From Microbacterium ginsengisoli (lineage in GTDB: Bacteria; Actinomycetota; Actinomycetes; Actinomycetales; Microbacteriaceae), in the NCBI RefSeq assembly GCF_000956535.1, contig NZ_JYIY01000073.1:62001-126000 (forward strand): DNA of 64,000 bases, given 5' to 3'. The notes under the pieces are model-generated. The model searched no databases, was not told the origin of the DNA, and was given only the letters and a program-made list of their open reading frames with translations. Position numbers and translations under genes: made by a program. Below, piece after piece: positions 1-64,000 of this stretch; the stretch's first letter is position 1; each line of letters opens with the position of its first letter.

Positions 1-325
1 CGGAGTCGATGATGTCCTCGACGATCAGCACGTGCTTGTCGTGGATGTCGGTGTCGAGGTCTTTGCGGATCTGCACGACGCCGCTCGACTTGGTGCCGGC
101 GCCGTATGAGGAGACGGCCATCCAGTCCATGGGCACGAGCATCGGCAGCGCCCGGGCGAAGTCGGCCATCACCATGACGGCGCCCTTGAGCACGCCGACG
201 AGCACGAGCTCCTTGCCGTCGTAGTCGACCGCCACCTGAGCGGCGATCTCGTCGAGCTTCGCGCGGATCTCCTCCTCAGTCGCGAGAACGGTCTCGAGGT
301 CGGAGGCGAGGTCGACGGCGCGCAT
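1..325 (-). CDS. hpt: hypoxanthine phosphoribosyltransferase, C-terminal part outside the window
   Basis: Purine salvage enzyme that joins hypoxanthine or guanine to PRPP in the cytoplasm. About 108 N-terminal residues are visible. The reading runs MRAVDLASDLETVLATEE, then VLVGVLKGAVMVMADFARAL, and reaches the PRPP-binding loop VLIVEDIIDS exactly at the window edge. The ATG lies 9 bp after the tilS stop, so it is probably co-transcribed with tilS. The tilS-hpt pair, usually followed by ftsH, is common in actinobacteria. The missing C-terminus is due only to the window boundary. Confidence 0.95.
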   Translation of the reverse strand, partial: MRAVDLASDLETVLATEEEIRAKLDEIAAQVAVDYDGKELVLVGVLKGAVMVMADFARALPMLVPMDWMAVSSYGAGTKSSGVVQIRKDLDTDIHDKHVLIVEDIIDS

Positions 326-334
326 GGGTCGAGT

Positions 335-1336
335 CTAGGAGGGGGGCCCTGCGGCGGTGAACTCGATGCGGGCGCCGACGCGGCGAGCCCGGCAGCCGGG
401 CAGGTCGAGGGGTCCCTGCCCTGCCCAGTCGGTGACGAGGCGGGCGACCTCGAGGGTCTGCGTGCGAGTGAGGCTCTGACCGAACTCGCTCGCCACGACG
501 TGTCGGATGATGCGGTGGCGCAGGGCCGGAGGGTTCGCGGCGAGCGCGCCGACCGAGACGGAGATGCCCGCTTCGGCGTGCTCGACGATGTCCTCGATGG
601 TCTCGTCGATCATCTCGTCGAAGGCGGCCGTGTCCTCGCGCAACTGGTCGGCGGTGCGGGCGAGGGCCTCGGCGACGCCCGGGCCGAGCTCGCGCTCGAG
701 CACCGGCAGCACCAGCTCCCTCACTCGCACCCGTGCGAATGCCGGGTCGGCGTTCTGCGGATCGTGCCAGGGCTCGAGGCCCGCCGCCGCGCACGCGGTG
801 AGAGTGGTCGCGCGGCGCACCGCGAGCAGCGGCCGCACCAGCAGAACCCCGGATGCCTCGTCCCGCCGCACGGCGGCCATGCCGGCGAGGCTCGTGGCGC
901 CCGCTCCGCGGGCGAGGCCCAGCAGCACGGTCTCGGCCTGGTCGTCGAGTGTGTGCCCGAGGAGCACGGCCGCCGCGCCGAGGTCGGCCGCGGCCCCGGT
1001 GAGCGCGCGGTAGCGCGCGGAGCGCGCGGCCCCCTCCGGCCCGTCACCCGCTGCGGTCACCTCGACCCGCACGATGCGGGCGGCGAGCCCGAGCGCACGC
1101 GCCTGATCGGCGGCGCGGGAGGCGGCGGCATCCGATCCCGGCTGCAGCGCGTGATCGACGATCACCGCGGTCGCGTCGATGCCGAGCTTCGGCGCCTCGA
1201 ACGCGGTCGCGGCGGCGAGGGCGAGGGAGTCGGGTCCGCCCGAGAGCGCCACGACGACCGACGTCGCCTCCACACCCGAGAGTGCCGTGCGCACCGCGAG
1301 GCGCGCCTCGGCGACGGCGGGATCCAGTGCGGGCAT
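335..1336 (-). CDS. tilS: tRNA(Ile)-lysidine synthetase
   Basis: Attaches lysine to C34 of the CAU-anticodon tRNA-Ile, using ATP, so that it reads AUA. The 333-residue protein carries the PP-loop SGGPDS near residue 31 and the second family signature LLGHTLDDQAETVLLGLARG near the middle. A longer frame begins at 1378, but the ATG at 1336 is preferred because the -10-like hexamer TACGGT lies exactly six bases before it, suggesting a leaderless mRNA. The AAAGG just upstream would otherwise look like a ribosome site. It is followed at once by hpt. The C-terminal domain is short and family-typical for actinobacteria. Confidence 0.94.
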   Translation of the reverse strand: MPALDPAVAEARLAVRTALSGVEATSVVVALSGGPDSLALAAATAFEAPKLGIDATAVIVDHALQPGSDAAASRAADQARALGLAARIVRVEVTAAGDGPEGAARSARYRALTGAAADLGAAAVLLGHTLDDQAETVLLGLARGAGATSLAGMAAVRRDEASGVLLVRPLLAVRRATTLTACAAAGLEPWHDPQNADPAFARVRVRELVLPVLERELGPGVAEALARTADQLREDTAAFDEMIDETIEDIVEHAEAGISVSVGALAANPPALRHRIIRHVVASEFGQSLTRTQTLEVARLVTDWAGQGPLDLPGCRARRVGARIEFTAAGPPS

Positions 1337-1342
1337 GCCTTT

Positions 1343-1348
1343 ACCGTA
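1343..1348 (-). promoter_or_regulatory. -10 element of leaderless tilS transcript
   Basis: TACGGT on the minus strand, followed by six bases and the tilS ATG. This spacing places the transcription start at the start codon, as in other TANNNT-N6-RTG genes in this window. No clear -35 was seen. Confidence 0.55.
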
Positions 1349-1424
1349 GGGCGGCGCGAACGCGGCGCGCGAGCGCACCCGACGGCTCGTGACGCCCGCC
1401 CCGATGTCGCCGAGGCCGCCGCAC

Positions 1425-1463
1425 TAGGCTGAGGGGCGGCATCCCAGCCCCTGATCTAAGGAG
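1425..1463 (+). promoter_or_regulatory. ppa promoter -10 and ribosome binding site
   Basis: TAGGCT at 1425-1430 is a plausible -10. AAGGAG at 1458-1463 sits 7 bases before the ppa ATG. A short GGGGC/GCCCC inverted repeat lies between them. Unlike tilS, ppa therefore has a conventional leader. Confidence 0.5.
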
Positions 1464-1470
1464 CACGCAC

Positions 1471-1962
1471 ATGGGCGCATACGACGCCGTCATCGAGATC
1501 CCGCGCGGCAGCCGCGTGAAGTACGAGGTCGACCACGAGACCGGCCGGGTGTTCCTCGACCGCATCCTCTACACGGTGTTCGGCTACCCGGCGAACTACG
1601 GGTTCTTCGAGAACACGCTCGGCGAGGACGGCGACCCGCTCGACGTGCTGCTGCTGCTCGACCAGGAGCTCGCACCCGGCGTCGGCGCCAAGGTGCGCCC
1701 GGTCGGCGTGCTGAAGATGAGCGACGAGGCCGGCGGCGACGACAAGGTCGTGGCCGTGCTCGCCAAGGATCCCCGCTGGGCGCACATCCAGGACGTCGCC
1801 GACATCCCGGAGTACACCCAGAAGGAGATCACCCACTTCTTCGAGCACTACAAGGACCTCGAGCCCGGCAAGTGGGTCAAGGTCGACGAGTGGGCCGACG
1901 CGGCCGAGGCCGAGCGTCTCGTCTCCGAGGCGTTCGCGCGCTTCGAGGCCGAAGGGCACTGA
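1471..1962 (+). CDS. ppa: inorganic pyrophosphatase (family I)
   Basis: Hydrolyses pyrophosphate to two phosphates and so drives nucleic acid, protein and acyl-CoA synthesis forward. At 163 residues it has the usual bacterial size. It shows the N-terminal [12 protein letters not shown], the [20 protein letters not shown] segment with the D-x-D-P-x-D Mg-binding motif, and the KDPRW segment downstream. A strong Shine-Dalgarno precedes the ATG. It stands alone between the divergent tilS and the convergent M23 peptidase gene, with a bidirectional hairpin after it. Confidence 0.97.
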
Positions 1963-1982
1963 GCGCCCTCACCCCGACATGA

Positions 1983-2018
1983 CGAAGGGGGCGGATGCCG
2001 CGGCATCCGCCCCCTTCG
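1983..2018. terminator. bidirectional hairpin terminator between ppa and the M23 peptidase gene
   Basis: A perfect 36-bp inverted repeat with no spacer. Its arms are CGAAGGGGGCGGATGCCG and the reverse complement. It serves two convergent genes. Its centre is the 16-bp palindrome GGATGCCGCGGCATCC that recurs elsewhere in the window. Confidence 0.75.
1993..2008. repeat. GGATGCCGCGGCATCC palindrome, copy 1 (intergenic)
   Basis: Exact 16-bp palindrome inside the ppa terminator. Identical copies lie at 31532 (in recQ) and 46996 (in the YkoD-type gene). Confidence 0.8.
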
Positions 2019-2027
2019 CTGTGTCGA

Positions 2028-3389
2028 CTAGATGTTGATGCCGCGCTGCGCCATGAGGGGCTGCGGGTTCTTCGGCGAGCCGTTGACGTAGAACTCGAAG
2101 TGCAGGTGGCATCCGAACGCGTTGCCGGTCTCGCCGCCGCGCCCGATGACCTGGCCGGCCGAGACCTGCTGGCCGTAGGACACGAGGATGCCGCCGTTCT
2201 GCATGTGCGCGTACCCGGTGCCGATGCCGCCGCCGTGGTCGATCTTGACGTAGTTGCCATAGCCGCCGTTGGGGCCGGCGTAGACGACCGTGCCGGCGCT
2301 GGCCGCGAAGATCGGGAAGCCGCACGTGCCGTTGGCGATGTCGAGACCGTAGTGGAAGCTGCTGGCGCAGTACGACGGACCGCACTGGGCGTAGCGGGGG
2401 CCGTAGGGCGAGGTCATCGGCCCGTTCGCGGGGCGGGCCCACCCGCTCGACGAGGCGCCGCCGCCTCCGCCACCGCCGCCGCCCTGCGCGGCCTCCTGGG
2501 CGGCCTTCGCGGCCGCCGCCGCTGCCGCCGCGGCCGCCGCCTCGGCGGCCTTGCGTGCGGCTTCGACCCCGGCCTGGTAGTCGGCGACGGTCTTGGCGGT
2601 CTGATCCTGCAGCGCCTGCAGCTGCGCCTGGAGGTCCTGCAGGTGGCTCTGCTGGTTCGCGAGGGCGGCCTGCGCCGCCTGGGCGGCGTTCTGCGCCGCG
2701 GTCATCGCGTCATTGGCCTGCTGCTGGAGCTTGTCGCGCTCATCGGCCTGCACCTTGGCCTGGTCACTGAGCGACTGCGCGAGGTTCTGCGCGGTGACCG
2801 CGTTCGTGTAGACGTCGTTGTTGCGCTGCAGCAGGCGGTCCATCGTGCCGAGGCGGGCGAGGAGATCGTTGGCCCCCGCGGCGGATCCGGCGAAGAAGAT
2901 CTGCAGCGACGCGTTGTCGCCACCGGAGCGGTAGAGCTGCGCTGCCAGGCGACCGGCCTGGTTCGCCGCCTCGAGGGCGGCGGCGGACTGCTTGTCGGCC
3001 TGATCCTGGATGTCGGCGGCCTTCTGGCTCGCGTCGAAGAACGCCTGCTGCGCGGTGTAGAAGACCTGCGACGCCTGATCAGCGGCCGCCTGCGTCTGCG
3101 TGACCTGCGTGTTCAGCTGCGAGATGAGGCCGTTGATCTTCGTGATCTCGGACTGCTTCGCGGCCTCGTTGTTCTTTGCCGCCTGCACGTCGGCCCAGCT
3201 GGGGTAGTCGGCCGCGAAGGCGGGAGTCGAGAACCCGGACGCGACCGCACCGACGGCGACGATGCCGAGTGCCCCCGCACCGAAGAGCGCGCGACGGCTC
3301 ACGTCGGGCCACAGCGCGCGCTGCTCACGCGCGGAGGGCGCGCAATCGCACTCGTCGGTGTGGTCCACCTGAGTGGTGTCGTCGGTCAC
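2028..3389 (-). CDS. secreted M23-family peptidoglycan endopeptidase with coiled coil
   Basis: Predicted murein hydrolase of 453 residues. Twin arginines at about residues 32-33 (SRRALFGAG) precede a hydrophobic stretch ending in PAFA, which suggests Tat-type export. A long Ala/Gln-rich coiled coil follows, then an Ala-rich and poly-Gly linker, and a C-terminal LytM/M23 domain. That domain has HYGLDIANG (metal-binding His and Asp), GYAHM and HLHFEFYVNG with the catalytic HxH. The coiled coil plus M23 layout resembles EnvC/NlpD-type and mycobacterial RipA-neighbour proteins. The start is taken as GTG at 3389 because GAAGGGA lies upstream; an in-frame ATG at 3464 is less likely. It is transcribed away from the tRNA cluster. 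Confidence 0.9.
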   Translation of the reverse strand: MTDDTTQVDHTDECDCAPSAREQRALWPDVSRRALFGAGALGIVAVGAVASGFSTPAFAADYPSWADVQAAKNNEAAKQSEITKINGLISQLNTQVTQTQAAADQASQVFYTAQQAFFDASQKAADIQDQADKQSAAALEAANQAGRLAAQLYRSGGDNASLQIFFAGSAAGANDLLARLGTMDRLLQRNNDVYTNAVTAQNLAQSLSDQAKVQADERDKLQQQANDAMTAAQNAAQAAQAALANQQSHLQDLQAQLQALQDQTAKTVADYQAGVEAARKAAEAAAAAAAAAAAKAAQEAAQGGGGGGGGGASSSGWARPANGPMTSPYGPRYAQCGPSYCASSFHYGLDIANGTCGFPIFAASAGTVVYAGPNGGYGNYVKIDHGGGIGTGYAHMQNGGILVSYGQQVSAGQVIGRGGETGNAFGCHLHFEFYVNGSPKNPQPLMAQRGINI

Positions 3390-3563
3390 GAGGCATCCCT
3401 TCGGTGCTCGAGTCACATCTGCATCACTAATAACATGCGTCACCTTCACGAAGGAATCAAGCACAGGTTGAAGGTTGACCGCACGCCTTCGTCATTCTGC
3501 GTTGCGCTGTGGGAGCCGTCGGGAGCCCACGCGGGGCGGTCGGGAATCGCATGGTCGCTCGGT

Positions 3564-3593
3564 TTGGTGCAACGGCCTTCATTTGCGTATGCT
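3564..3593 (+). promoter_or_regulatory. promoter of the tRNA cluster
   Basis: TTGGTG at 3564 and TATGCT at 3588 are separated by 18 bases and sit about 50 bases before tRNA-Glu. This fits a sigma-70-type promoter for the three tRNA genes. The rest of the 3390-3645 gap shows no gene. Confidence 0.5.
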
Positions 3594-3645
3594 TGAGCGT
3601 CGGCAAGCGTGACCGCCGAATCCCTCGGGATGTCGAGTTTCGCCC

Positions 3646-3718
3646 GGCCCCATCGTTTAGCGGCCTAGGACGCCGCCCTTTCACGGCGGTAGCACGGGTT
3701 CGAATCCCGTTGGGGTCA
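3646..3718 (+). tRNA. tRNA-Glu (TTC)
   Basis: The acceptor arm GGCCCCA pairs with TGGGGTC. The anticodon stem CCGCC/GGCGG carries loop CTTTCAC, giving anticodon TTC, and the T loop is GTTCGAATC. No CCA is encoded. First gene of a Glu-Asp-Phe cluster. Confidence 0.97.
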
Positions 3719-3747
3719 CACTCACCGGCACACAACTCAACAAGCAT

Positions 3748-3821
3748 GGCCCTGTAGCGCAGTTGGTTAGCGTGCCGCCCTGTCACGGCGGAGGTCGCGG
3801 GTTCAAGTCCCGTCAGGGTCG
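3748..3821 (+). tRNA. tRNA-Asp (GTC)
   Basis: The acceptor arm GGCCCTG pairs with CAGGGTC. The anticodon loop CTGTCAC gives GTC, and the T loop is GTTCAAGTC. No CCA is encoded. Confidence 0.97.
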
Positions 3822-3886
3822 CTCCGAGCGACGGGCCCTTTCTTAGCAGAGGGCCCTTCGTCTAGGACGCGGCAGATATGCCGCGC

Positions 3887-3959
3887 GGCTCTGTAGCTCA
3901 GTTGGTAGAGCGCACGACTGAAAATCGTGAGGTCACGGGATCGACGCCCGTCGGAGCCA
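3887..3959 (+). tRNA. tRNA-Phe (GAA)
   Basis: The acceptor arm GGCTCTG pairs with CGGAGCC. The anticodon stem CACGA/TCGTG carries loop CTGAAAA, giving GAA. The T arm reads GGGATCGACGCCC, with ATCGACG in the loop in place of the usual TTCGANN start. Last gene of the cluster. Confidence 0.96.
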
Positions 3960-3986
3960 CACGGACCGTCGTTACAACGGTCCCAG

Positions 3987-4026
3987 AAACCCTCGCCTAG
4001 CTTCTACATGGCGGGGGTTTTGCTTT
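3987..4026 (+). terminator. intrinsic terminator of the tRNA cluster
   Basis: AAACCCTCGCC pairs with GGCGGGGGTTT (one G-T pair) around a 12-base loop, followed by the T-rich TTTTGCTTTT. One of the few terminators here with a clear T tract. Confidence 0.85.
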
Positions 4027-4053
4027 TGGCGCGGGCGGCGTGACCGCACGCGC

Positions 4054-4087
4054 AAAGGCCGGCCCCGCGGCATCCGCGAAGCCGGCC
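4054..4087 (-). terminator. terminator downstream of acs
   Basis: Read on the minus strand: GGCCGGC, an inner CGCGG-ATG-CCGCG hairpin, then GCCGGCC and TTT. The loop contains the recurring GGATGCCGCGG word. Confidence 0.6.
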
Positions 4088-4105
4088 CCTGCGCGTCAGG
4101 CCGGA

Positions 4106-6076
<1,971 letters not shown>

Positions 6077-6078
6077 GG

Positions 6079-6681
6079 TCAGCTCGCCTTCGGGGCGCCG
6101 ATCGGGAGGACGGTGCGTCCCCAGGTCGAGTTGATGACGGATGCCGCGGAGCCGTACCAGGCGAGCACGGCGGTCACGAGACCGACGACGCCGCCGATGT
6201 TGGTCGCGGTCGCACTGCCGCTGAACGCGCCGATCGTGAGGAGCACGAACGTGATCAGCAGGGCGATGAACACCAGCAGCACGATGCGGCTCGCCTTGAT
6301 GGCGCCGATGGTCATGTAGAAGGTGAAGATCGTCCACGCCAGGAAGAAGACGGCGAGTCCGTCGGCGCCGGCCGCCTTGGCGAGCGCGTCGTTCGTCAGC
6401 AGGAACCACACGGCCAGCCAGAACGAGCCGTACGAGGTGAACGCGACGGCGCCGAACGTGTTGCCCTTCACGAACTCCCACATGCCGGCGAGCAGCTGGG
6501 CGATGCCGCCGTAGAACAGGGCGAGGGCGAGAGCGCCGGCCCCGGCGTCGGGGATCCACCCCGCGTTGGCGACGCTCAGCACGAACGTCGTGAGGGCGAA
6601 CGCGGCGAGGCCGAGAGCGCCCGGGTCCGCGACACCGGCGACGAACGTCGGGCGCGAGATGATGTCGGTCTGGTTGCTCAC
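6079..6681 (-). CDS. satP: acetate uptake transporter, GPR1/FUN34/YaaH (SatP) family
   Basis: Predicted acetate/succinate permease or channel of the inner membrane, 200 residues with about six hydrophobic helices. The family signature near the N-terminus is VADPGALGLAAFALTTFVLS. FYGGIAQLLAGMWEFVKGNTFGA and the FTSYGSFWL segment follow, all typical of SatP. GTG at 6681 is chosen because AAAGGAGTG lies upstream; an in-frame ATG at 6744 lacks such a site. First gene of the satP-acs operon and divergent from the LuxR-type regulator. Confidence 0.93.
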   Translation of the reverse strand: MSNQTDIISRPTFVAGVADPGALGLAAFALTTFVLSVANAGWIPDAGAGALALALFYGGIAQLLAGMWEFVKGNTFGAVAFTSYGSFWLAVWFLLTNDALAKAAGADGLAVFFLAWTIFTFYMTIGAIKASRIVLLVFIALLITFVLLTIGAFSGSATATNIGGVVGLVTAVLAWYGSAASVINSTWGRTVLPIGAPKAS

Positions 6682-6850
6682 GATGAACACTCCTTTGTGT
6701 TGTGGATAGACCCGCAGGACCGGGGCCACGGGGCATCCGTTCACATCGGCGTGAGCGGATACTCATAGCGAAACCCGGGGTTCGGCCCTGCTAGCTTCAA
6801 CGCTACGAACGCACCGACGCGCTCGACTACCGTCCAAAGGAGGTAGTGAT
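6682..6850. promoter_or_regulatory. divergent control region of satP-acs and the RamA-like regulator
   Basis: Two CGGGGC runs lie in tandem at 6721-6734. Tandem G- or C-runs of this kind are the reported recognition pattern of corynebacterial RamA. An imperfect palindrome CGAAACCC/GGGGTTCG lies at 6769-6784. AAAGGAGG at 6836-6843 is the ribosome site of the regulator. Which of these sites are used is inference. Confidence 0.4.
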
Positions 6851-7699
6851 GTGGAGACGATGACGTCGCCGCTCGCCCCCCGCGATGCCCTGCTCGCGAC
6901 GCTGCGCACCCTGCGCCGCGACACGGGCGCCAGCATCACCTTCGGTGCGTACGCCACCCCCGGCGGCGCCCGTCTCGACGCGTTCGTCGGCGCGCACAGC
7001 CACACCCTCGCGGGAGTGCTCATCGAACCCGCCCACGGGGTCGGCGGCAAGGCCATGGTCGACCGGAGGCCGGTCGCGGCGACCCAGTACGAGCGCTCGA
7101 CGGCGATCACCCACCACTACGACCGCGAGGTCAGCGGCGAGGCGATCGTGTCGCTGCTGGCCGTGCCGGCGATCGTCGGCGACCGGGTGCGGGCCGTGCT
7201 CTACGTCGGCGAGCGCGTCGCCACACAGTTCGGCGGCGACATCGTGCGCCGCACCGTGTCGGCCGCGCAGAACCTCGCGTGGGAGTTCACGGTCGCCGCA
7301 GAGGTGGAGCGCCGGGTGACCGAGCTGCGGCAGGCGGCAGCGCTCTCGGCCGCCGCCGATGCCCCGTCGCGGGAACGCCAGGAGGTGCGGGAGGCGGCCG
7401 CCGAACTGCGAGAGCTCAGCCGCGTCGTGCAGGACCCCGAGCTGCTGGCGCGCATCGACGCGATCGGCCGACTGCTGCTGCCCGCCCCGACCGAGCTCGT
7501 CGCCCCGCGACTCTCGCCCCGCGAGGTCGACATGATCACCCAGCTCGCGCTCGGCCGCCGCAACAGCCAGATCGCCGAGGCCCTCGGCCTCACCGAGGCG
7601 ACGGTGAAGGCCTACGTGTCATCCGCGATGCACAAGCTCGACGCGAGCAGCCGCTTCGAGGCGGTCGCGGCCGCGCGTCGCGCCGGCATCGTCGCGTGA
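6851..7699 (+). CDS. LuxR-family regulator, RamA-like (acetate metabolism)
   Basis: Transcription regulator of 282 residues, the same length as corynebacterial RamA. The N-terminal two thirds look like a GAF-type sensor. A short Ala/Glu/Arg-rich helix follows, then a C-terminal LuxR helix-turn-helix: LSPREVDMITQLALGRRNSQ, then IAEALGLTEATVKAYVSSAM. It is divergent from satP-acs, which is the basis for suggesting acetate control. RamA in Corynebacterium activates acetate and other carbon genes. The GTG start is preceded by a strong AAAGGAGG. The precise ligand is not known from sequence. Confidence 0.8.
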   Translation: METMTSPLAPRDALLATLRTLRRDTGASITFGAYATPGGARLDAFVGAHSHTLAGVLIEPAHGVGGKAMVDRRPVAATQYERSTAITHHYDREVSGEAIVSLLAVPAIVGDRVRAVLYVGERVATQFGGDIVRRTVSAAQNLAWEFTVAAEVERRVTELRQAAALSAAADAPSRERQEVREAAAELRELSRVVQDPELLARIDAIGRLLLPAPTELVAPRLSPREVDMITQLALGRRNSQIAEALGLTEATVKAYVSSAMHKLDASSRFEAVAAARRAGIVA

Positions 7700-7713
7700 G
7701 GATGCCGCGGGCA

Positions 7714-7719
7714 TAGCCT
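7714..7719 (+). promoter_or_regulatory. -10 element of the leaderless short-chain dehydrogenase transcript
   Basis: TAGCCT followed by exactly six bases and the ATG at 7726. Confidence 0.5.
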
Positions 7720-7725
7720 GGCGGT

Positions 7726-8487
7726 ATGAGCACCCTCACCGGAACCGTCGCCCTCGTCACCGGAGCCTCCAGCGGAATCGGGGAGGCCACCGCCCGCACC
7801 CTCGCCGCCGACGGCGCCGCCGTGGCCCTCGTCGCCCGCCGCGCCGACCGTCTCGCGTCGCTCGCGAAAGAGATCGCCGCGGCCGGGGGCACGGCCGTCG
7901 CGATCGAGGCCGACATCACCGACCGCGATCAGGCCCGCGCCGCGGTGGCCCGCACGGTCGCCGAGCTCGGACGACTCGACATCCTCGTGAACAACGCCGG
8001 CGTGATGCTGCTGGGGCCGGTCGAGCACGCGCCGATCGACGAGTGGGACCGCATGATCGACCTCAACCTCACCGCACTGCTGTCGGTGACCGAGGCGGCC
8101 CTCCCCCACCTGCTCGCGGCCGCCGAGAGCGAACCGCGCCGGGTCGCCGACCTCGTGAACATCTCGTCGACAGCGGGCCGCCAGGTCAAGCGCGGCTCCG
8201 GCGTCTACAACCTCACCAAGCACGGCGTGGGCGCCTTCAGCGAGTCGTTCCGGCAGGAGTTCAGCCGCCGCCACCTGCGGGTCGGCGTCGTCGAGCCGGG
8301 TGCCGTCGCGACCGAGCTGCGCGACCACCTGCGTCCCGAGATCCGCGAGGTGCAGCAGCAGCGCCTGTCGGCGATGCAGCCGCTGCAGGCGCAGGATGTC
8401 GCGGACGCGATCTCGTACATCGTGACGCGTCCGCGCCACCAGACGATCAACGAGTTGCTGCTGCGCCCGACCGAGCAGGACGACTGA
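7726..8487 (+). CDS. short-chain dehydrogenase/reductase
   Basis: Classical SDR of 253 residues with a Rossmann fold. It has the nucleotide-binding TGASSGIG near residue 13, LVARRADRL after strand 2 (suggesting NADPH preference), NNAG, the catalytic Ser in ISSTAG and YNLTK as the catalytic Tyr/Lys pair. Closest in feel to the YdfG/clavaldehyde dehydrogenase type. Substrate cannot be read from sequence. It has its own leaderless promoter and ends 2 bp before the convergent response regulator stop, with no terminator hairpin seen. Confidence 0.92.
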   Translation: MSTLTGTVALVTGASSGIGEATARTLAADGAAVALVARRADRLASLAKEIAAAGGTAVAIEADITDRDQARAAVARTVAELGRLDILVNNAGVMLLGPVEHAPIDEWDRMIDLNLTALLSVTEAALPHLLAAAESEPRRVADLVNISSTAGRQVKRGSGVYNLTKHGVGAFSESFRQEFSRRHLRVGVVEPGAVATELRDHLRPEIREVQQQRLSAMQPLQAQDVADAISYIVTRPRHQTINELLLRPTEQDD

Positions 8488-8489
8488 GC

Positions 8490-9197
8490 TCAGCGCACGA
8501 GTCGGGCCGCCGGGGTCGTGTACACGTGCTCGGGCCGCCCGGTGCTGCCGTAGCGGAGGGTGAGCACGATGTGGCCCGACTGCTCGAGTTGCGAGAGGTA
8601 GCGCTGGGCCGTCGCGCGTGAGATGCCCGCCTCGGCGGCGACCTGCGCGGCGGATGCCCCGTCGACGCCGCTGTGCGCGATGCGGTCGAACACGAGCTTC
8701 ACGGTCGGAGCCATCGAGGGCACCCGCGGCCTGACGGCCGGCTCGGGCGGTCGCAGCGCCCCGAACAGCCGATCGATGTCGTCCTGCGTCGACTCCTCGG
8801 GAAGCGCCGCGATCTCCCCCAGCGTGCGCTGGAAGGCGATGAGTCGCTCGACGAGCGCTGCGAACCCGAACGGCTTGCTGATGTAGTGCACCGCCCCCAG
8901 TCGCAGAGCTGTGCGGATCGACTCGACGTCCTTCGCCGCCGACACGACGATCACCGACGGCGCGTGAGCCTCGGCGGCGAGGTCGCGCACCACGTCGAGG
9001 CCGTCGCCGTCAGGCAGGTAGATGTCCATCAGCACGAGATGCGGACGCTTCTCGTCGATCACGCGCCGCGCCTCGGCGGCGCTGTGGGCCATGCCGACCA
9101 CGCGGAACCCGGGGACGCGATCGACGAACCCCGCGTGCACCGTCGCGACGCGGTAGTCGTCGTCGACGACCACGACCTCGATCACCGCCTCGCTCAT
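8490..9197 (-). CDS. CitT/DcuR-type response regulator
   Basis: Response regulator of 235 residues. The receiver has acidic pocket VVVVDDDYRV, phosphoacceptor Asp in LVLMDIYLPDGDG, Ser in VVSAAKD and Lys in ISKPF. The C-terminal helix-turn-helix (GASAAQVAAEAGISRATAQR) is followed by a winged segment ending STGRPEHVYTTP, as in the CitB/DcuR family. The ATG overlaps the kinase stop by four bases, so the pair is translationally coupled. Probable targets are the divergent ABC importer genes at 10979 onward (inferred from position). Confidence 0.9.
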   Translation of the reverse strand: MSEAVIEVVVVDDDYRVATVHAGFVDRVPGFRVVGMAHSAAEARRVIDEKRPHLVLMDIYLPDGDGLDVVRDLAAEAHAPSVIVVSAAKDVESIRTALRLGAVHYISKPFGFAALVERLIAFQRTLGEIAALPEESTQDDIDRLFGALRPPEPAVRPRVPSMAPTVKLVFDRIAHSGVDGASAAQVAAEAGISRATAQRYLSQLEQSGHIVLTLRYGSTGRPEHVYTTPAARLVR

Positions 9198-10783
9198 CCG
9201 CCCACCTCCGCAGCCACTGCGGTCGGCAGGGTCACGGTGAAGCGCGTTCCGCCGTCGACCTCGACCTCGACCGTGCCCCCGATGCGGGTGACCGCGTTCA
9301 TCACGAGCGCGAGCCCGAGCCCGCCGTGCGTGGAGTGCGCCGAGCGTTTCGTGGTGAACCCGCGGTCGAACACCTGCGGACGCTCCGACTCGGGGATGCC
9401 GATGCCGTTGTCGGCCACCGAGACCTCGATCGCGACCGGCGACTCGACGATGCGCACCTCCACGAACCGCGGCGCCGCGACGGGCATCAGCGCGTCGAAG
9501 GCGTTGTCGATCATGTTGCCGAGCACGGTCGTCAGGGCCTGCACGTGTCGGGCGTCGGCGTCGAGGTGCGAGTCGGGGGCGATGACGAGCTCGACGCCGC
9601 GCTCGCTCGCCTCGGCGGCCTTGCCGAGCAGCAGTCCGACGATCTGCGGCACCGCGATGCGCGACCTCACGGATTCGTCGAAATCGGCCGACGTGCCCCG
9701 TAGCTCGTTGAGGTACGACAGCGCATCCACGGGACGATCGAGCTCGAGCAGGCCCGCGATCGCGTGCAGACGATTGGTGAACTCGTGCTGCTGGGCACGC
9801 AGCGACTCCGTCAGACTGCGCTGCCCGTCGAGCTCGCGCGCGAGCCCCTCGAGGTCGGTGCGGTCCCGCAGGGTGATGACCGTGCCATGCGGCTTGCCGC
9901 GCAACACCACGGGCATGCGGTTCACGACCAGGCACAGCTCGCTGGTCACGAACAGTTCATCGACCCCGACCGACGGATCGATGAGGATGTCGCGCAGCTC
10001 CCCCGCAGCGACCACCTCGACAAGCGGCCGGCCGGCCGCGGCATCCGGAAGATTCAACAGCCGGCGCGCGGCGTCGTTCACGACGCTGATGCGGCCCGCC
10101 GGGTCGAGCGCGAGCACCCCCTCGCGGATGCCGTGCAGCGTCGCCTCGCGCTCCTGCAGCAGCCGGGCGATCTCATCGAGCTCGAGTCCGAAGGTGCGCT
10201 TCTTCATGCGGCGCGCGACGAACCACGACGCCACCGCACCGAACAGCAGCGCCACGGCGAACCACAGCCCGTAGGACGGCAGCTCCCGCACGAGCTCGCT
10301 CGACACGGAGCTCTCCTGGATGCCCACCGACACCTCGCCGATGACGACGTCGGCCGGGCTGAACAGCGGCACCCGCGCGTTCGCGGTGAGACCCTGCGAT
10401 CCCGAGTTGATGCCCAGATGAACCTGACCGTCCGCAGCCATCACCGGCTCGCTCACCCGCTGCCCCACCAGTGACGGGTCGGGGTGGGAGTGTCGGATTC
10501 CCTGCATGTCGATCAGCACCACGTACGACGCGCCCGTCGAGGACATCGTCGCTGTCGCGTACTCCTGCAGCTGGCCGGCGCACGCCGCAGCCGCCCCGGG
10601 CACCATGCACTGCTGCACCATCGGCACGCTCGCGACCGTCTGCGCGATCGCGGCCGCCCGCGCCTCGAAATCGCGATCGAGATTGGCGCGCACCGTCTGC
10701 GTGAGCAGCAAGAACCCGAACGCCATCGAGGCGGTGAGGATCACCACCTGGGCCAACAGGATCTGGCTCGAGATCTTCCGCAT
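9194..10783 (-). CDS. CitA/DcuS-type sensor histidine kinase
   Basis: Membrane sensor of about 529 residues. A first membrane helix near the N-terminus precedes a periplasmic PDC/CitAP-like sensor. That domain includes YVVLIDMQGIRHSHPDPSLV and GQRVSEPV, the family pattern for carboxylate sensors. A second helix (WFAVALLFGAVASWFVA) follows, then a cytoplasmic PAS domain. The phosphoacceptor region is QHEFTNRLHAIAGLLEL, and the ATPase has N-box DNAFDAL and G-boxes DNGIGIP and GGLGLAL. The start is uncertain: ATG at 10783 or GTG at 10795, neither with a strong ribosome site. Divergent from an ABC importer. Confidence 0.9.
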   Translation of the reverse strand: MRKISSQILLAQVVILTASMAFGFLLLTQTVRANLDRDFEARAAAIAQTVASVPMVQQCMVPGAAAACAGQLQEYATATMSSTGASYVVLIDMQGIRHSHPDPSLVGQRVSEPVMAADGQVHLGINSGSQGLTANARVPLFSPADVVIGEVSVGIQESSVSSELVRELPSYGLWFAVALLFGAVASWFVARRMKKRTFGLELDEIARLLQEREATLHGIREGVLALDPAGRISVVNDAARRLLNLPDAAAGRPLVEVVAAGELRDILIDPSVGVDELFVTSELCLVVNRMPVVLRGKPHGTVITLRDRTDLEGLARELDGQRSLTESLRAQQHEFTNRLHAIAGLLELDRPVDALSYLNELRGTSADFDESVRSRIAVPQIVGLLLGKAAEASERGVELVIAPDSHLDADARHVQALTTVLGNMIDNAFDALMPVAAPRFVEVRIVESPVAIEVSVADNGIGIPESERPQVFDRGFTTKRSAHSTHGGLGLALVMNAVTRIGGTVEVEVDGGTRFTVTLPTAVAAEVGG

Positions 10784-10831
10784 GCGCCGTCGCACCCAGT
10801 GATTGTGAGTCCTCGACGCACCGATGGCAAG

Positions 10832-10845
10832 GCGCACCGGTGCGC
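10832..10845. promoter_or_regulatory. GC-rich palindrome in a divergent control region
   Basis: GCGCACCGGTGCGC is a perfect 14-bp palindrome between the sensor kinase and ABC transporter genes. It could be an operator, but its GC content makes chance occurrence plausible. Confidence 0.3.
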
Positions 10846-10895
10846 GAAACGCGCAGAAGCCGCGCAACGGGCACAACGAGACGAACCCGCAGAAC
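10842..10895 (+). repeat. six-unit array with 9-bp period
   Basis: Six successive 9-bp units each end in AAC or AAG (for example GCGCGAAAC, CCGCGCAAC, GGGCACAAC, CCGCAGAAC). It lies between divergent promoters, in the place where a response regulator would bind. Only the AA positions are fully conserved. Confidence 0.4.
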
Positions 10896-10978
10896 CGCGA
10901 CGCCGCGGCATCCGCTCTCGCACGATGGGTCCACTCCTCCCCGGAGGTTCCCGCTCACCAAGACAGAGAGGTCTTGCC

Positions 10979-11821
10979 ATGGACGACACCCCCTCGCGCG
11001 GCCCCGGCCATCGCGACGACGGCGCGCGCATCGACATCGTCGGACTCACCAAGCGCTTCCTCACCCCGAAGGGCGAGGCGTTCACCGCGATCCGCGACGT
11101 GTCGCTCACCGTCGAACCCGGCCAGTTCTGCGCCATCGTCGGACCGACAGGATGCGGCAAGTCGACGACCCTCGGACAGGTGTCCGGTCTCGACAAGCCG
11201 AGCGCCGGGCACGTGTCGGTCGGCGGCACGCGGGTCGACGGCATCACCGACGGCGTCAGCTTCATGTTCCAGGCCGACTCGCTCTTCCCCTGGAAGACCG
11301 TGCTCGACAACGTGAAGATCGGGCCCGTGCTCAAGGGCATGCCGCGGGCACAGGCGACGGTGCTCGCGCGCGACTGGATCCGACGTGTCGGCCTCGCCGG
11401 CTTCGAGGACCGCTACCCGCACCAGCTCTCCGGCGGCATGCGCAAGCGCGTCGCGATGGCGGCCGCCCTGATCAACAACCCGCGCATCCTCCTGATGGAC
11501 GAGCCGTTCGGCGCCCTCGACGTGCAGACCAAGGCGATCATGCAGACCGAGCTGCTGGCGCTGTGGGAGGAGTACCGGCCCTCGGTGCTGTTCATCACAC
11601 ACGACCTCGATGAGGCCGTCGCCCTGGCGGACCGCGTGGTGATCATGACCACGAGTCCCGGCACCGTCAAGGACGTGTTCGACATCGACCTGCCCCGACC
11701 CCGCGGCGACGTGCAGGAGATCCGCCACGAGGCGCGGTTCCTCGAGCTGCAGGGCCAGATCTGGCAGTCGCTGCGCGACGAGGTCACTCGCGCGTACGCA
11801 CGGACGGCGGATGCGGCATGA
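10979..11821 (+). CDS. NitT/TauT-type ABC transporter ATP-binding protein
   Basis: ATPase of 280 residues energising the permease encoded next. Walker A is GPTGCGKST and the Q-loop is MFQADSLFPWKTV. The signature is LSGGMRKRVAMA, Walker B is LLMDEPFGALD and the H-loop is FITHDLDEA. MRKR instead of the usual QRQR is seen in this subfamily. The ATG at 10979 follows AGAGAGG. Its stop overlaps the permease ATG (ATGA). First gene of a three-gene operon divergent from a CitA/DcuS-type sensor, so a carboxylate or aromatic acid substrate is possible but unproven. Confidence 0.93.
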   Translation: MDDTPSRGPGHRDDGARIDIVGLTKRFLTPKGEAFTAIRDVSLTVEPGQFCAIVGPTGCGKSTTLGQVSGLDKPSAGHVSVGGTRVDGITDGVSFMFQADSLFPWKTVLDNVKIGPVLKGMPRAQATVLARDWIRRVGLAGFEDRYPHQLSGGMRKRVAMAAALINNPRILLMDEPFGALDVQTKAIMQTELLALWEEYRPSVLFITHDLDEAVALADRVVIMTTSPGTVKDVFDIDLPRPRGDVQEIRHEARFLELQGQIWQSLRDEVTRAYARTADAA

Positions 11822-12687
11822 CCGCCGTGAGCCTGCCGGGCGCCGCCGCCGCATCCGAGACGAGCATCCAATCCGCCGCGCGCGCCAGCCGGCGCCGCCG
11901 CATCGCCTGGGTGTGGATCGGACGGATCCTGCTCGCCGTCGTGGTCATCGGCGGCTGGCAGCTGTTCACCGAGCTCGGCTGGGTCGATCCGTTCTTCTTC
12001 GGCCAGCCGAGCGGCATCTGGGACAGCCTGGTGCGGCTGTTCACCGTCGGAACGGCGTTCGGCTCGATCTGGGAGAACCTCTGGGTCACGGTGCAGGAAG
12101 CCCTCTACGGCTTCGCGCTGGGCACCGTCGTGGGCGTCATCCTCGGCATCCTGCTGGGGACGAACCGCTACCTGTCGGCGGTGTTCGGCCCGTACATCAA
12201 GGTGCTCAACTCGATCCCCCGCATCGTTCTCGGCTCGATCTTCATCGTCGCGTTCGGCCTCGGGATCTTCCCGAAGGTGCTGCTGGCGGCGGTGCTCGTC
12301 TTCTTCGCGGTGTTCTTCAATGCGTTCCAGGGCGTGCGCGAGGTCGACCAGAACCTCGTCTCCAACGTGCGCGTGCTCGGGGCGACCCCGCTGCAGGTCG
12401 CGCGGCACGTCACCATCCCGTCGGCGATGACCTGGATCATCGCGAGCCTGCACACCGCGTTCGGGTTCGCCATCATCGGCGCCCTCGTCGCGGAGGTGCT
12501 CGGGGCGCAGAAGGGCATCGGCCTGATCATCAGCCAGGCCCAGGGCAACTTCGACCCGAACACCGTGTTCGCCTGCATGGCGATCATCGCCGTGTTCACC
12601 CTCGTCGCCGAGTACCTCATCACGCTGCTCGAGCATGCGGTGCTCAAGTGGCGTCCCCCCGTGCGGTCCGAGGCGCAGAGCATCTGA
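11818..12687 (+). CDS. NitT/TauT-type ABC transporter permease
   Basis: Inner-membrane permease of 289 residues with about six helices (SsuC/TauC-like, BPD_transp_1). The EAA-loop region reads QNLVSNVRVLGATPLQVARH, followed by VTIPSAMTWIIASLHTAFGF, the usual coupling-helix arrangement. Translationally coupled to the ATPase gene by a 4-bp overlap. Confidence 0.93.
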   Translation: MTAVSLPGAAAASETSIQSAARASRRRRIAWVWIGRILLAVVVIGGWQLFTELGWVDPFFFGQPSGIWDSLVRLFTVGTAFGSIWENLWVTVQEALYGFALGTVVGVILGILLGTNRYLSAVFGPYIKVLNSIPRIVLGSIFIVAFGLGIFPKVLLAAVLVFFAVFFNAFQGVREVDQNLVSNVRVLGATPLQVARHVTIPSAMTWIIASLHTAFGFAIIGALVAEVLGAQKGIGLIISQAQGNFDPNTVFACMAIIAVFTLVAEYLITLLEHAVLKWRPPVRSEAQSI

Positions 12688-12780
12688 CCGCGGCATCCGC
12701 CCCCTGATCGTCGACCCCGTCGACACCCTGCGGCGTGCTCCCGGGCCCGCCCTGCATCACATCCACAGAAAGGCATTTCA

Positions 12781-13866
12781 ATGAAGAAACGCGCACTGCT
12801 CGCCATGGCCGCCGTCGGCCTCGCGACCCTCTCGCTCGCCGGCTGCGCCGGCAGCGGATCGACCACCGCGAGCGCCGGATCGACCGACCTCCCGACCGTG
12901 AAAATCATGGTCGGCGGCATCGACAAGCAGATCTACCTCCCCTACCAGCTCGCGCAGAGCCTCGGCTTCTACCAGAAGTACGGCGTGAACGTCGAGCTGT
13001 CCACCGAGCAGCAAGGCGGCGTCGGCGCCGAGGACGCCATGGCCTCCGGCCAGGTCGACTTCGCCGGCGCGTGGTACATCCACACCGTCGACTTCCAGTC
13101 GAAGGGCAAGAACGTCATCAACGTGGTGCAGCTGTCGGGCGCCCCCGGTGAGCGCGAGATGTGCAGTTCGAAGAGCGGCGTCACCTCCGCGGCCGACTTC
13201 AAGGGCAAGACCCTCGGCGTCACCGACCTCGGGTCGGGCACCGACGAGCTCACCCAGTTCATCGCCGCCCAGGCCGGAGTCGCCCACAACGACTACACGA
13301 CCCTCGCGGTCGGCGCAGGCTCCACGGCCATCGCGGCGATCCAGCGAGGCTCGGCGGACTGCGTGATGACGACCCAGCCGACCGTCGGCGCACTCGAGTC
13401 GAAGAACCTCGCCTCGACCGCGATCGACCTCGCGACGACGGCCGGCGCCCAGAAGGCGCTCGGCGGTGCGTGGCCGGCGGCGGGCCTGCTCGGCCGCGCC
13501 GACTGGGTCGCCGCCCACCAGGACGAGACGCAGAAGGTCGTCGACGCGCTCGTCGCGACGATGCACTGGATCGACACCCACACCGCGACGGACATCGCCA
13601 ACGCGCTGCCTGCCGACTTCGTGCAGAACAGCACCATCACGAAGGACCAGTACATCGCCGGCCTCACGACCGACAAGGGGCAATTCCTTCCCGACGGAAT
13701 CATGCCCGCCGGTGGCCCGAAGACGATCTTCGCGATGGAGAAGCTGATCGGCGTCGACACGTCGAAGGTCACAATCTCCGACACGTTCACCAACAGCTAC
13801 GCCGAAGCGGCGAACAAGCTCGAGGGAACCGCGGTGACCACGACGCCGGCGGGAGCCGACGGCTGA
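12781..13866 (+). CDS. ABC transporter substrate-binding lipoprotein (NMT1/THI5-like)
   Basis: Exported binding protein of 361 residues that captures the substrate for the preceding ATPase and permease. The signal peptide ends in the lipobox LSLAGC (Cys about residue 22). The SsuA/NMT1-like fold begins with YLPYQLAQSLGFYQKYGVNV, and GKTLGVTDLGSGTDELTQF forms the hinge and ligand region. GAAAGG precedes the ATG. A 93-bp gap separates it from the permease, with no strong terminator. Ligand unknown. The divergent carboxylate-type sensor is the only hint. Confidence 0.92.
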   Translation: MKKRALLAMAAVGLATLSLAGCAGSGSTTASAGSTDLPTVKIMVGGIDKQIYLPYQLAQSLGFYQKYGVNVELSTEQQGGVGAEDAMASGQVDFAGAWYIHTVDFQSKGKNVINVVQLSGAPGEREMCSSKSGVTSAADFKGKTLGVTDLGSGTDELTQFIAAQAGVAHNDYTTLAVGAGSTAIAAIQRGSADCVMTTQPTVGALESKNLASTAIDLATTAGAQKALGGAWPAAGLLGRADWVAAHQDETQKVVDALVATMHWIDTHTATDIANALPADFVQNSTITKDQYIAGLTTDKGQFLPDGIMPAGGPKTIFAMEKLIGVDTSKVTISDTFTNSYAEAANKLEGTAVTTTPAGADG

Positions 13867-13876
13867 GCACGGTCAG

Positions 13877-13912
13877 GACGGCGGGGGTCCCGGTCTCGGG
13901 GCCCCCGTCGTC
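13877..13912. terminator. terminator between the convergent ABC operon and bioN
   Basis: GACGGCGGGGG pairs imperfectly with CCCCCGTCGTC around a GC-rich loop. It sits 10 bases past the binding-protein stop and 14 bases before the bioN stop. Confidence 0.6.
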
Positions 13913-13925
13913 GTGACGTCACCGG

Positions 13926-14522
13926 TCAGCCGACCCCGCGGGCCGCGAGCGCCTCGCCGAGCCGGTCGGCGTGCTGCAGCGCGAGCACCACGTACGGCAC
14001 GGTGAAGGCGCGGGGCGTCGCCCGAGCACCGCGGGCGCGCAGCGTCTCGCGCACCTCGCCGGCGAGGGAGGCCAGCACGGGGATGGTCGCGAAGGTGACG
14101 ACGAGCAGCAGCGCCGTCCGCTCGGGATCGATCCGCACGAACCGCAGCGGCGCGAGCCCCACCTCGAGCGCGCCGAGCAGCGCCGTCACGCGGGTCGTGA
14201 GTGCGAGAACGGATGCCGCCGCCACCGCCGCGAGCACGCGCACGGTGTTGATGACCGCGGGCTCGATGCCGAGGAAGATGACCTGTCCGATCAGGCTCAC
14301 GACCGCGAGCCACCGCAGCGCCCAGAGCTGGCGGCCGAGCTGCGGCATCCCGAGTCCGCCGATGAGGAACAGGGCGACCGGCGCCAGCACCGCGGGCGCG
14401 AGCGCCCACCACGCCGTCGGAAGCAGCGAGATCGCCAGCACCACCACGAGCACCAGCACGATCTTGACGCCCGGCCGGGCGCGGTGCAGCAGGCCGTCAC
14501 CGTCGACGTAGAGGCTCAGCAC
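13926..14522 (-). CDS. bioN: biotin ECF transporter transmembrane protein (EcfT/BioN)
   Basis: Membrane coupling subunit of 198 residues, with about four to five helices and the cytoplasmic Ala-Arg-Gly coupling motifs seen as RARGARA and ALAARG near the C-terminus. It links the BioM ATPase to BioY. The GTG start overlaps the end of bioM by seven bases. Last gene of the bioYMN operon. Confidence 0.88.
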   Translation of the reverse strand: MLSLYVDGDGLLHRARPGVKIVLVLVVVLAISLLPTAWWALAPAVLAPVALFLIGGLGMPQLGRQLWALRWLAVVSLIGQVIFLGIEPAVINTVRVLAAVAAASVLALTTRVTALLGALEVGLAPLRFVRIDPERTALLLVVTFATIPVLASLAGEVRETLRARGARATPRAFTVPYVVLALQHADRLGEALAARGVG

Positions 14523-15211
14523 GGGGCATCCGCCACGATCGCGTCGTAGCGGGCGATGACCTCGGCGGGAGGCCCGACCTCGATCAGGCGCCCTCCGTCA
14601 AAGAGCACGGCCGTCTCGCAGCGCGCGGCGAGCGCGAGGTCGTGCGTGACGAGCAGCAGCCGATGCCCGGCCGCCTCGAAGAGGTGGTCGGCGACGCGAC
14701 GCGCGTTGCGGGCGTCGAGCATTCCCGTCGGCTCGTCGGCGATCACCAGGTCGGGCCGCCGCACGAACGCGCCGCACACGGCGAGCAGCTGCTTCTGACC
14801 GCTCGAGAGCTCGTGCGCCGCGCGGTCGGCGAGCGGCGCCAGCCCGAACCGGTCGAGTGCCGCATCGACCCGTTCCGCAGCCTCGGCGCGCGGGAGACGC
14901 AGCGAACGCAGCGAGAACTCGACGTCCTCGCGCACGGTGGGCATGACGATCTGCGCGTCCGGGTTCGAGAACACGAACGCCACCCGGCGTCGCAACTCGG
15001 CGGCGTCGCGCCGGGGATCGAGTCCGAGCACGTCGAGTGAGCCGGATGTCGCGGCCCCGAGGCCTCCCACGAGCCGGGCGAACGTCGACTTGCCCGAGCC
15101 GTTCGCCCCGAGGACGGCGACCGTGCGGGCGTCGAGGTGCAGCGAGACATCCACCAGCACCTCGACGGCGCCCGCGACGACGCCGACGTTCTCGAGTCGG
15201 ATGCCGGTCAT
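14516..15211 (-). CDS. bioM: biotin ECF transporter ATPase (EcfA/BioM)
   Basis: ABC ATPase of 231 residues. Walker A is GANGSGKST, the Q-loop region is VFSNPDAQIVMPTVREDV (typical of cobalt/biotin ECF ATPases), the signature is LSSGQKQ, Walker B is LVIADEPTGMLD and the H-loop is VTHD. It energises biotin uptake with BioN and BioY. Starts 7 bp after the bioY stop. Confidence 0.92.
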   Translation of the reverse strand: MTGIRLENVGVVAGAVEVLVDVSLHLDARTVAVLGANGSGKSTFARLVGGLGAATSGSLDVLGLDPRRDAAELRRRVAFVFSNPDAQIVMPTVREDVEFSLRSLRLPRAEAAERVDAALDRFGLAPLADRAAHELSSGQKQLLAVCGAFVRRPDLVIADEPTGMLDARNARRVADHLFEAAGHRLLLVTHDLALAARCETAVLFDGGRLIEVGPPAEVIARYDAIVADAPC

Positions 15212-15218
15212 GCTCCGA

Positions 15219-15830
15219 TCATGCCTGGCCGTCGGCGATCACGGGCACCGCCGTGGTCGCAGGCGCCGGGCGCGGCGCGAGCCGGAAGGCGCGCGGGTAC
15301 GCACGCCAGAGGGTGAGCACCACGACCGTCGCGATGGCGACCTTGATGAGGTCACCGGGGATGAACGCGATCGACGAGATGGCCGCGGCATCCAGCGGAA
15401 TGCGCACGATCAGGGCGACGAACGGGACGCCCACCGCGTAGATCGCGACGATGCCGCCGAGCAGCAGGCCCGCGATCGTGGTGGTCCAATGGATGCGGCC
15501 GCCGATGCGCACGACGAGTCCGATGACGATCGCCCCGAGGATCCAGCCGAGCATGTAGCCGACGGTCGGGCCCACGAAGACGGCGAAGCCGCCGCGGCCA
15601 CCGGCGAGGAGCGGGAGGCCCACGGCGACGAGCGCGAGCAGCACGGTCACCGAGAGCGCGCCGAGCCACGGCCCGAGGATCGCGCCCGCGAGCATGACGC
15701 CGAGCGTCTGCGGGGTGATCGGCACGGGACCGATGTTGATGCTGCCCGGCAGGCCGAGCACGGCGATGAGGGCGGCGAAGACGGCGACGCGGGCGAGGTC
15801 TGTCGCGTCGATGCGACGGGTGGCGGCCAT
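15219..15830 (-). CDS. bioY: biotin-binding ECF S-component BioY
   Basis: Integral membrane protein of 203 residues that binds biotin with high affinity. Family features are GSINIGPVPITPQTLGVMLAGAILGP in the first half, GGRGGFAVFVGPTVGYMLGW, and FIPGDLIK late in the protein. AAGGAT precedes the ATG. First gene of bioYMN. The upstream region carries two BioQ-type palindromes shared with the divergent regulator gene. Confidence 0.96.
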   Translation of the reverse strand: MAATRRIDATDLARVAVFAALIAVLGLPGSINIGPVPITPQTLGVMLAGAILGPWLGALSVTVLLALVAVGLPLLAGGRGGFAVFVGPTVGYMLGWILGAIVIGLVVRIGGRIHWTTTIAGLLLGGIVAIYAVGVPFVALIVRIPLDAAAISSIAFIPGDLIKVAIATVVVLTLWRAYPRAFRLAPRPAPATTAVPVIADGQA

Positions 15831-15854
15831 GGGGATCCTTCGGGACGGGTTACC

Positions 15855-15882
15855 TGAACACTGTTCACCTGAACGGCGTTCA
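15855..15882. promoter_or_regulatory. two BioQ operator palindromes
   Basis: TGAACACTGTTCA (15855-15867) and TGAACGGCGTTCA (15870-15882) are perfect 5-3-5 palindromes separated by two bases. They match the TGAAC-N3-GTTCA form described for BioQ boxes in corynebacteria and mycobacteria. They lie between bioY and bioQ and adjoin the -10 elements of both. Confidence 0.9.
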
Positions 15883-15889
15883 GTATAGT
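15882..15889. promoter_or_regulatory. symmetric bidirectional -10 element between bioY and bioQ
   Basis: AGTATAGT contains TATAGT on the plus strand (15884-15889) and TATACT on the minus strand (15887-15882). The plus-strand -10 is six bases before the bioQ GTG, giving a leaderless bioQ mRNA. The minus-strand -10 would give bioY a leader of about 45 bases containing both operators. Confidence 0.6.
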
Positions 15890-15895
15890 GACATC

Positions 15896-16555
15896 GTGCC
15901 CGCCGACTCCGCCCCGAGACGTCACACCCGTGACGGCGTCGCCCTGGCCGCCCTCGCGATCCTCGACGAGTGGGGCCTCGCCGACCTCACCATGCGCCGG
16001 CTCGCCACCTCCCTCGACGTGCAGCCGAGCGCCCTCTACTGGCACTTCCCCAACAAGCAGAGCCTGCTCGCCGACCTCGCCGACCTCATCGTCGCGCGCG
16101 TGCGACCGGTCGCGGTGACGGATGCCGCGTGGCCCGAGCCCGTGCGCGCCGAAGCCGCCGCGCTCCGCGACGCCCTGCTCGCCTACCGCGACGGCGCGGA
16201 GCTCGTCGCCTCGACCCTCGCGCTCGGGCTCGGGGGCGAGGCATCCGTCACCCGGCTCGCCGACGCGATCGCCGGCGGCGGGTTCGACGCCGCGACCTCC
16301 CGGCGCGCCGCGGTCGCCCTGCTGCACTTCGTGCTCGGGCAGGTCGGATACGAGCAGCAGCGCCTGCAGTTCGACAGTCTCGGGGTCGTGCCCGCCGGCA
16401 GCGCCCTCGACGACACCCCGCCGCACGAGGCGTTCGCATTCGGGGTCGACCTGTTCGTCACGGGCCTCGGCGCGCCCCACCTCGGCACGCACAACGCCCG
16501 GCCCGCGCCGACCGGGCGCGGAACGGATGCCGCGGGCCGCCGGCCGCGCGCCTGA
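15896..16555 (+). CDS. bioQ: TetR-family biotin repressor BioQ
   Basis: TetR-family regulator of 219 residues. The N-terminal helix-turn-helix reads LADLTMRRLATSLDVQPSAL followed by YWHFPNKQSLLADL. The C-terminal domain has the TetR_C pattern LLHFVLGQVGYEQQR. The calling evidence is positional: divergent from bioYMN with two BioQ-type operators between. It therefore probably represses both bioYMN and itself. In BioQ systems the signal is linked to biotin ligase or biotinyl state rather than BirA, since actinobacterial BirA lacks a DNA-binding domain. The GTG start fits a leaderless transcript. Confidence 0.88.
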   Translation: MPADSAPRRHTRDGVALAALAILDEWGLADLTMRRLATSLDVQPSALYWHFPNKQSLLADLADLIVARVRPVAVTDAAWPEPVRAEAAALRDALLAYRDGAELVASTLALGLGGEASVTRLADAIAGGGFDAATSRRAAVALLHFVLGQVGYEQQRLQFDSLGVVPAGSALDDTPPHEAFAFGVDLFVTGLGAPHLGTHNARPAPTGRGTDAAGRRPRA

Positions 16556-16556
16556 C

Positions 16557-18257
16557 TCAGTCCTTCAGACCCGGGAAGTCCTGCTCGCGGAACTCCGTCG
16601 TGATGCGCGTTCCCTCGTGCTCCTGCTCGCGCTCGCGCAGCTCCACGCGGCGGATCTTGCCGGAGATCGTCTTCGGCAGCTCGAAGAACTCCACCCGGCG
16701 CACGCGCATGAACGGCGGCATGTGCGTGCGCGCGTGCGCGAGGATGCTCCGCGCCGTCTCGGCGTCGGGCTCGGCGCCCTTCGCGAGGGCCACGTACGCC
16801 TTCACGACGTTGAGACGAAGCGCGTCGGGCGCGCCGACGACACCAGCCTCGGCAACCGCCGGGTGCTCGAGCAGGATGCTCTCCACCTCGAACGGCGACA
16901 CCTTGAAGTCGCTCGCCTTGAACACATCGTCGGTGCGGCCGACGAAGGTCAGGAACCCGTCGGCGTCCCGGGTCGCGACATCGCTCGTGTGGTAGTAGCC
17001 GTCGTGCTCGACCTTCGCCGTGCGGTCGGGCTCGCCGACGTAGCCGGTCATGAGGTTCAGCGGCCGGTGGGGCTCGAGCGGCAGGCAGATCTCGCCCTCG
17101 TCGGCGACCTCACCCGTGATCGGGTCGACCAGCACGATGTCGACGCCCGGCAGCGGATGCCCCATCGAGCCGGGCTTGAGCGGCACGCCCGGCGTGTTGC
17201 CGATCACCGCGGTCAGCTCGGTCTGACCGTAGCCGTCGCGGATCTGGATGCCCCACCACCGCTCGATCGTCTGGATGACCTCGGGGTTGAGCGGCTCGCC
17301 CGCCGACAGCAGCTCGCGCAGACCCGCGGGACGCTTCTCGAGGTCGGCCTGGATGAGCATGCGCCACACCGTCGGCGGGGCGCAGAAGGTGTTCACCCCG
17401 TGCCGGTCGAGCTGGTCGACGAGGGCCGCCGCATCGAACCGCTTGTAGTTGAAGACGAAGATGGATGCCTCGGCGATCCACGGCGCGAAGAACAGGCTCC
17501 ACGCGTGCTTTCCCCAACCGGGGGCGCTGATGGTCATGTGCACGTCGCCCGGGCGCACGCCGATCCAGAACGTCGTGCTGAGGTGGCCGACCGGGTACGA
17601 CACGTGCGTGTGCTCGACGATCTTCGGCCGCGAGGTCGTGCCGCTCGTGAAATAGACGATGGCAGGGTCGGTCGAGTCGGTGACGACACCCGGCGGGGTG
17701 GGGGCGGCATCCGTCGACGCGGCGAAATCGAGCCAGCCGTCACGGTGCTCGCCCACGTTCACCCGCACGAGGTCGAGGTCGAACTCGTCGAACTTCGCCG
17801 CGTCGACGTGGTCGGCGATGACGACCCGCACGTTCGCGCGCTCGAGGCGCTCAGCAAGATCGGCGGAGCCGAGCACGACCGACGTCGGCAGGATCACGGC
17901 GCCGAGCTTCAGGATCGCGAGCATCGCCTCCCACAGCTCCACCCGGTTGTCGAGCATGAGCATGACGGCGTCGCCGCGGCGCACGCCCGCGGCCGTCAGC
18001 CAGTTCGCCACCTGGTTCGATCGCACGCGCAACTGCTCGAACGTGCGGGTCGCCTCGGTGCCGTCCTCCTCGACCACGCGCAGGGCGACGCGGTCGTTGC
18101 CCTCGGCGATGCCGTCGAACCAGTCGACCGCGAAGTTGAAGTGCTCGCCGACGTCGGGCCAGCGGAACTCGGCGTGAGCGGCGACCGGGTCGGATCCGCG
18201 GGCGAGCAGAAAGTCACGGGCATCGCGGAATGCGGCACCGGCGGGCGAGAGGGTCAT
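16557..18257 (-). CDS. acyl-CoA synthetase (AMP-forming)
   Basis: ANL-superfamily ligase of 566 residues that probably activates a medium-chain or aromatic carboxylic acid to its CoA thioester. It has P-loop IVYFTSGTTSRPKIVEHTH, A5 motif IRDGYGQTELT, hinge TDDVFKASDFKVSPFEVE, and the A10 lysine in LPKTISGKIRRVELR. The overall pattern resembles ACSM-type medium-chain synthetases. The ATG at 18257 follows AAGGGGAA. It converges with bioQ with a single base between stops. A 16-bp CCCGCGGCGCCGCGGG palindrome at 18304-18319 falls in its likely 5' leader, upstream of which AGTCTA (TAGACT on minus) may be a -10. Confidence 0.9.
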   Translation of the reverse strand: MTLSPAGAAFRDARDFLLARGSDPVAAHAEFRWPDVGEHFNFAVDWFDGIAEGNDRVALRVVEEDGTEATRTFEQLRVRSNQVANWLTAAGVRRGDAVMLMLDNRVELWEAMLAILKLGAVILPTSVVLGSADLAERLERANVRVVIADHVDAAKFDEFDLDLVRVNVGEHRDGWLDFAASTDAAPTPPGVVTDSTDPAIVYFTSGTTSRPKIVEHTHVSYPVGHLSTTFWIGVRPGDVHMTISAPGWGKHAWSLFFAPWIAEASIFVFNYKRFDAAALVDQLDRHGVNTFCAPPTVWRMLIQADLEKRPAGLRELLSAGEPLNPEVIQTIERWWGIQIRDGYGQTELTAVIGNTPGVPLKPGSMGHPLPGVDIVLVDPITGEVADEGEICLPLEPHRPLNLMTGYVGEPDRTAKVEHDGYYHTSDVATRDADGFLTFVGRTDDVFKASDFKVSPFEVESILLEHPAVAEAGVVGAPDALRLNVVKAYVALAKGAEPDAETARSILAHARTHMPPFMRVRRVEFFELPKTISGKIRRVELREREQEHEGTRITTEFREQDFPGLKD

Positions 18258-18401
18258 GGTTCCCCTTCGGGCTGGAACTCGGATGCCGCGCCGACGCGGC
18301 CCTCCCGCGGCGCCGCGGGCGCGGCTCAGTCTAGGCCGCGGCCCTATGCCCAGCCGGGAACCCGGCGCGCCCGCGGATAGACTGCGGGCGACAAGCGCGA
18401 G

Positions 18402-18421
18402 CGGTCGGCTGACACCGACCG
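18402..18421 (-). terminator. hairpin after the GT2-GtrA gene
   Basis: CGGTCGG and CCGACCG arms around six bases, starting 7 bp past the stop. No T tract follows, so termination is plausible but not certain. Confidence 0.45.
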
Positions 18422-18427
18422 GGCGGC

Positions 18428-19585
18428 TTAGACCTCGCTGGTCGCGACGGGCTTGGTGTCGAGCTCGTCGATGACGCCGGTGCGCGGCGCGACGGCCGTC
18501 GCGGGCGCGGCGGCGACGCGGCGCGGCGCGTAGACCACGAACTTGTGGAACGCGAAGCGCACGAAGAACGCGACGACGAGGGTGATCGCGGTGGCCATGA
18601 CACTCGAGATGTGCAGCGCCTCGACCATGATCGGCAGGATCGCGATGCGCACCGCGGCCTCGGCGTTGTTGAAGCCGAACGACTTCACGAAGCGCGACCA
18701 GATGGCCGACGCCTGCTCCTTCATGTCGTGGAAGACGAACCGCTCCTGCAGCACGAAGTTGCCGATGATCGTCACCTCGGCCGAGATGATCGCGGCGACC
18801 ATGTAGTTCACGCCGGTGTGCACCAGCATCCACATGATGACGACGTTCGCGACCGCGCCGAGCGCACCGATCACGGCGAACAGCGACATGCGGCCGAACC
18901 GCAGCGCGAACAGCTGGGTGAGGAAGCTCAGTCCCTGCGCGAGGGACGCCTTCGACTCGCCGGCGTGACGCGACTGGAACGAGAAGGGGATCTCGGCGAC
19001 CCGCAGCGACTCGCGCGCCAGGATCTCGAGCAGGATCTTGAAGCCGCGCGGCTTCAGGTCGTTGACGTCGAACGCAGTGCGGTCGACGAGGAAGAAGCCG
19101 GTCATCGGGTCGGTGACGTTCTTGAGCTTCTTCGGGAACAGCGCCTTGGTGAGGTTGGTCGAGGCCTGCGACACGAACACGCGGAGGGCGTTCGACAGGC
19201 CGCCGTTCTCGCCGTTCTCCGTGTAGCGCGAGGCCACCACGACATCGACGTCGCCGCGGGCGTGGCGGGCGACCAGGTTCACGATGTCCTCGGGCGGATG
19301 CTGCAGGTCACCGTCCATCACGATGCAGACGTCGGCGTGCGCGGCCTGAAGGCCCGCCACGACCGCGCCGGAGAGTCCGCCCACCGAGTCCTCGCGGTGC
19401 AGCATGCGCACCGGGATCGGGGCGGTCTCGGCGACCTGCTCGATGACGCGCGGGGTGTCGTCGGTGGAGTCATCGACGAAGAGGATCTCGAGGTCGAGAG
19501 AAGGGGTCGCGGCAGCGACCCGGCGAACGAGCTCGGCGACGTTGGGAGCCTCGTTGTAGGTCGGGACGACGACAGTCACCTGCAT
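18428..19585 (-). CDS. polyprenol-phosphate glycosyltransferase fused to a GtrA domain
   Basis: A 385-residue protein with two parts. Residues 1 to about 230 are a GT2 glycosyltransferase like dolichyl/polyprenyl-phosphate mannose synthase: VVPTYNEAPNVAEL, FVDDSTDDTP, VMDGDLQHPPEDI, and the conserved DPMTGFFLVDR. The rest is a GtrA-like domain of four hydrophobic helices (SLFAVIGALGAVANVVIMWM, then VTIIGNFVLQERFVFH). It would transfer a sugar from a nucleotide donor to a lipid carrier and help move the product across the membrane for cell-envelope glycosylation. Donor sugar unknown. Confidence 0.9.
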   Translation of the reverse strand: MQVTVVVPTYNEAPNVAELVRRVAAATPSLDLEILFVDDSTDDTPRVIEQVAETAPIPVRMLHREDSVGGLSGAVVAGLQAAHADVCIVMDGDLQHPPEDIVNLVARHARGDVDVVVASRYTENGENGGLSNALRVFVSQASTNLTKALFPKKLKNVTDPMTGFFLVDRTAFDVNDLKPRGFKILLEILARESLRVAEIPFSFQSRHAGESKASLAQGLSFLTQLFALRFGRMSLFAVIGALGAVANVVIMWMLVHTGVNYMVAAIISAEVTIIGNFVLQERFVFHDMKEQASAIWSRFVKSFGFNNAEAAVRIAILPIMVEALHISSVMATAITLVVAFFVRFAFHKFVVYAPRRVAAAPATAVAPRTGVIDELDTKPVATSEV

Positions 19586-19724
19586 GGCATTCGCCTCCGT
19601 GTAGCGAGGAAGTGACGTCGACCAGCGACGCCGACCACCATGCTGGCATGCCGCACCCTATGATTTGCCCGGAATGTGGAGAACCATGGGGGTCGGATAG
19701 CCAAATCGTAATCAAGCCGAGACC

Positions 19725-19742
19725 TATAATCCGCCCTACGCT
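19725..19742 (+). promoter_or_regulatory. two possible -10 elements of the glutaredoxin gene
   Basis: TATAAT at 19725-19730 is a perfect consensus -10. TACGCT at 19737-19742 stands exactly six bases before the ATG and would give a leaderless mRNA. The second matches the pattern shared by other genes here. Confidence 0.5.
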
Positions 19743-19748
19743 GGAGTC

Positions 19749-20009
19749 ATGACCATCGACTCCACCACCATCACCATGTACGGCGCGGAGTGGTGCCGCG
19801 ACTGCCGGCGCACGAAGTCCCAGCTCGATGAGCTCGGCGTCGCGTACGACTACGTCGACGTCGAGGCCGAGCCCGCCGCGGCCGACATCGCGCGCGAGAT
19901 CTCGGGCCGCACGAACATCCCCGTCGTCGTCTACCCCGACGCGACCTTCCACGTCGAGCCGAGCAACGCCGACGTCGAGGCGAAGCTCACCGAGCTCGCC
20001 CTCATCTGA
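19749..20009 (+). CDS. glutaredoxin-like redox protein (WCRDC active site)
   Basis: Small thioredoxin-fold protein of 86 residues. The active site is EWCRDCRRTKSQLDE, the cis-proline region is TNIPVVVYPD, and the fold continues with DYVDVEAEPAAADIA. It resembles actinobacterial mycoredoxins and NrdH-type proteins but has CRDC rather than CGYC or CVQC. It probably reduces mixed disulfides, in mycothiol-containing bacteria likely with mycothiol. Single gene with its own promoter and a hairpin after it. Confidence 0.85.
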   Translation: MTIDSTTITMYGAEWCRDCRRTKSQLDELGVAYDYVDVEAEPAAADIAREISGRTNIPVVVYPDATFHVEPSNADVEAKLTELALI

Positions 20010-20015
20010 GTGATC

Positions 20016-20044
20016 GGATGCCGCGGCACCGAGTCGCGGCATCC
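20016..20044 (+). terminator. hairpin terminator after the glutaredoxin gene
   Basis: GGATGCCGCG and CGCGGCATCC form a perfect 10-bp stem around nine bases, immediately after the stop. It is built from the recurrent GGATGCC word and has no T tract. Confidence 0.6.
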
Positions 20045-20083
20045 CTGACACTCGATGCCATGGTGCTCCGGGCGCGACATCCC

Positions 20084-20089
20084 TATGCT
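20084..20089 (+). promoter_or_regulatory. -10 element of the ALDH-GMC operon
   Basis: TATGCT lies 35 bases before the ALDH ATG, with GAAGGAG between them as the ribosome site. No clear -35 found. Confidence 0.4.
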
Positions 20090-20118
20090 GAGGGCGTCCG
20101 CACGCGAAGGAGAGTGCC

Positions 20119-21852
20119 ATGACATCGACCCCCGCGTCACCCCCCAGCGCGATCGATGAGACCGTCCGGACCGAGATCGATCATGCGATCGCGGCCCTGC
20201 ACGCGGGATCCCGCGTCTGGACCCAGTTCTCGCTCGCGCAGCGCGCGACCCTGCTGAGGCGCGTGCGCGCCGCGGTCGGCGCCGTCGCCCGGGAGTGGGC
20301 CGAGACCGCCGCGCGCTCGAAGGGCCTGCACGTCGGGCATCCGCTGGTCGGCGAGGAGTGGCTCTCGGGCCCCTACGCCGTGCTGACCGGGCTCGACGGC
20401 TACATCGAGAGCCTCGAGGCACTCGCCGCCGGCCGCAGCCCCATCGAGAAACTGTTCGTCGACGACGGCCCGGGCGGGCGCACCCGCGTACACACGTTCC
20501 CCTCGCACGCCGTCGACCACGTGCTGCTCTCTGGCTTCACCGGCGAGGTCTGGCTCGAGCCGGGTGTCACCCCGCAGGACGCCACCGCCACCGCGGGCCT
20601 CGCGCAGCGGCATCCGACCGAGCCCGGCGGCGTGGGACTCGTGCTCGGCGCCGGCAACATCACCTCGATCCCGGTGCTCGACGTGCTCTACGAGCTGCTC
20701 GCGTTCTCACGGGTGTCGATCCTCAAGGTGAACCCCACGCAGGACGCCCTCGTGCCGATCTTCGAGCGCGCGCTCGCGGCGCTCATCGAGCCGGGATTCC
20801 TGCGCATCGTGCGGGGCGCGGGTGACGTCGGCGCCTACCTCACCGCCCACGAGGGCGTCGACCACGTGCACATCACCGGGTCCGCGGTGACCTTCGACGC
20901 GATCGTGTGGGGGCAGGGCGAGGATGCCGCGTCCCGCCGCCGCGCCGACGACCCGCGCCTGGCCCACCCCATCACCGCCGAGCTCGGCGGGGTCTCCCCG
21001 ATCATCGTCGTTCCCGGCGAATGGTCGGACGCCGATCTGCGCTACCAGGCGGAGCACGTCGTCACGATGCGCCTCCACAACAGCGGCCACAACTGCATCG
21101 CGGGGCAGGTGGTGCTGCTCGCGGCATCCTGGCCCCAGAAGGACGCCTTCCTGCAGGCGCTCCGCGAGGCCTACGGCCGAGCGCCCGCGCGGCCGGTCTG
21201 GTACCCGAACTCGGCGGCGAAGCTGTCGGCCGCCGAGAGCGACTACCCCGACGCGCAGCACTGCGGCGACGAGCGCCTGCTGATCGAGGCCGGCGATGCG
21301 GATGCCGCCACCGCCCTCGAGACGACGGAGTACTTCTCCCCCGTGCTCGGCGTCGTCGAGCTGCCCGGCGAGGGGCGGGAGTTCCTGCGGGCGGCGGTCG
21401 CCCACGCGAACGACCGGCTCGCGGGCACGCTCGGCGCGAACGTGCTCATCGACCCGGTCACCGAGTCGACGCTCGGTGCGGCCTTCGACGAGGAGATCGC
21501 GGCGCTGCGCTACGGCGGCATCGCGATCAACGCGTGGACGGGCGTGCTCTTCGCCACGCCGGCCCTCTCGTGGGGCGCGTTCCCCGGCCACACCGTCGCC
21601 GACGTCGGCAGCGGTCTCGGTGTCGTGCACAACACCTTCCTGGTCGACCGCATCGAGCGCTCGGTGCTGCGGGGGCCGTTCCGCCCCGCGCCGCGATCGC
21701 TCGGGCGCAGCCGGTTCACGATCCTGCCGAAGCCGCCCTGGTTCGTGACCTCGCGCACGGGCACGGCCGTGAGCGAGGGCCTCACCCGCTACCGCGCAAC
21801 CGGCAGCCCGATCACCCTCGTGACGACCCTGACGAAGGCGCTCGGATCATGA
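20119..21852 (+). CDS. NAD(P)-dependent aldehyde dehydrogenase
   Basis: Aldehyde dehydrogenase of 577 residues, longer than the usual 480-510. It has a Rossmann segment GVGLVLGAGNITSIPVLDVL, HITGSAVTFDAIVWG, the general-base motif as AELGGVSPIIV, and the catalytic Cys in LHNSGHNCIAGQVVL. The extra length lies in the N-terminal segment and a C-terminal tail (LGRSRFTILPKPPWFV). Its stop overlaps the start of a GMC oxidoreductase gene, so alcohol to aldehyde to acid oxidation by the pair is likely. It does not look like a standard BetB. Substrate unknown. Confidence 0.88.
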   Translation: MTSTPASPPSAIDETVRTEIDHAIAALHAGSRVWTQFSLAQRATLLRRVRAAVGAVAREWAETAARSKGLHVGHPLVGEEWLSGPYAVLTGLDGYIESLEALAAGRSPIEKLFVDDGPGGRTRVHTFPSHAVDHVLLSGFTGEVWLEPGVTPQDATATAGLAQRHPTEPGGVGLVLGAGNITSIPVLDVLYELLAFSRVSILKVNPTQDALVPIFERALAALIEPGFLRIVRGAGDVGAYLTAHEGVDHVHITGSAVTFDAIVWGQGEDAASRRRADDPRLAHPITAELGGVSPIIVVPGEWSDADLRYQAEHVVTMRLHNSGHNCIAGQVVLLAASWPQKDAFLQALREAYGRAPARPVWYPNSAAKLSAAESDYPDAQHCGDERLLIEAGDADAATALETTEYFSPVLGVVELPGEGREFLRAAVAHANDRLAGTLGANVLIDPVTESTLGAAFDEEIAALRYGGIAINAWTGVLFATPALSWGAFPGHTVADVGSGLGVVHNTFLVDRIERSVLRGPFRPAPRSLGRSRFTILPKPPWFVTSRTGTAVSEGLTRYRATGSPITLVTTLTKALGS

Positions 21853-23462
21853 GCGCGCGCCTGCCGGAGGCCGCCGACTACATCGTCGTCGGGGCCGGGT
21901 CGGCGGGCGCGGCCGTCGCCGCCCGCCTCAGCGAGGATCCGTCGGTCTCGGTGCTGCTGCTCGAGGCGGGCCCGGTGGATCGGCACCTCTACATCCACGT
22001 GCCCGCCGCATTCTCGAAGCTGTTCCGCGGACGGTACGACTGGAACTACGACACCGTGCCGCAGCCCGGGCTCGAGGGGCGCACCGTGTTCTGGCCGCGC
22101 GGCAAGACGCTCGGCGGCTCGTCGTCGCTGAACGCGATGATGTGGATCCGCGGGTTCGCCGCCGACTACGACGAATGGGCCGAGAGTGCCGGCGACCGCT
22201 GGTCGTGGGAGCACCTCGCCCCCTACTTCCGCCGCGTCGAGCGCACCGACCTCGCCCACGACCCGTCGCTCGGCACCATCGGACCGCAGTGGGTCGAGCG
22301 TCAGAGCAGCCCGCAGCCCCACACCGCCGCGTTCCTCGACGCCGCACGGGAGCTGGGCTACCCGGTGACCCTCGCGAACGACCCGCACGACCAGGGCTTC
22401 TCCGAGACGATGCTCACCACGCACCGCGGGCGACGCGCCTCCACGGCCGACACCTACCTGCGCCCCGCCGCCCGGCGCCGCAACCTGCGGGTGGTCACCG
22501 GCGCGCACGCGCGGCGCGTGATCGTGCGGGACGGACGTGCGGTCGGTGTCGAGCTGTCGGTGCGGGGCGGCATCCGTCGTGTCATCGTCCGCCGCGAGGT
22601 CGTGCTGTCGGGCGGATCGGTCAACACCCCGCAGCTGCTCATGCTCTCGGGCATCGGGCCCGCCGACCACCTGCGCGACCACGGCATCGACACCGTCGTC
22701 GACGCACCCGAGGTCGGCGCCAACCTGCAGGACCACCTCGTCGCCGGCCTCGCGCCAGAGGCGACCGGACGCACCCTGTTCCACGGCGAGGAGCTCGCCC
22801 CGACTCTGCAGTGGCTCACCCGCCACCGCGGCATGCTGACCTCCAACGTCGCCGAGGGCTACGGCTTCGTGCGCACCGGCGTCGCCGACCGCACGCAGGC
22901 GCCCGCGGGCCTCCCCGACATCGAGATCATCTTCGCCGCCGCGCCCTACGTCGGGGAGGGCCTCGTTCCACTCCCGGGCGACGGCATCACGGTCGGCGCG
23001 ATCCTGTTGCGACCCCGCAGTCGCGGCACGGTGACCCTCGCCTCCGCCGACCCGCTCGCCAAAGCCGTCATCGACCCGCGCTACCTCAGCGACCCCGACG
23101 GCCTCGACGCCGACACCCTCTCGGCGGGCCTGCGCGTCTGCGATGCGCTCGTCGGCACCCAGGCGCTCGGCGCCGTGACCACCGGGCGCTGGATCCAGCC
23201 CGAGAACGGCGAGAACCTCACCGTCGAGCAGCGGGTGGCCAGCTCCCTGCGCGCGTACTCCCACACGCTGTACCACCCGGTGGGCACCGCGCGCATGGGC
23301 GCGGATGCGGCATCCGTCGTGGATCCCGAGCTGCGCGTGCGCGGCGTCGACGGCCTGCGGGTCGCGGATGCCTCGGTGATGCCCGTCATCATCCGCGGCC
23401 ACACCAACGCCCCGGCGATCGTGATCGGCGAGGTCGCCGCCGACCTCATCGCCGGGCGCTGA
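21849..23462 (+). CDS. GMC-family FAD oxidoreductase (choline dehydrogenase-like)
   Basis: FAD-dependent alcohol dehydrogenase or oxidase of 537 residues. The ADP-binding fold is DYIVVGAGSAGAAVAARLSE, followed by LLLEAGP. The GMC signature 1 region is GKTLGGSSSLNAMMWIRG and signature 2 is GGSVNTPQLLMLSGIGPADHL. The C-terminal catalytic His is in YHPVGTARMG, with RGHTNAPAIVIGE near the end. The ATG overlaps the ALDH stop (ATGA). It resembles BetA/AlkJ proteins; the alcohol it oxidises cannot be decided. Confidence 0.92.
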   Translation: MSARLPEAADYIVVGAGSAGAAVAARLSEDPSVSVLLLEAGPVDRHLYIHVPAAFSKLFRGRYDWNYDTVPQPGLEGRTVFWPRGKTLGGSSSLNAMMWIRGFAADYDEWAESAGDRWSWEHLAPYFRRVERTDLAHDPSLGTIGPQWVERQSSPQPHTAAFLDAARELGYPVTLANDPHDQGFSETMLTTHRGRRASTADTYLRPAARRRNLRVVTGAHARRVIVRDGRAVGVELSVRGGIRRVIVRREVVLSGGSVNTPQLLMLSGIGPADHLRDHGIDTVVDAPEVGANLQDHLVAGLAPEATGRTLFHGEELAPTLQWLTRHRGMLTSNVAEGYGFVRTGVADRTQAPAGLPDIEIIFAAAPYVGEGLVPLPGDGITVGAILLRPRSRGTVTLASADPLAKAVIDPRYLSDPDGLDADTLSAGLRVCDALVGTQALGAVTTGRWIQPENGENLTVEQRVASSLRAYSHTLYHPVGTARMGADAASVVDPELRVRGVDGLRVADASVMPVIIRGHTNAPAIVIGEVAADLIAGR

Positions 23463-23464
23463 GC

Positions 23465-24442
23465 TCAGTCCGCCGCGAAGGCGTCGGTCGCCTCGCGCAG
23501 CGCCCGGGCGATGCCCGGCTCGCTCGCGGCATGTCCCGCGTCGTCCACGACGATGAAGCGCGCCTCGGGCAGCGCCTGCGACAGGTCCCACGCGGTCATC
23601 AGCGGCGTGCAGACGTCGTAGCGGCCCTGCACGATGACGGTCGGGATGTCGCGCAGCCGCCCGGCGTCCTCGATGAGCTGCCCCTCGCGGAACCAGCCCT
23701 CGTGCACGAAGTAGTGGTTCTCGATGCGCGCGAACGCGACGGCGTGCTCCTGCCGGGACATCCCGGTCACCGTGTCGGCGTCGGGCCGGAGGGTGATCGT
23801 CGAGGCCTCCCACGTCGTCCACGCCAGCGCTGCCGGCACGTGCACCGCCGGATCGGGGTCGAACAGCCGCCGGTGGTACGCCTCGATCAGCCGGGACCGC
23901 TCGAGCACCGGGATCGGCGCGAGGAACCCTTGCCAGAGGTCGGGGAAGAGCGCGCTCGCCCCGCCCTCGTAGAACCACTCCAGCTCGTGGCGGCGGAGGG
24001 TGAAGATGCCGCGCAGCACGAGCTCGCTGACAGCCTCCGGATGCGCCTCGGCGTACGCCAGGGCGAGCGCGCTGCCCCACGAGCCGCCGAAGACCTGCCA
24101 CCGGTCGATGCCGAGGTTGCGGCGCAGCAGCTCGATGTCGGCCACCAGGTGCCACGTCGTGTTGTAGGCGAGGTCGGCACCCGGCTCGCTCGCGTGCGGG
24201 GTGCTGCGGCCGCATCCGCGCTGGTCGAGCAGCACGATGCGGTAGCGCTCGGGGTCGAAGAAGCGGCGGTGCCAGGCGGACGTGCCGCCCCCGGGGCCGC
24301 CGTGAAGGAAGACGACCGGTTTGCCCTCGGGATTGCCGCTCTGCTCCCAGAAGACCCGGTTGCCGTCGCCCACGAGCAGCATGCCGGTCTCGTACGGCTC
24401 GATCGGCGGATAGAGCACGTCGTCGAGTTGGCTGACCGTCAT
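23465..24442 (-). CDS. pip: proline iminopeptidase (S33)
   Basis: Alpha/beta hydrolase of 325 residues that removes N-terminal proline from peptides. Features are LHGGPGGGTSAWHRRFFDP (oxyanion region), DQRGCGRSTPH, nucleophile elbow VFGGSWGSALALAYAEAHP, catalytic Asp in VQGRYDVCTP and His in VDDAGHAA. The set, including GGSWG, is diagnostic of Pip. The ATG at 24442 is six bases from TACCGT, so the mRNA is probably leaderless. Ends two bases from the convergent GMC gene. Confidence 0.94.
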   Translation of the reverse strand: MTVSQLDDVLYPPIEPYETGMLLVGDGNRVFWEQSGNPEGKPVVFLHGGPGGGTSAWHRRFFDPERYRIVLLDQRGCGRSTPHASEPGADLAYNTTWHLVADIELLRRNLGIDRWQVFGGSWGSALALAYAEAHPEAVSELVLRGIFTLRRHELEWFYEGGASALFPDLWQGFLAPIPVLERSRLIEAYHRRLFDPDPAVHVPAALAWTTWEASTITLRPDADTVTGMSRQEHAVAFARIENHYFVHEGWFREGQLIEDAGRLRDIPTVIVQGRYDVCTPLMTAWDLSQALPEARFIVVDDAGHAASEPGIARALREATDAFAAD

Positions 24443-24448
24443 CCCCTC

Positions 24449-24454
24449 ACGGTA
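24449..24454 (-). promoter_or_regulatory. -10 element of leaderless pip transcript
   Basis: TACCGT on the minus strand, then six bases and the pip ATG. Confidence 0.5.
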
Positions 24455-24520
24455 CTCGCGGGTCTGCCGCAGGCCGAGGAGGCCGCCCGACACGCCTCCA
24501 CGGTGGGCCGGGCGGAACGA

Positions 24521-24526
24521 TAGGGT
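24521..24526 (+). promoter_or_regulatory. -10 element of leaderless antiporter transcript
   Basis: TAGGGT followed by six bases and the GTG at 24533. It faces away from the pip promoter 67 bases upstream. Confidence 0.5.
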
Positions 24527-24532
24527 CCGGGT

Positions 24533-26260
24533 GTGGAAGGACTGTGGTTCGTCGTCGCAGGAGTCATCGTCGTCGCGGTCGTGACAGCGTTCGGCCGCCG
24601 TCACAACGTCGCCGGGCCCATCATCCTCGTCGCGATCGGACTGCTCTGCTCACTGCTGCCGTTCATCCCCGACCTGCCACGGGTCGACCCCGAATGGATC
24701 CTCGTCGGCGTGCTTCCGCCCCTGCTCTACTCCTCGGCGGTGGCCCTGCCGGCGATCGAGTTCCGCCGCGACATCCGCCCCATCGCGGGACTGTCGGTGC
24801 TGCTCGTCGTGCTCAGCTCCGTCGCCCTCGGGGTCGTGTTCACCTGGGTGATCCCGGGGCTCAGCCTGCCGCTGGGCATCGCGCTCGGCGCGATCCTCAG
24901 TCCTACCGACGCCGTCGCCACCTCGGTCGTCAAGCGGCTCGGCATCGCCCCCCGCGTGACCACGATCCTCGCGGGCGAGAGCCTGCTCAACGACGCCACC
25001 GCGCTCGTGATCCTGCGCACGGCGATCGCGGCGATCGCGGGCGGCTTCTCCCTCGGCGAGGCGATGATCTCCTTCGTGTGGGCGGTGCTCGGCGCCGTCA
25101 TCGTGGGTGTCATCGTCGGTTGGGTGAACCTTCGGGTGCGGGCGCGCATCGGGAGCTCGGCCGCCAACACCGCCATCGGCTTCGTCGTCCCCTTCGTCGC
25201 CTACCTTCCCGCCGAGGCCGTCGGCGCCTCGGGTCTCGTCGCTGCGGTCGTGACCGGCATCATCACCAGCCAAGGCGCGGCGAAGTGGTTCACGCCCGAG
25301 CAGCGCATGTCGGACGAACTGAACTGGCGCACGATCGAGCTCGTGCTCGAGGGCGGCGTCTTCCTCGTGATGGGGCTCGAACTCAGCGACGTCGTCAACC
25401 GCAACTTCGAGGAGTACGAGGGCCTCTGGCACGGCGCCTGGCTGGCGCTCTCGGCGCTCGGCATCATGCTGGGGCTGCGCGCGGCCTATGTGGCGTTCCT
25501 GCTCTGGCGCATGCGCTCCCGCGCCCGTCGATACGCACGGCTCGACCTGTCGACCTACAGCGCGAAGCTGAAGGGCATCGCCGACGGCACCATTCCCGAG
25601 GAGCACCGCGGCCAGGCCGATCGGCTCCGCCGTGACGAGGAGCGCGTGCGGCGCCGCTTCGCCGGTCTCAGCGCCGATGCCGACTACTACGCATCGTCAC
25701 CGCTCGGCTGGAAGCAGGGCACGATCATCACCTGGGCGGGCATGCGCGGCGTCGTCACGCTGGCCGCCGCCCAGACGCTTCCGACCACCGGCATCGACCA
25801 CCGCTCGCTGCTGATCTTCGTGGCGTTCCTCGTGGCCGTCTTCAGCCTCTTCGGTCAGGGTTTCACCCTCGCGAGCGTCGTGCGCGCCCTCCGCATCCCG
25901 CCCGCGAGCGATGACGACGCGGCGAGCGACGAGCACCTGCGCCTCGACGCGGAACTGGGCGCCGCCGCCGCGACCGCTCTCGCCGACCCCACACTCACCC
26001 GCGCCGACGGCACCGCCTTCAGCGAGGGCATGGCGGCGAACGTCGGCACCCGCATGACCGAACCGCGCGACGAGGTGCTCACCGGACGCATGCGCGAGAT
26101 CCTCGAGCTGCGCATCGTCATCATCGAGGCGATGCGCGACCGACTCGTCGAGATCTCCACCCACGGCGGCTACTCGACCTCGACCCTCCGACGCGCCCTC
26201 GCCGAACTCGACGCCGACCAGATCAGCCTCGAACTGCGGCTCGACGACGGCGACGACTGA
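24533..26260 (+). CDS. CPA1-family Na+/H+ antiporter
   Basis: Cation/proton antiporter of 575 residues with about 12 helices. Family motifs are VLPPLLYSSAV, LGAILSPTDAVATSVVKRLG (with the transport Asp pair region), GESLLNDATALVI, and later GTIITWAGMRGVVTLAAAQ. The C-terminal cytoplasmic region of roughly 150 residues is charged and helical and may be regulatory. GTG start in a leaderless context. Likely exports Na+ in exchange for protons. Confidence 0.93.
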   Translation: MEGLWFVVAGVIVVAVVTAFGRRHNVAGPIILVAIGLLCSLLPFIPDLPRVDPEWILVGVLPPLLYSSAVALPAIEFRRDIRPIAGLSVLLVVLSSVALGVVFTWVIPGLSLPLGIALGAILSPTDAVATSVVKRLGIAPRVTTILAGESLLNDATALVILRTAIAAIAGGFSLGEAMISFVWAVLGAVIVGVIVGWVNLRVRARIGSSAANTAIGFVVPFVAYLPAEAVGASGLVAAVVTGIITSQGAAKWFTPEQRMSDELNWRTIELVLEGGVFLVMGLELSDVVNRNFEEYEGLWHGAWLALSALGIMLGLRAAYVAFLLWRMRSRARRYARLDLSTYSAKLKGIADGTIPEEHRGQADRLRRDEERVRRRFAGLSADADYYASSPLGWKQGTIITWAGMRGVVTLAAAQTLPTTGIDHRSLLIFVAFLVAVFSLFGQGFTLASVVRALRIPPASDDDAASDEHLRLDAELGAAAATALADPTLTRADGTAFSEGMAANVGTRMTEPRDEVLTGRMREILELRIVIIEAMRDRLVEISTHGGYSTSTLRRALAELDADQISLELRLDDGDD

Positions 26261-26305
26261 GCCGCGCACATCCGCGCCGACTAGAGTTCGAGCGGAGGTG
26301 AGGCC

Positions 26306-26776
26306 ATGAGCGAGACGGATGCCCCGTCCCCCCGCCCGTCCGCGGGCGGCGACGCCCTGACGAGCCCGGTGCACCTTCCCCACGCCGCCGCCGACTGCCC
26401 GAAGTGCTTCACCGAGCTGCAGGCCGACCGGGACTGGTGGCGGGCCCGTCCCGCCGGGTCGCGGCTCGTCGGACTCGTCGTCGCCCGCGACGACATGCCG
26501 TCGGTCGTGCAGCAGCGGGACGACCTCACCCGCTTCGGCGTGCCGATCGACGGCTTCCGCCACCCCGCCCCCGAGACGCTGGAGTCGTGGGAGCAGCGGC
26601 TCGTACGCCTGTTCGGCACCCTGTCGGCGGGCGACGTGGTCGTCGTCGCCAGCATCCACGCCCTCGGCCGCAGCATCGACGAGGAGACCCGCACGGTCGC
26701 CGAACTGCGCCGTCGCGGTGTGGTCATCAAGGTGCTCAGCCACGAGGGACGCCACCTGTTCGACGCCGGACGCTGA
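26306..26776 (+). CDS. serine-recombinase-like protein lacking catalytic residues
   Basis: A 156-residue protein that matches only the N-terminal catalytic fold of serine resolvases. Recognisable parts are GLVVARDDMPSVVQQRDDLT (the GYxRVSTxxQ strand and helix) and GDVVVVASIHALGRSIDEET (the VVxxLDRLGRS segment) followed by VAELRRRGV. The nucleophilic Ser and Arg of RVS are replaced (VAR in their place), and DRLGR has become HALGR, so strand exchange is not expected. There is no C-terminal DNA-binding domain. An N-terminal CPKC pair is present. Strong ribosome site GGAGGTGAGG. Function unknown; probably a repurposed fold rather than a decayed transposon, as no repeats flank it. Confidence 0.75.
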   Translation: MSETDAPSPRPSAGGDALTSPVHLPHAAADCPKCFTELQADRDWWRARPAGSRLVGLVVARDDMPSVVQQRDDLTRFGVPIDGFRHPAPETLESWEQRLVRLFGTLSAGDVVVVASIHALGRSIDEETRTVAELRRRGVVIKVLSHEGRHLFDAGR

Positions 26777-26794
26777 GCCGCGGCATCCGCCCCG

Positions 26795-27373
26795 TCAGGC
26801 GGCGCGCCAGCACCCCTCGACGTGATCATCGACCAGCCCCGCCGACTGCATCAGCGCGTACATCGTCGTCGGCCCCACGAACCGGAACCCGCGTCGGCGC
26901 AGCTCACGGCTGAGCGCCGTGGACTCCGCCGTCGACGCGGGCAGGTCGCCGTAGGACGCGGCCCGCGGCGCACCGCTCGGCGTCGGGGCGAACGACCAGA
27001 TCAGCGTGTCGAGCTCGCCGTCGGCGAGCGCCGCCACGAGGGTGGCGTTGCCGATCGTCGCCTCGATCTTCGCGCGGTTGCGCACGATGCCGGCATCAGC
27101 CATGAGCCGTTCGATGTCGGCGTCGCCGAACGCCGCGACCGTCACGGGCTCGAAGCCGGCGAACACCTCGCGGAACCGCGGGCGCTTGCGCAGGATCGTG
27201 ATCCACGACAGCCCCGCCTGGAAGCCCTCGAGGCTCAGCTTCTCGAACAGGGCACGATCGCCGTGCAGCGGCACGCCCCACTCCTCGTCGTGGTAGCGGC
27301 GGTACTCCGCATCGCTGCCCGCCCACGCGCAGCGCGCGAGGCCGTCGTCATCGAGTTGGATGCCGCTGCTCAT
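26795..27373 (-). CDS. tag: DNA-3-methyladenine glycosylase I
   Basis: Base-excision repair enzyme of 192 residues that removes 3-methyladenine from alkylated DNA. It shows the N-terminal RCAWAG, YHDEEWGVPLHGDRALFEKL, SLEGFQAGLSWITILRKRP (active-site Glu region) and the late FVGPTTMYALMQSAGLVDDH. Zn-binding Cys and His residues occur at both ends. Starts at an ATG six bases after TAGCGT. Confidence 0.96.
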   Translation of the reverse strand: MSSGIQLDDDGLARCAWAGSDAEYRRYHDEEWGVPLHGDRALFEKLSLEGFQAGLSWITILRKRPRFREVFAGFEPVTVAAFGDADIERLMADAGIVRNRAKIEATIGNATLVAALADGELDTLIWSFAPTPSGAPRAASYGDLPASTAESTALSRELRRRGFRFVGPTTMYALMQSAGLVDDHVEGCWRAA

Positions 27374-27379
27374 CCCGCC

Positions 27380-27385
27380 ACGCTA
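27380..27385 (-). promoter_or_regulatory. -10 element of leaderless tag transcript
   Basis: TAGCGT on the minus strand, then six bases and the tag ATG. It overlaps the end of the CCCGCC/GGCGGG repeat that follows the acyl-CoA oxidase start side. Confidence 0.5.
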
Positions 27386-27407
27386 GCGGCGGGATGAGAC
27401 ATCCGGG

Positions 27408-29483
27408 TCAGCGCTTCTTCTTGCCGAGCGACTTCTCGGTGACCGGGGCGACGCCCGACGCGGCGAGGTCGCGGTAGTACGCGCGGGCCTCGTCCTGGCG
27501 AGCCCGCTCGGCGCCCGACGCGATGGGCGCACGCACGTGCTCGGGCTCGAAGCCCCATGCGTCGACGAGGTCCTGCGCGTGGTGGCGCAACCGCGCGCAC
27601 AGGCGGTCGATGTACTTGCTCACCGACGCGGCACGGTGGGTCGAGAGGCGCCCATGGATCAGGTACCAGGCGAGGTTCTTCTCGATGAGCTGCAGGCCGA
27701 ACAGGTCGCGCAGCCAGGTGAGCACCTGACGCGAGTCCTCGTCATCGATGAGCGCGAGGCCGTCGGTGAAGGCCTCCCACTGCAGCAGCTCCGCGTGTGC
27801 GCGGGCGGCGGCGATGAGGTCGGCCTGGTTGTCGCTGAACAGCTCGGCGGCGGCCGTCGCATCGAGCTTCGCGGCGGGACGCAGGCGGGTGGCGACATCC
27901 GTCACCATCTGCTGCACGCGGCCCGCGAGCAGCTCATGCTGACGCTCGCCGCGAAGGCCGTACTCGACCGACCGGGCGGTGGAGCCGGCGTCGACGAACG
28001 CCTGGCCGATCTGCCGCAGGCCCGCACCGTGGAACGCGCGCCCGGCCACCTGGCCCACCGCGTACCGGGCGAGCTTGGCGGCATCCGCGCCCTTGAACTG
28101 CGTCGCGAAGTCGGTGAGCAGGCGCTTACCGACCAGCTGCAGCAGGATGTTGTTGTCGCCCTCGAAGGTGACGTAGACGTCGAGGTCGGCGTGGAGTCCG
28201 ACGAGCCGGTTCTCGGCGAGGAAGCCGGCGCCGCCGCAGGCCTCTCGCGCCTCCTGGATCGTCTCGAGGGCGTTCCAGGTGGACAGCGGCTTCAGCGCCG
28301 CCGCGAGGGTCTCGAGGTCCTCCCGCTCCTGCGGGGTGTCGGTGCGGCCGCTGAAGACGCCGTCGAACTTCTTGAGGAACTCGTCGTGCGCGAACGCCTG
28401 CGCGTACACCGTCGCGATGCGGGGGATCAGGCGACGGCGGTGCTTGCCGTAGTCGAAGAGAGTCAGCTCGCCCTCGGGGGTGCCGCCGTCGAACTGGCGT
28501 CGCTGGTTCGCGTAGGTGACGGCGATCTTCAGCGCGAGCGCCGTGCCGGTGGTCGCGGCGCCGTCGAGCGAGATGCGGCCCTGCACCAGCGCGCCGAGCA
28601 TCGTGAAGAAGCGGCGGCCGGGGCTCGGGATGTCGCTGGAGTACGTACCGTCGGCAGCGACGTCGCCGTACCGGTTCAGCAGGTTCTCGCGCGGCACCCG
28701 CACCTGGTCGAAGTGGAGGCGACCGTTGTCGATGCCGTTGAGACCGCCCTTGACGCCGTCGTCCTCTCCGCCGACACCGGGGAGGAACGCGCCCGCCTCG
28801 TCGCGGATGGGCACGAAGAAGCAGTGCACCCCGTAGTTCACGCCGCCCGTGATGAGCTGCGCGAACACGGTCGCCGCCCGCCCGTGCACCGCGGCGTTCC
28901 CGAGGTAGTCCTTCCACGCCCCACGGAACGGCGTGTGGATCACGAACTCCGCCGTCTCGACGTCATAGGTCGCGGTCGTGCCGATGGCCGCGACATCCGA
29001 CCCGTGACCGGTCTCGGTCATCGCGAACGCACCCGGCAGCTTCAGCTCGCGCACGTCGTCGAGCCACAGGTCGTGGTGCTTCTTGGTGCCGAGCTGCTGG
29101 ATGGCCGCCCCGAACAGACCCCACTGCACGCCCGCCTTGATCTGCAGGCTGGGGTCGGCGAGCACGAGCTCCTCGAAGCCGGCGATGTTCGCACCGTTGT
29201 CGGCACGGCCGCCGTACTCGGTCGGGTAGGCGACCCCCGACACGCCGGCATCGACGAGCAGCTGCAGCTGCCCGAACACGCGCTCACGGTGATCGTGGAT
29301 GGTGAGCCCGTCGACCTTCCAGAAGGCGGAGTCCTTGATCATCTGACGCGCCTGCCGGCGCACGTCGGCCCAGGTGCCGAGCAGGGCGGCGCCGACGGCG
29401 GCCTGATCGATGCGGGGCTCGGCGGCGTGCGATGCGCGCTCGGGCTCAGGGGTGGAGACGGGACGGACGGCAGTGTCGACCAT
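27408..29483 (-). CDS. acyl-CoA oxidase
   Basis: FAD-dependent oxidase of 691 residues that catalyses the first beta-oxidation step, passing electrons to oxygen to give H2O2. It has the acyl-CoA dehydrogenase core with FAMTETGHGSDVAAIGTTATYD, RVPRENLLNRYGDV, and EACGGAGFLAENRL. The catalytic Glu is in VTFEGDNNILLQLVGKRLL. The extended C-terminal helical domain distinguishes ACOX from acyl-CoA dehydrogenase. ATG at 29483 is chosen over an upstream ATG at 29537 because of GAGAGG. Single gene. Confidence 0.93.
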   Translation of the reverse strand: MVDTAVRPVSTPEPERASHAAEPRIDQAAVGAALLGTWADVRRQARQMIKDSAFWKVDGLTIHDHRERVFGQLQLLVDAGVSGVAYPTEYGGRADNGANIAGFEELVLADPSLQIKAGVQWGLFGAAIQQLGTKKHHDLWLDDVRELKLPGAFAMTETGHGSDVAAIGTTATYDVETAEFVIHTPFRGAWKDYLGNAAVHGRAATVFAQLITGGVNYGVHCFFVPIRDEAGAFLPGVGGEDDGVKGGLNGIDNGRLHFDQVRVPRENLLNRYGDVAADGTYSSDIPSPGRRFFTMLGALVQGRISLDGAATTGTALALKIAVTYANQRRQFDGGTPEGELTLFDYGKHRRRLIPRIATVYAQAFAHDEFLKKFDGVFSGRTDTPQEREDLETLAAALKPLSTWNALETIQEAREACGGAGFLAENRLVGLHADLDVYVTFEGDNNILLQLVGKRLLTDFATQFKGADAAKLARYAVGQVAGRAFHGAGLRQIGQAFVDAGSTARSVEYGLRGERQHELLAGRVQQMVTDVATRLRPAAKLDATAAAELFSDNQADLIAAARAHAELLQWEAFTDGLALIDDEDSRQVLTWLRDLFGLQLIEKNLAWYLIHGRLSTHRAASVSKYIDRLCARLRHHAQDLVDAWGFEPEHVRAPIASGAERARQDEARAYYRDLAASGVAPVTEKSLGKKKR

Positions 29484-29636
29484 GACGTACCTCTCGACGA
29501 GGGGATCGGGGATTCGATCCGACGGTAGAAGCGGCACAACTCATGCTCAAGTCGATGGTGGGATTCCTACAGTCGCGCCGGGCACCGTCGGCGCGCCGGG
29601 TTGTGCGGCGCCGACAGCGGGGCGGCGCGGTCGGGT

Positions 29637-29678
29637 CAGGGGTCCGGCGCTGCAGTCGAGCCAGGGGTCCGGCGCTGC
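29637..29678 (+). repeat. short tandem direct repeat (17-bp word, 25-bp period)
   Basis: CAGGGGTCCGGCGCTGC occurs at 29637 and 29662, with a partial third GTCCGGCGC at 29681. It lies between the acyl-CoA oxidase promoter region and the recQ stop. Nothing else is seen in the 29484-29695 gap. Confidence 0.7.
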
Positions 29679-29695
29679 TTGTCCGGCGCCGCGCG

Positions 29696-31684
29696 TCAGC
29701 CGCCGTGCGCGGCGACGACCGCGAGCACGGCGTCGCCGTAGGCCTCGCGCTTCTTCGCCCCGATGCCCGTGATGCCGTCGAGCTCGTCGGCGGCGGCCGG
29801 CCGGTGCTCGGCGAGGGCACGCAGGGTCGCGTCGCCGAACACGACGTACGCGGGCACCCCCTGCTCGCGCGCGGTCTGGGCACGCCACTCCCTCAGCGCC
29901 TCGAACAGCGGCCGATCGGATGCGTCGAGGGCGTCGGATGCCGCGGCCTTCCGCACCCGCGTCGACCCGCCCGCGCGGCCGAGCACATCCCGCCGCAGCG
30001 GCACGGGAGTCTCGCCGCGCAGCACACCGCCGGCCGCCTCGCCGAGCCCGAGCGTACCGTACTCGCCCTGGGCGATCAGCACCTCGCGGGCGAGCAGCTG
30101 CCGTACGACGCTGCGCCAGTCCTGGTCGGAGAGATCGCTGCCGATGCCGAACGTCGCGAGCTCGTCGTGCCGCAGCTGGGTGATGCGCGCGGTGCGGGCG
30201 CCGCGCAGGATGTCGATCAGCTGCCCGGCGCCGTACGCCTGCCCGCGCTCGCGCTGCAGCCGCACGATGGTCGACAGCAGCTTCTGTGCGGGCACGAGGC
30301 CGTCGAACGTGTCGGGCGGGGTGAGGCAGGTGTCGCAGTTTCCGCACGGCGCCGAGGTCTCGCCGAAGTAGCCGAGCAGGTTCTGGCGGCGGCATCCGAC
30401 CGTCTCGCACAGGGCCAGCATGGCGTCGAGGTGCTGCTGCAGGCGACGTCGATGTGCCAGGTCGCCCTCGGACTGCTCGATCAGCCGCCGCTGCTGCACG
30501 ACGTCGGCGAGCCCGTAGGCCATCCAGGCGACGGATGCCTCGCCGTCACGGCCCGCGCGACCGGTCTCCTGGTAGTAGCCCTCGACCGATTTGGGCAGGT
30601 CGACGTGGGCGACGAACCGCACGTCGGGCTTGTCGATTCCCATGCCGAAAGCGATCGTCGCGACCATCACGACGCCCTCGTCGCGCAGGAACCGGGACTG
30701 GTTCGCCGCCCGCACCGAGACGTCGAGACCCGCGTGATAGGGGAGCGCATCGAGACCCTGACCGCGCAGGTACTCGGCGATCTGCTCGACGCTCTTTCGA
30801 CTGAGCGCGTAGACGATGCCGGCCGAGCCCTCGGGCTGCGAGCGGATGAAGCCGAGCAGCTGACGACGCGCGTCGGTCTTCGGCTCGATGCGGTACTGGA
30901 TGTTCGGCCGGTCGAAGCTGGCCACGAAGTGACGCGCGTCGTCGAGACGCAGGCGACGCCCGATCTCGGCGTGCGTCTCGCGGGTCGCGGTGGCCGTGAG
31001 CGCCATGCGCGGCACTCCGGGGAAGTCGTCGACGAGGTCGCCGAGCACCAGGTAGTCGGGACGGAAGTCGTGACCCCACTGCGAGACGCAGTGGGCCTCG
31101 TCGATCGCGATCACGCTCAGCGAGCCGCGCCGCAGGAGCGCGCGCGTGTCGGGCACGTTCAGCCGCTCGGGCGCGACGTAGAGCAGGTCGAGCTCGCCCG
31201 CGAGGTACTCGCGCTCGACACGGGCACGCTCGGGACCGCTGAGGGTGGAGTTGAGGTACTCGGCTCGCACGCCGTTGGCACGCAGCGCCTCGACCTGGTC
31301 GTGCATGAGGGCGATGAGCGGGCTCACGACGAGCCCCGTGCCCGGACGCACGAGCGCCGGAACCTGGTAGGTCACGCTCTTCCCGCCGCCGGTCGGCATG
31401 AGCACGATCGCGTCGCCGCCCGCGACGACATGGGCGACGATGTCGGCCTGGTCGCCGCGGAACGCGCCGTAGCCGTAGACCTCGTGCAGCACCGTGAGCG
31501 GGTCGGCGCCGTCGAAGCTGCGCCGGGGCGCGGATGCCGCGGCATCCGTCATCTCGCCGACGGGTGCCGATGCCGGCGCATCGAGCACGTCGGGCGGCGG
31601 CGCCCAGTCCTCCGGCGGCGGCGCCCAGTCATCGAGCGGCTCGAGCCCGTCGTACTCGTCGAAGGCGGGGGCGGGCGTGCTCAC
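29696..31684 (-). CDS. recQ: ATP-dependent DNA helicase RecQ
   Basis: 3'-5' DNA helicase of 662 residues. An acidic, Pro-rich N-terminal extension of about 60 residues precedes the helicase core. Motifs are YGAFRGDQADIV (motif 0), MPTGGGKS (Walker A), AIDEAHCVSQWGHDFRPDY (motif II and aromatic loop), ALTATAT, and QETGRAGRDG (VI). A Zn-binding cluster CETVGCRRQNLLGYFGE then APCGNCDTC follows, then winged helix and a C-terminal HRDC domain. GTG start six bases from TACCCT, thus probably leaderless. It carries one exact copy of the 16-bp GGATGCC palindrome near its 5' end. Confidence 0.96.
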   Translation of the reverse strand: MSTPAPAFDEYDGLEPLDDWAPPPEDWAPPPDVLDAPASAPVGEMTDAAASAPRRSFDGADPLTVLHEVYGYGAFRGDQADIVAHVVAGGDAIVLMPTGGGKSVTYQVPALVRPGTGLVVSPLIALMHDQVEALRANGVRAEYLNSTLSGPERARVEREYLAGELDLLYVAPERLNVPDTRALLRRGSLSVIAIDEAHCVSQWGHDFRPDYLVLGDLVDDFPGVPRMALTATATRETHAEIGRRLRLDDARHFVASFDRPNIQYRIEPKTDARRQLLGFIRSQPEGSAGIVYALSRKSVEQIAEYLRGQGLDALPYHAGLDVSVRAANQSRFLRDEGVVMVATIAFGMGIDKPDVRFVAHVDLPKSVEGYYQETGRAGRDGEASVAWMAYGLADVVQQRRLIEQSEGDLAHRRRLQQHLDAMLALCETVGCRRQNLLGYFGETSAPCGNCDTCLTPPDTFDGLVPAQKLLSTIVRLQRERGQAYGAGQLIDILRGARTARITQLRHDELATFGIGSDLSDQDWRSVVRQLLAREVLIAQGEYGTLGLGEAAGGVLRGETPVPLRRDVLGRAGGSTRVRKAAASDALDASDRPLFEALREWRAQTAREQGVPAYVVFGDATLRALAEHRPAAADELDGITGIGAKKREAYGDAVLAVVAAHGG
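31532..31547. repeat. GGATGCCGCGGCATCC palindrome, copy 2 (inside recQ)
   Basis: Exact copy coding for the residues DAAAS in the RecQ N-terminal extension. Confidence 0.8.
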
Positions 31685-31690
31685 CCCTCC

Positions 31691-31696
31691 AGGGTA
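31691..31696 (-). promoter_or_regulatory. -10 element of leaderless recQ transcript
   Basis: TACCCT on the minus strand, six bases before the recQ GTG. Confidence 0.5.
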
Positions 31697-31719
31697 ACGA
31701 GGACGCCGGACGCCCGGAG

Positions 31720-31748
31720 GCCGGCCCCGCCCTGCGGGGACGACCGGC
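31720..31748 (-). terminator. hairpin at the end of the sugar-acid operon
   Basis: Nested arms GCCGG/CCGGC and CCCCGC/GCGGGG begin at the stop codon of the ABM gene. GC-rich with no T tract. Confidence 0.45.
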
Positions 31749-32083
31749 TACTCCCCCGCGCCGTGGAGGAGTCCGCGCTCGGCGTCCCCGGCGGGGATCG
31801 GGGTCATGACGGTCACGACGACGGGCGCCGCGAGGTGCTCGGCGATGTCGGCGTTCAGACGCGCGATCGCCGCACCCGTCGCATGGGCCTCGAGGTCGGC
31901 CGCGCTCGCCCACTTCTCGAGCATGGTGATCGTGCCGTCCGCCGCGTCGTGGATGGCGTAGAGGAGGCATCCGCTCTCGGCGTGGGTGAGGGCGATGCCC
32001 GCGGCCATGGCCTCCACGAGCTGCTGCGTCGCGCCCTCGCGGGGGTGGAAGACGGCGGTGACGACGACCGGAGCAGCGCTCAT
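31748..32083 (-). CDS. antibiotic-biosynthesis-monooxygenase (ABM) fold protein, possible LsrG-like isomerase
   Basis: Protein of 111 residues with the dimeric alpha-beta-barrel ABM pattern. VVVTAVFHPREGATQQLVEAM leads, then HAESGCLLYAIHDAADGTITM and LEKWASAADLEAHATGAAIA with the conserved E-x-W and H. The ATG overlaps the kinase stop by four bases, so it is the last gene of the DUF1537 operon. ABM-fold proteins include quinol monooxygenases and LsrG, an isomerase acting after the kinase LsrK on phospho-AI-2. By analogy it may process the phosphorylated product of the upstream kinase; this is inference. Confidence 0.8.
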   Translation of the reverse strand: MSAAPVVVTAVFHPREGATQQLVEAMAAGIALTHAESGCLLYAIHDAADGTITMLEKWASAADLEAHATGAAIARLNADIAEHLAAPVVVTVMTPIPAGDAERGLLHGAGE

Positions 32084-33342
32084 CGCACGACCTCCGTCTC
32101 GGGGGCGCCGACGGCACGCAGCACGTCGATGAGGGTCTCCGGCCCGCCGACGTTGCCCGGCACGACGACGTAAAGGCGGTCGCGGCCGTCGCGGCCCGTC
32201 ACCTGCCACACCGAGACTCCGGGGAGCACCTGGCCGAGAACGAGAGCGGATGTCGCGCCGATGCCGCTCGAGGCGACCTCGGCAGAGGTGATGCCGCCCT
32301 TCGCGACGACGACGTCGGCATCGCCGAGCAGATCGGCGACGGCCGTCGTCAGCGCGGTCATGACGCTCTCGCCGTGCGCGAGCGTGCCGTGGGACGCCGA
32401 GCGCTCGCGGGCCGTGGTGACATAGCCGAAGCCCGCTCCGGCCAGCCGCTCGCGTTCGACGGATGCCGCGCGATGCCCCTCGGCGACCGGGTCGGCAAGG
32501 GCCGCCGCCGTGTCGAGCACCGTCGGGTCGCCCCAACGCTCCTCGACGAGGGCGAGCTGTCGGGTCGCGCCGTGGGTGTGGGAGCCGCACGCGAGCAGCA
32601 CGCGGCGCGGATCTGCGACGAGCGGCGACGGGAGGAGGCCGACGCTGGACACATCGGCGATCGCCGCGGCGAGGGGCGAGGCGGAGCGCACGACGACGCC
32701 CGCACCCGCCGCCCACGCGGCGTCCAGGGCCGCCGCGATCGCCGCGATGTCCGCGGCATCCACCGCGTCGGGAACGATGACCGTGCCCGGCGCGGCATCC
32801 AGGATGACCTGCACCAGGCCTCCGGAGCGCACCGACTCGAGGGGCACCGACACCGCGCGACGGCCCGAGGCCTCCCGGACATAGTCGACCATCACCGCGG
32901 TGCGGAACGGGAACACCGGGTCATCGGCGTACTCGGTCTCGTGCGCGGGCACGTCAACCCCGTCGATGCGCACGTAGTGCACGCCGCCGCGCGTCGTGCG
33001 GCCCCCCTCGGGGAACGCGGGCGCGAACACGATCACATCGTCGTCCGCCAGCAGCTCGGCCGTCTCGGCGAACACGTGGCCGCGCAGGGTCGAGTCGCCG
33101 CGCAGCACGAAGCGCACCTCGTCACCGAGCTCGGCCGCCACGTCGAGCGCGAGGCCGCGGATGCGCTGCACGAGCGCGACCGCGGCCGCCTCGTCGAGCG
33201 CGCGCGAGTTGGTCTGCACGTACACGCTGTCGCGCTCGGCCAGCGCACGGCCGAGGGCCTCACGGTCGAGCTGGAGCAGCACGAGCGCCCCGGTCGCCGA
33301 CTGCGTGCCGGTGGGATCGTCGTCGAGGATGATCGTCTTCAC
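32080..33342 (-). CDS. four-carbon acid sugar kinase family protein (DUF1537)
   Basis: ATP-dependent kinase of 420 residues of the DUF1537 family, whose characterised members phosphorylate 3-keto tetronates or related keto sugar acids. It has N-terminal IILDDDPTGTQSATG, QTNSRAL, FVLRGDSTLRGH, PAFPEGGRTT, the nucleotide-domain GSHTHGATRQ, and VVAKGGITSAEV with the later VPGNVGGPETL. GTG start after CCAGGAGT. It sits between an MHS transporter and an ABM protein. A hairpin at 33364 separates it from the transporter. Confidence 0.92.
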   Translation of the reverse strand: MKTIILDDDPTGTQSATGALVLLQLDREALGRALAERDSVYVQTNSRALDEAAAVALVQRIRGLALDVAAELGDEVRFVLRGDSTLRGHVFAETAELLADDDVIVFAPAFPEGGRTTRGGVHYVRIDGVDVPAHETEYADDPVFPFRTAVMVDYVREASGRRAVSVPLESVRSGGLVQVILDAAPGTVIVPDAVDAADIAAIAAALDAAWAAGAGVVVRSASPLAAAIADVSSVGLLPSPLVADPRRVLLACGSHTHGATRQLALVEERWGDPTVLDTAAALADPVAEGHRAASVERERLAGAGFGYVTTARERSASHGTLAHGESVMTALTTAVADLLGDADVVVAKGGITSAEVASSGIGATSALVLGQVLPGVSVWQVTGRDGRDRLYVVVPGNVGGPETLIDVLRAVGAPETEVVR

Positions 33343-33363
33343 TGTGACTCCTGGAAGAGGGAA

Positions 33364-33392
33364 GCGGGCGGCGGCAGGACGCCGCCGCCCGC
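33364..33392 (-). other. perfect hairpin inside the sugar-acid operon
   Basis: GCGGGCGGCGGC and GCCGCCGCCCGC pair perfectly (12 bp) around five bases, between the transporter stop and the kinase ribosome site. No T tract. It could trim expression by partial termination or protect the 3' end of the upstream mRNA. Confidence 0.55.
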
Positions 33393-33399
33393 GAGGGGG

Positions 33400-34728
33400 T
33401 TACTCCGCGGCCGCGATGATGCGGTCGACCTCGGCGCGCTCGCGGCGGCCCCAGGTCTCACGGGTGAGCAGCGCACCGACCAGACCGATGACGCCGACGG
33501 CGACGTAGATCCACGCGACACCGCCCCAGCCGAGGCCGACGGCGACCGCCGCCGCGATGAACGGGATGAAGCCCGAGATCGCCGCCGAGAACTGGTAGCC
33601 GAGCGAGGCGCCCGAGGTGCGCGTGCCGGTCTTGAACAGCTCGCTGAAGTAGGCGCCCTGCACGCCGGCGAGCATGTCGTGGATGATCGGCAGACCGATG
33701 ATGTACACCAGCACGATGAGCGCCGGGATTCCGGTGTTCGCGAGCAGGAACATCGGGAAGCCGAACGCGATCGTCAGCACCGATCCCACGATGTAGAGGG
33801 AGCGCCGGCCGGTGCGGTCGCTCAAGGCGCCCCACAGCACGGTCGAGACCGCACCGATCGCCGTCGCGATGATGAGGCCCGTCAGCGCGGTGCCACGGTC
33901 GGCGTGGTGCGAGGTCGTGAGGTACGAGATCAGGTAGGTCACGACGACGTAGAAGCCGCCGGTCTCGGCCAGGCGCAGCGCGATCACGCGCAGCACCGTG
34001 CGCCAGTCGTCGCGGATGACCGTCCACAGGGGGTTCTTCTCGAGCTGTCCGGTCGCCTTCGCCTCTTCGAACTCGGGCGACTCGGCGACCTTGAAGCGGA
34101 TGATGAGGCCCGCGATGATCAGGATCGCGCTGAAGAGGAACGGCAGGCGCCACGACCACTCGTCACCCAGGTTGCCGGTGAGAAGGAACGCGACGTTGGC
34201 GAGGAACACACCCAGCGGCACACCGAGCTGCGGAATCGCCGCCCACTTGCCACGGCTCTTCCACGGCGCGTGCTCGAACGTCATGAGCACAGCACCGCCC
34301 CACTCGGCGCCGAAGGCGAGGCCCTGAACGATGCGGATGAGGGTGAGCAGGAGCGGGGCCAGCAGACCCACCTGCTGATAGACGGGCAGGATGCCGATGG
34401 CCACCGTGGCGACACCCATGATCATGAGGGCGCCCACGAGCACGGGCTTGCGGCCGTACTTGTCACCCAGGTACCCGCCGATGATGCCGCCCAGCGGGCG
34501 CATCGCGAAGCCGATGCCGAAAGTGAGGAAGCCGAGGAGCACCCCGACCACCGGGTCCTCGCCGGGGAAGAACAGCGGGCCGAAGTACAGCGCGGCCGCG
34601 GTGCCGTAGGCGAGGAAGTCGTAGTTCTCGATGGTGGTTCCGACGGTGGAACCGATGGCGGTCTTGAGCTTGTCCGGTGACCCGTACTTCGCCTGAGAGG
34701 CGACGGGTCGGTCGGTCGTGACGGTCAT
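33400..34728 (-). CDS. MHS-family major facilitator transporter
   Basis: Metabolite:proton symporter of 442 residues with 12 predicted helices. MHS features are GTTIENYDFLAYGTAAALYF at the start, RPLGGIIGGYLGDKYGRKPV (loop 2-3 signature), LIRIVQGLAFGAEWGGAVLM and GALSDRTGRR in the second half. It probably imports the sugar acid used by the kinase and dehydrogenase encoded beside it. ATG at 34728 preceded by AAAGGAG. Confidence 0.92.
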   Translation of the reverse strand: MTVTTDRPVASQAKYGSPDKLKTAIGSTVGTTIENYDFLAYGTAAALYFGPLFFPGEDPVVGVLLGFLTFGIGFAMRPLGGIIGGYLGDKYGRKPVLVGALMIMGVATVAIGILPVYQQVGLLAPLLLTLIRIVQGLAFGAEWGGAVLMTFEHAPWKSRGKWAAIPQLGVPLGVFLANVAFLLTGNLGDEWSWRLPFLFSAILIIAGLIIRFKVAESPEFEEAKATGQLEKNPLWTVIRDDWRTVLRVIALRLAETGGFYVVVTYLISYLTTSHHADRGTALTGLIIATAIGAVSTVLWGALSDRTGRRSLYIVGSVLTIAFGFPMFLLANTGIPALIVLVYIIGLPIIHDMLAGVQGAYFSELFKTGTRTSGASLGYQFSAAISGFIPFIAAAVAVGLGWGGVAWIYVAVGVIGLVGALLTRETWGRRERAEVDRIIAAAE

Positions 34729-34805
34729 TGTGACGATCTCCTTTGATGTCGAGATGGTCGCCGCGGCCATCCTGAGGGTCCGCCCGAGACGAGCGGACTG
34801 CATCG

Positions 34806-35543
34806 TCAGGTGGTGATCCCCCCGAGGTTGCCTTTGGCATAGAACGAGGTGATGTGGTCGCGCACACGCTGTGCGGCGAGCGCGGCATCCTTCTTCTCGA
34901 TCGCGTCGAGGATGTCGCGGTGCTCGTGTCGCACGGTCTTGGCCGTCTCACGCCAGTCGTCGAGCGCCGCGTAGGCGTCGATCATCTGGCGGTTGATGGC
35001 CGTTCGCAGGGAACCCATCAGATGCGCGATGAGGGCGTTCCCTGTCGACTCGGCGATCCGGACGTGGAAGGCCGCGTCGAGTCTGTTGAATTCACGGGTG
35101 CTGATCGAGGGGTCCTCCATCTCGTCGAGAAGGGCGGACAGCTCGATGTGGTCGGCTTCGTCGGACCTATAGGCGGCCTCCGAACAGGACCACTGCTCGA
35201 GGGCGATGCGCCCTTCGAGGACGTCGTTGGCATGGAAGTGACCGAGCGCCAACTGCAGTTTCAGCAGATTGACGAAGCCCGGACCCGGCGTGCCCACGAG
35301 CACCGCTCCACCCTCCGGGCCGCCGCCCGGCCGGATGTCCACGATGCCCAGTGCCTCCAGCACGCGCAGCGCTTCGCGCAGCGACGGGCGGGAGACGCCG
35401 AGCGAGGCGGCCAGATCGCGCTCGCTCGGCAGTCTGTCCCCGGCTTTCAAGCGGCCGTCGAGGATGCGTTCCTCGATCTGCTGCATCACCTGTTCGTAGG
35501 TGCGCACCCGCTGAACCGGTTGCCACGCATCGGCGCTCGCCAC
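34806..35543 (-). CDS. FadR-subfamily GntR regulator of the sugar-acid operon
   Basis: Regulator of 245 residues. The N-terminal winged helix has RLPSERDLAASLGVSRPSLR followed by EALRVLEALGIVDIRPGGG, typical of GntR. The C-terminal helical FCD domain has the metal-ligand pattern in FNRLDAAFHVRIAESTGN (D and H) and HEHRDILDAI. It is embedded in the operon it probably controls. TGGT-N3-ACCA operators occur ahead of the dehydrogenase gene and half-sites ahead of this gene. GTG start after AAGGAG. Ligand unknown, probably a pathway sugar acid. Confidence 0.9.
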   Translation of the reverse strand: MASADAWQPVQRVRTYEQVMQQIEERILDGRLKAGDRLPSERDLAASLGVSRPSLREALRVLEALGIVDIRPGGGPEGGAVLVGTPGPGFVNLLKLQLALGHFHANDVLEGRIALEQWSCSEAAYRSDEADHIELSALLDEMEDPSISTREFNRLDAAFHVRIAESTGNALIAHLMGSLRTAINRQMIDAYAALDDWRETAKTVRHEHRDILDAIEKKDAALAAQRVRDHITSFYAKGNLGGITT

Positions 35544-35596
35544 GGAGAGACTCCTTCTGGTCGCGGCGCCCGACGATTCTCGGGGCGCGTGGCCCC

Positions 35597-35624
35597 AGCG
35601 TAGCCGTCATGGTCGGATGGTCAG
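35597..35624 (-). promoter_or_regulatory. promoter and operator half-sites of the FadR-type gene
   Basis: TACGCT (minus strand, 35602-35597) is a likely -10. Upstream, at 35610-35624, TGGTC is repeated in TGGTCGGATGGTCAG (plus strand), overlapping the -35 region. CTGACCA, on the minus strand, is also one arm of the perfect operator at 37050. Suggests autoregulation. Confidence 0.45.
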
Positions 35625-35632
35625 ACGTTCGC

Positions 35633-36997
35633 TCAGACGACCTGTGCGGCGTGCTCGGCGCGGAACTCCGCCTCGAGCTCCCGGCGGATGCGGACGGCGA
35701 ACTGCGACTCGTCGAGCTCGACGTCGTCCCACGAGACCGTCTGGTCCTTCGGCACGTCGCGGATGAGCTTCGCCCCGTGCGCGAGGCCGAGCGGCAGCGC
35801 GTTCTTGGCGAGCGACGTGGCCGCCGGCGCGAGCTTGCCGAAGACGGTGAAGCCACCCTCGCCGTCGAGACGGTCGCCGGCGCGGAGGTCCTTCTTGGCG
35901 GTCGTGACGACGTCGCCGCGGAAGCCGGTCGGCGAGCCGGTGGCCTCGCCGCGCACGACGGCCGACGCGATGCTGACACCGAGCTCGAGACCGATCATGT
36001 GGTACGGCCGGTAGAGCGAGGCGTAGCGACCGGTCGCGTCGGTGTGCACACCGTACTCGGCGAAGCACTGCACGCCGTAGTCGCTGATGGCCTCGAAGGT
36101 GACGTAGACGCCCCAGCGCAGGTTGTCGGGCACCTCGGTGCCGTCGCGGTACATGCTCGAGGCGATCTCGACGGTGCGGCGGCGGGTCAGGCTGCCCCCC
36201 GGGTACGTGTTCTCGCGGAACACGGTGGGCAGGTCGTCCTTGGAGGCCGCGGGGAAGAGGAGGCCCTCCTCCTGGGGCAGCAGTCCCGTGCCGTTGGCGA
36301 CGGCGGCCATCTCGATCGCGGACTTGGTGCCGTCGAGGAAGGAGTTGAACATCTGCGGGTTGTAGTCGCCCGAAGCGAGCTGCTCGTCGGTGAAGCCGTA
36401 GTAGTTCCACACCGTGTCGGGCGTCGAGTAGTTGTACTCGGGCAGGTACTTCGTGCCCTTGCCCGCCGCGACGACGTCGAAGCCGACGGTGCGGCACCAG
36501 TCGACGAGCTCGCAGATGAGGGCCGGCTGGTCGCCGTAGGCCATCGAGTACACGACGCCCGCGGCCTGTGCGCGACGCTGCAGGAGCGGCCCGACCATGC
36601 AGTCCGCCTCGACGTTGACCATGATCACGTGCTTGCCGTTGTCGATGGCGGTGACCGCGTGGTAGGTGCCGTAGAGCGGGTTGCCGGTGATCTCGAGAAT
36701 GACCTCGACGGCCGGGTGGGTGATGAGCGTGTCGGCGCTGTCGATGACGGCGGTGCCGCCGGTGCGCACGGCCTCATCCAGCGTCGCCGCCGAGTAGCGC
36801 TCGGGCGCCCAGCCGGTGCGCGCGAGCGCGGCCTTGGCCTTGGGCACGTTGATGTCGGCGACACCGACCACGTGGATGTTGGCCGCCTTGTTCGCCTGCG
36901 TGAGGAACATCGACGAGAACTTGCCGGCACCGATCACGCCGACCCGGATGGGGCCGAAGGCGGCGGTGCGCGCCTGCATCAGCGAGTAGAGGTTCAC
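35633..36997 (-). CDS. SAF-domain NAD(P)-dependent dehydrogenase (homoserine-dehydrogenase-like, COG4091 type)
   Basis: Oxidoreductase of 454 residues. The N-terminal Rossmann fold reads IRVGVIGAGKFSSMFLTQAN and VVGVADINVPKAKAAL, then ITGNPLYGTYHA and NVEADCMVGPLL as in homoserine-dehydrogenase relatives. The C-terminal part has an SAF-like domain (KKDLRAGDRLDGEGGFTVFG). Expected to oxidise a hydroxy acid at the head of the pathway. GTG at 36997 is chosen because AAGGAAG lies nine bases upstream; an in-frame ATG at 37096 would overlap the operator and promoter. First gene of the five-gene operon. Confidence 0.88.
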   Translation of the reverse strand: MNLYSLMQARTAAFGPIRVGVIGAGKFSSMFLTQANKAANIHVVGVADINVPKAKAALARTGWAPERYSAATLDEAVRTGGTAVIDSADTLITHPAVEVILEITGNPLYGTYHAVTAIDNGKHVIMVNVEADCMVGPLLQRRAQAAGVVYSMAYGDQPALICELVDWCRTVGFDVVAAGKGTKYLPEYNYSTPDTVWNYYGFTDEQLASGDYNPQMFNSFLDGTKSAIEMAAVANGTGLLPQEEGLLFPAASKDDLPTVFRENTYPGGSLTRRRTVEIASSMYRDGTEVPDNLRWGVYVTFEAISDYGVQCFAEYGVHTDATGRYASLYRPYHMIGLELGVSIASAVVRGEATGSPTGFRGDVVTTAKKDLRAGDRLDGEGGFTVFGKLAPAATSLAKNALPLGLAHGAKLIRDVPKDQTVSWDDVELDESQFAVRIRRELEAEFRAEHAAQVV

Positions 36998-37049
36998 GGA
37001 ACCCACTTCCTTGTCTCCGTGGAGTGCGACGCATCCACCTTTGGTTTGT

Positions 37050-37068
37050 TGGTCAGTTGGTCTGACCA
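37050..37068. promoter_or_regulatory. operator for the FadR-type regulator
   Basis: TGGTCAG and CTGACCA are 7-bp inverted arms around TTGGT. Within it TGGTCTGACCA (37058-37068) is the TGGT-N3-ACCA form typical of FadR-subfamily operators. It lies about 10 bases downstream of the predicted transcription start, so binding should block elongation or open-complex formation. Confidence 0.75.
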
Positions 37069-37082
37069 TTGTCGCGAGAGCA

Positions 37083-37112
37083 ATATTCACCGACACCGGG
37101 CATCGATGTCAA
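37083..37112 (-). promoter_or_regulatory. promoter of the sugar-acid operon
   Basis: On the minus strand, a perfect -35 TTGACA (37112-37107) is followed after 18 bases by GAATAT (37088-37083). This is the best consensus -35 seen in the window. The operator follows directly. Confidence 0.65.
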
Positions 37113-37207
37113 GCCGGACTTTCCGAGCGACGGGATGCCGCGGCTCGACGGTCGAGCAGTGCTCCCGCCGCAGGCCCCGGCGTGCGGAGCGCGCGCGACG
37201 TCACGGA

Positions 37208-37243
37208 GTCAGCGCGTCGTCGCCCGGTCGCGTCAGCGCGTCG
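37208..37243 (+). repeat. direct repeat at the 3' end of the GH3 gene
   Basis: GTCAGCGCGTCG occurs at 37208 and 37232, a 24-bp period. The second copy contains the GH3 stop codon, so the end of the gene appears duplicated just past the stop. Confidence 0.55.
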
Positions 37244-38402
37244 CGGCCTTCGCCTCGACCACACGCCGAGCCGCGGCATCCACCACCTGGGCGAAGCCCG
37301 GGTCGGCCTGCGCCTTCGCGGTCACGGCCTGCACCATCGCGGGAAGCACCGACGGATTGCTCGAGACGAGCACGATGTCGACGCCCGCGGCGATCGCGAG
37401 CACGGCGCGATCCCCCGGGCTCCACGCCTGCACCTGTGCGGCGGCCGAGAGGTCGTCGGTGATGACGACTCCATCGAACCCCACCTGGGTGCGCAGGAGG
37501 GAGAGCACGGCCGGTGAGAACGCCGCCGGCGCCGATGGGTCGATGCGCTGGTAGATCGCCGTCGACACCATCACGAGGGACGGGCCGGCGGCGGTCAGGC
37601 CGCGATAGACGTCGACGTCCGGCGAGGTGGGCCCGACGACCGTGTCGGTCACCCCCGAGGAGGTGTCCGTGTTCGGCCCCACGTGGCCCAGGCCGGGGAA
37701 GTGCTTGAACGTGGGCAGCACGCCCGCCGCCCGCATACCCGCGGCGAACGCACCCGCCCCCGCGGCGACCGCCGACTCGCTGTAGCCGTACTGACGCGAC
37801 ATGGCGCCGATCGGCGAGTTCGAGGGCGCCGTCTGCGGGCTCGTCACGATGTCGGCGACCGGAGCGAGGTTGACATTCACGCCGGCGGCCGCGAGTTCCC
37901 TGCCCCAGTCCGTGGCCGATGCCCGCAGCTGAGCACCCTGCTGGGCCTGGGTCAGTGCCGTCGGGATGCGGTCGAACCCGGGACCGGAGAGCACCTGGAC
38001 GTCACCGCCCTCCTGGTCGGTCGCGACCCACAGACGTGGCGAGCCGGCGGGAAGGCGCGAGGTGAATGCCGCGACGACCGTCGCGGTCGCCTGCACACCC
38101 GCGGATGACCGGCCGTGCAGGAAGATCCCGCCGAGCTCGCCTCGCTCGACATCGGCGACCAGGGCGGGGTCGGCCGCTGTCGCCGCGGTTCCCGCCATGA
38201 AGAGCTGGCCGACCTTCTGCGCCAGCGTCATCCCCGCGATCGGATCGACGGTCGGGGTCGGCGTGGGGGTCGGCGCCGGCGCGGTGCGCGTCGGCGTCGG
38301 TGACGCGGACTCGCCGCCCTTCTCGTGCAGCCCGCCGCATCCGGCCAGCGCGAGCACGCCGATCAGCGCGATGGCGACCGTGGTCATCCTTCTCGTCCCC
38401 AT
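37233..38402 (-). CDS. GH3-family beta-N-acetylhexosaminidase-like lipoprotein (NagZ/LpqI-like)
   Basis: Exported lipoprotein of 389 residues. The lipobox is LALAGC (Cys about residue 22), followed by a Pro/Thr linker (TRTAPAPTPTPTPTVD), then a GH3 N-terminal barrel. Motifs are WVATDQEGGDVQVL, the NagZ-type substrate loop KHFPGLGHVGPNTDTSSG with catalytic His region, and the nucleophile Asp in GVVITDDLSAA. It likely releases N-acetylglucosamine from muropeptides at the outer face of the membrane for cell-wall recycling. Confidence 0.92.
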   Translation of the reverse strand: MGTRRMTTVAIALIGVLALAGCGGLHEKGGESASPTPTRTAPAPTPTPTPTVDPIAGMTLAQKVGQLFMAGTAATAADPALVADVERGELGGIFLHGRSSAGVQATATVVAAFTSRLPAGSPRLWVATDQEGGDVQVLSGPGFDRIPTALTQAQQGAQLRASATDWGRELAAAGVNVNLAPVADIVTSPQTAPSNSPIGAMSRQYGYSESAVAAGAGAFAAGMRAAGVLPTFKHFPGLGHVGPNTDTSSGVTDTVVGPTSPDVDVYRGLTAAGPSLVMVSTAIYQRIDPSAPAAFSPAVLSLLRTQVGFDGVVITDDLSAAAQVQAWSPGDRAVLAIAAGVDIVLVSSNPSVLPAMVQAVTAKAQADPGFAQVVDAAARRVVEAKAATR

Positions 38403-38462
38403 GCCTCCATCGTCCCGCGCGCGCCGTACGCGCGGAAGCCCCGGGGCGGCATCGCCGGCGTG

Positions 38463-40973
38463 CTAGAGCCGCAGCAGCTCGGTGACCCTCACGACGGCAG
38501 CACCCTCGTCGACGGATGCCGCGAGGTCGACTTCCCCACGGATGCGCCAATCGTGGTCGCCGGCGGGGTCGTCGATCGTCTGCTCGACCCGCCATATTCC
38601 GTTCGCGGAATCCGACTCGTCGATCGCGCAGTAGACGGGCGCGCGGGCCGCGCCGCCGGTGGGGATGTCGTCGTGCTCGGCGAAGTACCGGTCGAGGAAG
38701 GCGGGCCAGTCGACATCCGGATCGAGCTCCGCGAGCTCGTCGTCGCGCTCGAGCGCGGCCAGCTGCACCCGACGGAACAGCTCGTTGCGCACCAGCACGG
38801 TGAACGCGCGCCTGTTGGCGACGACCGACGGGGGCGCGGGCGGCACCACCGGGGCATCCGGATCGCCCGTCGGGTTCACGAGCTGCTCCCACTCGTCGAC
38901 GAGGCTCGAGTCGACCTGTCGCACGAGCTCGCCGAGCCACGCGATCACGTCGAGCAGCTGCTCGGTGCGCGCGTCGGCCGGAACAGTCTGGCGGATCGCC
39001 CGGTACGCGTCGCTGAGGTAGCGCAGCACGAGTCCCTCGCTGCGGCCGAGCTGGTACCACGACACGAACTCGGCGAACGAGAACGCCCGCTCGTACATGT
39101 CGCGCACGACGGCCTTCGGACGCAGCTCGAAGTCACGCACCCACGGCTGGCTCGACGCGAAGACCTCGAACGACTGGGCGAGCAGCTCGGCGAGCGGCTT
39201 CGGGTAGGTGATCTCCTCGAGCGCCGCCATGCGCTCGTCGTAGTCGAGACCGTCGCGCTTCATCGCCGCGACCGCCTCGCCGCGCGCCCGGAACTCCTGC
39301 TGGCCGAGGACCGCACGCGGGTCGTCGAGCGTCGCCTCGATCACGCTCACGACGTCGAGCGCGTAGTGCCCGGTGCCGGCGCCGCCGGGGGCGTCCGACG
39401 GGTCGAGCAGATCGATGGCGGCGAGCGCGAAAGGCGAGAGCGGCTGGTTCAGGGCGAAGTTCGGCTGCAGGTCGACCGTGAGTCGGATGTCCCCCTCCCC
39501 CGTCACCTCGACGATGCCGGCCTGCCGCAGCGTGCGGAAGATCGCGAGGGCACGGCGGGCGAGTTCGTACCGGCGCGGCTGGGGCTCATGGTTGTCGAAG
39601 ACGAGCGAGCGCACGTCGGCGAACACGTCGCCACCCCGCGCGATCACGTTGATGAGCATCGCCGCCGTCAGCTGCAGCTGCGGCACGAGCGCCTCGGGCG
39701 CGGCATCCCGGATGCGCTCGAAGGAGGTCTCGCTCCACGAGACGAAGCCCGCCGCGGGCTTCTTGCGCACGATCTTGCGCAGCTTCGCCGGGTCGTCACC
39801 CGCCTTGCGGGCCGCCTCGGTGTTCTCGATCTCGTGCTCGGGTGCCATCACGACGACGTTGCCGTACGGGTCGAAGCCGGCCCGGCCCGCGCGCCCGGCG
39901 ACCTGGTGGAACTCCCGGGCGGTGAGCTGCCGCATCCGCGTGCCGTCGTACTTCGAGAGCGCGGTGATCAGCACCGTGCGGATGGGCACGTTGATACCCA
40001 CACCCAGGGTGTCGGTGCCGCAGATCACCCGCAGGAGTCCCCGCTGGGCGAGTGTCTCGACGAGCCGCCGATACCGCGGCAGCATGCCGGCGTGGTGCAC
40101 GCCGATACCCGCGCGGACGAGACGCGACAGGGTGCGCCCGAAGGCCGTCGTGAACCGGAAGCCGCCGATCGCCTCCGCGATGCGGTCGCGGTGCTCGCGG
40201 CTCGCGACCTTGATGCTCGCGAGCGCCTGCGCGCGCTCCATCGCCTGCGCCTGCGAGAAGTGCACGATGTACACCGGCGTCTCGGCCTCGTCGAGAAGCC
40301 CCTGCACGACCTCCTGCACGGGCGTGCGGGCGTACGAGAAGTGCAGCGGCACGGGACGGGTTATCCCGGTCACCTCTGTCGTCACCCGGCCGGTGCGTCG
40401 GGTGAGGTCGTCGGCGATCGCCGTCACGTCGCCGAGGGTCGCCGACATCAGCAGGAACTGCGCCCGCGGCAGCAGAAGCAGCGGCACCTGCCACGCCCAC
40501 CCGCGGTCGGGGTCGCCGTAGAAGTGGAACTCGTCCATCACGACCTGGCCGACATCGGCGGCGGCCCCCTCGCGGAGGGCGAGGTTCGCGAGGATCTCCG
40601 CCGTGCAGCAGACGATCGGCGCATCCGGGTTCACCGACGAGTCGCCCGTGACCATGCCGACGTGCTCGGGCCCGAAGATCTCGACGAGCGCGAAGAACTT
40701 CTCGCTCACGAGGGCCTTGATGGGCGCCGTGTAGTAGGTGCGCTCCCCGCGGGAGAGGGATGCCGCGTGGGCGGCGACCGCGACGAGCGACTTCCCCGTG
40801 CCGGTCGGGGTCGCGAGTACGACGTTCGCTCCGGAGACGAGCTCGATCACGGCCTCGTCCTGGGCGGGGTAGAGTGCGAACCCGCGGTCGGCGGCCCATG
40901 CGACGAACGCGTCGTACAGACGATCGGGGTCACCCGCGGCCGCGCGGGCGGCATCGACGAGCGGGGTGGTCAC
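38463..40973 (-). CDS. DUF3516-containing Ski2-like DEAD/DEAH helicase
   Basis: Superfamily 2 helicase of 836 residues. Motif I is ATPTGTGKS, II is VVMDEFHFYGD (DEFH rather than DEAH), III is LLMSATLG, V is CGTDTLGVGINVPI and VI is QVAGRAGRAGFDPYG. The C-terminal half matches the DUF3516 region found with such helicases in actinobacteria. Probably acts on RNA or structured nucleic acid; no specific role is established. The GTG at 40973 is preceded by GAGGG and by CAGACT six bases away, so it may be leaderless. Divergent from the GNAT-pirin pair. Confidence 0.9.
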   Translation of the reverse strand: MTTPLVDAARAAAGDPDRLYDAFVAWAADRGFALYPAQDEAVIELVSGANVVLATPTGTGKSLVAVAAHAASLSRGERTYYTAPIKALVSEKFFALVEIFGPEHVGMVTGDSSVNPDAPIVCCTAEILANLALREGAAADVGQVVMDEFHFYGDPDRGWAWQVPLLLLPRAQFLLMSATLGDVTAIADDLTRRTGRVTTEVTGITRPVPLHFSYARTPVQEVVQGLLDEAETPVYIVHFSQAQAMERAQALASIKVASREHRDRIAEAIGGFRFTTAFGRTLSRLVRAGIGVHHAGMLPRYRRLVETLAQRGLLRVICGTDTLGVGINVPIRTVLITALSKYDGTRMRQLTAREFHQVAGRAGRAGFDPYGNVVVMAPEHEIENTEAARKAGDDPAKLRKIVRKKPAAGFVSWSETSFERIRDAAPEALVPQLQLTAAMLINVIARGGDVFADVRSLVFDNHEPQPRRYELARRALAIFRTLRQAGIVEVTGEGDIRLTVDLQPNFALNQPLSPFALAAIDLLDPSDAPGGAGTGHYALDVVSVIEATLDDPRAVLGQQEFRARGEAVAAMKRDGLDYDERMAALEEITYPKPLAELLAQSFEVFASSQPWVRDFELRPKAVVRDMYERAFSFAEFVSWYQLGRSEGLVLRYLSDAYRAIRQTVPADARTEQLLDVIAWLGELVRQVDSSLVDEWEQLVNPTGDPDAPVVPPAPPSVVANRRAFTVLVRNELFRRVQLAALERDDELAELDPDVDWPAFLDRYFAEHDDIPTGGAARAPVYCAIDESDSANGIWRVEQTIDDPAGDHDWRIRGEVDLAASVDEGAAVVRVTELLRL

Positions 40974-41046
40974 CCCTCGAGTCTGCCGCAGTCGCGGAAC
41001 ACGAGCCTCGCGGCCTACGTTGGACCTGTCGACGAGAGGATGCCGC

Positions 41047-41361
41047 ATGCCCCCGCAGGACGAGCAGATCACCGTGACGCGCAACGATGAGGCCGGACGG
41101 TACGAGGTCACCGTCGACGGCGCGATCGCAGGGTTCACGGTGTTCGAGATCGACGACGACGGCCGCGCGGTCTATCCGCACACGGTGGTCGACCCGGCGT
41201 TCGGCGGTCGGGGACTCGGCTCGGTGCTCGTGAGCGCGGCCCTGGCCGACGAGGCCGCCCGCGGCACCACGATCGTCCCTCTGTGCCCGTTCGTGGTGCG
41301 CTACCTCGAGCGGACAGAGGTCGCCGGTCTCGTGATCGCATGGCCCGAGGTGCGGTCATGA
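41047..41361 (+). CDS. small GNAT-like N-acetyltransferase (YidJ/COG2388 type)
   Basis: A 104-residue acetyltransferase-fold protein. It has the acetyl-CoA loop VDPAFGGRGLGSVLVSAALADEA and ends with IVPLCPFVVRYLERT, both typical of the short COG2388 group. ATG preceded by GAGAGGA; TACGTT at 41016 may be the -10. Its stop overlaps the pirin start (ATGA). Substrate unknown. Confidence 0.88.
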   Translation: MPPQDEQITVTRNDEAGRYEVTVDGAIAGFTVFEIDDDGRAVYPHTVVDPAFGGRGLGSVLVSAALADEAARGTTIVPLCPFVVRYLERTEVAGLVIAWPEVRS

Positions 41362-42338
41362 CCGACGACGAGACGGATGTCGCGGCATCCGTCCGACGCG
41401 TCGGACCCCGCGCGCTGGTGCTCGGCTCGCGCGATGTTCCGCTCGGCGGTGTGCGCGGCATGACCGTCACCCGAGCGCTGCCGCAGCGGGATCTGCCGAT
41501 GGTCGGCGCGTGGTGCTTCCTCGACCGATTCGGCCCGCAGACGACCACGATGCGCGTCGAACCCCATCCGCACATCGGGCTGCAGACCGTGACGTGGCCG
41601 TTCGAGGGCCGCGTGCGGCACCGCGACTCGGTCTCGAGCGACGTGGTCATCACGCGCGGACAGCTCAACCTCATGACCGCGGGCGCCGGCGTCGCGCATT
41701 CGGAGTACTCGGTGGGCGACGGCCCGATCCCGCTCGACGCACTCCAGCTGTGGGTGGCGCTTCCCGAGGCGCGGCGGCACGGCGAGGCCGCGTTCGAACG
41801 TCACGACCGACTACCCGAAGTGACGCTCGCGGCGACCGTGGGGGAGCCCGCCGTCGGCTTGGTCGTGATGGGGTCCTTCGCCGGAGTGACCTCGCCGGCC
41901 ACCGCCTACAGCCCGCTCGTGGGCGCCGAGGTGCATCTTGCGCCGGGCTCGCGGGTCGCGTTGCCGGTGGATGCCGCGTGGGAGCACGCTGTTCTCGCCG
42001 TCGACGGCGATCTCGCCGTGCAGACCGACACGACGCCGGCGACCCCCGCGTCGCTCGGGGTGGGCGACCTGATCTACCTCGGCACCGACCGGGACGAGAT
42101 CGAGGTGAGCACCGACGGCGGCGCGACGCTGTTCCTGCTCGGTGGCGAGCCGTTCGAGGACGACATCGTGATGTGGTGGAACTTCGTCGCGCGCACGCAC
42201 GAGGAGATCGTCGCCGCCCGGGACTCCTGGGAGGCGGGGGCCGAGCGCTTCGGCCGCGTCGTCGACCACGGCGATGAGCGGATCCCGGCCCCGCCGCTGC
42301 CGGGTGTTCGGCTCACCACCCGGCGCCGCCGGGTCTGA
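41358..42338 (+). CDS. pirin family protein
   Basis: Bicupin of 326 residues. The N-terminal cupin has metal ligands in EPHPHIGLQTVTW and AGAGVAHSEYS (His, His, His, Glu). Pirins include quercetin 2,3-dioxygenase activity and iron-dependent transcription cofactors. The C-terminal part (EPFEDDIVMWWNFVARTHEE) is the pirin C domain. Translationally coupled to the GNAT gene. Confidence 0.93.
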   Translation: MTDDETDVAASVRRVGPRALVLGSRDVPLGGVRGMTVTRALPQRDLPMVGAWCFLDRFGPQTTTMRVEPHPHIGLQTVTWPFEGRVRHRDSVSSDVVITRGQLNLMTAGAGVAHSEYSVGDGPIPLDALQLWVALPEARRHGEAAFERHDRLPEVTLAATVGEPAVGLVVMGSFAGVTSPATAYSPLVGAEVHLAPGSRVALPVDAAWEHAVLAVDGDLAVQTDTTPATPASLGVGDLIYLGTDRDEIEVSTDGGATLFLLGGEPFEDDIVMWWNFVARTHEEIVAARDSWEAGAERFGRVVDHGDERIPAPPLPGVRLTTRRRRV

Positions 42339-42345
42339 CGAGCGC

Positions 42346-42379
42346 CGAGGGCGCCCCGGCCGGAGCCGAGACGCCCTCG
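42346..42379. terminator. hairpin between pirin and subtilase genes
   Basis: CGAGGGCG and CGCCCTCG arms around an 18-base loop, between two convergent genes. No T tract. Confidence 0.45.
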
Positions 42380-42395
42380 TCCACCTGGTCGGGTG

Positions 42396-45300
42396 TCAGA
42401 ACACCAGGAACCCGGATGCCCCGAACGACCCGTCGAGCACCGCACTGCCGCCGTATTGGGCGACGATCACGTGCACACCGCGGGACTGCTTCGGCAGGGT
42501 GATCGACGCCTTCCCGTCGGCGAGGTCGGCCGTGTAGGTCCGGCCGTCGACCCACACCGTGACGGCGCCGGTCGCCGCGGGACCGTGGGACGGCTTCACC
42601 GCGAGGTTCACCACGAAGGTGGTCGACGTGCGCCCGAGGTACGGGTTCACGGTGACGCTCAGCGACGAGGACGCCTTCACGACGACGCCGGCGCTGTCCG
42701 CCGTGCCGGCGTTGGGCGAGGAGGCGGCAGTCGCGGTCACCCTGACCGACAGCGTCGTGCCCGCGTCGGCCTTGGTGACCTTGTACGTCGTGCCGGTCGC
42801 GCCGTCGATCGGTGAGCCGTCGCGCAGCCACTGATAGGCGAGCGTCACGTCCGCGGGATTCCAGGTGCCGCCCGTCGCGGTGAGAATGCTGCCCACCTTC
42901 GGCGTGCCCGTGACGGTCGGCGGGGCGGTGGCGACCGGAGCGGCCGCACCGCTGTCGACCGTGAGCACCGTCGTCGCCGCCGAATCGCCGTAGCGCACGA
43001 TCCCGAAGTAGCGGGTGGACGCGTCGAGCCCCGACCAGCTGAGCCGGTAGGTCGCGGGCTGCCCGCTCGTCGTCGGCAGCGGGTCCGGCGAAGCGGTCAG
43101 CGAGCCGACACCCGCGCCGTCGCCGACGACCGCAGCCGTCGCGTCCCATGTGAACGGCGACGTGAAGGCATAGCGGTTGACCTGCACGAGGTAGGTGCCC
43201 GCCGTCGGCGCGATGAGCGCGACGGACTCGTCGGCCGACGACGTCGCCGATGACCAGTTCTCGTAATAACGCCAGTCGGTCGGCGACACCACCCGGTAGA
43301 CCGTCAGGTCGAGGTCGGACCCGGTGTCATCCGAGGAGTCGACGTCGAACCGGGCATACGTCGACCCCTGCGGGACATCCACCACCATGTAGGCGTTGTA
43401 CTGGCCGTCCTCCTCCGAGAAGGTGTCCTGGTCACCGGAGTGACCGGGCACGGCGGGCAGGTCGGGGTCGGTCAGCAGAGTCGCCGGGGCGAGGCCGGAG
43501 ACGCCGAGGTCGAGGTCGCCGGTCACCGCCGGAGTCACCGTCACGTCGGCGGTGCCCGAGATTCCTGTGCCGGACACCGATGCCGGGGCATCGACCGAGA
43601 CCGGGTACACCGCGATCGGCGAGCGGGCGGCGTGCGTGCCACCCGTCCACGTCAGGAACCCGTGGGTCCACTTCTCGACGGGGGCGTCCGTGCGGGTCAC
43701 CGTGATCTTCACGTCGGCCTTCTCGCCCGCCTTCAGGCTCACCGTCGACGGCGCGACCGTGACGTCGAAGCCGGGGAGGTCGACGTTCGCGGTGAACGTG
43801 GCGTCCTCGGTGGCCGTGATCGTGCGGGTCACCGTCTGCGAGCCGGCCAGCGAGCCGATCCCGATGGAGGCGAGGTTGAGGTCGCTCGCGTCGATCGGCG
43901 AGACGCCGAAGTCGTGCAGCCCGAGGCCCTGCAGGTAGGCCGCCCAGTCCGCCGGTCCGTTCAGGTACAGCAGGCTCGGCGAGAAGTACGCGGTCGGGTC
44001 GACGTGGCCGGCGCCCTGCGTGAACGGATCGGTCACCGCGGCGCCCGCGGCATCCTTCGTGTCGTAGGCGGTCGTCATCATGGCCGACTTGATCTCGGCG
44101 GGCGTCGCGTTCGGTCGCTCACCGAGGTAGAGCGCCGCGAGCCCCGCGATGTGGGGCGCCGCCATCGACGTGCCCGACAGGATGCCGAACGTGGGGTCGG
44201 CGCCCGGCGCGTTGTTCGTGGCCGCGAGGATCGCGACGCCGGGCGCCGAGATGTCGGGCTTGATGACGTCGCTGCCGTCGGCGAGCATCGGGCCACGGCT
44301 CGAGAATCCGGCAACCTGCGGGGTGGGCGTCTCGACGCCGGTCACGTTCTCGCCGATCAGGGTCGCCGTCGCGTCCGCCGTGCCGCGCACGTAGTCGAGC
44401 AGAGCCGCGCGATCGGTGTCGGGGAGGTGCACGGTCGGCACGCTGTGGAAGTCGTTGTCGAGCGAGCCCGGCGTGACGTTCACGAGGATCATGCCGATGC
44501 CGCCGGCCTCCTTGACCGCCTGCGACTTCTCGACGCGGGCGTTCGAACCGCGGTCGCAGACGACGATCTTGCCGGCGACCTTCGCCGGGTCGAGCGAGCC
44601 GAGGTAGCACAGCGGTGCGTTGGCGTTACCGGCGAGCGCCACGTCGCCGGAGTAGACGACGGGGCCGGTGACCCGCTCACCGAACGGAACACTCACCGAG
44701 GCGCCGGCCTTCTGGAAGCCGTTCGGCAGTTCGACGGTGCCCTCCCAGGTCGGGATGGTCGAGGCGGCGACGGTCGTGTACCAGGGCGATGCGTGGTCGG
44801 CGGTCGAGGCATCCGGTCCCGAATTGCCGGCGCTGACCGAGACGAACACGCCCGCGGCGGCCGCGTTGTAGAACGAGATGTCATCGGGCTGCAGAACGGA
44901 TGTCGCCGACCCGCCGCCGATCGAGTAGTTGATGACGTCGACGCCGTCGGCCGTCGCCTGATCGATCGCGCCGAGCAGGTCGCTCAGGGCGCAGATGTCG
45001 TCGGTCGTGACGAGCGGATCGGGGCCGTCGTAGCAGGCCTTGTAGGCCGCGACCTTGGCGGCCGGGGCGACACCCGAGATCGCGCCGAAGTCGACGCCCT
45101 CCACGGTTGCGTCGACCCCGTTGTTGCCCGCAGCGGTCGAGGCCGTGTGGGAGCCGTGACCGGCGCCGTCGCGCGGCGACAGGTAGTCGTAGGCGAACGA
45201 GAACCCGGTGGCGGCGGCGCCCTCGCTGAAGTACTGCGCGCCGACGAGCTTGGTCGAGTACTGCGCGGCACTCCAGGCGTCCTTGCCGGCTCCCGGCTTG

Positions 45301-46013
45301 TCGACGACCGTGCTGCGGAACTCTCCGCCGTCGGACTTCTTGTAGACCACCTGCGTGACGGCGGCGCCGTCGGCGTCGGTGCCGGCGGCGAGGTAGGGCT
45401 GCGTGTCACTCGGGGTCGTCGACAGCGGGTCGCCCGCGAACGACGGGTTCTCGGGCGAGATGCCGGTGTCGACGACGCCGACGACGATGCCCGCGCCGGC
45501 CTTGTCGATGCCGCCGACGCCCTCCCACACTCCGCCCGCGCCCTCGAGACCGAGGAACTGGGTCGACGGGACGGCATCGGGATGCCGCACTTCGTCGGCG
45601 TAGACGCCGAGCACCCCCTTCGTGCCCTTGAGCTTCGACGCCTGCGCGCCGCTGAGGTTCGCGCTGAAGCCGTTGAGGGTGATCTGGTAGGTCGTGTCGG
45701 GTGTCACTCCGGCGCTGGAGGCGACATCCTTCTGCCGGTTCTGGAGGAACCGCGAGTACTGCTTCGCCTGCGGTGAGGCCGCGTCGAGCCGTTCGCCCTC
45801 CTTCGCCTTGGTGGGGGCGAGGCCGGGCTCGCCCCCTTCGTAGGTGGCGACGGGCTTCTCGTCGAGCAGCACGATGTAGCGGCCGCCGGGCAGATCGAGA
45901 GGGGTGGGCGCGGCGGGGCCGGGCTCGGCCGCGGTGCTCGCCGCGGCCGAGCCGCTGACGATCAGTGCGGCCAGGGTGACGGCCGCCGCAGCTTTCAGGC
46001 GGAGGTGTGCCAT
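42396..46013 (-). CDS. secreted subtilisin-like serine protease (S8) with PA and Ig-like domains
   Basis: Exported protease of 1205 residues. A Sec signal peptide ends near ASTAAE. An I9 inhibitor-like prodomain (RYIVLLDEKPVATYEGG onward) is followed by the S8 domain with Asp182 (VGVVDTGIS), His286 (GAGHGSHTAS), Asn397 (SAGNSGP) and Ser616 (LSGTSMAAPHIAG). A PA domain (about residues 440-550, ending before VAGFSSRGPM) is inserted before the Ser. Then come a fibronectin-like domain, a PPC-type region (VPQGSTYARFDVDSSDDTGS) and two Ig-like C-terminal domains. No sortase motif is seen. Likely degrades extracellular protein. Confidence 0.94.
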   Translation of the reverse strand: MAHLRLKAAAAVTLAALIVSGSAAASTAAEPGPAAPTPLDLPGGRYIVLLDEKPVATYEGGEPGLAPTKAKEGERLDAASPQAKQYSRFLQNRQKDVASSAGVTPDTTYQITLNGFSANLSGAQASKLKGTKGVLGVYADEVRHPDAVPSTQFLGLEGAGGVWEGVGGIDKAGAGIVVGVVDTGISPENPSFAGDPLSTTPSDTQPYLAAGTDADGAAVTQVVYKKSDGGEFRSTVVDKPGAGKDAWSAAQYSTKLVGAQYFSEGAAATGFSFAYDYLSPRDGAGHGSHTASTAAGNNGVDATVEGVDFGAISGVAPAAKVAAYKACYDGPDPLVTTDDICALSDLLGAIDQATADGVDVINYSIGGGSATSVLQPDDISFYNAAAAGVFVSVSAGNSGPDASTADHASPWYTTVAASTIPTWEGTVELPNGFQKAGASVSVPFGERVTGPVVYSGDVALAGNANAPLCYLGSLDPAKVAGKIVVCDRGSNARVEKSQAVKEAGGIGMILVNVTPGSLDNDFHSVPTVHLPDTDRAALLDYVRGTADATATLIGENVTGVETPTPQVAGFSSRGPMLADGSDVIKPDISAPGVAILAATNNAPGADPTFGILSGTSMAAPHIAGLAALYLGERPNATPAEIKSAMMTTAYDTKDAAGAAVTDPFTQGAGHVDPTAYFSPSLLYLNGPADWAAYLQGLGLHDFGVSPIDASDLNLASIGIGSLAGSQTVTRTITATEDATFTANVDLPGFDVTVAPSTVSLKAGEKADVKITVTRTDAPVEKWTHGFLTWTGGTHAARSPIAVYPVSVDAPASVSGTGISGTADVTVTPAVTGDLDLGVSGLAPATLLTDPDLPAVPGHSGDQDTFSEEDGQYNAYMVVDVPQGSTYARFDVDSSDDTGSDLDLTVYRVVSPTDWRYYENWSSATSSADESVALIAPTAGTYLVQVNRYAFTSPFTWDATAAVVGDGAGVGSLTASPDPLPTTSGQPATYRLSWSGLDASTRYFGIVRYGDSAATTVLTVDSGAAAPVATAPPTVTGTPKVGSILTATGGTWNPADVTLAYQWLRDGSPIDGATGTTYKVTKADAGTTLSVRVTATAASSPNAGTADSAGVVVKASSSLSVTVNPYLGRTSTTFVVNLAVKPSHGPAATGAVTVWVDGRTYTADLADGKASITLPKQSRGVHVIVAQYGGSAVLDGSFGASGFLVF

Positions 46014-46125
46014 GTACTGCGCTCCATTCGTGGGGGGATGTCGGAACACGTGCCACGGCCCGGAGGCCGCGTGGGCCCGAACGTACCTCACAGCGAATTC
46101 TCAACGAACACATATCCACGGTTCA

Positions 46126-46139
46126 TGAGAGAACTCTCA
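46126..46139. promoter_or_regulatory. inverted repeat ahead of the ykoE-type gene
   Basis: TGAGAG-AA-CTCTCA overlaps the expected -35 position of the downstream leaderless promoter (-10 at 46154), so it could be an operator. The subtilase promoter is on the other side. Confidence 0.4.
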
Positions 46140-46153
46140 CGAGAACGCGTCGC

Positions 46154-46159
46154 TACGCT
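46154..46159 (+). promoter_or_regulatory. -10 element of leaderless ykoE-type transcript
   Basis: TACGCT followed by six bases and the GTG at 46166. The same hexamer and spacing occur before the glutaredoxin and aldose epimerase genes. Confidence 0.55.
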
Positions 46160-46165
46160 GAGCGG

Positions 46166-46714
46166 GTGGCCGCCCGACCATCCGCCCTCTCCACCCGTGT
46201 CCTGCTGATCTGCGCCGCGATCGGCGTCGCCACCGGGCTCCTCGGGGGCATCGCCGGATGGATCACCCCGATCGTCATCGCGACCGCACCGATGCTCTAC
46301 GGCCTGGTGCTCGGCGTGCACGTGCTGCCCGGCATCATCGCGCAGGAGGTCGTGCGGCTGCCCTGGGTGGCGCTGCTCGCGCACGTGCTCGCGGCGCTCG
46401 TCGCCAGCGCCACCAGCCCGCAGTGGGCGGGTCGCTACATCGGCACCGCCCTGCTCATCGGCGGCATCCAGGAGGGCGTCGCCGCCCTCACCCGGTACCG
46501 GTCGTGGGCTCCATGGCGCTTCTTCGTGTCCGCGGTCATCGTCGGTGCGATCATCGCCGTCGTCGTCGCGCTCATCGTCGACCTCGGGAGCTTCGCGCCG
46601 TGGGTTCAGGCGGCGTACCTCACGATCAGCGTGCTCGGCCCCGTCGCGTGGACGGCCGTCGGTCTCGCCGTCGGCGCCCGGCTGCGCAGCGCGGGAGTCG
46701 CCGCCCGTCGCTGA
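46166..46714 (+). CDS. ykoE: ECF transporter S component, YkoE-like (thiamine precursor uptake)
   Basis: Membrane protein of 182 residues with about five to six helices (ATGLLGGIAGWITPIVIATA, then LVLGVHVLPGIIAQEVVRLP). The pattern and the following double ATPase and EcfT genes match the YkoEDC system, in which YkoE binds hydroxymethylpyrimidine or thiamine. The specificity is family-based inference. No TPP riboswitch is visible and the mRNA seems leaderless, so control must be by another route. Confidence 0.82.
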   Translation: MAARPSALSTRVLLICAAIGVATGLLGGIAGWITPIVIATAPMLYGLVLGVHVLPGIIAQEVVRLPWVALLAHVLAALVASATSPQWAGRYIGTALLIGGIQEGVAALTRYRSWAPWRFFVSAVIVGAIIAVVVALIVDLGSFAPWVQAAYLTISVLGPVAWTAVGLAVGARLRSAGVAARR

Positions 46715-46739
46715 CAGGATCCTCCCGCGGGCAGCCGGG

Positions 46740-46745
46740 TAGGTT
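46740..46745 (+). promoter_or_regulatory. possible internal -10 element before the ykoD-type gene
   Basis: TAGGTT five bases before the ATG at 46751, in the 36-bp gap after the S component gene. Confidence 0.35.
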
Positions 46746-46750
46746 AGGTG

Positions 46751-48514
46751 ATGCTCACTTCCGTCGGTCGAGGTCTCGTGTCCCCTGCTCCCGTCATCCA
46801 CGCGAACGGCGTCGCCGTGCGCCACATCGACGCCGACACGCCGGTGCCCGCGGGCGCGAGCTTGAGCGCTCACCCTGGCGAGGTGGTGCTGCTGCTCGGG
46901 CCGAGCGGGTCGGGAAAGTCGACGTTCGCGCTCACCCTCAACGGACTCATCCCGCACCACCTCGACGCCGAGGTGACGGGGGACGTCGTGATCGGGGATG
47001 CCGCGGCATCCGCGTCGACCGTCGCCGAGCTGTCGTCGCGGGTCGCCCTGGTCTTCCAGGACCCGGATGCGCAGATCGTGACCGCCCGCGTGCGCGACGA
47101 GGTCGCCTTCGGCCCCGAGAACCTGCGCGTCCCGCTCGCCGAGATCGCGACGCGCGTCGAGGCGGCCCTGCGGCGACTCGACCTGTGGGAGCGCCGTGAC
47201 GACGACCCCGACATCCTCTCCGGAGGCGGTCGGCAGCGGCTCGCGATCGCCGCGGCCCTCGCAATGGGCACCCCCGCGATCGTGCTCGACGAGCCGACCG
47301 CGAACCTCGATCCGGCCGGCGCCGCCGAGGTGTTTGCCGCCCTGCGCGACCTGGCGTCGGCCGGCGATCACGCGATCGTCGTGATCGAGCACGATCTCGA
47401 CGAGCTGGTCGAGGTGGCCCACCGCGTGGTCGTGCTCGATGCCACCGGTCGCACGGTCGCCGACGGCTCGGTCGACGACGTGCTGCGCGCCCGCGCCGCC
47501 GAGCTCGATGCCCTCGGTGTCTGGCTTCCCGCGGTCACCCTGGCGGCCCTGCGGCTGCAGCGCGCCGGGGTTCCGATCGAGCGGATGCCGCTGACCGCCG
47601 CCGAGCTGCGCGCCGCCGTCGCGGCGGCCCCGCCGATCGATGCGACGGCCGACGCACCGTCGTCGTCTGCGGCGCGCACGCCGGCCGACGCCTCCAGGAC
47701 CTCTCCCGCCGCGAACGCCGTCGAAGTGTCGGGACTCACGCTGCGCCACGGGCGCGACGAGGTGCTGCACGACGTCTCCCTCACGATCGCCGCGGGCGAG
47801 TTCGTCGCGATCGTCGGCCCCAACGGCGCCGGCAAGACGACGCTCGCGCAGGCGATCGCGGGCGTGCGACGCACGCCGCGCGGCACCGTCCACGTGCGGG
47901 GCGCGGACGTCGCGCGCCGACGCACCACCCGGCGCATCGGTTTCGTGTTCCAGAACCCCGAGCATCAGTTCGTGGCACCGACGGTGCGGGAGGAACTCGC
48001 GTACAGCCTGCGCGGGCGCTCGGCCGCCGAGGTCGCCGAGCGGGTCGACGCCATGCTCGAGCGGTTCGATCTGACGGCGCACGCGACGCGGCATCCGTTT
48101 CTGCTGTCGGGGGGCCAGAAGCGGCGCCTGTCCGTCGCGACCGCGCTCATCGGGGGCGCCGACGTGCTGGTGCTCGACGAGCCGACCTACGGGCAGGATC
48201 GCGCCCGCGCCGACGAGCTGCTGCGCCTGCTGGGCGACCTGCACGCGCAGGGCACGACGGTCGTCGTGGTGACGCACGACATGCAGGTGGTCGCCGAGCA
48301 CGCCGAGCGGGTGCTCGTGATCGAGCGCGGCCGGGTGATCGCGGATGCCTCCCCCGCCGTGCTGTTCGCCGACGAACCGCTCGTGCGGCGTGCGCGGCTA
48401 CGGGTGCCGCCGTTGCGGGTCGCGTTCGCCGATCTGCCTGGCCAGCCGGCGCTGTCGGGTGTGATGCGGCTCGCCGACCTCGACGCCGTGCGGGGAACGA
48501 CGGTGGCCGGATGA
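46751..48514 (+). CDS. ykoD: ECF transporter double ATPase, YkoD-like
   Basis: Two fused ABC ATPases in 587 residues. First half: Walker A GPSGSGKST, VFQDPDAQIVTARVRDEVAFG, an unusual signature LSGGGRQRLAIA, and Walker B IVLDEPTANLD. Second half: GPNGAGKTT, VFQNPEHQFVAPTVREELAY, LSGGQKRRLSVA, VLVLDEPTYGQD and VTHDMQVV. An Ala-rich linker joins them. It powers the YkoE S component with YkoC. GTG at 46748 is an alternative start. One exact copy of the 16-bp GGATGCC palindrome lies in the first half. Confidence 0.9.
   Translation: MLTSVGRGLVSPAPVIHANGVAVRHIDADTPVPAGASLSAHPGEVVLLLGPSGSGKSTFALTLNGLIPHHLDAEVTGDVVIGDAAASASTVAELSSRVALVFQDPDAQIVTARVRDEVAFGPENLRVPLAEIATRVEAALRRLDLWERRDDDPDILSGGGRQRLAIAAALAMGTPAIVLDEPTANLDPAGAAEVFAALRDLASAGDHAIVVIEHDLDELVEVAHRVVVLDATGRTVADGSVDDVLRARAAELDALGVWLPAVTLAALRLQRAGVPIERMPLTAAELRAAVAAAPPIDATADAPSSSAARTPADASRTSPAANAVEVSGLTLRHGRDEVLHDVSLTIAAGEFVAIVGPNGAGKTTLAQAIAGVRRTPRGTVHVRGADVARRRTTRRIGFVFQNPEHQFVAPTVREELAYSLRGRSAAEVAERVDAMLERFDLTAHATRHPFLLSGGQKRRLSVATALIGGADVLVLDEPTYGQDRARADELLRLLGDLHAQGTTVVVVTHDMQVVAEHAERVLVIERGRVIADASPAVLFADEPLVRRARLRVPPLRVAFADLPGQPALSGVMRLADLDAVRGTTVAG
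46996..47011. repeat. GGATGCCGCGGCATCC palindrome, copy 3 (inside the ykoD-type gene)
   Basis: Exact copy, again encoding DAAAS. A one-mismatch copy GGATGTCGCGGCATCC lies at 41375-41390 in the pirin gene. Confidence 0.8.
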
Positions 48515-49308
48515 CCACCGCCACTCCCATCGACGCGTCGGCACCGACGGTGATCCGCACGCGTCTCGGACTCGATCCGCTGACACTGTTCGCCGCGGTG
48601 ATCCCGGCCTCGATCGGGCTCGTGTTCACGCGCGACCTGGTGGTGCCGCTGGTGTTCCTCGGCATCGGGCTGGCGCTCGCGCTGATCGTCTCGCGCGTGT
48701 CGGCACGCGTGCTCGCTCTGCTCGTGCTGGCGCTGCCGGTCGCGATCGTCGCGCTCGCGCTGCTGTTCGCGCTGTGGGTCGACCCCGCCACGGTCGCCGA
48801 CACCCGCGTCGCGGTGGGCATCGCCGGGCGCGACCTCACCGTCGGCGCGCTCACCGTCGGGGCGGCCACGGCACTGCGGCTGGCGGCCATCACCGCGCTG
48901 CTGTTCGCCGCGGGCTCGGCGGCCGACGGACCGGACCTCGTGCGGGCGCTCGTGCAGCACCTGCGCGTGCCTTACCGCGTCGGTTACGCCGCCCTCGCCG
49001 CGCTGCGTTTCGTGCCCCGGTTCGCGCGCGAGCTCGACGTCATCCGGCGCGCGCACCGGGTGAGGGATGCCGCGGCCCCCGGCCCGTTCACCGCGCTCGC
49101 GCGGGGATTCGGCTACGCGGTGCCGCTGCTGGCCGGGGCCATCCGCCACGCGGAACGCGTGGCGCTCGCGATGGACGCGCGCGCGTTCGGCGCCCACGCG
49201 ACTCGCACCGAGCCGCGGGTCGCACGCTGGCATCGCCTCGACACCGCCGTGGTCGCCGGCGGCTGGGTGCTCACCGTCGCGGTCTTCGTCGTCGTCGCCG
49301 CATCCTGA
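48511..49308 (+). CDS. ykoC: ECF transporter transmembrane component, YkoC-like
   Basis: EcfT-type membrane protein of 265 residues with about five helices. The cytoplasmic coupling motifs are RRAHRVRDA and AMDARAFGAHATRTE, the A-R-G-like pair expected in EcfT (ARA here). Its ATG overlaps the ATPase stop by four bases. Completes the importer. Confidence 0.87.
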   Translation: MTTATPIDASAPTVIRTRLGLDPLTLFAAVIPASIGLVFTRDLVVPLVFLGIGLALALIVSRVSARVLALLVLALPVAIVALALLFALWVDPATVADTRVAVGIAGRDLTVGALTVGAATALRLAAITALLFAAGSAADGPDLVRALVQHLRVPYRVGYAALAALRFVPRFARELDVIRRAHRVRDAAAPGPFTALARGFGYAVPLLAGAIRHAERVALAMDARAFGAHATRTEPRVARWHRLDTAVVAGGWVLTVAVFVVVAAS

Positions 49309-49351
49309 CCCGAGACCCACGCCGCGGGGCGGCGGCTCCTGCCCGCGCATG

Positions 49352-49387
49352 ACGAGGGGGACGAGGCATCCGCCCCGTCCCCCTCGT
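49352..49387. terminator. terminator between ykoC and the acyl-CoA dehydrogenase gene
   Basis: ACGAGGGGGACG and CGTCCCCCTCGT form a perfect 12-bp stem around AGGCATCCGCCC, between convergent genes. The loop again carries GGCATCC. Confidence 0.7.
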
Positions 49388-49395
49388 GCCGAGCG

Positions 49396-50559
49396 TCAGC
49401 GCTTGCCGACGATCTGACGCGACACGATGTCGCGCATGATCTCGTTCGTGCCGCCGTAGATGCGGTGCACGCGCGCGTCGAGGAACGCCCGGGCGATCGG
49501 GTACTCGGTGATGTAGCCGTAGCCGCCGTGCAGCTGCACGCCGAGGTCGAGCAGCTCCCACTCGCGGTCGGTCGCCCAGAACTTCACCTTCGCGGCCTCC
49601 TCGGCCGTGAGCTTCTTGTCCTTGTAGAGCAGCATCGCGCGGTCGATGTACGCCCACATCACATCGACGGTCGTGGCCATGTCGGCGAGACGGAACCGGG
49701 TGTTCTGGAAGTCGGAGATCGACTGGCCGAACGCCTCACGGCTGAGCGTGTAGTCGCGCGTCCAGACGAACGCGGCCTCGCCCGCGGCGGCCGCCGCGAC
49801 ACCGATCGAGAGGCGCTCGAGAGGCAGGTTCATCATGAGCTGGATGAAGCCGAGGCCCTCCTTGCCGCCGATGAGGTTCTCGTCGGGCACGAAGACGTCG
49901 CTGAACGAGAGTTCGGCGGTGTCCCACCCGTGGAAGCCCATCTTCTCGAGCTTCTTGCCGTGGTCGAAGCCCTCCATGCCGCTCTCGAGGATCAGCAGGC
50001 TGAAGGCCTCGGGACGGTTGCCCTCACCGGTCTTCACGAACGTGACGACGATGTCCGCGGTCTTGCCCGAGGAGATGAAGGTCTTGGCGCCGTTGACGAT
50101 GTAGCCGCCGTCGACCTTCTTCGCGGTGGTCTTGATGCCGCGCAGGTCGCTGCCCGCGCCGGGCTCGGTCATCGCAAGCGCACCGAGCACCTCGCCGGTG
50201 GCCATGCGCGGGAGCCACTTCTCCTTCTGCTCCTGGGTGCCCATGTGCACGAGGTACGGAACCGCCAGGTCGTCCTGGATGCCGAACGCACCGGCGAGCG
50301 AGCCCTGTCCGACGCCGATCGTCTCCTCGAGCACGATCGAGCGGAAGCGGTAGTCCTGCAGCATGCCGGCGCCGCCGAACTCCTCCGGCACCGACAGGCC
50401 GATGATGCCCGCCTCGCCCGCGGCCAGCATGGTCGCGCGGTCGATCTCGCCGTCCTTCTCCCACTGCACGCGCTTCTCGTTCGTCGCGTACCGCTTGAGG
50501 AACTCCTTGACGACGTCGCGGAACGCCTCGTGGTCCTCGTCGTAGATGTCGCGCTCCAT
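49396..50559 (-). CDS. acyl-CoA dehydrogenase
   Basis: FAD enzyme of 387 residues, the standard length, catalysing alpha-beta desaturation of acyl-CoA. Signature 1 is ALAMTEPGAGSDLRGIKTTA; the substrate loop is FISSGKTADIVV; signature 2 is QLHGGYGYITEYPIARAFLD; the catalytic Glu is probably in YGGTNEIMRDIVSRQI. ATG preceded by GAAGGA. Single gene; chain-length preference unknown. Confidence 0.95.
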   Translation of the reverse strand: MERDIYDEDHEAFRDVVKEFLKRYATNEKRVQWEKDGEIDRATMLAAGEAGIIGLSVPEEFGGAGMLQDYRFRSIVLEETIGVGQGSLAGAFGIQDDLAVPYLVHMGTQEQKEKWLPRMATGEVLGALAMTEPGAGSDLRGIKTTAKKVDGGYIVNGAKTFISSGKTADIVVTFVKTGEGNRPEAFSLLILESGMEGFDHGKKLEKMGFHGWDTAELSFSDVFVPDENLIGGKEGLGFIQLMMNLPLERLSIGVAAAAAGEAAFVWTRDYTLSREAFGQSISDFQNTRFRLADMATTVDVMWAYIDRAMLLYKDKKLTAEEAAKVKFWATDREWELLDLGVQLHGGYGYITEYPIARAFLDARVHRIYGGTNEIMRDIVSRQIVGKR

Positions 50560-50705
50560 GTGCGCAGTCCTTCCGTCTTCGCTTCGGCGGGATACCCGCT
50601 CGCGGCTGCGCTCGTGGCCACGCCGCCCCTGCGATCCTAGGTCGCGAGGCGGGCCGCAGGCCAGGGCATTGTGGAATTGCATGTCACCGTCTGCGGAACT
50701 CGGTG

Positions 50706-51422
50706 TCAGCGTTGTGGGGATGCCGCAACCGGGCCGGAGCAGCGGGATTCCGCGGCGATCCGGTACCGCGTTCGGGGGCGACCGGCAGTGCCGTAGTCAA
50801 GTGACCGGGTCGCGGTGCCCGAGTCGGCGAGGTGCTCGAGGTAGCGCCGACAGCTGACGCGAGAGAGTCCCGCGAGGTCCGCGATTTCGGCAGCGCTCGC
50901 CTCGCCCGCCTCGGCGAGCGCACTGCGCACGACGAGGAGCGTCGGAGCACTCAAACCCTTGGGCAGCTGCCGCCTGGCGCCGGGTCGCATCAGAGCATCG
51001 ACCGAATCCTGGTCGAGCCCCGGGCGCACTGACTGCGGCACCCGTCGCTCAGCAAGGACATCGTCGATACGCGCATGAAGATCGTCCGCCGTGAACGGCT
51101 TCACCAGGTAATGCCGAGCACCGCGCATGCGAGCCGCTCGCACGGTGTCGACGTCACGGGCCGCCGTCACCGCGATGACCTCCGGCTGCACGATCGTGCC
51201 GTCGGAACGCAGCACCCGCAGGGCCTCGAGCCCGGTGAAACCGGGGAGGAACACGTCGAGCAGCACGAGATCGGGCGCGAGATCGCGCACCAGTCGCACC
51301 GCTTCCGGACCGGTCGCAGCCGTGCCCACGACCTGACATCCGCCGTGGGCGTCCACGAACCGGGCGTGCAGAGATGCGACGGCCGGAACATCGTCGACGA
51401 TGAGCACGCGGAGGACGTTCAT
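50706..51422 (-). CDS. CitT/DcuR-type response regulator, second copy
   Basis: Response regulator of 238 residues. The receiver has LIVDDVPAVA, phosphoacceptor Asp in LVLLDVFLPGFTG, Thr in AVTAARD and Lys in LVKPFTADD. The C-terminal helix-turn-helix is EASAAEIADLAGLSRVSCRR with a trailing TAGRPRTRYRI. Overlaps the kinase gene by four bases. Related in layout to the pair at 8490-10783 but divergent in sequence. Probably controls tctCBA. Confidence 0.9.
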   Translation of the reverse strand: MNVLRVLIVDDVPAVASLHARFVDAHGGCQVVGTAATGPEAVRLVRDLAPDLVLLDVFLPGFTGLEALRVLRSDGTIVQPEVIAVTAARDVDTVRAARMRGARHYLVKPFTADDLHARIDDVLAERRVPQSVRPGLDQDSVDALMRPGARRQLPKGLSAPTLLVVRSALAEAGEASAAEIADLAGLSRVSCRRYLEHLADSGTATRSLDYGTAGRPRTRYRIAAESRCSGPVAASPQR

Positions 51423-52996
51423 CGTGTGGTCACCGCCATCGGCACCCGTAGCTCGACCTCGAAGCACGCCCCGCCCCAGGGAGACCGCGACACCCGGGCC
51501 CCGCCACCGCGACGCCGCGCGACCCGCGCGACGAGAGCGAGGCCGATGCCGCGGCGGCGACCGGCGACATCCTTCGTGCTGAACCCTTCGTCGAAGGCGC
51601 GCCGAGCGACCTCATCGTCGAGGCCGGGGCCCGAATCGTTCACCCTCACACGCACCTCGCCCGACACCGCCTGCACGACCACCGCGACGCGATCCTCGGC
51701 ACGACACGCGTCGAACGCGTTGTCGATGAGGTTGCCGATCACCGTGCGCAGATCATCGGATGCCTCCCCCGGCACCGTCCCCTCGACGTCCACCGTCATC
51801 ACGAGCCCCCGCTCGCGCGCCTGCGCGAGCTTCACCGACAGCAGCGCCGCCAGTTCCGCGCCGAGGTTCGCGGCCGGCTCATCGACGGCGAGCGCCCCGC
51901 CTGAGCGACTCTTTGCGACGAACTCCCGAGCCTCATCGATCTGGCCGATCTCGAGCAGTCCGGAGATGACATGCAGGGAGTTGGAGAACTCGTGTGCCTG
52001 CGCGCGCAGTCCGTCGGTGAGCGACTGCGCGCCATCCATCTCCCGCAGCGCCGCGTGGAGCTCGGTGTGATCCCTCAGCAGCAGAGTGCCGCCCACGCGC
52101 CGGCCGTCATCGTCGATCGTGCCGGTGCCGCGGGCGATCAGTGCCCGCTCGCCCGCCAGCACGAGTCGCCCGTCGGGCTCGCCTTCCTCGAGCACGGCGA
52201 GGATCGGCGCATCGACCACCTCGGTGAGCGGGCGCCCGACCAGATCGTCGACGTTGAGCAGTCGTGCTGCGGCGTCGTTGGCCATCGAGACACGGCCGTC
52301 GCTGTCGACGGTGACGACACCCTCACTGAGACGGTGGAGCATCGTCTCCCGGCTGTCGACGAGCTCGGCGATCTGCTGGGGCTCCAGCCGGAAGATGCGC
52401 CGGCGAACGAGGGCGGTGACTCCAGCCGCTCCGAACACGCCGACCAGCGTCGACCCGGCGACCGCGACCAGCAGCCAGGGCAGCCAGATCTGCACGTCCG
52501 CGGCGAGGGCCGACTCCAGCATGCCGACGGACACGGTTCCGATCACGCGCTGCGCGTCGTCAAAGATCGGGACCTTCACGCGCCACGACTCGCCGAGGGT
52601 CCCGGTCTGCGTGCCGACATAGACCTCACCGGACAGCGGAACCGAGGGATCGGTCGACACCTTCTCGCCGATGCGCTCAGGGTTCGGATGGCTCAGCCGA
52701 ATGCCGGCGGCATCCGTCACGACGACATAGGCGAGCTGCGAGGACTCGCGCAGCACCTCGGCGATCGGCTGGATCTTCGCGCTCGGATTCGGCGAGTCGA
52801 GGGCGTCATGGATCGAGGGCAAACGGGCGATCGATTGAGCGACGCCGACCATGCGCTCACGATGGGCGTCTCTGATGGCCAGTTCCTGCACGCTGATGGC
52901 GACCGCGCCCGTCGCGACCGTCACCACGCACACGATGGCGGCCTGCAGCAGAAGCAACTGCAGCCTCAGCGACATTGCTCGGCGCATGGAGGACAT
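51419..52996 (-). CDS. CitA/DcuS-type sensor histidine kinase, second copy
   Basis: Membrane kinase of about 525 residues. The N-terminal helix (LQLLLLQAAIVCVVTVATGA) is followed by a periplasmic PDC sensor with YVVVTDAAGIRLSHPNPERIG and GEKV, nearly the same segment as in the first kinase. A second helix (LLVAVAGSTLVGVFGAAGV), PAS and phosphoacceptor AHEFSNSLHVISGLLEIGQ follow. The ATPase has DNAFDA, NDSGPGL and GIGLAL. Start uncertain: ATG 52996, 52987 or 52978. Divergent from tctCBA, so citrate or another tricarboxylate is the likely signal. Confidence 0.9.
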   Translation of the reverse strand: MSSMRRAMSLRLQLLLLQAAIVCVVTVATGAVAISVQELAIRDAHRERMVGVAQSIARLPSIHDALDSPNPSAKIQPIAEVLRESSQLAYVVVTDAAGIRLSHPNPERIGEKVSTDPSVPLSGEVYVGTQTGTLGESWRVKVPIFDDAQRVIGTVSVGMLESALAADVQIWLPWLLVAVAGSTLVGVFGAAGVTALVRRRIFRLEPQQIAELVDSRETMLHRLSEGVVTVDSDGRVSMANDAAARLLNVDDLVGRPLTEVVDAPILAVLEEGEPDGRLVLAGERALIARGTGTIDDDGRRVGGTLLLRDHTELHAALREMDGAQSLTDGLRAQAHEFSNSLHVISGLLEIGQIDEAREFVAKSRSGGALAVDEPAANLGAELAALLSVKLAQARERGLVMTVDVEGTVPGEASDDLRTVIGNLIDNAFDACRAEDRVAVVVQAVSGEVRVRVNDSGPGLDDEVARRAFDEGFSTKDVAGRRRGIGLALVARVARRRGGGARVSRSPWGGACFEVELRVPMAVTTR

Positions 52997-53113
52997 TCTG
53001 CCCGTTGGGCGGCGCTGACGGCGGCGCGCACGAGACCAATACTTTCCGAACCCTCGCTTACTTTCGCAAGCGCGCCCGAGCACATCGACCCCCCTAACGT
53101 CGGGTGGCATTGA

Positions 53114-53135
53114 GGGGATGCGACGGCGCATCCCC
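53114..53135 (+). other. hairpin in the tctC leader
   Basis: GGGGATGCG and CGCATCCCC form a perfect 9-bp stem around ACGG, between a possible -10 (TAACGT, 53095) and the ribosome site AAGGAG. No T tract, so not a plain terminator. It could stabilise the mRNA or bind a factor. Confidence 0.5.
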
Positions 53136-53160
53136 GTACTCGAAGGAGAGTCGACCTCAC

Positions 53161-54156
53161 ATGCGTACACGCTTCGCCACCGCCGCCCTGCTCGCGGCGG
53201 TCGCCCTCAGCTTGACGGCCTGCCATCCGCAGGCATCGAGCGGCGGCTCTGCAGCCGGACCGTCATCTGTGCAGATCATCGTTCCCGCCGATCCTGGCGG
53301 CGGCTGGGACCAGACCGGTCGCGCGATCTCGTCGACTCTCACCGGCGACAAGCTGGTCGGCGCCGCTCCGGTCAACAACGTGGGCGGCGCCGGAGGCACT
53401 GTCGGCCTCGCCTCGCTCGCGAATGAGCGCAACCCGTACACCCTCATGGTCACGGGCCTGGTCATGGTGGGCGCGGTGGAGACGAACTCGGCGCAGAACC
53501 GACTCGAGGACACGACACCGATCGCCCGGCTGACCGACGAGCCCCTGGTGGTCGTCGTGCCCAAGGATTCGCCGTACCAGACGCTCAAGGAGTTGGTCGA
53601 CGCGGTGCTCGCCGATGGGCAGAAGATCACCATCACCGGCGGCTCCGCCGGTGGCGCCGACCACATCCTCGCGGGGCTGCTGCTCGAGGCCGCCGGCCTC
53701 GACGGGGCGGGCATCACCGAGAAGCTCAACTATGTGCCTAACTCCGGCGGCGGTGAAGCGGTGTCGCTGCTTCTCGGCAAGAACGCGTCGGCCGGCATCT
53801 CCGGCGTCGGCGAATTCGCCGAGTACGTCACCTCGGGTGACCTGCGCGCCCTCGCGGTGTCCAGTGACGCTCCGGCGGCCCTGATCCCTTCGGCGCCCAC
53901 CATGACCTCGCAGGGCTACGACGTCGTCTACACGAACTGGCGCGGGCTTCTCGCACCGGGCGGTATCAGTGCCGAGCAGAAGCAGCAACTGGTCGACCTG
54001 ATCACCCGCATGCACGCATCGGCTGCGTGGCAGGCGACGCTCAAGGACAAGGGCTGGACGGACGCGTTCCTCACCGGGGATGAGCTCTCGACCTTCCTCA
54101 CCGCCAACATCTCCGACGTGCAGTCGACGCTGAAGAACATCGGACTCACGTCGTGA
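53161..54156 (+). CDS. tctC: tripartite tricarboxylate transporter binding lipoprotein TctC
   Basis: Substrate-binding lipoprotein of 331 residues. The lipobox is LSLTAC (Cys about residue 21). The Bug/TctC fold has VQIIVPADPGGGWDQTGRAI (ligand loop), NNVGGAGGTVGLASLA, and TITGGSAGGADHI. AAGGAGA precedes the ATG. Delivers citrate or a related carboxylate to TctAB. First gene of tctCBA. Confidence 0.93.
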   Translation: MRTRFATAALLAAVALSLTACHPQASSGGSAAGPSSVQIIVPADPGGGWDQTGRAISSTLTGDKLVGAAPVNNVGGAGGTVGLASLANERNPYTLMVTGLVMVGAVETNSAQNRLEDTTPIARLTDEPLVVVVPKDSPYQTLKELVDAVLADGQKITITGGSAGGADHILAGLLLEAAGLDGAGITEKLNYVPNSGGGEAVSLLLGKNASAGISGVGEFAEYVTSGDLRALAVSSDAPAALIPSAPTMTSQGYDVVYTNWRGLLAPGGISAEQKQQLVDLITRMHASAAWQATLKDKGWTDAFLTGDELSTFLTANISDVQSTLKNIGLTS

Positions 54157-54707
54157 CGACGGACATCACTCCCACCTCCGGGGCGGCGTCGCCGCCCCGG
54201 AGGTGGAGCGGGGATCGCATCGGGGAGCTCGTGTTCGCGGCGCTGGTGTTCGGCCTCGGCCTCTACGCGCTGATCGGCGCCTTCGCGATCCGCACCCCCG
54301 CCGGCGCCCAGGTGGGCCCGCGCGTCTTCCCGTATCTCGTGTCGGCGCTGCTCATCGGAGCCGGCACCGCACTTATCATCGGCGTACTCCGTGGCCGCCT
54401 CGGTCAACGCGAGGAGGGCGAGGACATCGATTCGAGTGCCCGCACCGACTGGTGGACGATCACGAAGCTCGTGCTGCTGTTCGTCGGCGTCGTTCTGCTG
54501 CTCGACGTTCTCGGCTGGTGGCTCACCGCAGCACTTCTGTTCGGCGGCGCAGCCCTCAGCCTCGGCGCCAAGAAGTGGTGGATCGCTCTCACGGCCGGGC
54601 TCATTCTGGGCATCGCGACCCAGATCCTGTTCGGCGAGGGCCTCGGGCTCTTCCTCCCCCGCGGCTGGGCATTCGACGCCTGGTACGGCCCCGGCCCCCT
54701 CTTCTAG
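54153..54707 (+). CDS. tctB: tripartite tricarboxylate transporter small subunit TctB
   Basis: Membrane protein of 184 residues with four helices, and [21 protein letters not shown] as the TctB hallmark in the first half. The GTG overlaps the tctC stop by four bases. Confidence 0.9.
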
Positions 54708-54714
54708 GAACCTC

Positions 54715-56376
54715 ATGGACAACATCTCCCTCCTCCTGCAGGGCTTCGCCACGGCCGTCCAGCCCGAGTACCTGCTGTTCGCGTTCATCGGCGTGCTCGT
54801 CGGAACTGCCGTCGGCGTACTCCCCGGCATCGGTCCGGCGATGACGGTGGCGCTCCTGCTGCCGTTGACGTACTCACTGCCGCCCACCGCCGCGATCATC
54901 ACGTTCGCAGGCATCTACTACGGCGGCATGTATGGCGGCTCGACCACGAGCATCCTGCTGAACACCCCCGGCGAGTCGGCGTCGGTCATCACGGCGATCG
55001 AAGGCAACAAGATGGCCAAACTCGGCCGAGGAGCAGCAGCGCTCGCGACTGCCGCCATCGGCTCATTCGTCGCCGGCACCATCGCGACCGCCCTCCTGAC
55101 CCTCTTCGCACCAGTGATCGCCGGCTTCGCGGTCAACCTCGCGCCGGCCGACTTCGTGGCCCTCATCGTCGTGGCGTTCATCACGGTCGGCGCACTGCTG
55201 GGTTCGTCGGTCTCCCGCGGCATCGCCTCTCTCGGCATCGGCCTGTTCATCGGCCTCGTCGGCACCGAGCAGACCACCGGTCAGGCGCGTTACACGATGG
55301 GCATGCTTGCGCTCTCCGACGGCATCAGTGTGGTTCTCGTCGCGGTCGCGCTGTTCGCCGTCGGTGAGGCGCTCTACGTTGCAGCGAGACTGCGCAGCGG
55401 GCCGATCCCGATCATCCCCGTGACTCGCGGATGGCGCAGCTGGATGTCCCGCGAGGACTGGCGCCGATCGTGGAAGCCATGGCTGCGCGGCACTGCGATC
55501 GGGTTCCCGATCGGCACGATCCCCGCGGGCGGCGCCGATGTCGCCACGTTCCTGTCGTACGCCACCGAGAAGCGCTTCTCGCGCCACAAGAAGCAGTTCG
55601 GCCGTGGGGCGATCGAAGGGGTCGCCGGCCCCGAGGCAGCCAACAACGCCGCCGCCGCCGGTGTGCTCGTCCCGCTCCTGACGCTCGGTCTTCCGACGAC
55701 CGCGACCGCCGCGATCATCATCACGGCGTTCCAGTCGTACGGCATCCAGCCCGGGCCGCAGCTCTTCCAGTCGCAGGGCGACCTGGTGTGGGCGCTCATC
55801 GCGAGCCTCTATATCGGCAATGTGCTCCTGCTGGTGCTGAATCTGCCGCTCGCGGGCATCTGGGTGAAGCTCCTGCAGATCCCCCGTCCGTACCTCTACG
55901 CCGGAATCCTGACGTTCGCCGCCCTCGGCGCCTACGCGGTGAGGTTCTCGACGATCGATGTGCTCATCCTTCTGATCGTCGGGGCACTCGGGTATGTCAT
56001 GCGGCGCTTCGGCTACCCGGTGGCCCCCCTCATCGTCGGCCTCATCCTCGGCCCGATGGGCGAGCAGCAGCTGCGCAAGGCGCTCCAGCTGAGCCAGGGC
56101 AACATGGGCGATCTCGTGCTGCATCCGTTCGCGGCGACGTGTTACGCGGTGCTGATCGTGCTCGTCACCGCGGGACTGTGGCTCAAGCGTCGTCAGAACC
56201 GTTATGAGCGTGCCCTCGAGGCCTCGCTCGCCGCAACGACATCCCCCGCCGCAGCGGTGGATCGACTGTGGGACGAGGGCGAGCGTCCGTCCGAAGTGTC
56301 GACCGACGCGATTCGAGCGGAAGAGGCAACGCGTCTGGCGCGAGCCGCGCGGCGCGATCGACACGACGAGCGATGA
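54715..56376 (+). CDS. tctA: tripartite tricarboxylate transporter large permease TctA
   Basis: Permease of 553 residues with about 11-12 helices. Conserved TctA segments are [60 protein letters not shown] and [20 protein letters not shown] followed by [12 protein letters not shown]. It works with TctB and TctC to import citrate-like acids by ion symport. The C-terminus has a longer charged cytoplasmic tail than usual. Starts 7 bp after tctB. Confidence 0.95.
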
Positions 56377-56401
56377 CGGATGCCTCGGGTGGCCGGACCG
56401 G

Positions 56402-57319
56402 TCACCCGAGGTAGTTCGGCGCGGCGGGCAGTCCGAAGAACGCCTCGAGCGTGTGGAACCCGCCGTCATGGTACGCCGCCGCGAGCTGCGGCCCGATGTA
56501 GCGCAGGTGCCAGGGCTCGGAGTCGTACCCCGACACCGCCGTCTGCCCCGGCTCGTAGCGCACGATGAATCCGTAGCGCCAGCCGTTCTCGGCCACCCAT
56601 TTCCCGGCCGCCGACGTGCCGAAGCCGTCCATCGTGCCGCATCCGGCAGAGGTGCACGAGACGACGTCCGTCGCGAACCCGGTCTGGTGCTCGCTGTATC
56701 CGGGATGAGCGCTCGTCGCATCGGCAGCCGCCTTGCCGCCGTTCGCGACATTCGACGCGTACGTGCTCACCTGCGTCTGGTACGACCGGTAGCCGCTCAC
56801 CACCCCGAGGCTGCCCACGCCCGCAGCGGCCGCGGCATCCGACATCGTGGTGAGGGCGGCAGCGGCGGACGGCTGCAGTTGACCTGCCCCGTTCACGAGG
56901 CGCACACCGACCTTGGCGAGCGCGGCCGGCGCGAAGGACAGCGGCTCGAGCGGGCGCGCCTTGTCGACGACGACCCAGACGTGGTTCGCGTCGGCGAGGG
57001 TGATGCAGGGGGCGTCTCCGGAGACCACGGCGTCGCGGAACGCGGCACCACCGCCCACGGCCGTGATGACGGCCTCGTCGTCACGCGCGGCGAGCGCCGC
57101 GGTGACCGCCGGGTCGTCGCAGGGCTGCGGCGCCGGGTTGGGCGTCGACGTGAGTGCCGGGACGGGGAGAGCGGCAGCGACGGCAGGCGCAGCGGCCACG
57201 TGTCGCGGCGCCACGAGACGCGGCAGCACCGCGAACGCGCACGCCGACGCCACCACGATCGCGACCAGGCCGATCGTGACGGTCCATCGGAGCGCGGAGA
57301 TCCGCGGGGCGTCGGCCAT
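56402..57319 (-). CDS. D,D-carboxypeptidase of the M15B/VanY family
   Basis: Membrane-anchored peptidoglycan carboxypeptidase of 305 residues. One N-terminal helix (WTVTIGLVAIVVASACAFAV) is followed by a linker and the M15B domain. Zn ligands and catalytic residues are in VVSGYRSYQTQ, GYSEHQTGFATDVVS (His and Asp) and EPWHLRYIG (His). It would remove terminal D-Ala from stem peptides outside the membrane. CACAAT lies six bases from the ATG. Confidence 0.92.
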   Translation of the reverse strand: MADAPRISALRWTVTIGLVAIVVASACAFAVLPRLVAPRHVAAAPAVAAALPVPALTSTPNPAPQPCDDPAVTAALAARDDEAVITAVGGGAAFRDAVVSGDAPCITLADANHVWVVVDKARPLEPLSFAPAALAKVGVRLVNGAGQLQPSAAAALTTMSDAAAAAGVGSLGVVSGYRSYQTQVSTYASNVANGGKAAADATSAHPGYSEHQTGFATDVVSCTSAGCGTMDGFGTSAAGKWVAENGWRYGFIVRYEPGQTAVSGYDSEPWHLRYIGPQLAAAYHDGGFHTLEAFFGLPAAPNYLG

Positions 57320-57325
57320 CAGTCC

Positions 57326-57331
57326 ATTGTG
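57326..57331 (-). promoter_or_regulatory. -10-like element before the VanY-type gene
   Basis: CACAAT on the minus strand, six bases from the ATG; a weaker match to the shared leaderless arrangement. Confidence 0.35.
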
Positions 57332-57441
57332 TGCCGCGTTGCGTGCGGCCGCGACCCATCGCTTTCACATCCCCTCATCTATTTACGATATTGGGCCCCA
57401 CCAGACTTGACTTAACATCGATGCTTTGTTCGACTGTGCGC

Positions 57442-58518
57442 ATGAGGTGGAACGGTCAACGCGTCGGAGAGACGGATGCCGCGGCCCTCGCGGGCCTCGA
57501 CCGCGATGGCGGCATCGTGCGCAGCGTCACGACTCCCGAGTTCGCAGGCATCACCTTCCACGAGGTGCTGGCCAAGTCGGCGCTGAACCACGTGCCGGGG
57601 GCATCCGCGATGCCGTTCGACTGGACGGTGAACCCCTACCGCGGGTGCAGTCACGCCTGCGTCTACTGCTTCGCGCGCGGCACGCACACGTATCTCGACC
57701 TCGACGGCGGTCGCGACTTCGACACCCAGATCGTCGTGAAGATCAACGTCGCGGAGGTGCTCGCCGCCGAGGTGCGCCGCGGCAGCTGGGGCCGGGAGCA
57801 CGTCGCCCTCGGCACCAACACCGATCCGTATCAGCGGGCGGAGGGGCGCTATCGGCTCATGCCGGGCATCATCGACGCGCTCGCCTCCTCGGGCACACCG
57901 CTGTCGATCCTCACCAAGGGCACGCTGCTGCGCCGCGACCTCCCGCTGCTCGCCGCCGCGCACGACGAGGTGGACGTATCACTCGCGTTCTCGATCGCCG
58001 TGTTCGACGACGCCCTGCAGAGCGCTCTCGAACCCGGCACCCCGACGGCCGCCGCGCGCCTGGCGACGGTGCGGGCCGCCGCCGCCGCGGGCTTCCGCCC
58101 GACGGTGTTCCTGATGCCCGTGCTCCCCCACCTCACCGACTCGATCGCCCAGCTCGACGATGCGCTGCGGCGTATCCGTGAGGCGGGAGCGGCGCGCGTC
58201 GTCTACGGCGCTCTGCACCTGCGCCCGGGCGTGAAGCCGTGGTTCTTCTCGTGGCTCACGCGGGAGAGGCCCGAGCTCGTCGGGTCGTACCGCGGGCTGT
58301 TCCCCGGGGTGTCGGCGACGACCCCGGCCGCCTACCGGCAATGGCTCGCGCGACGGATGCGTCCGCTGCTGCGCGCCCATCGACTTGACGGGCGGGATGA
58401 GACCGAACTGCCCACGCGCACCCGTCGGGGCGCGGCATCCGCCCCGCCCGCGGTGCGCACGACGGGCGCCTCCGCGGTGCCCACCCCACAGACGACCGCG
58501 GCCGCCCGTCTGTTCTGA
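57442..58518 (+). CDS. radical SAM protein of the Rv2578c type
   Basis: Radical SAM enzyme of 358 residues. The 4Fe-4S motif is in NPYRGCSHACVYCFARGTHT (Cys-x3-Cys-x2-Cys), followed by LGTNTDPYQRAEGRY and SILTKGTLLRRDLPLL. C-terminal GVKPWFFSWL. It belongs to the actinobacterial Rv2578c group, related to spore photoproduct lyase-like SPL proteins; the reaction is unknown. ATG at 57442 is chosen because the family begins MRWxGQ; an in-frame ATG at 57421 also exists. TTGACT and TAACAT precede it. Confidence 0.88.
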   Translation: MRWNGQRVGETDAAALAGLDRDGGIVRSVTTPEFAGITFHEVLAKSALNHVPGASAMPFDWTVNPYRGCSHACVYCFARGTHTYLDLDGGRDFDTQIVVKINVAEVLAAEVRRGSWGREHVALGTNTDPYQRAEGRYRLMPGIIDALASSGTPLSILTKGTLLRRDLPLLAAAHDEVDVSLAFSIAVFDDALQSALEPGTPTAAARLATVRAAAAAGFRPTVFLMPVLPHLTDSIAQLDDALRRIREAGAARVVYGALHLRPGVKPWFFSWLTRERPELVGSYRGLFPGVSATTPAAYRQWLARRMRPLLRAHRLDGRDETELPTRTRRGAASAPPAVRTTGASAVPTPQTTAAARLF

Positions 58519-58531
58519 CGGGCGGCCGCGG
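58496..58531 (+). terminator. hairpin overlapping the radical SAM stop codon
   Basis: CCGCGGCCGCCCGTC and its reverse complement form a perfect 15-bp stem around TGTTCT. The last codons and stop lie inside the hairpin. No T tract. It separates convergent genes. Confidence 0.65.
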
Positions 58532-58565
58532 CGGCGTCGACGGGGCTCAGGCCCGCGTCATCGGA

Positions 58566-60794
58566 TCAGGCGTCGACCTCGGCGAGCTGGCGACCGGCGA
58601 GCTCCTCGATGAGGTCGTCGCCCGGGCGGGCATCCTCGAAGGGCGCGTTGATCTCGGCGCGCTCGAGCATCTCCGTCATTCGACGACGACGCTGACGGGT
58701 GATGAGGGTCACGACCGTGCCTCTGCGACCCGCGCGTCCGGTGCGGCCCGAGCGGTGCAGGTAGGTCTTGTACTCGTCGGGAGCGTCGGCCTGCACCACG
58801 AGGTCGATGTCGTCGACGTGGATGCCGCGGGCCGCGACATCCGTCGCCACCAGCACACGCACCTTGCCGTCGGTCAGACGCTGCAGGTTGCGGGTGCGCT
58901 TGGCCTGGTTGAGGTCGCCGTGCAGCGCGACGGCCGGGATGCCGGCGTCGTCGAAGCTCTCGGCGAGCATCTCGGCGTAGGCGCGGGTGCGGGCGAAGAC
59001 GAGCGTCTTGCCCTCACGGTCGACGAGCGAGGTGACGACCTCGGCCTTGTCGCGGTGGTCGATCACGAGCACGCGGTGGTCGATCGTGCCCGACTCCTGC
59101 GTCTCACCGGCGACCTCGTAGACCTCGGGCTCGACGAGGAACTCGTCGACGAGCGCCGCGACCTCACGGTCGAGGGTCGCCGAGAAGAGCAGCTTCTGAC
59201 TGCCCTCGGCGGTGCGACGCAGGATGCGCTGCACCGGCTCGACGAATCCGAGCTCGCACATGTGGTCGGCCTCGTCGAGCACCGCGATGCTCACCTCCGA
59301 GAGGTCGAGACGACCCTGCTCGATGAGGTCCTCGATGCGGCCCGGGGTGCCGATGATGATGTCGACGCCCTTCTTCAGCGCGCCGACCTGACGGGCCTGC
59401 GGGACGCCGCCGTAGATCTGCGTGGTGAACAGGCCGACGCTGCGGGCGATCGGCTGCACGGTGCGGTCGATCTGCAGCGCTAGCTCGCGCGTCGGCGCGA
59501 GGATGATCGCCTTGGGGGCGCGACCGTACTCGCGCTTGCTGCCGGCCTGCGCGCGCAGGATCGACTCGACGAGCGGCGCGCCGAACGCGATCGTCTTGCC
59601 GGAGCCGGTGCGACCGCGGGCCAGCACGTCACGGCCGGCGAGGATCGGGCCGATCGTCGCCGCCTGGATCGCGAACGGGGCGGCGGCGCCGAGCTCGGCG
59701 AGGGCCTTCACGATGTTCTGACCGAGACCGAGCTCGGCAAAACCCTGACCCTCGACGGTCTCGGCCTCGACGGCCTGCGCCTCGAGACGCTCGTGCACGA
59801 CGTCGACGTGCTCCTCGAAGCGGGCAGGCTTCGCGTTCCAGTCGGCGCGGTTCGGGGCGTCGTCACGACGGGGACGGGCATCGCGGCGGTCACCCGTGCG
59901 CGGGGCGCGGTCGTCGCGGCGGTCGCGGTCACCGAAGGAGGGACGGTCGCCGCGGTCGCGGTACGACGGACGGTCGTCACGGTCACGAGCCGGACGACGC
60001 TCCGCCCGGTCACCGTACGACGGACGCTCGGAACGCTCGCCGTACGGACGACGCTCGGCGCGGTCGCCGAAGGAGGGCCGGTCACCGCGGTCGCCATAAG
60101 CGGGACGCTCGTCACGGTCACGCGCCGGACGACGCTCGGCACGGTCACCGTACGACGGACGCTGGTCGCGGTCGCCGTATGCGGGACGCTCGGACCGCTG
60201 ACCGTACGCGGGACGCTCGCCGCGGTCGCGATACGACGGACGGTCGTCACGGTCACGCGCCGGACGACGCTCCGCGCGGTCACCGTACGACGGACGCTCG
60301 GAACGCTCGCCGTACGGACGACGCTCGGCGCGGTCGCCGAAGGAGGGACGGTCGCCGCGGTCGCCGTACGCGGGGCGGTCGCCGCGATCGCGGTACGACG
60401 GACGCTCTCCGCCGCGGGCGGGACGATCGGTGCGGTCGCCGTACGACGGACGCTGGTCGCGGTCGCCGTAAGGGCGACGCTCGCCGCGGTCCTCGAAGGA
60501 ACGACGGTCGTCGCGGTACGAGCCGCGACCGCCGTCGGCGGTGTGCTGACGGATGCCGCGAGCCTCGTCGCGGCCGGCCTTCTCCTGGGCGCTCCAGCGA
60601 CGCTTGGGCGCCTCGGCGGCCTGCTCCTCGGCACGGTAGCCGCGGTGGTTGGGGCTCTTCGAACCAGGACGGGCCGTGGCGCTCGAGCTCTCGCCGGGGC
60701 GGCGCTTGCGGTCCTGGAACCCGGTCTTCGACCCGTAGCGCGGGTCGAAGTTCTTCGCCGGACGACCGCCGGCGGGCTTCTTGTTCTTGGGCAT
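58566..60794 (-). CDS. DEAD-box RNA helicase with long repetitive Arg/Asp-rich N-terminal tail
   Basis: RNA helicase of 742 residues. Residues 1-95 are basic. Residues about 95-310 are low complexity, built from roughly 9-residue units such as RPSYGDRAE. Residues 340-740 are a RhlE/DeaD-like core with Q motif, ARGRTGSGKT (I), VLDEADHMCELGF (II), LFSATLD (III) and HRSGRTGRAGRRG (VI). Tails of this kind usually sit at the C-terminus; here it is N-terminal. It probably binds RNA non-specifically and may drive condensate formation. The leader (60795-60979) contains a likely attenuator. Expected role is rRNA or mRNA remodelling, perhaps in the cold. Confidence 0.94.
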   Translation of the reverse strand: MPKNKKPAGGRPAKNFDPRYGSKTGFQDRKRRPGESSSATARPGSKSPNHRGYRAEEQAAEAPKRRWSAQEKAGRDEARGIRQHTADGGRGSYRDDRRSFEDRGERRPYGDRDQRPSYGDRTDRPARGGERPSYRDRGDRPAYGDRGDRPSFGDRAERRPYGERSERPSYGDRAERRPARDRDDRPSYRDRGERPAYGQRSERPAYGDRDQRPSYGDRAERRPARDRDERPAYGDRGDRPSFGDRAERRPYGERSERPSYGDRAERRPARDRDDRPSYRDRGDRPSFGDRDRRDDRAPRTGDRRDARPRRDDAPNRADWNAKPARFEEHVDVVHERLEAQAVEAETVEGQGFAELGLGQNIVKALAELGAAAPFAIQAATIGPILAGRDVLARGRTGSGKTIAFGAPLVESILRAQAGSKREYGRAPKAIILAPTRELALQIDRTVQPIARSVGLFTTQIYGGVPQARQVGALKKGVDIIIGTPGRIEDLIEQGRLDLSEVSIAVLDEADHMCELGFVEPVQRILRRTAEGSQKLLFSATLDREVAALVDEFLVEPEVYEVAGETQESGTIDHRVLVIDHRDKAEVVTSLVDREGKTLVFARTRAYAEMLAESFDDAGIPAVALHGDLNQAKRTRNLQRLTDGKVRVLVATDVAARGIHVDDIDLVVQADAPDEYKTYLHRSGRTGRAGRRGTVVTLITRQRRRRMTEMLERAEINAPFEDARPGDDLIEELAGRQLAEVDA
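59949..60377 (-). repeat. 90-residue (270-bp) internal duplication in the helicase tail
   Basis: Residues 140-192 (60377-60219) and 230-282 (60107-59949) are identical in protein sequence over 53 residues. The DNA differs at synonymous positions. Smaller 9-residue units repeat within each copy. Confidence 0.85.
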
Positions 60795-60940
60795 GGTGAG
60801 TTCTTCTTCCTCGTGTCTGAACGCACGAGAACAGCGCTCGGTTCATGCCGAGCATCCCGGGCGCACGTGGGCCGGGGGCCGTTCAAGTGATGGTGGTCAT
60901 GAGCGCCGAATAGCGCACACCATCGGCCCCGAGGACTCAC

Positions 60941-60967
60941 ACAAGAAAGAAAACCGCGTCACGCGGT
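60941..60967 (-). terminator. intrinsic terminator in the 5' leader of the DEAD-box helicase gene (attenuator)
   Basis: On the minus strand ACCGCG-TGA-CGCGGT is a perfect 6-bp stem with a three-base loop, followed by TTTTCTTTCTT. It has the correct orientation only for transcripts heading into the helicase gene. No minus-strand gene lies directly upstream (the neighbour is the divergent aldose epimerase gene), so it is a leader element. Confidence 0.7.
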
Positions 60968-60985
60968 GTCCGAAGCCGACCCTCT

Positions 60986-61010
60986 ATCTTAGCGCACGTC
61001 GCATTACGCT
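60986..61010. promoter_or_regulatory. divergent -10 elements of the helicase and aldose epimerase genes
   Basis: TAAGAT on the minus strand (60991-60986) is a likely -10 for the helicase, placing its start near 60979, just before the attenuator. TACGCT on the plus strand (61005-61010) is six bases before the epimerase ATG, giving a leaderless mRNA. Confidence 0.5.
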
Positions 61011-61016
61011 GAAGAC

Positions 61017-61925
61017 ATGAGTGCTGCGCCGGCCACGGGCATCCCGTTTCACATCGGTCGGGGCGCGGTCTCGGCGTCCATCGCCCCCGTCGGCGCGGCG
61101 CTGCGCGCGGTGACGGTCGACGGCGTCGATCTCGTGCCCGGCTACCCCGATGAGCTGCCCACACCCGCTGCGTGCGGGGTCGTGCTGGTGCCGTGGCCGA
61201 ACCGTGTGCGTGCCGGAGCCTGGAGCCAGCGCGACCGCAGCTACCAGCTCGCGCTCTCCGAGCCTCAGCTGGGCAACGCCTCGCACGGGCTGCTGCGCTT
61301 CGCCACGTATGCAGCCGACGAGGTCGCCCCGGACAGCGTCACCCTGCGGGCACCGGTCGTGCCCCAGACCGGCTATCCGTTCCACCTCGAGACGCGCGTC
61401 ACGTATCGCGTCGCGGAGCGCGGGATCGAGGTACGTCATGAGATCACCAATGTCGGCGGAGAGGACGCGCCCGTCGCCGTCGGAACGCATCCGTACCTGC
61501 AGATCTCGGATGTCGCGACCTCCGACCTGACCGTCGAGATCGACGCCGCGACCCGCTATCTGCTCGACGACCGCAAGCTGCCCGTCGGTACCGCCCCGGT
61601 CGATGCCGCCCACGACCTGCGCACACCGCGTCGGGTCGGCGACCTCGACATCGACACCGCGTACGCCGACCCGGTGCGCGACGACGAGGGGCGCATCCAC
61701 GGGCTGCTGCGCGCCCCGGACGGACGCACCGTCGACCTCTGGGCGGGCGAGGGCTTCACCCACCTGCAGGCCTTCACCACCGACCGTTTCCCCGGCACCC
61801 CCGTCGCGATCGCGATCGAGCCGATGACGGCACCCGCCGACGCCCTCAACTCGGGCGATGGGCTGCGCTGGCTGGCGCCCGGTGAGAGCTGGCGATTGGT
61901 CTGGGGCATCGATCTCGTCGTGTGA
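61017..61925 (+). CDS. aldose 1-epimerase family protein
   Basis: Mutarotase-like protein of 302 residues. LVPWPNRVRAGAW corresponds to the substrate-binding Arg region, NASHGLLRFATY has the catalytic His, and the late VAIAIEPMTAPADALNSGDG carries the catalytic Glu. EVRHEITNVGGEDAPVAVGTHPYL is also family typical. It interconverts sugar anomers. Own leaderless promoter. Confidence 0.92.
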   Translation: MSAAPATGIPFHIGRGAVSASIAPVGAALRAVTVDGVDLVPGYPDELPTPAACGVVLVPWPNRVRAGAWSQRDRSYQLALSEPQLGNASHGLLRFATYAADEVAPDSVTLRAPVVPQTGYPFHLETRVTYRVAERGIEVRHEITNVGGEDAPVAVGTHPYLQISDVATSDLTVEIDAATRYLLDDRKLPVGTAPVDAAHDLRTPRRVGDLDIDTAYADPVRDDEGRIHGLLRAPDGRTVDLWAGEGFTHLQAFTTDRFPGTPVAIAIEPMTAPADALNSGDGLRWLAPGESWRLVWGIDLVV

Positions 61926-62005
61926 CCACGGATGACGACACCCCGCGCGTCGGGGGAATGGCGATGGATGCCGCGCGGTTGCGGCCTCCTCGGAAAGGAA
62001 CTCCC

Positions 62006-62929
62006 ATGAAGTCAGTGCAGATCGTGAGCTGGGGCACCACCGACGACCTCGAAGTGCGGGACATCCCCACGCCCGAGGCGGGCGCCGGACAGGTGCGGGT
62101 GAAGGTGCAGGCGACGGGACTCAACCCCGTCGATTGGAAGATCATCGAGGTGATGCAGGACAAGCCGGGCGGCTATGGCGCCCACATCGTGCTGCCGTCG
62201 GGCAACGGCAACGACTACGCCGGTGTCGTCGACCAGGTCGGCGAGGGTGTCACGGGGGTCTCCGTCGGTGATGCGGTCTTCGGCGGCAGCCGCTACTTCG
62301 CGCAGGCCGAGTACGTCGTCGACGACGCCGGCAGCGTCATCCCGATCCCCGACGGGCTCACCGTCGCGCAGGCCGGCGGACTCGACATCGTCGGCCGCAC
62401 GGCTGTGGCGAGCGTCCGTCAGGTCGCACCACAGGCGGGCGAGACCGTGCTCGTCTCGGCGGCCGCGGGCGGCGTTGGCGTCATCGCCGCGCAGCTGGTC
62501 CGCCTCGCGGGAGCCCGCGTGATCGGCACGGCGAGCCCTGCCAACCACGGCTACCTCACCGAACTCGGCATCGAGCCGGTCGCCTACGGAGACGGACTCG
62601 TCGAGCGTCTGCGCGAGCTCGCGCCCGAGGGCATCGACGCGGTGCTCGACAACCAGGGTCGCGCGACCCTCGAGGCCGCGGTCGAGCTCGGCGTGCCGAC
62701 CGGACGCATCAACACGATCGCGGAGCACTCCTTCGCGGCGCAGCACGGCATCTCCTCCGTCGGCGGCGCGAAAGCCGACAATAAAGACCTGGCCGAGCTC
62801 GCCGGCCGCATCGCCGCGGGCGAGATCCTCTTCCCGATCGACTCGGTGTACCCGCTCGATCAGGTGACAGCGGCCTACGCGCACCTGAAGGCGGGCCACC
62901 TGCGCGGCAAGGTCGTGCTCGAACCGTGA
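62006..62929 (+). CDS. NADPH:quinone oxidoreductase-like zinc-independent alcohol dehydrogenase
   Basis: MDR-superfamily protein of 307 residues. Features are GQVRVKVQATGLNPVDWKI at the start, GNDYAGVVDQVGEGV, and the nucleotide-binding VLVSAAAGGVGVIAAQLVRLAGA. It lacks the Zn-binding Cys residues of alcohol dehydrogenases. Expected to reduce quinones or other electrophiles with NADPH. AAAGGAA precedes the ATG. Confidence 0.92.
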   Translation: MKSVQIVSWGTTDDLEVRDIPTPEAGAGQVRVKVQATGLNPVDWKIIEVMQDKPGGYGAHIVLPSGNGNDYAGVVDQVGEGVTGVSVGDAVFGGSRYFAQAEYVVDDAGSVIPIPDGLTVAQAGGLDIVGRTAVASVRQVAPQAGETVLVSAAAGGVGVIAAQLVRLAGARVIGTASPANHGYLTELGIEPVAYGDGLVERLRELAPEGIDAVLDNQGRATLEAAVELGVPTGRINTIAEHSFAAQHGISSVGGAKADNKDLAELAGRIAAGEILFPIDSVYPLDQVTAAYAHLKAGHLRGKVVLEP

Positions 62930-62935
62930 GCACGG

Positions 62936-62971
62936 AGTCGGGTCGGCGCGCAGAGCCGCGTCGTCCCGACT
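62936..62971. terminator. hairpin between quinone oxidoreductase and YCII genes
   Basis: AGTCGGG and CCCGACT outer arms with a smaller CGGC/GCCG inside. It lies just after the plus-strand stop, between convergent genes. Confidence 0.55.
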
Positions 62972-63009
62972 GCTGCGGCCGGCCCCCTGCTGCGCTCGGC
63001 GCGTCGCGC

Positions 63010-63348
63010 TCAGTCCGCGGGCGGGCCGAGCAGCGGCCGCAGCTCGAGGCGGCGGTTGCACGCGCGTGAACCCTCGATCATCAGGGTGCGCGCGGCATCC
63101 TCATCGTCCGCCTCGATGATCCAGAACCCCGACGTCCACTCGGGCGCCTCGACGAGAGGTCCGTCGACGAGCACCGGATCGGCGCCGCGACCGTCGATGA
63201 GAACGGATGCCGCAGGATGCGCGAGGCCCGCCCCGAACACCCAGTGGCCGCCGTCGACGAGCGCTTGGTTGAAGACGTCGATCGCGGCCATCTCCTCAGG
63301 CGTCGCCGACGAGCTGCGACTGTCGACCACGTTCACCAGGAACTGCAT
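63010..63348 (-). CDS. YCII-related domain protein
   Basis: A 112-residue ferredoxin-like fold protein of the YCII/DGPF group. MQFLVNVVDSRS begins the domain, FNQALVDGGHWVFGAGLAHP contains the conserved His, and GFWIIEADDEDAARTL the conserved C-terminal block. Members often precede sigma factor genes (ECF41-like), but none is beside it here. GAGGAT upstream of the ATG. Function unknown. Confidence 0.88.
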   Translation of the reverse strand: MQFLVNVVDSRSSSATPEEMAAIDVFNQALVDGGHWVFGAGLAHPAASVLIDGRGADPVLVDGPLVEAPEWTSGFWIIEADDEDAARTLMIEGSRACNRRLELRPLLGPPAD

Positions 63349-63392
63349 GGGGTGATCATCCTCCCGGAGCCGGCGCCGCGCCACTCGTCCGG

Positions 63393-64000
63393 TCAGTGCG
63401 CGGGGCTCGCCTCCGCCACGGCCGAGGTCTTCGCCGCCCGACGCGCCTGACGACGCTCCTTGGCACCCTCGACGAGGTTGTAGAGCGTCGGCAGCACGAG
63501 CAGGGTGAGAAGCGTCGACGACACGAGCCCGCCGATCACGATGATCGCGAGCGGCTGCGAGATGAACCCGCCGTGCCCGGTGATGCCGAGCGCCATCGGG
63601 GTCAGCGCGAAGATCGTCGCGAGCGCCGTCATGAGGATCGGGCGCAGACGCCGCGAGCCGCCGGCGATGACGGCGTCGTGGGCCGAGAGACCCTTCTCGC
63701 GGTACTGGTTGACGAGGTCGACGAGCACGATCGCGTTCGTCACGACGATGCCGATGAGCATCAACACGCCGATGAGAGACGCGACACCGAGCGGCACGCC
63801 CGTGACGACCTGCAGGATGATGGCACCGGTCGCGGCGAACGGCACCGACACCAGCAGCAGCAGCGGCTGACGCAGCGACTTGAAGGTCGCGACCATGACG
63901 ATGTAGACGATGAGGATGGCCGCGAGCAGTGCGAGCCCGAGCTGCGAGAACGCCGACGACTGATCGGAGGCGACACCGCCGATCGTGGCGGTCGCGCCAC
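63393..64000 (-). CDS. RND-family efflux permease (AcrB/HAE1-like), C-terminal part
   Basis: The last 202 residues of a large inner-membrane pump. The frame stays open to the window edge. Visible are ALLAAILIVYIVMVATFKSL, the helix pair around GVLMLIGIVVTNAIVLVDLV, and the conserved GGSRRLRPILMTALATIFAL then TPMALGITGHG and PLAIIVIGGLVSSTLLTLLV. These are the C-terminal helices 9-12 of AcrB-type proteins, which use the proton gradient. About 800 residues lie outside the window. Confidence 0.95.
   Translation of the reverse strand, partial: GATATIGGVASDQSSAFSQLGLALLAAILIVYIVMVATFKSLRQPLLLLVSVPFAATGAIILQVVTGVPLGVASLIGVLMLIGIVVTNAIVLVDLVNQYREKGLSAHDAVIAGGSRRLRPILMTALATIFALTPMALGITGHGGFISQPLAIIVIGGLVSSTLLTLLVLPTLYNLVEGAKERRQARRAAKTSAVAEASPAH

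Follow-up and report, generated by a model that had tools for sequence, protein, structure and literature searches.

The region considered here is a stretch of 64,000 nucleotides of Microbacterium ginsengisoli DNA (contig NZ_JYIY01000073.1, positions 62,001 to 126,000), hereafter the window. The perfect 16-bp palindrome GGATGCCGCGGCATCC lies at three places within it: at the top of the ppa terminator (1993..2008); within recQ, a minus-strand gene, where it encodes DAAAS in the N-terminal region (31532..31547); and within a ykoD-type ABC-transporter gene, where it encodes DAAAS at residues 84-88 (46996..47011). A copy with one mismatch, GGATGTCGCGGCATCC, is present on the plus strand within the pirin gene (41375..41390). 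A preliminary description of this DNA had placed the palindromes at 1993, 31532 and 46996 and the imperfect copy at 41375; all four positions were verified, and Pfam agrees with its gene names (pyrophosphatase, RecQ, pirin, and ABC transporter). On the 3' side of ppa, a terminator-like hairpin with a 16-bp stem (1983..2018, plus strand) is organised around the palindrome, and its RNA fold has an energy of -36.6 kcal/mol and a z of -6.6. The hairpins previously noted at 4054, 20016, 49352 and 53114 also fold, with z values of -3.1 to -7.7. They comprise a minus-strand hairpin with GGATGCC at its tip (4049..4095, z -7.7) and three plus-strand structures: a long hairpin formed in a gap by a GGATGCC...GGCATCC inverted pair (20016..20044, z -6.0), a terminator-like hairpin whose apical portion contains GGCATCC (49352..49387, z -4.6), and the hairpin GGGGATGCG....CGCATCCCC (53114..53135, z -3.1).

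The iterated word reported in the preliminary description is confirmed, and it is bigger than first claimed. GGATGC or GCATCC occurs 144 times in the window, compared with 52 expected from an order-2 Markov model, and the first 20 kb alone hold 26 GGATGC and 24 GCATCC, above the by-eye count of at least 37. The repeat unit is GGATGCC, which together with GGCATCC is found 101 times in the window versus 15 expected from the same model; the listed positions span 851..63211, with 51 on the plus and 50 on the minus strand. Across the 3.05-Mb genome there are 4,125 copies (2007 + 2118), one per 0.74 kb. The claim that chance alone could not give the 16-mer holds genome-wide, where it is present in 112 copies when 1.4 are predicted from independent half-sites and its reversed control has none. 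These palindromes are a minor subset, accounting for 224 of the 4,125 GGATGCC copies, and most one-mismatch versions of the word show no excess. Gaps in this genome are richer in the word than genes (2.8 vs 1.3 per kb), as in 9 of 12 genomes compared, while G001, G220, and G276 have poorer gaps. As with DUS-type signals, there is a chromosomal excess of about one copy per kb on both strands; GGATGCC itself lacks the symmetry of the short palindromes of the HIP type.

Within genes, the word is in excess of what codon usage would give. The genes of the window contain 83 copies of GGATGCC/GGCATCC versus 21.8 by codon shuffle. In the wider gene set, GGATGCC is observed 552 times versus 161 after synonymous shuffling (z 39), and GCGGCATCC is observed 293 times versus 36 by codon shuffle. 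Thus, the codon-preserving background that had been set in advance as a check fails to account for the counts, and the earlier suggestion that the pressure acts on DNA is borne out. It had also been suggested that the word forces the rare GAT codon of Asp-Ala; this is true as far as it goes (GAT GCC 185 vs 40 expected after synonymous shuffling), but the strongest rare-codon effect is at Ala-Ser, with 176 GCA TCC compared to 6.5 expected by the same shuffle. Between species, the silent sites are retained more often at words than at controls, for both GAT (663/911 vs 354/1090) and GCA (573/792 vs 149/331). A preference for Asp-Ala or another codon pair might be imagined as the source, given that a G-ending codon followed by GAT GCC is a common context. 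However, the word is enriched in several reading frames, in both orientations, and in the gaps as well, and words with GGA or TCC are otherwise avoided in genes. Synonymous shuffling rules out a coding artefact, which has next to no chance of being correct. The excess lies at the level of DNA: it affects the two strands, extends over genes and gaps alike, concerns exact rather than approximate copies, and is conserved at silent sites.

The word leaves a trace in proteins, since DAAAS peptides are over-represented 14-fold (19 vs 1.3 expected) and 15 of the 19 are the palindrome. Such an imprint could come from a mobile palindromic element that inserts into genes, an origin that we regard as very improbable. 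The palindrome of the ykoD-type gene lies in a variable stretch, and 49 of the 120 homologs aligned for this single gene show no gap there, indicating an in-place substitution at this locus. In addition, flanks differ between palindrome copies. An insertion element is thus ruled out at the ykoD-type locus, one of 15 in-gene copies.

The two half-sites of the palindrome are related in an all-or-none fashion: at a spacing of 2 after GGATGCC, there are 25 exact palindromes and 6 with one mismatch. Word pairs within 40 bp are in excess only when inverted inward (39, vs 3 outward and 7 direct). GGATGC or GCATCC is present in 14 of 33 perfect-stem terminator-like hairpins downstream of stops in genome G000, and the ppa terminators of L006 and L021 also have inverted word pairs, an arrangement typical of DUS. 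Termination, one of the roles first suggested, thus applies to a part of the copies, but 15 of the 25 perfect palindromes in a 464-kb sample are inside genes. Among the 13 hand-picked genomes for which palindrome ratios were determined, some that are strongly enriched for the word have no excess of the dyad (2 vs 3.3 in G009 and 1 vs 2.1 in G007).

Enrichment in relatives, the other check set in advance, is present in most of the Microbacterium sample, reaching the highest density quoted, one copy per 0.45 kb, in G319. Some genomes that are poor in GGATGCC bear a related word instead: CGGATCC, GGATGCG, GGATGGC, CGGAACC, or CCGGATG. Replacement is complete in G276, with 94 CGGATCC vs 8.9 expected and 13 GGATGCC vs 13.1. 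Related species therefore have dialects, as is the case for DUS, in a test that used 12-64 kb per genome, non-random genomes, and candidate words taken from the same samples. No word passed in 5 of 35 Microbacterium genomes (G002, G308, G313, G316, and G367) or in 15 of 23 genomes of other genera, some of these genomes being near threshold. Samples of G061, G107, G121, and G220:C1 were too short and were left out; genes of G108 were called with an alternative trainer; and 19 of 28 sequences of the BLAST-segment set were used, the nine with a stop being left out. The 16-mer extends a shorter word that is family-wide and has dialects, a point that the preliminary description had missed. A search of the open-access literature, judged by titles, gave none that points to a GGATGCC word in Microbacterium.

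Foreign DNA presents a different picture from the chromosome. Four chromosome stretches have 2.8-4.1 times the word count of the shuffle, compared with 1.04-1.31 times for six phages, 1.13 and 1.48 times for two plasmid stretches, and 1.46 times for a metal-resistance island, where the count is tiny (4 vs 2.7). The pooled phages have 89 word copies in genes vs 74.7 by shuffle, which is not strictly chance level. The six phages, the two plasmid stretches, and the island show no clear word excess when measured against the codon shuffle. Six viral contigs without assigned hosts, picked for holding the 16-mer, have 3, 5, 8, 5, 6, and 2 words, where 2.0, 1.5, 0.5, 2.0, 3.4, and 0.6 are expected in the same order; the contig with 8 words (L178) is a 2.6-kb piece. 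Looking for phages and plasmids of Microbacterium by means of DEAD-box or ABC-transporter queries yielded nothing useful. On the chromosome, genes common to 13-20 of 20 loci have 5.06 times the shuffled count and genes common to none have 3.07, with a non-monotonic trend across the sharing classes (3.07, 3.78, 2.90, and 5.06; G354 and G255 left out).

A bias of strand or replichore, which had been proposed as a check, is absent in the relative G001, where 20 samples along a 3.52-Mb contig, with the origin placed from parS, have 239 and 236 words on the two strands. A polar guidance word of the FtsK/KOPS type would likewise be a chromosome-specific 7-8-mer, but KOPS and AIMS words are biased by replichore strand, and the strand counts in G001 rule out a polar word; we give this explanation virtually no credence. 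Along the same contig, 20-kb samples of the origin half average 29.3 words and those of the terminus half 20.3 (9 vs 10 samples, p 0.007; the island sample, kept in the strand count, was left out here). This gradient, together with the chromosome specificity, the presence on both strands, and the dyad preferred in some genomes, would suit a binding site for a nucleoid-associated or chromosome-organising protein. We consider such a site unlikely: the gradient may stem from accessory genes, the dyad shows no excess in the strongly enriched G009 and G007, and both the placement in terminators and the within-genus dialect switches are hard to derive from it.

A signal of the Chi kind, read by an enzyme that resects double-strand breaks, would also be a short, exact, chromosome-rich word with no clear excess in phages, and a palindrome would work both ways. 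This possibility is quite improbable, given the lack of leading-strand bias in G001 and the absence of RecC (PF04257) from 44 of 44 genomes in a search that matched E. coli as the positive control; a Chi for RecBCD itself is thereby ruled out. We know of no Chi for AdnAB. AdnAB, described as an actinobacterial enzyme (PMC6452273), was also counted against a Chi-like signal.

Methylation had been suggested as another role, and a beta-class orphan methyltransferase (PF01555) is a candidate maker. Strong matches to it (E below 1e-100) come from 140 of 149 Microbacterium genomes, and 18 copies from five genera are 59-86% identical. Its best NCBIfam model, at a score below the cut-off, is PRK11524, which we take to be YhdJ, with the target ATGCAT. 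The word-less genus g73 gave only weaker PF01555 matches, and the one copy compared (from G177) is unrelated to the others. Such a distribution could mean that a methyltransferase with methyl-directed repair, or some other reader, makes and keeps the words within the cell. HIP1 and the alternate HIPs are similar in density and species replacement and have matching methyltransferases (PMC4390886). However, the enzyme has no match in G278, G319, and G364 and only a weak one in G339, although completeness is 99-100% in these genomes and word density is high (0.99, 2.24, 1.21, and 1.18 copies per kb for G278, G319, G364, and G339; codon shuffle, G319 only, 63 vs 14.1). These four word-rich genomes speak against the orphan methyltransferase as a necessary maker, and the methylation proposal is weakened as far as this enzyme is concerned. 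C5 methyltransferases are patchy and show no association with the word (8/17 low-word vs 11/21 high-word genomes). With HIP sites palindromic, unlike GGATGCC, and with plasmids and phages not clearly marked, an intracellular origin of the HIP1 kind seems rather unlikely.

The thousands of chromosomal copies and the lack of a clear excess in phages and plasmids point to a likely mark of self-recognition. We read the word as a DUS/HIP1-like self-mark with dialects, and our best guess at its role is an uptake signal. Our tentative proposal is that GGATGCC, which is iterated all along the Microbacterium chromosome and gives way to related words in some species, acts as a self-recognition signal of the DUS type for a sequence-specific protein predicted to belong to the competence machinery. 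Conspecific DNA with the word would be preferentially taken up or recombined, so that word-completing alleles might spread by drive, even at a cost in amino acids, while mobile DNA entering by other routes would remain unmarked. The 16-bp palindrome may represent two overlapping copies of an extended local form, GGATGCCGC, readable both ways, and copies in gaps may have been recruited as terminator stems, by analogy with DUS pairs. The competence channel ComEC is present in 48 of 48 genomes, word-poor and word-less ones included, and so does not discriminate. All 44 genomes screened for the PF00437 motor ATPase family have it, and the 13 strongest matches are divided between 7 word-bearing and 6 word-less genomes. 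No gene among those tested (ComEC, PF00437, C5 methyltransferases) separates word-bearing from word-less genomes, an observation that speaks against uptake, and no candidate for a word-specific receptor emerged.

To our knowledge, no sequence-specific DNA uptake has been described in a Gram-positive. A still more tentative extension is that Microbacteriaceae practise sequence-specific DNA exchange through a first actinobacterial uptake signal, with CGGAT-type dialects on chromosomes, foreign DNA unmarked, and dialect switches acting as barriers to interspecies recombination. Should the word prove to be an uptake signal, sequence-selective transformation would reach the Actinobacteria; otherwise, the word would help to explain HIP1. 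Few groups have iterated words that are known to mark chromosomes (DUS, USS, and HIP1), and here one extends across a large Gram-positive family. With several dialects within one genus, the reader could be traced by comparing changes in proteins with changes in dialect. The word may also be of practical use as a marker for mobile DNA in Microbacteriaceae genomes, and DAAAS provides a case of a DNA word altering proteins.

One of the closest known systems is the DUS of Neisseriaceae. Features in common are copies in the thousands, spread over genes as well as gaps; inverted pairs in terminators; dialects with common core letters; the lack of the word from some members of the family (PMC3630211); and mobile elements of atypical content (PMC7371117). 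Placement at permissive sites is also described for the DUS of Neisseriaceae (PMC3630211). The Microbacterium word differs in its actinobacterial host, in its length of 7-9 bp, in being known here from sequence alone, and in that no ComP-like reader was found and word-less genomes also have ComEC. Natural competence via Flp/tad pili is described for another actinobacterium, Micrococcus luteus (PMC6370729). The resemblance to HIP1 of cyanobacteria noted at the outset is supported, extending to density, in-gene placement, and another word in some species (PMC4390886). Unlike HIP1, the core word is non-palindromic, and four near-complete genomes with word enrichment lack the conserved orphan methyltransferase. 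Chi, KOPS, and AIMS are polar words that are likewise short, exact, and chromosomal; the Microbacterium word differs from them in having no strand bias in G001 and no RecC. The Rickettsia palindromic elements are also DNA words that leave an imprint in proteins, but here the palindrome is 16 bp and, at the single locus aligned, arose by substitution in place.

GGATGCC (reverse complement GGCATCC) is a selected or driven DNA word that is distributed chromosome-wide and forms dialects, in which a related word takes its place. The Microbacterium ginsengisoli genome (80 contigs, 3.05 Mb; listed contamination 6.31%) contains 2007 forward and 2118 reverse copies, compared with 175 and 171 for the reversed control. 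The nearest named homolog of its ppa gene is that of M. gallinarum (89%), and many homologs of its ABC transporter are listed under Microbacterium names. An exact search of the window places three 16-bp palindromes at 1993 (ppa terminator), 31532 (recQ), and 46996 (ABC-transporter gene) and a one-mismatch copy at 41375 (pirin), just as the preliminary description had reported, and Pfam agrees with the genes named around them. Genome-wide, this 16-mer occurs 112 times, versus 0 for its reversed control and the 1.4 predicted from independent half-sites.

Within 464 kb of this genome, GGATGCC is the top over-represented 7-mer, whether the background is an order-2 or order-3 Markov model or codon shuffling. 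Genes contain 552 copies versus 161.1 after synonymous shuffling (z 38.7), and the extension GGATGCCGC is found 293 times versus 35.7. The excess peaks where rare codons are required (xxG GCA TCC, 176 vs 6.5; xxG GAT GCC, 185 vs 40). Alanine is encoded by GCA in 176 of 234 cases when it follows G and precedes TCC, and in 27 of 166 otherwise. In the same sample, genes generally show strong avoidance of words containing GGA or TCC (for example, CCTGGA, 173 vs 613), a background against which the excess of GGATGCC stands out all the more.

The word is kept exact, and it is often paired. When GGATGCC and GGCATCC lie within 40 bp of each other in the 464-kb sample, 39 pairs face inward, 3 outward, and 7 are direct; 25 of the 39 inward pairs have a spacing of 2, and in all 25 the spacer is GC. 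Sites with this spacing number 25 exact, 6 one-mismatch, and 40 two-mismatch. The sample contains 85 perfect palindromes of 16 bp, and 25 of them are the word palindrome. Palindrome excess was computed for 13 genomes: the ratio is 80 in M. ginsengisoli and 13-25 in six relatives, falls to 2-7 in four others, and drops under 1 in G009 and G007 despite abundant half-sites. The excess accompanies GGATGCCGC in M. ginsengisoli and in G198.

The word also marks protein sequences. Fifteen palindromes of the 464-kb sample lie inside genes, all in the same frame and all encoding DAAAS, a peptide present 19 times in the sample versus 1.3 expected from composition. No gap is seen at the ABC-transporter palindrome among the 49 homologs displayed, indicating that the word arose there by substitution, amino-acid changes included. 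Conservation was followed in 320 genes from 21 genomic stretches, compared as 2,328 directed reciprocal-best pairs and including two genomes of another dialect; because the pairs are not independent, counts are given without a p-value. Where the partner keeps Asp-Ala, GAT is retained in 663 of 911 cases inside words versus 354 of 1090 other GAT-Ala positions, and GCA in 573 of 792 versus 149 of 331 controls. In one acyl-CoA oxidase gene, the columns with the word in any of 19 species comprise 49 cells that match it exactly, 17 with one mismatch, and 51 with two.

Spacing along the genome is near-random (mean 703 bp, cv 0.94). Density is 2.8 per kb in gaps and 1.3 in genes, with 5.8 in convergent, 2.6 in tandem, and 2.2 in divergent gaps; in 9 of 12 genomes the local word is denser in gaps, the exceptions being G001, G220, and G276. 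Among downstream gaps 35 nt or longer (220 in all), 33 have a perfect stem of at least 9, and GGATGC or GCATCC is present in 14 of these. A word-bearing ppa terminator is also present, with different loops, in M. gallinarum (L006) and another relative (L021), and several other relatives have a stem without the word. In 400 kb sampled from the relative G001, with its origin positioned by parS, 239 copies are leading and 236 lagging. The 20-kb samples of G001 (L106-L125) average 29.3 words in the origin half versus 20.3 in the terminus half (p 0.007). In M. ginsengisoli, a parS-like palindrome, TGTTTCACGTGAAAC(A), occurs three times at G000:C76:34091-34861 and probably marks the origin region.

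Of 34 relatives from the same genus, 31 have the 16-mer; none of 23 genomes from other families does. All 199 genomes sampled from the family contain GGATGCCG, at levels from far above the reversed control down to below it (G108, G177). Among 149 Microbacterium genomes, the lowest GGATGCC density is about 0.18 per kb and the highest, in G319, is 2.24 per kb. Several GGATGCC-low genomes sampled bear another word: CGGATCC (G220, 63 vs 12.6; G276, 94 vs 8.9; G366, 88 vs 12.0), CGGAACC (G336, 45 vs 7.6), GGATGCG (G354, 44 vs 12.1; G255, 44 vs 14.0), GGATGGC (G032, 50 vs 15.6), or CCGGATG (G360, 46 vs 13.2; G026, 36 vs 12.7). GGATGCC is at baseline (0.81-1.04) in G220, G276, G366, and G336. When eight words are tried and a sample must reach z 5 and a ratio of 2.2, some word passes in 30 of the 35 Microbacterium samples and none does in the other 5, in a survey whose genomes were chosen non-randomly and whose candidate words came from the same data. 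The passing samples comprise 16 for GGATGCC, 4 for CGGATGC (which overlaps it), 3 for GGATGCG (one of which, G355, bears GGATGCC too), 3 for CGGATCC, 2 for CCGGATG, and 1 each for CGGAACC and GGATGGC; 8 of 23 samples from other genera, mostly 20 kb, also pass. The dialects share the letters CGGA or GGAT.

Other repeats were seen as well. The G001 samples L106-L125 contain a second, strongly over-represented set of dispersed words, ACAACCGTG, ACGGTTGTA, and TGGCTACAA (29 vs 1.9, 17 vs 0.7, and 12 vs 0.3). Words ACATTGCCG/ACCGGCAAT are in excess in G002 (L143-L144) and are possibly a dispersed repeat. A tandem array of 27-bp units lies in a DEAD-box helicase gene region of the window (59899-60544, minus strand).

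The word belongs mostly to the chromosome. Relative to codon shuffling, six Microbacterium phages give ratios of 1.04-1.31 (11-21 copies per phage, a small count), two plasmid stretches give 1.13 and 1.48, and one G001 stretch resembling plasmid metal-resistance regions gives 1.46; all nine are slightly above 1, versus 2.8-4.1 in four chromosome stretches, which stand in for the hosts' own chromosomes. L178, a viral-contig piece (2.6 kb of 23.7 kb; GC 0.56) picked because it has the 16-mer, contains 8 GGATGCC versus 0.5 expected. The word-poor metal-transport and cytochrome-biogenesis stretch L106 (G001:C5:1-20000) resembles M. sediminis and M. proteolyticum plasmids, so a low word count may be a sign that DNA was acquired.

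Among candidate readers, ComEC is found in all 48 genomes examined, whether rich or poor in the word, C5 methyltransferases in 24 of 48, PF00437 motor ATPases in 44 of 44, and RecC in 0 of 44. PF01555 occurs in 47 of 48, mostly as a single conserved solitary beta-class DNA methyltransferase (own-genome copy at L217:2927-3784, equal to G000:C57:23926-24783) that is distant from M.RsrI, CcrM, and PRK11524 and is also present in several other genera. This enzyme is matched in 144 of 149 Microbacterium genomes searched, strongly in 140 and only weakly in G026, G265, G327, and G339, with no match in G278, G319, G360, G364, and G259. None of these five candidates separates word-bearing from word-less genomes. 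An origin like that of the highly iterated palindromes (HIP) of cyanobacteria (PMC4390886) fits the word nearly as well as a likeness to DNA uptake sequences (DUS), but the methyltransferase link is missing here for the enzymes tested. Our tentative reading, held at somewhat less than even confidence, is that the word may serve as a DUS-like self-recognition signal, since its density and dialects, its neutrality between strands, its pairs in terminators, and its low level in mobile DNA agree with published descriptions of DUS (PMC3630211, PMC7371117).
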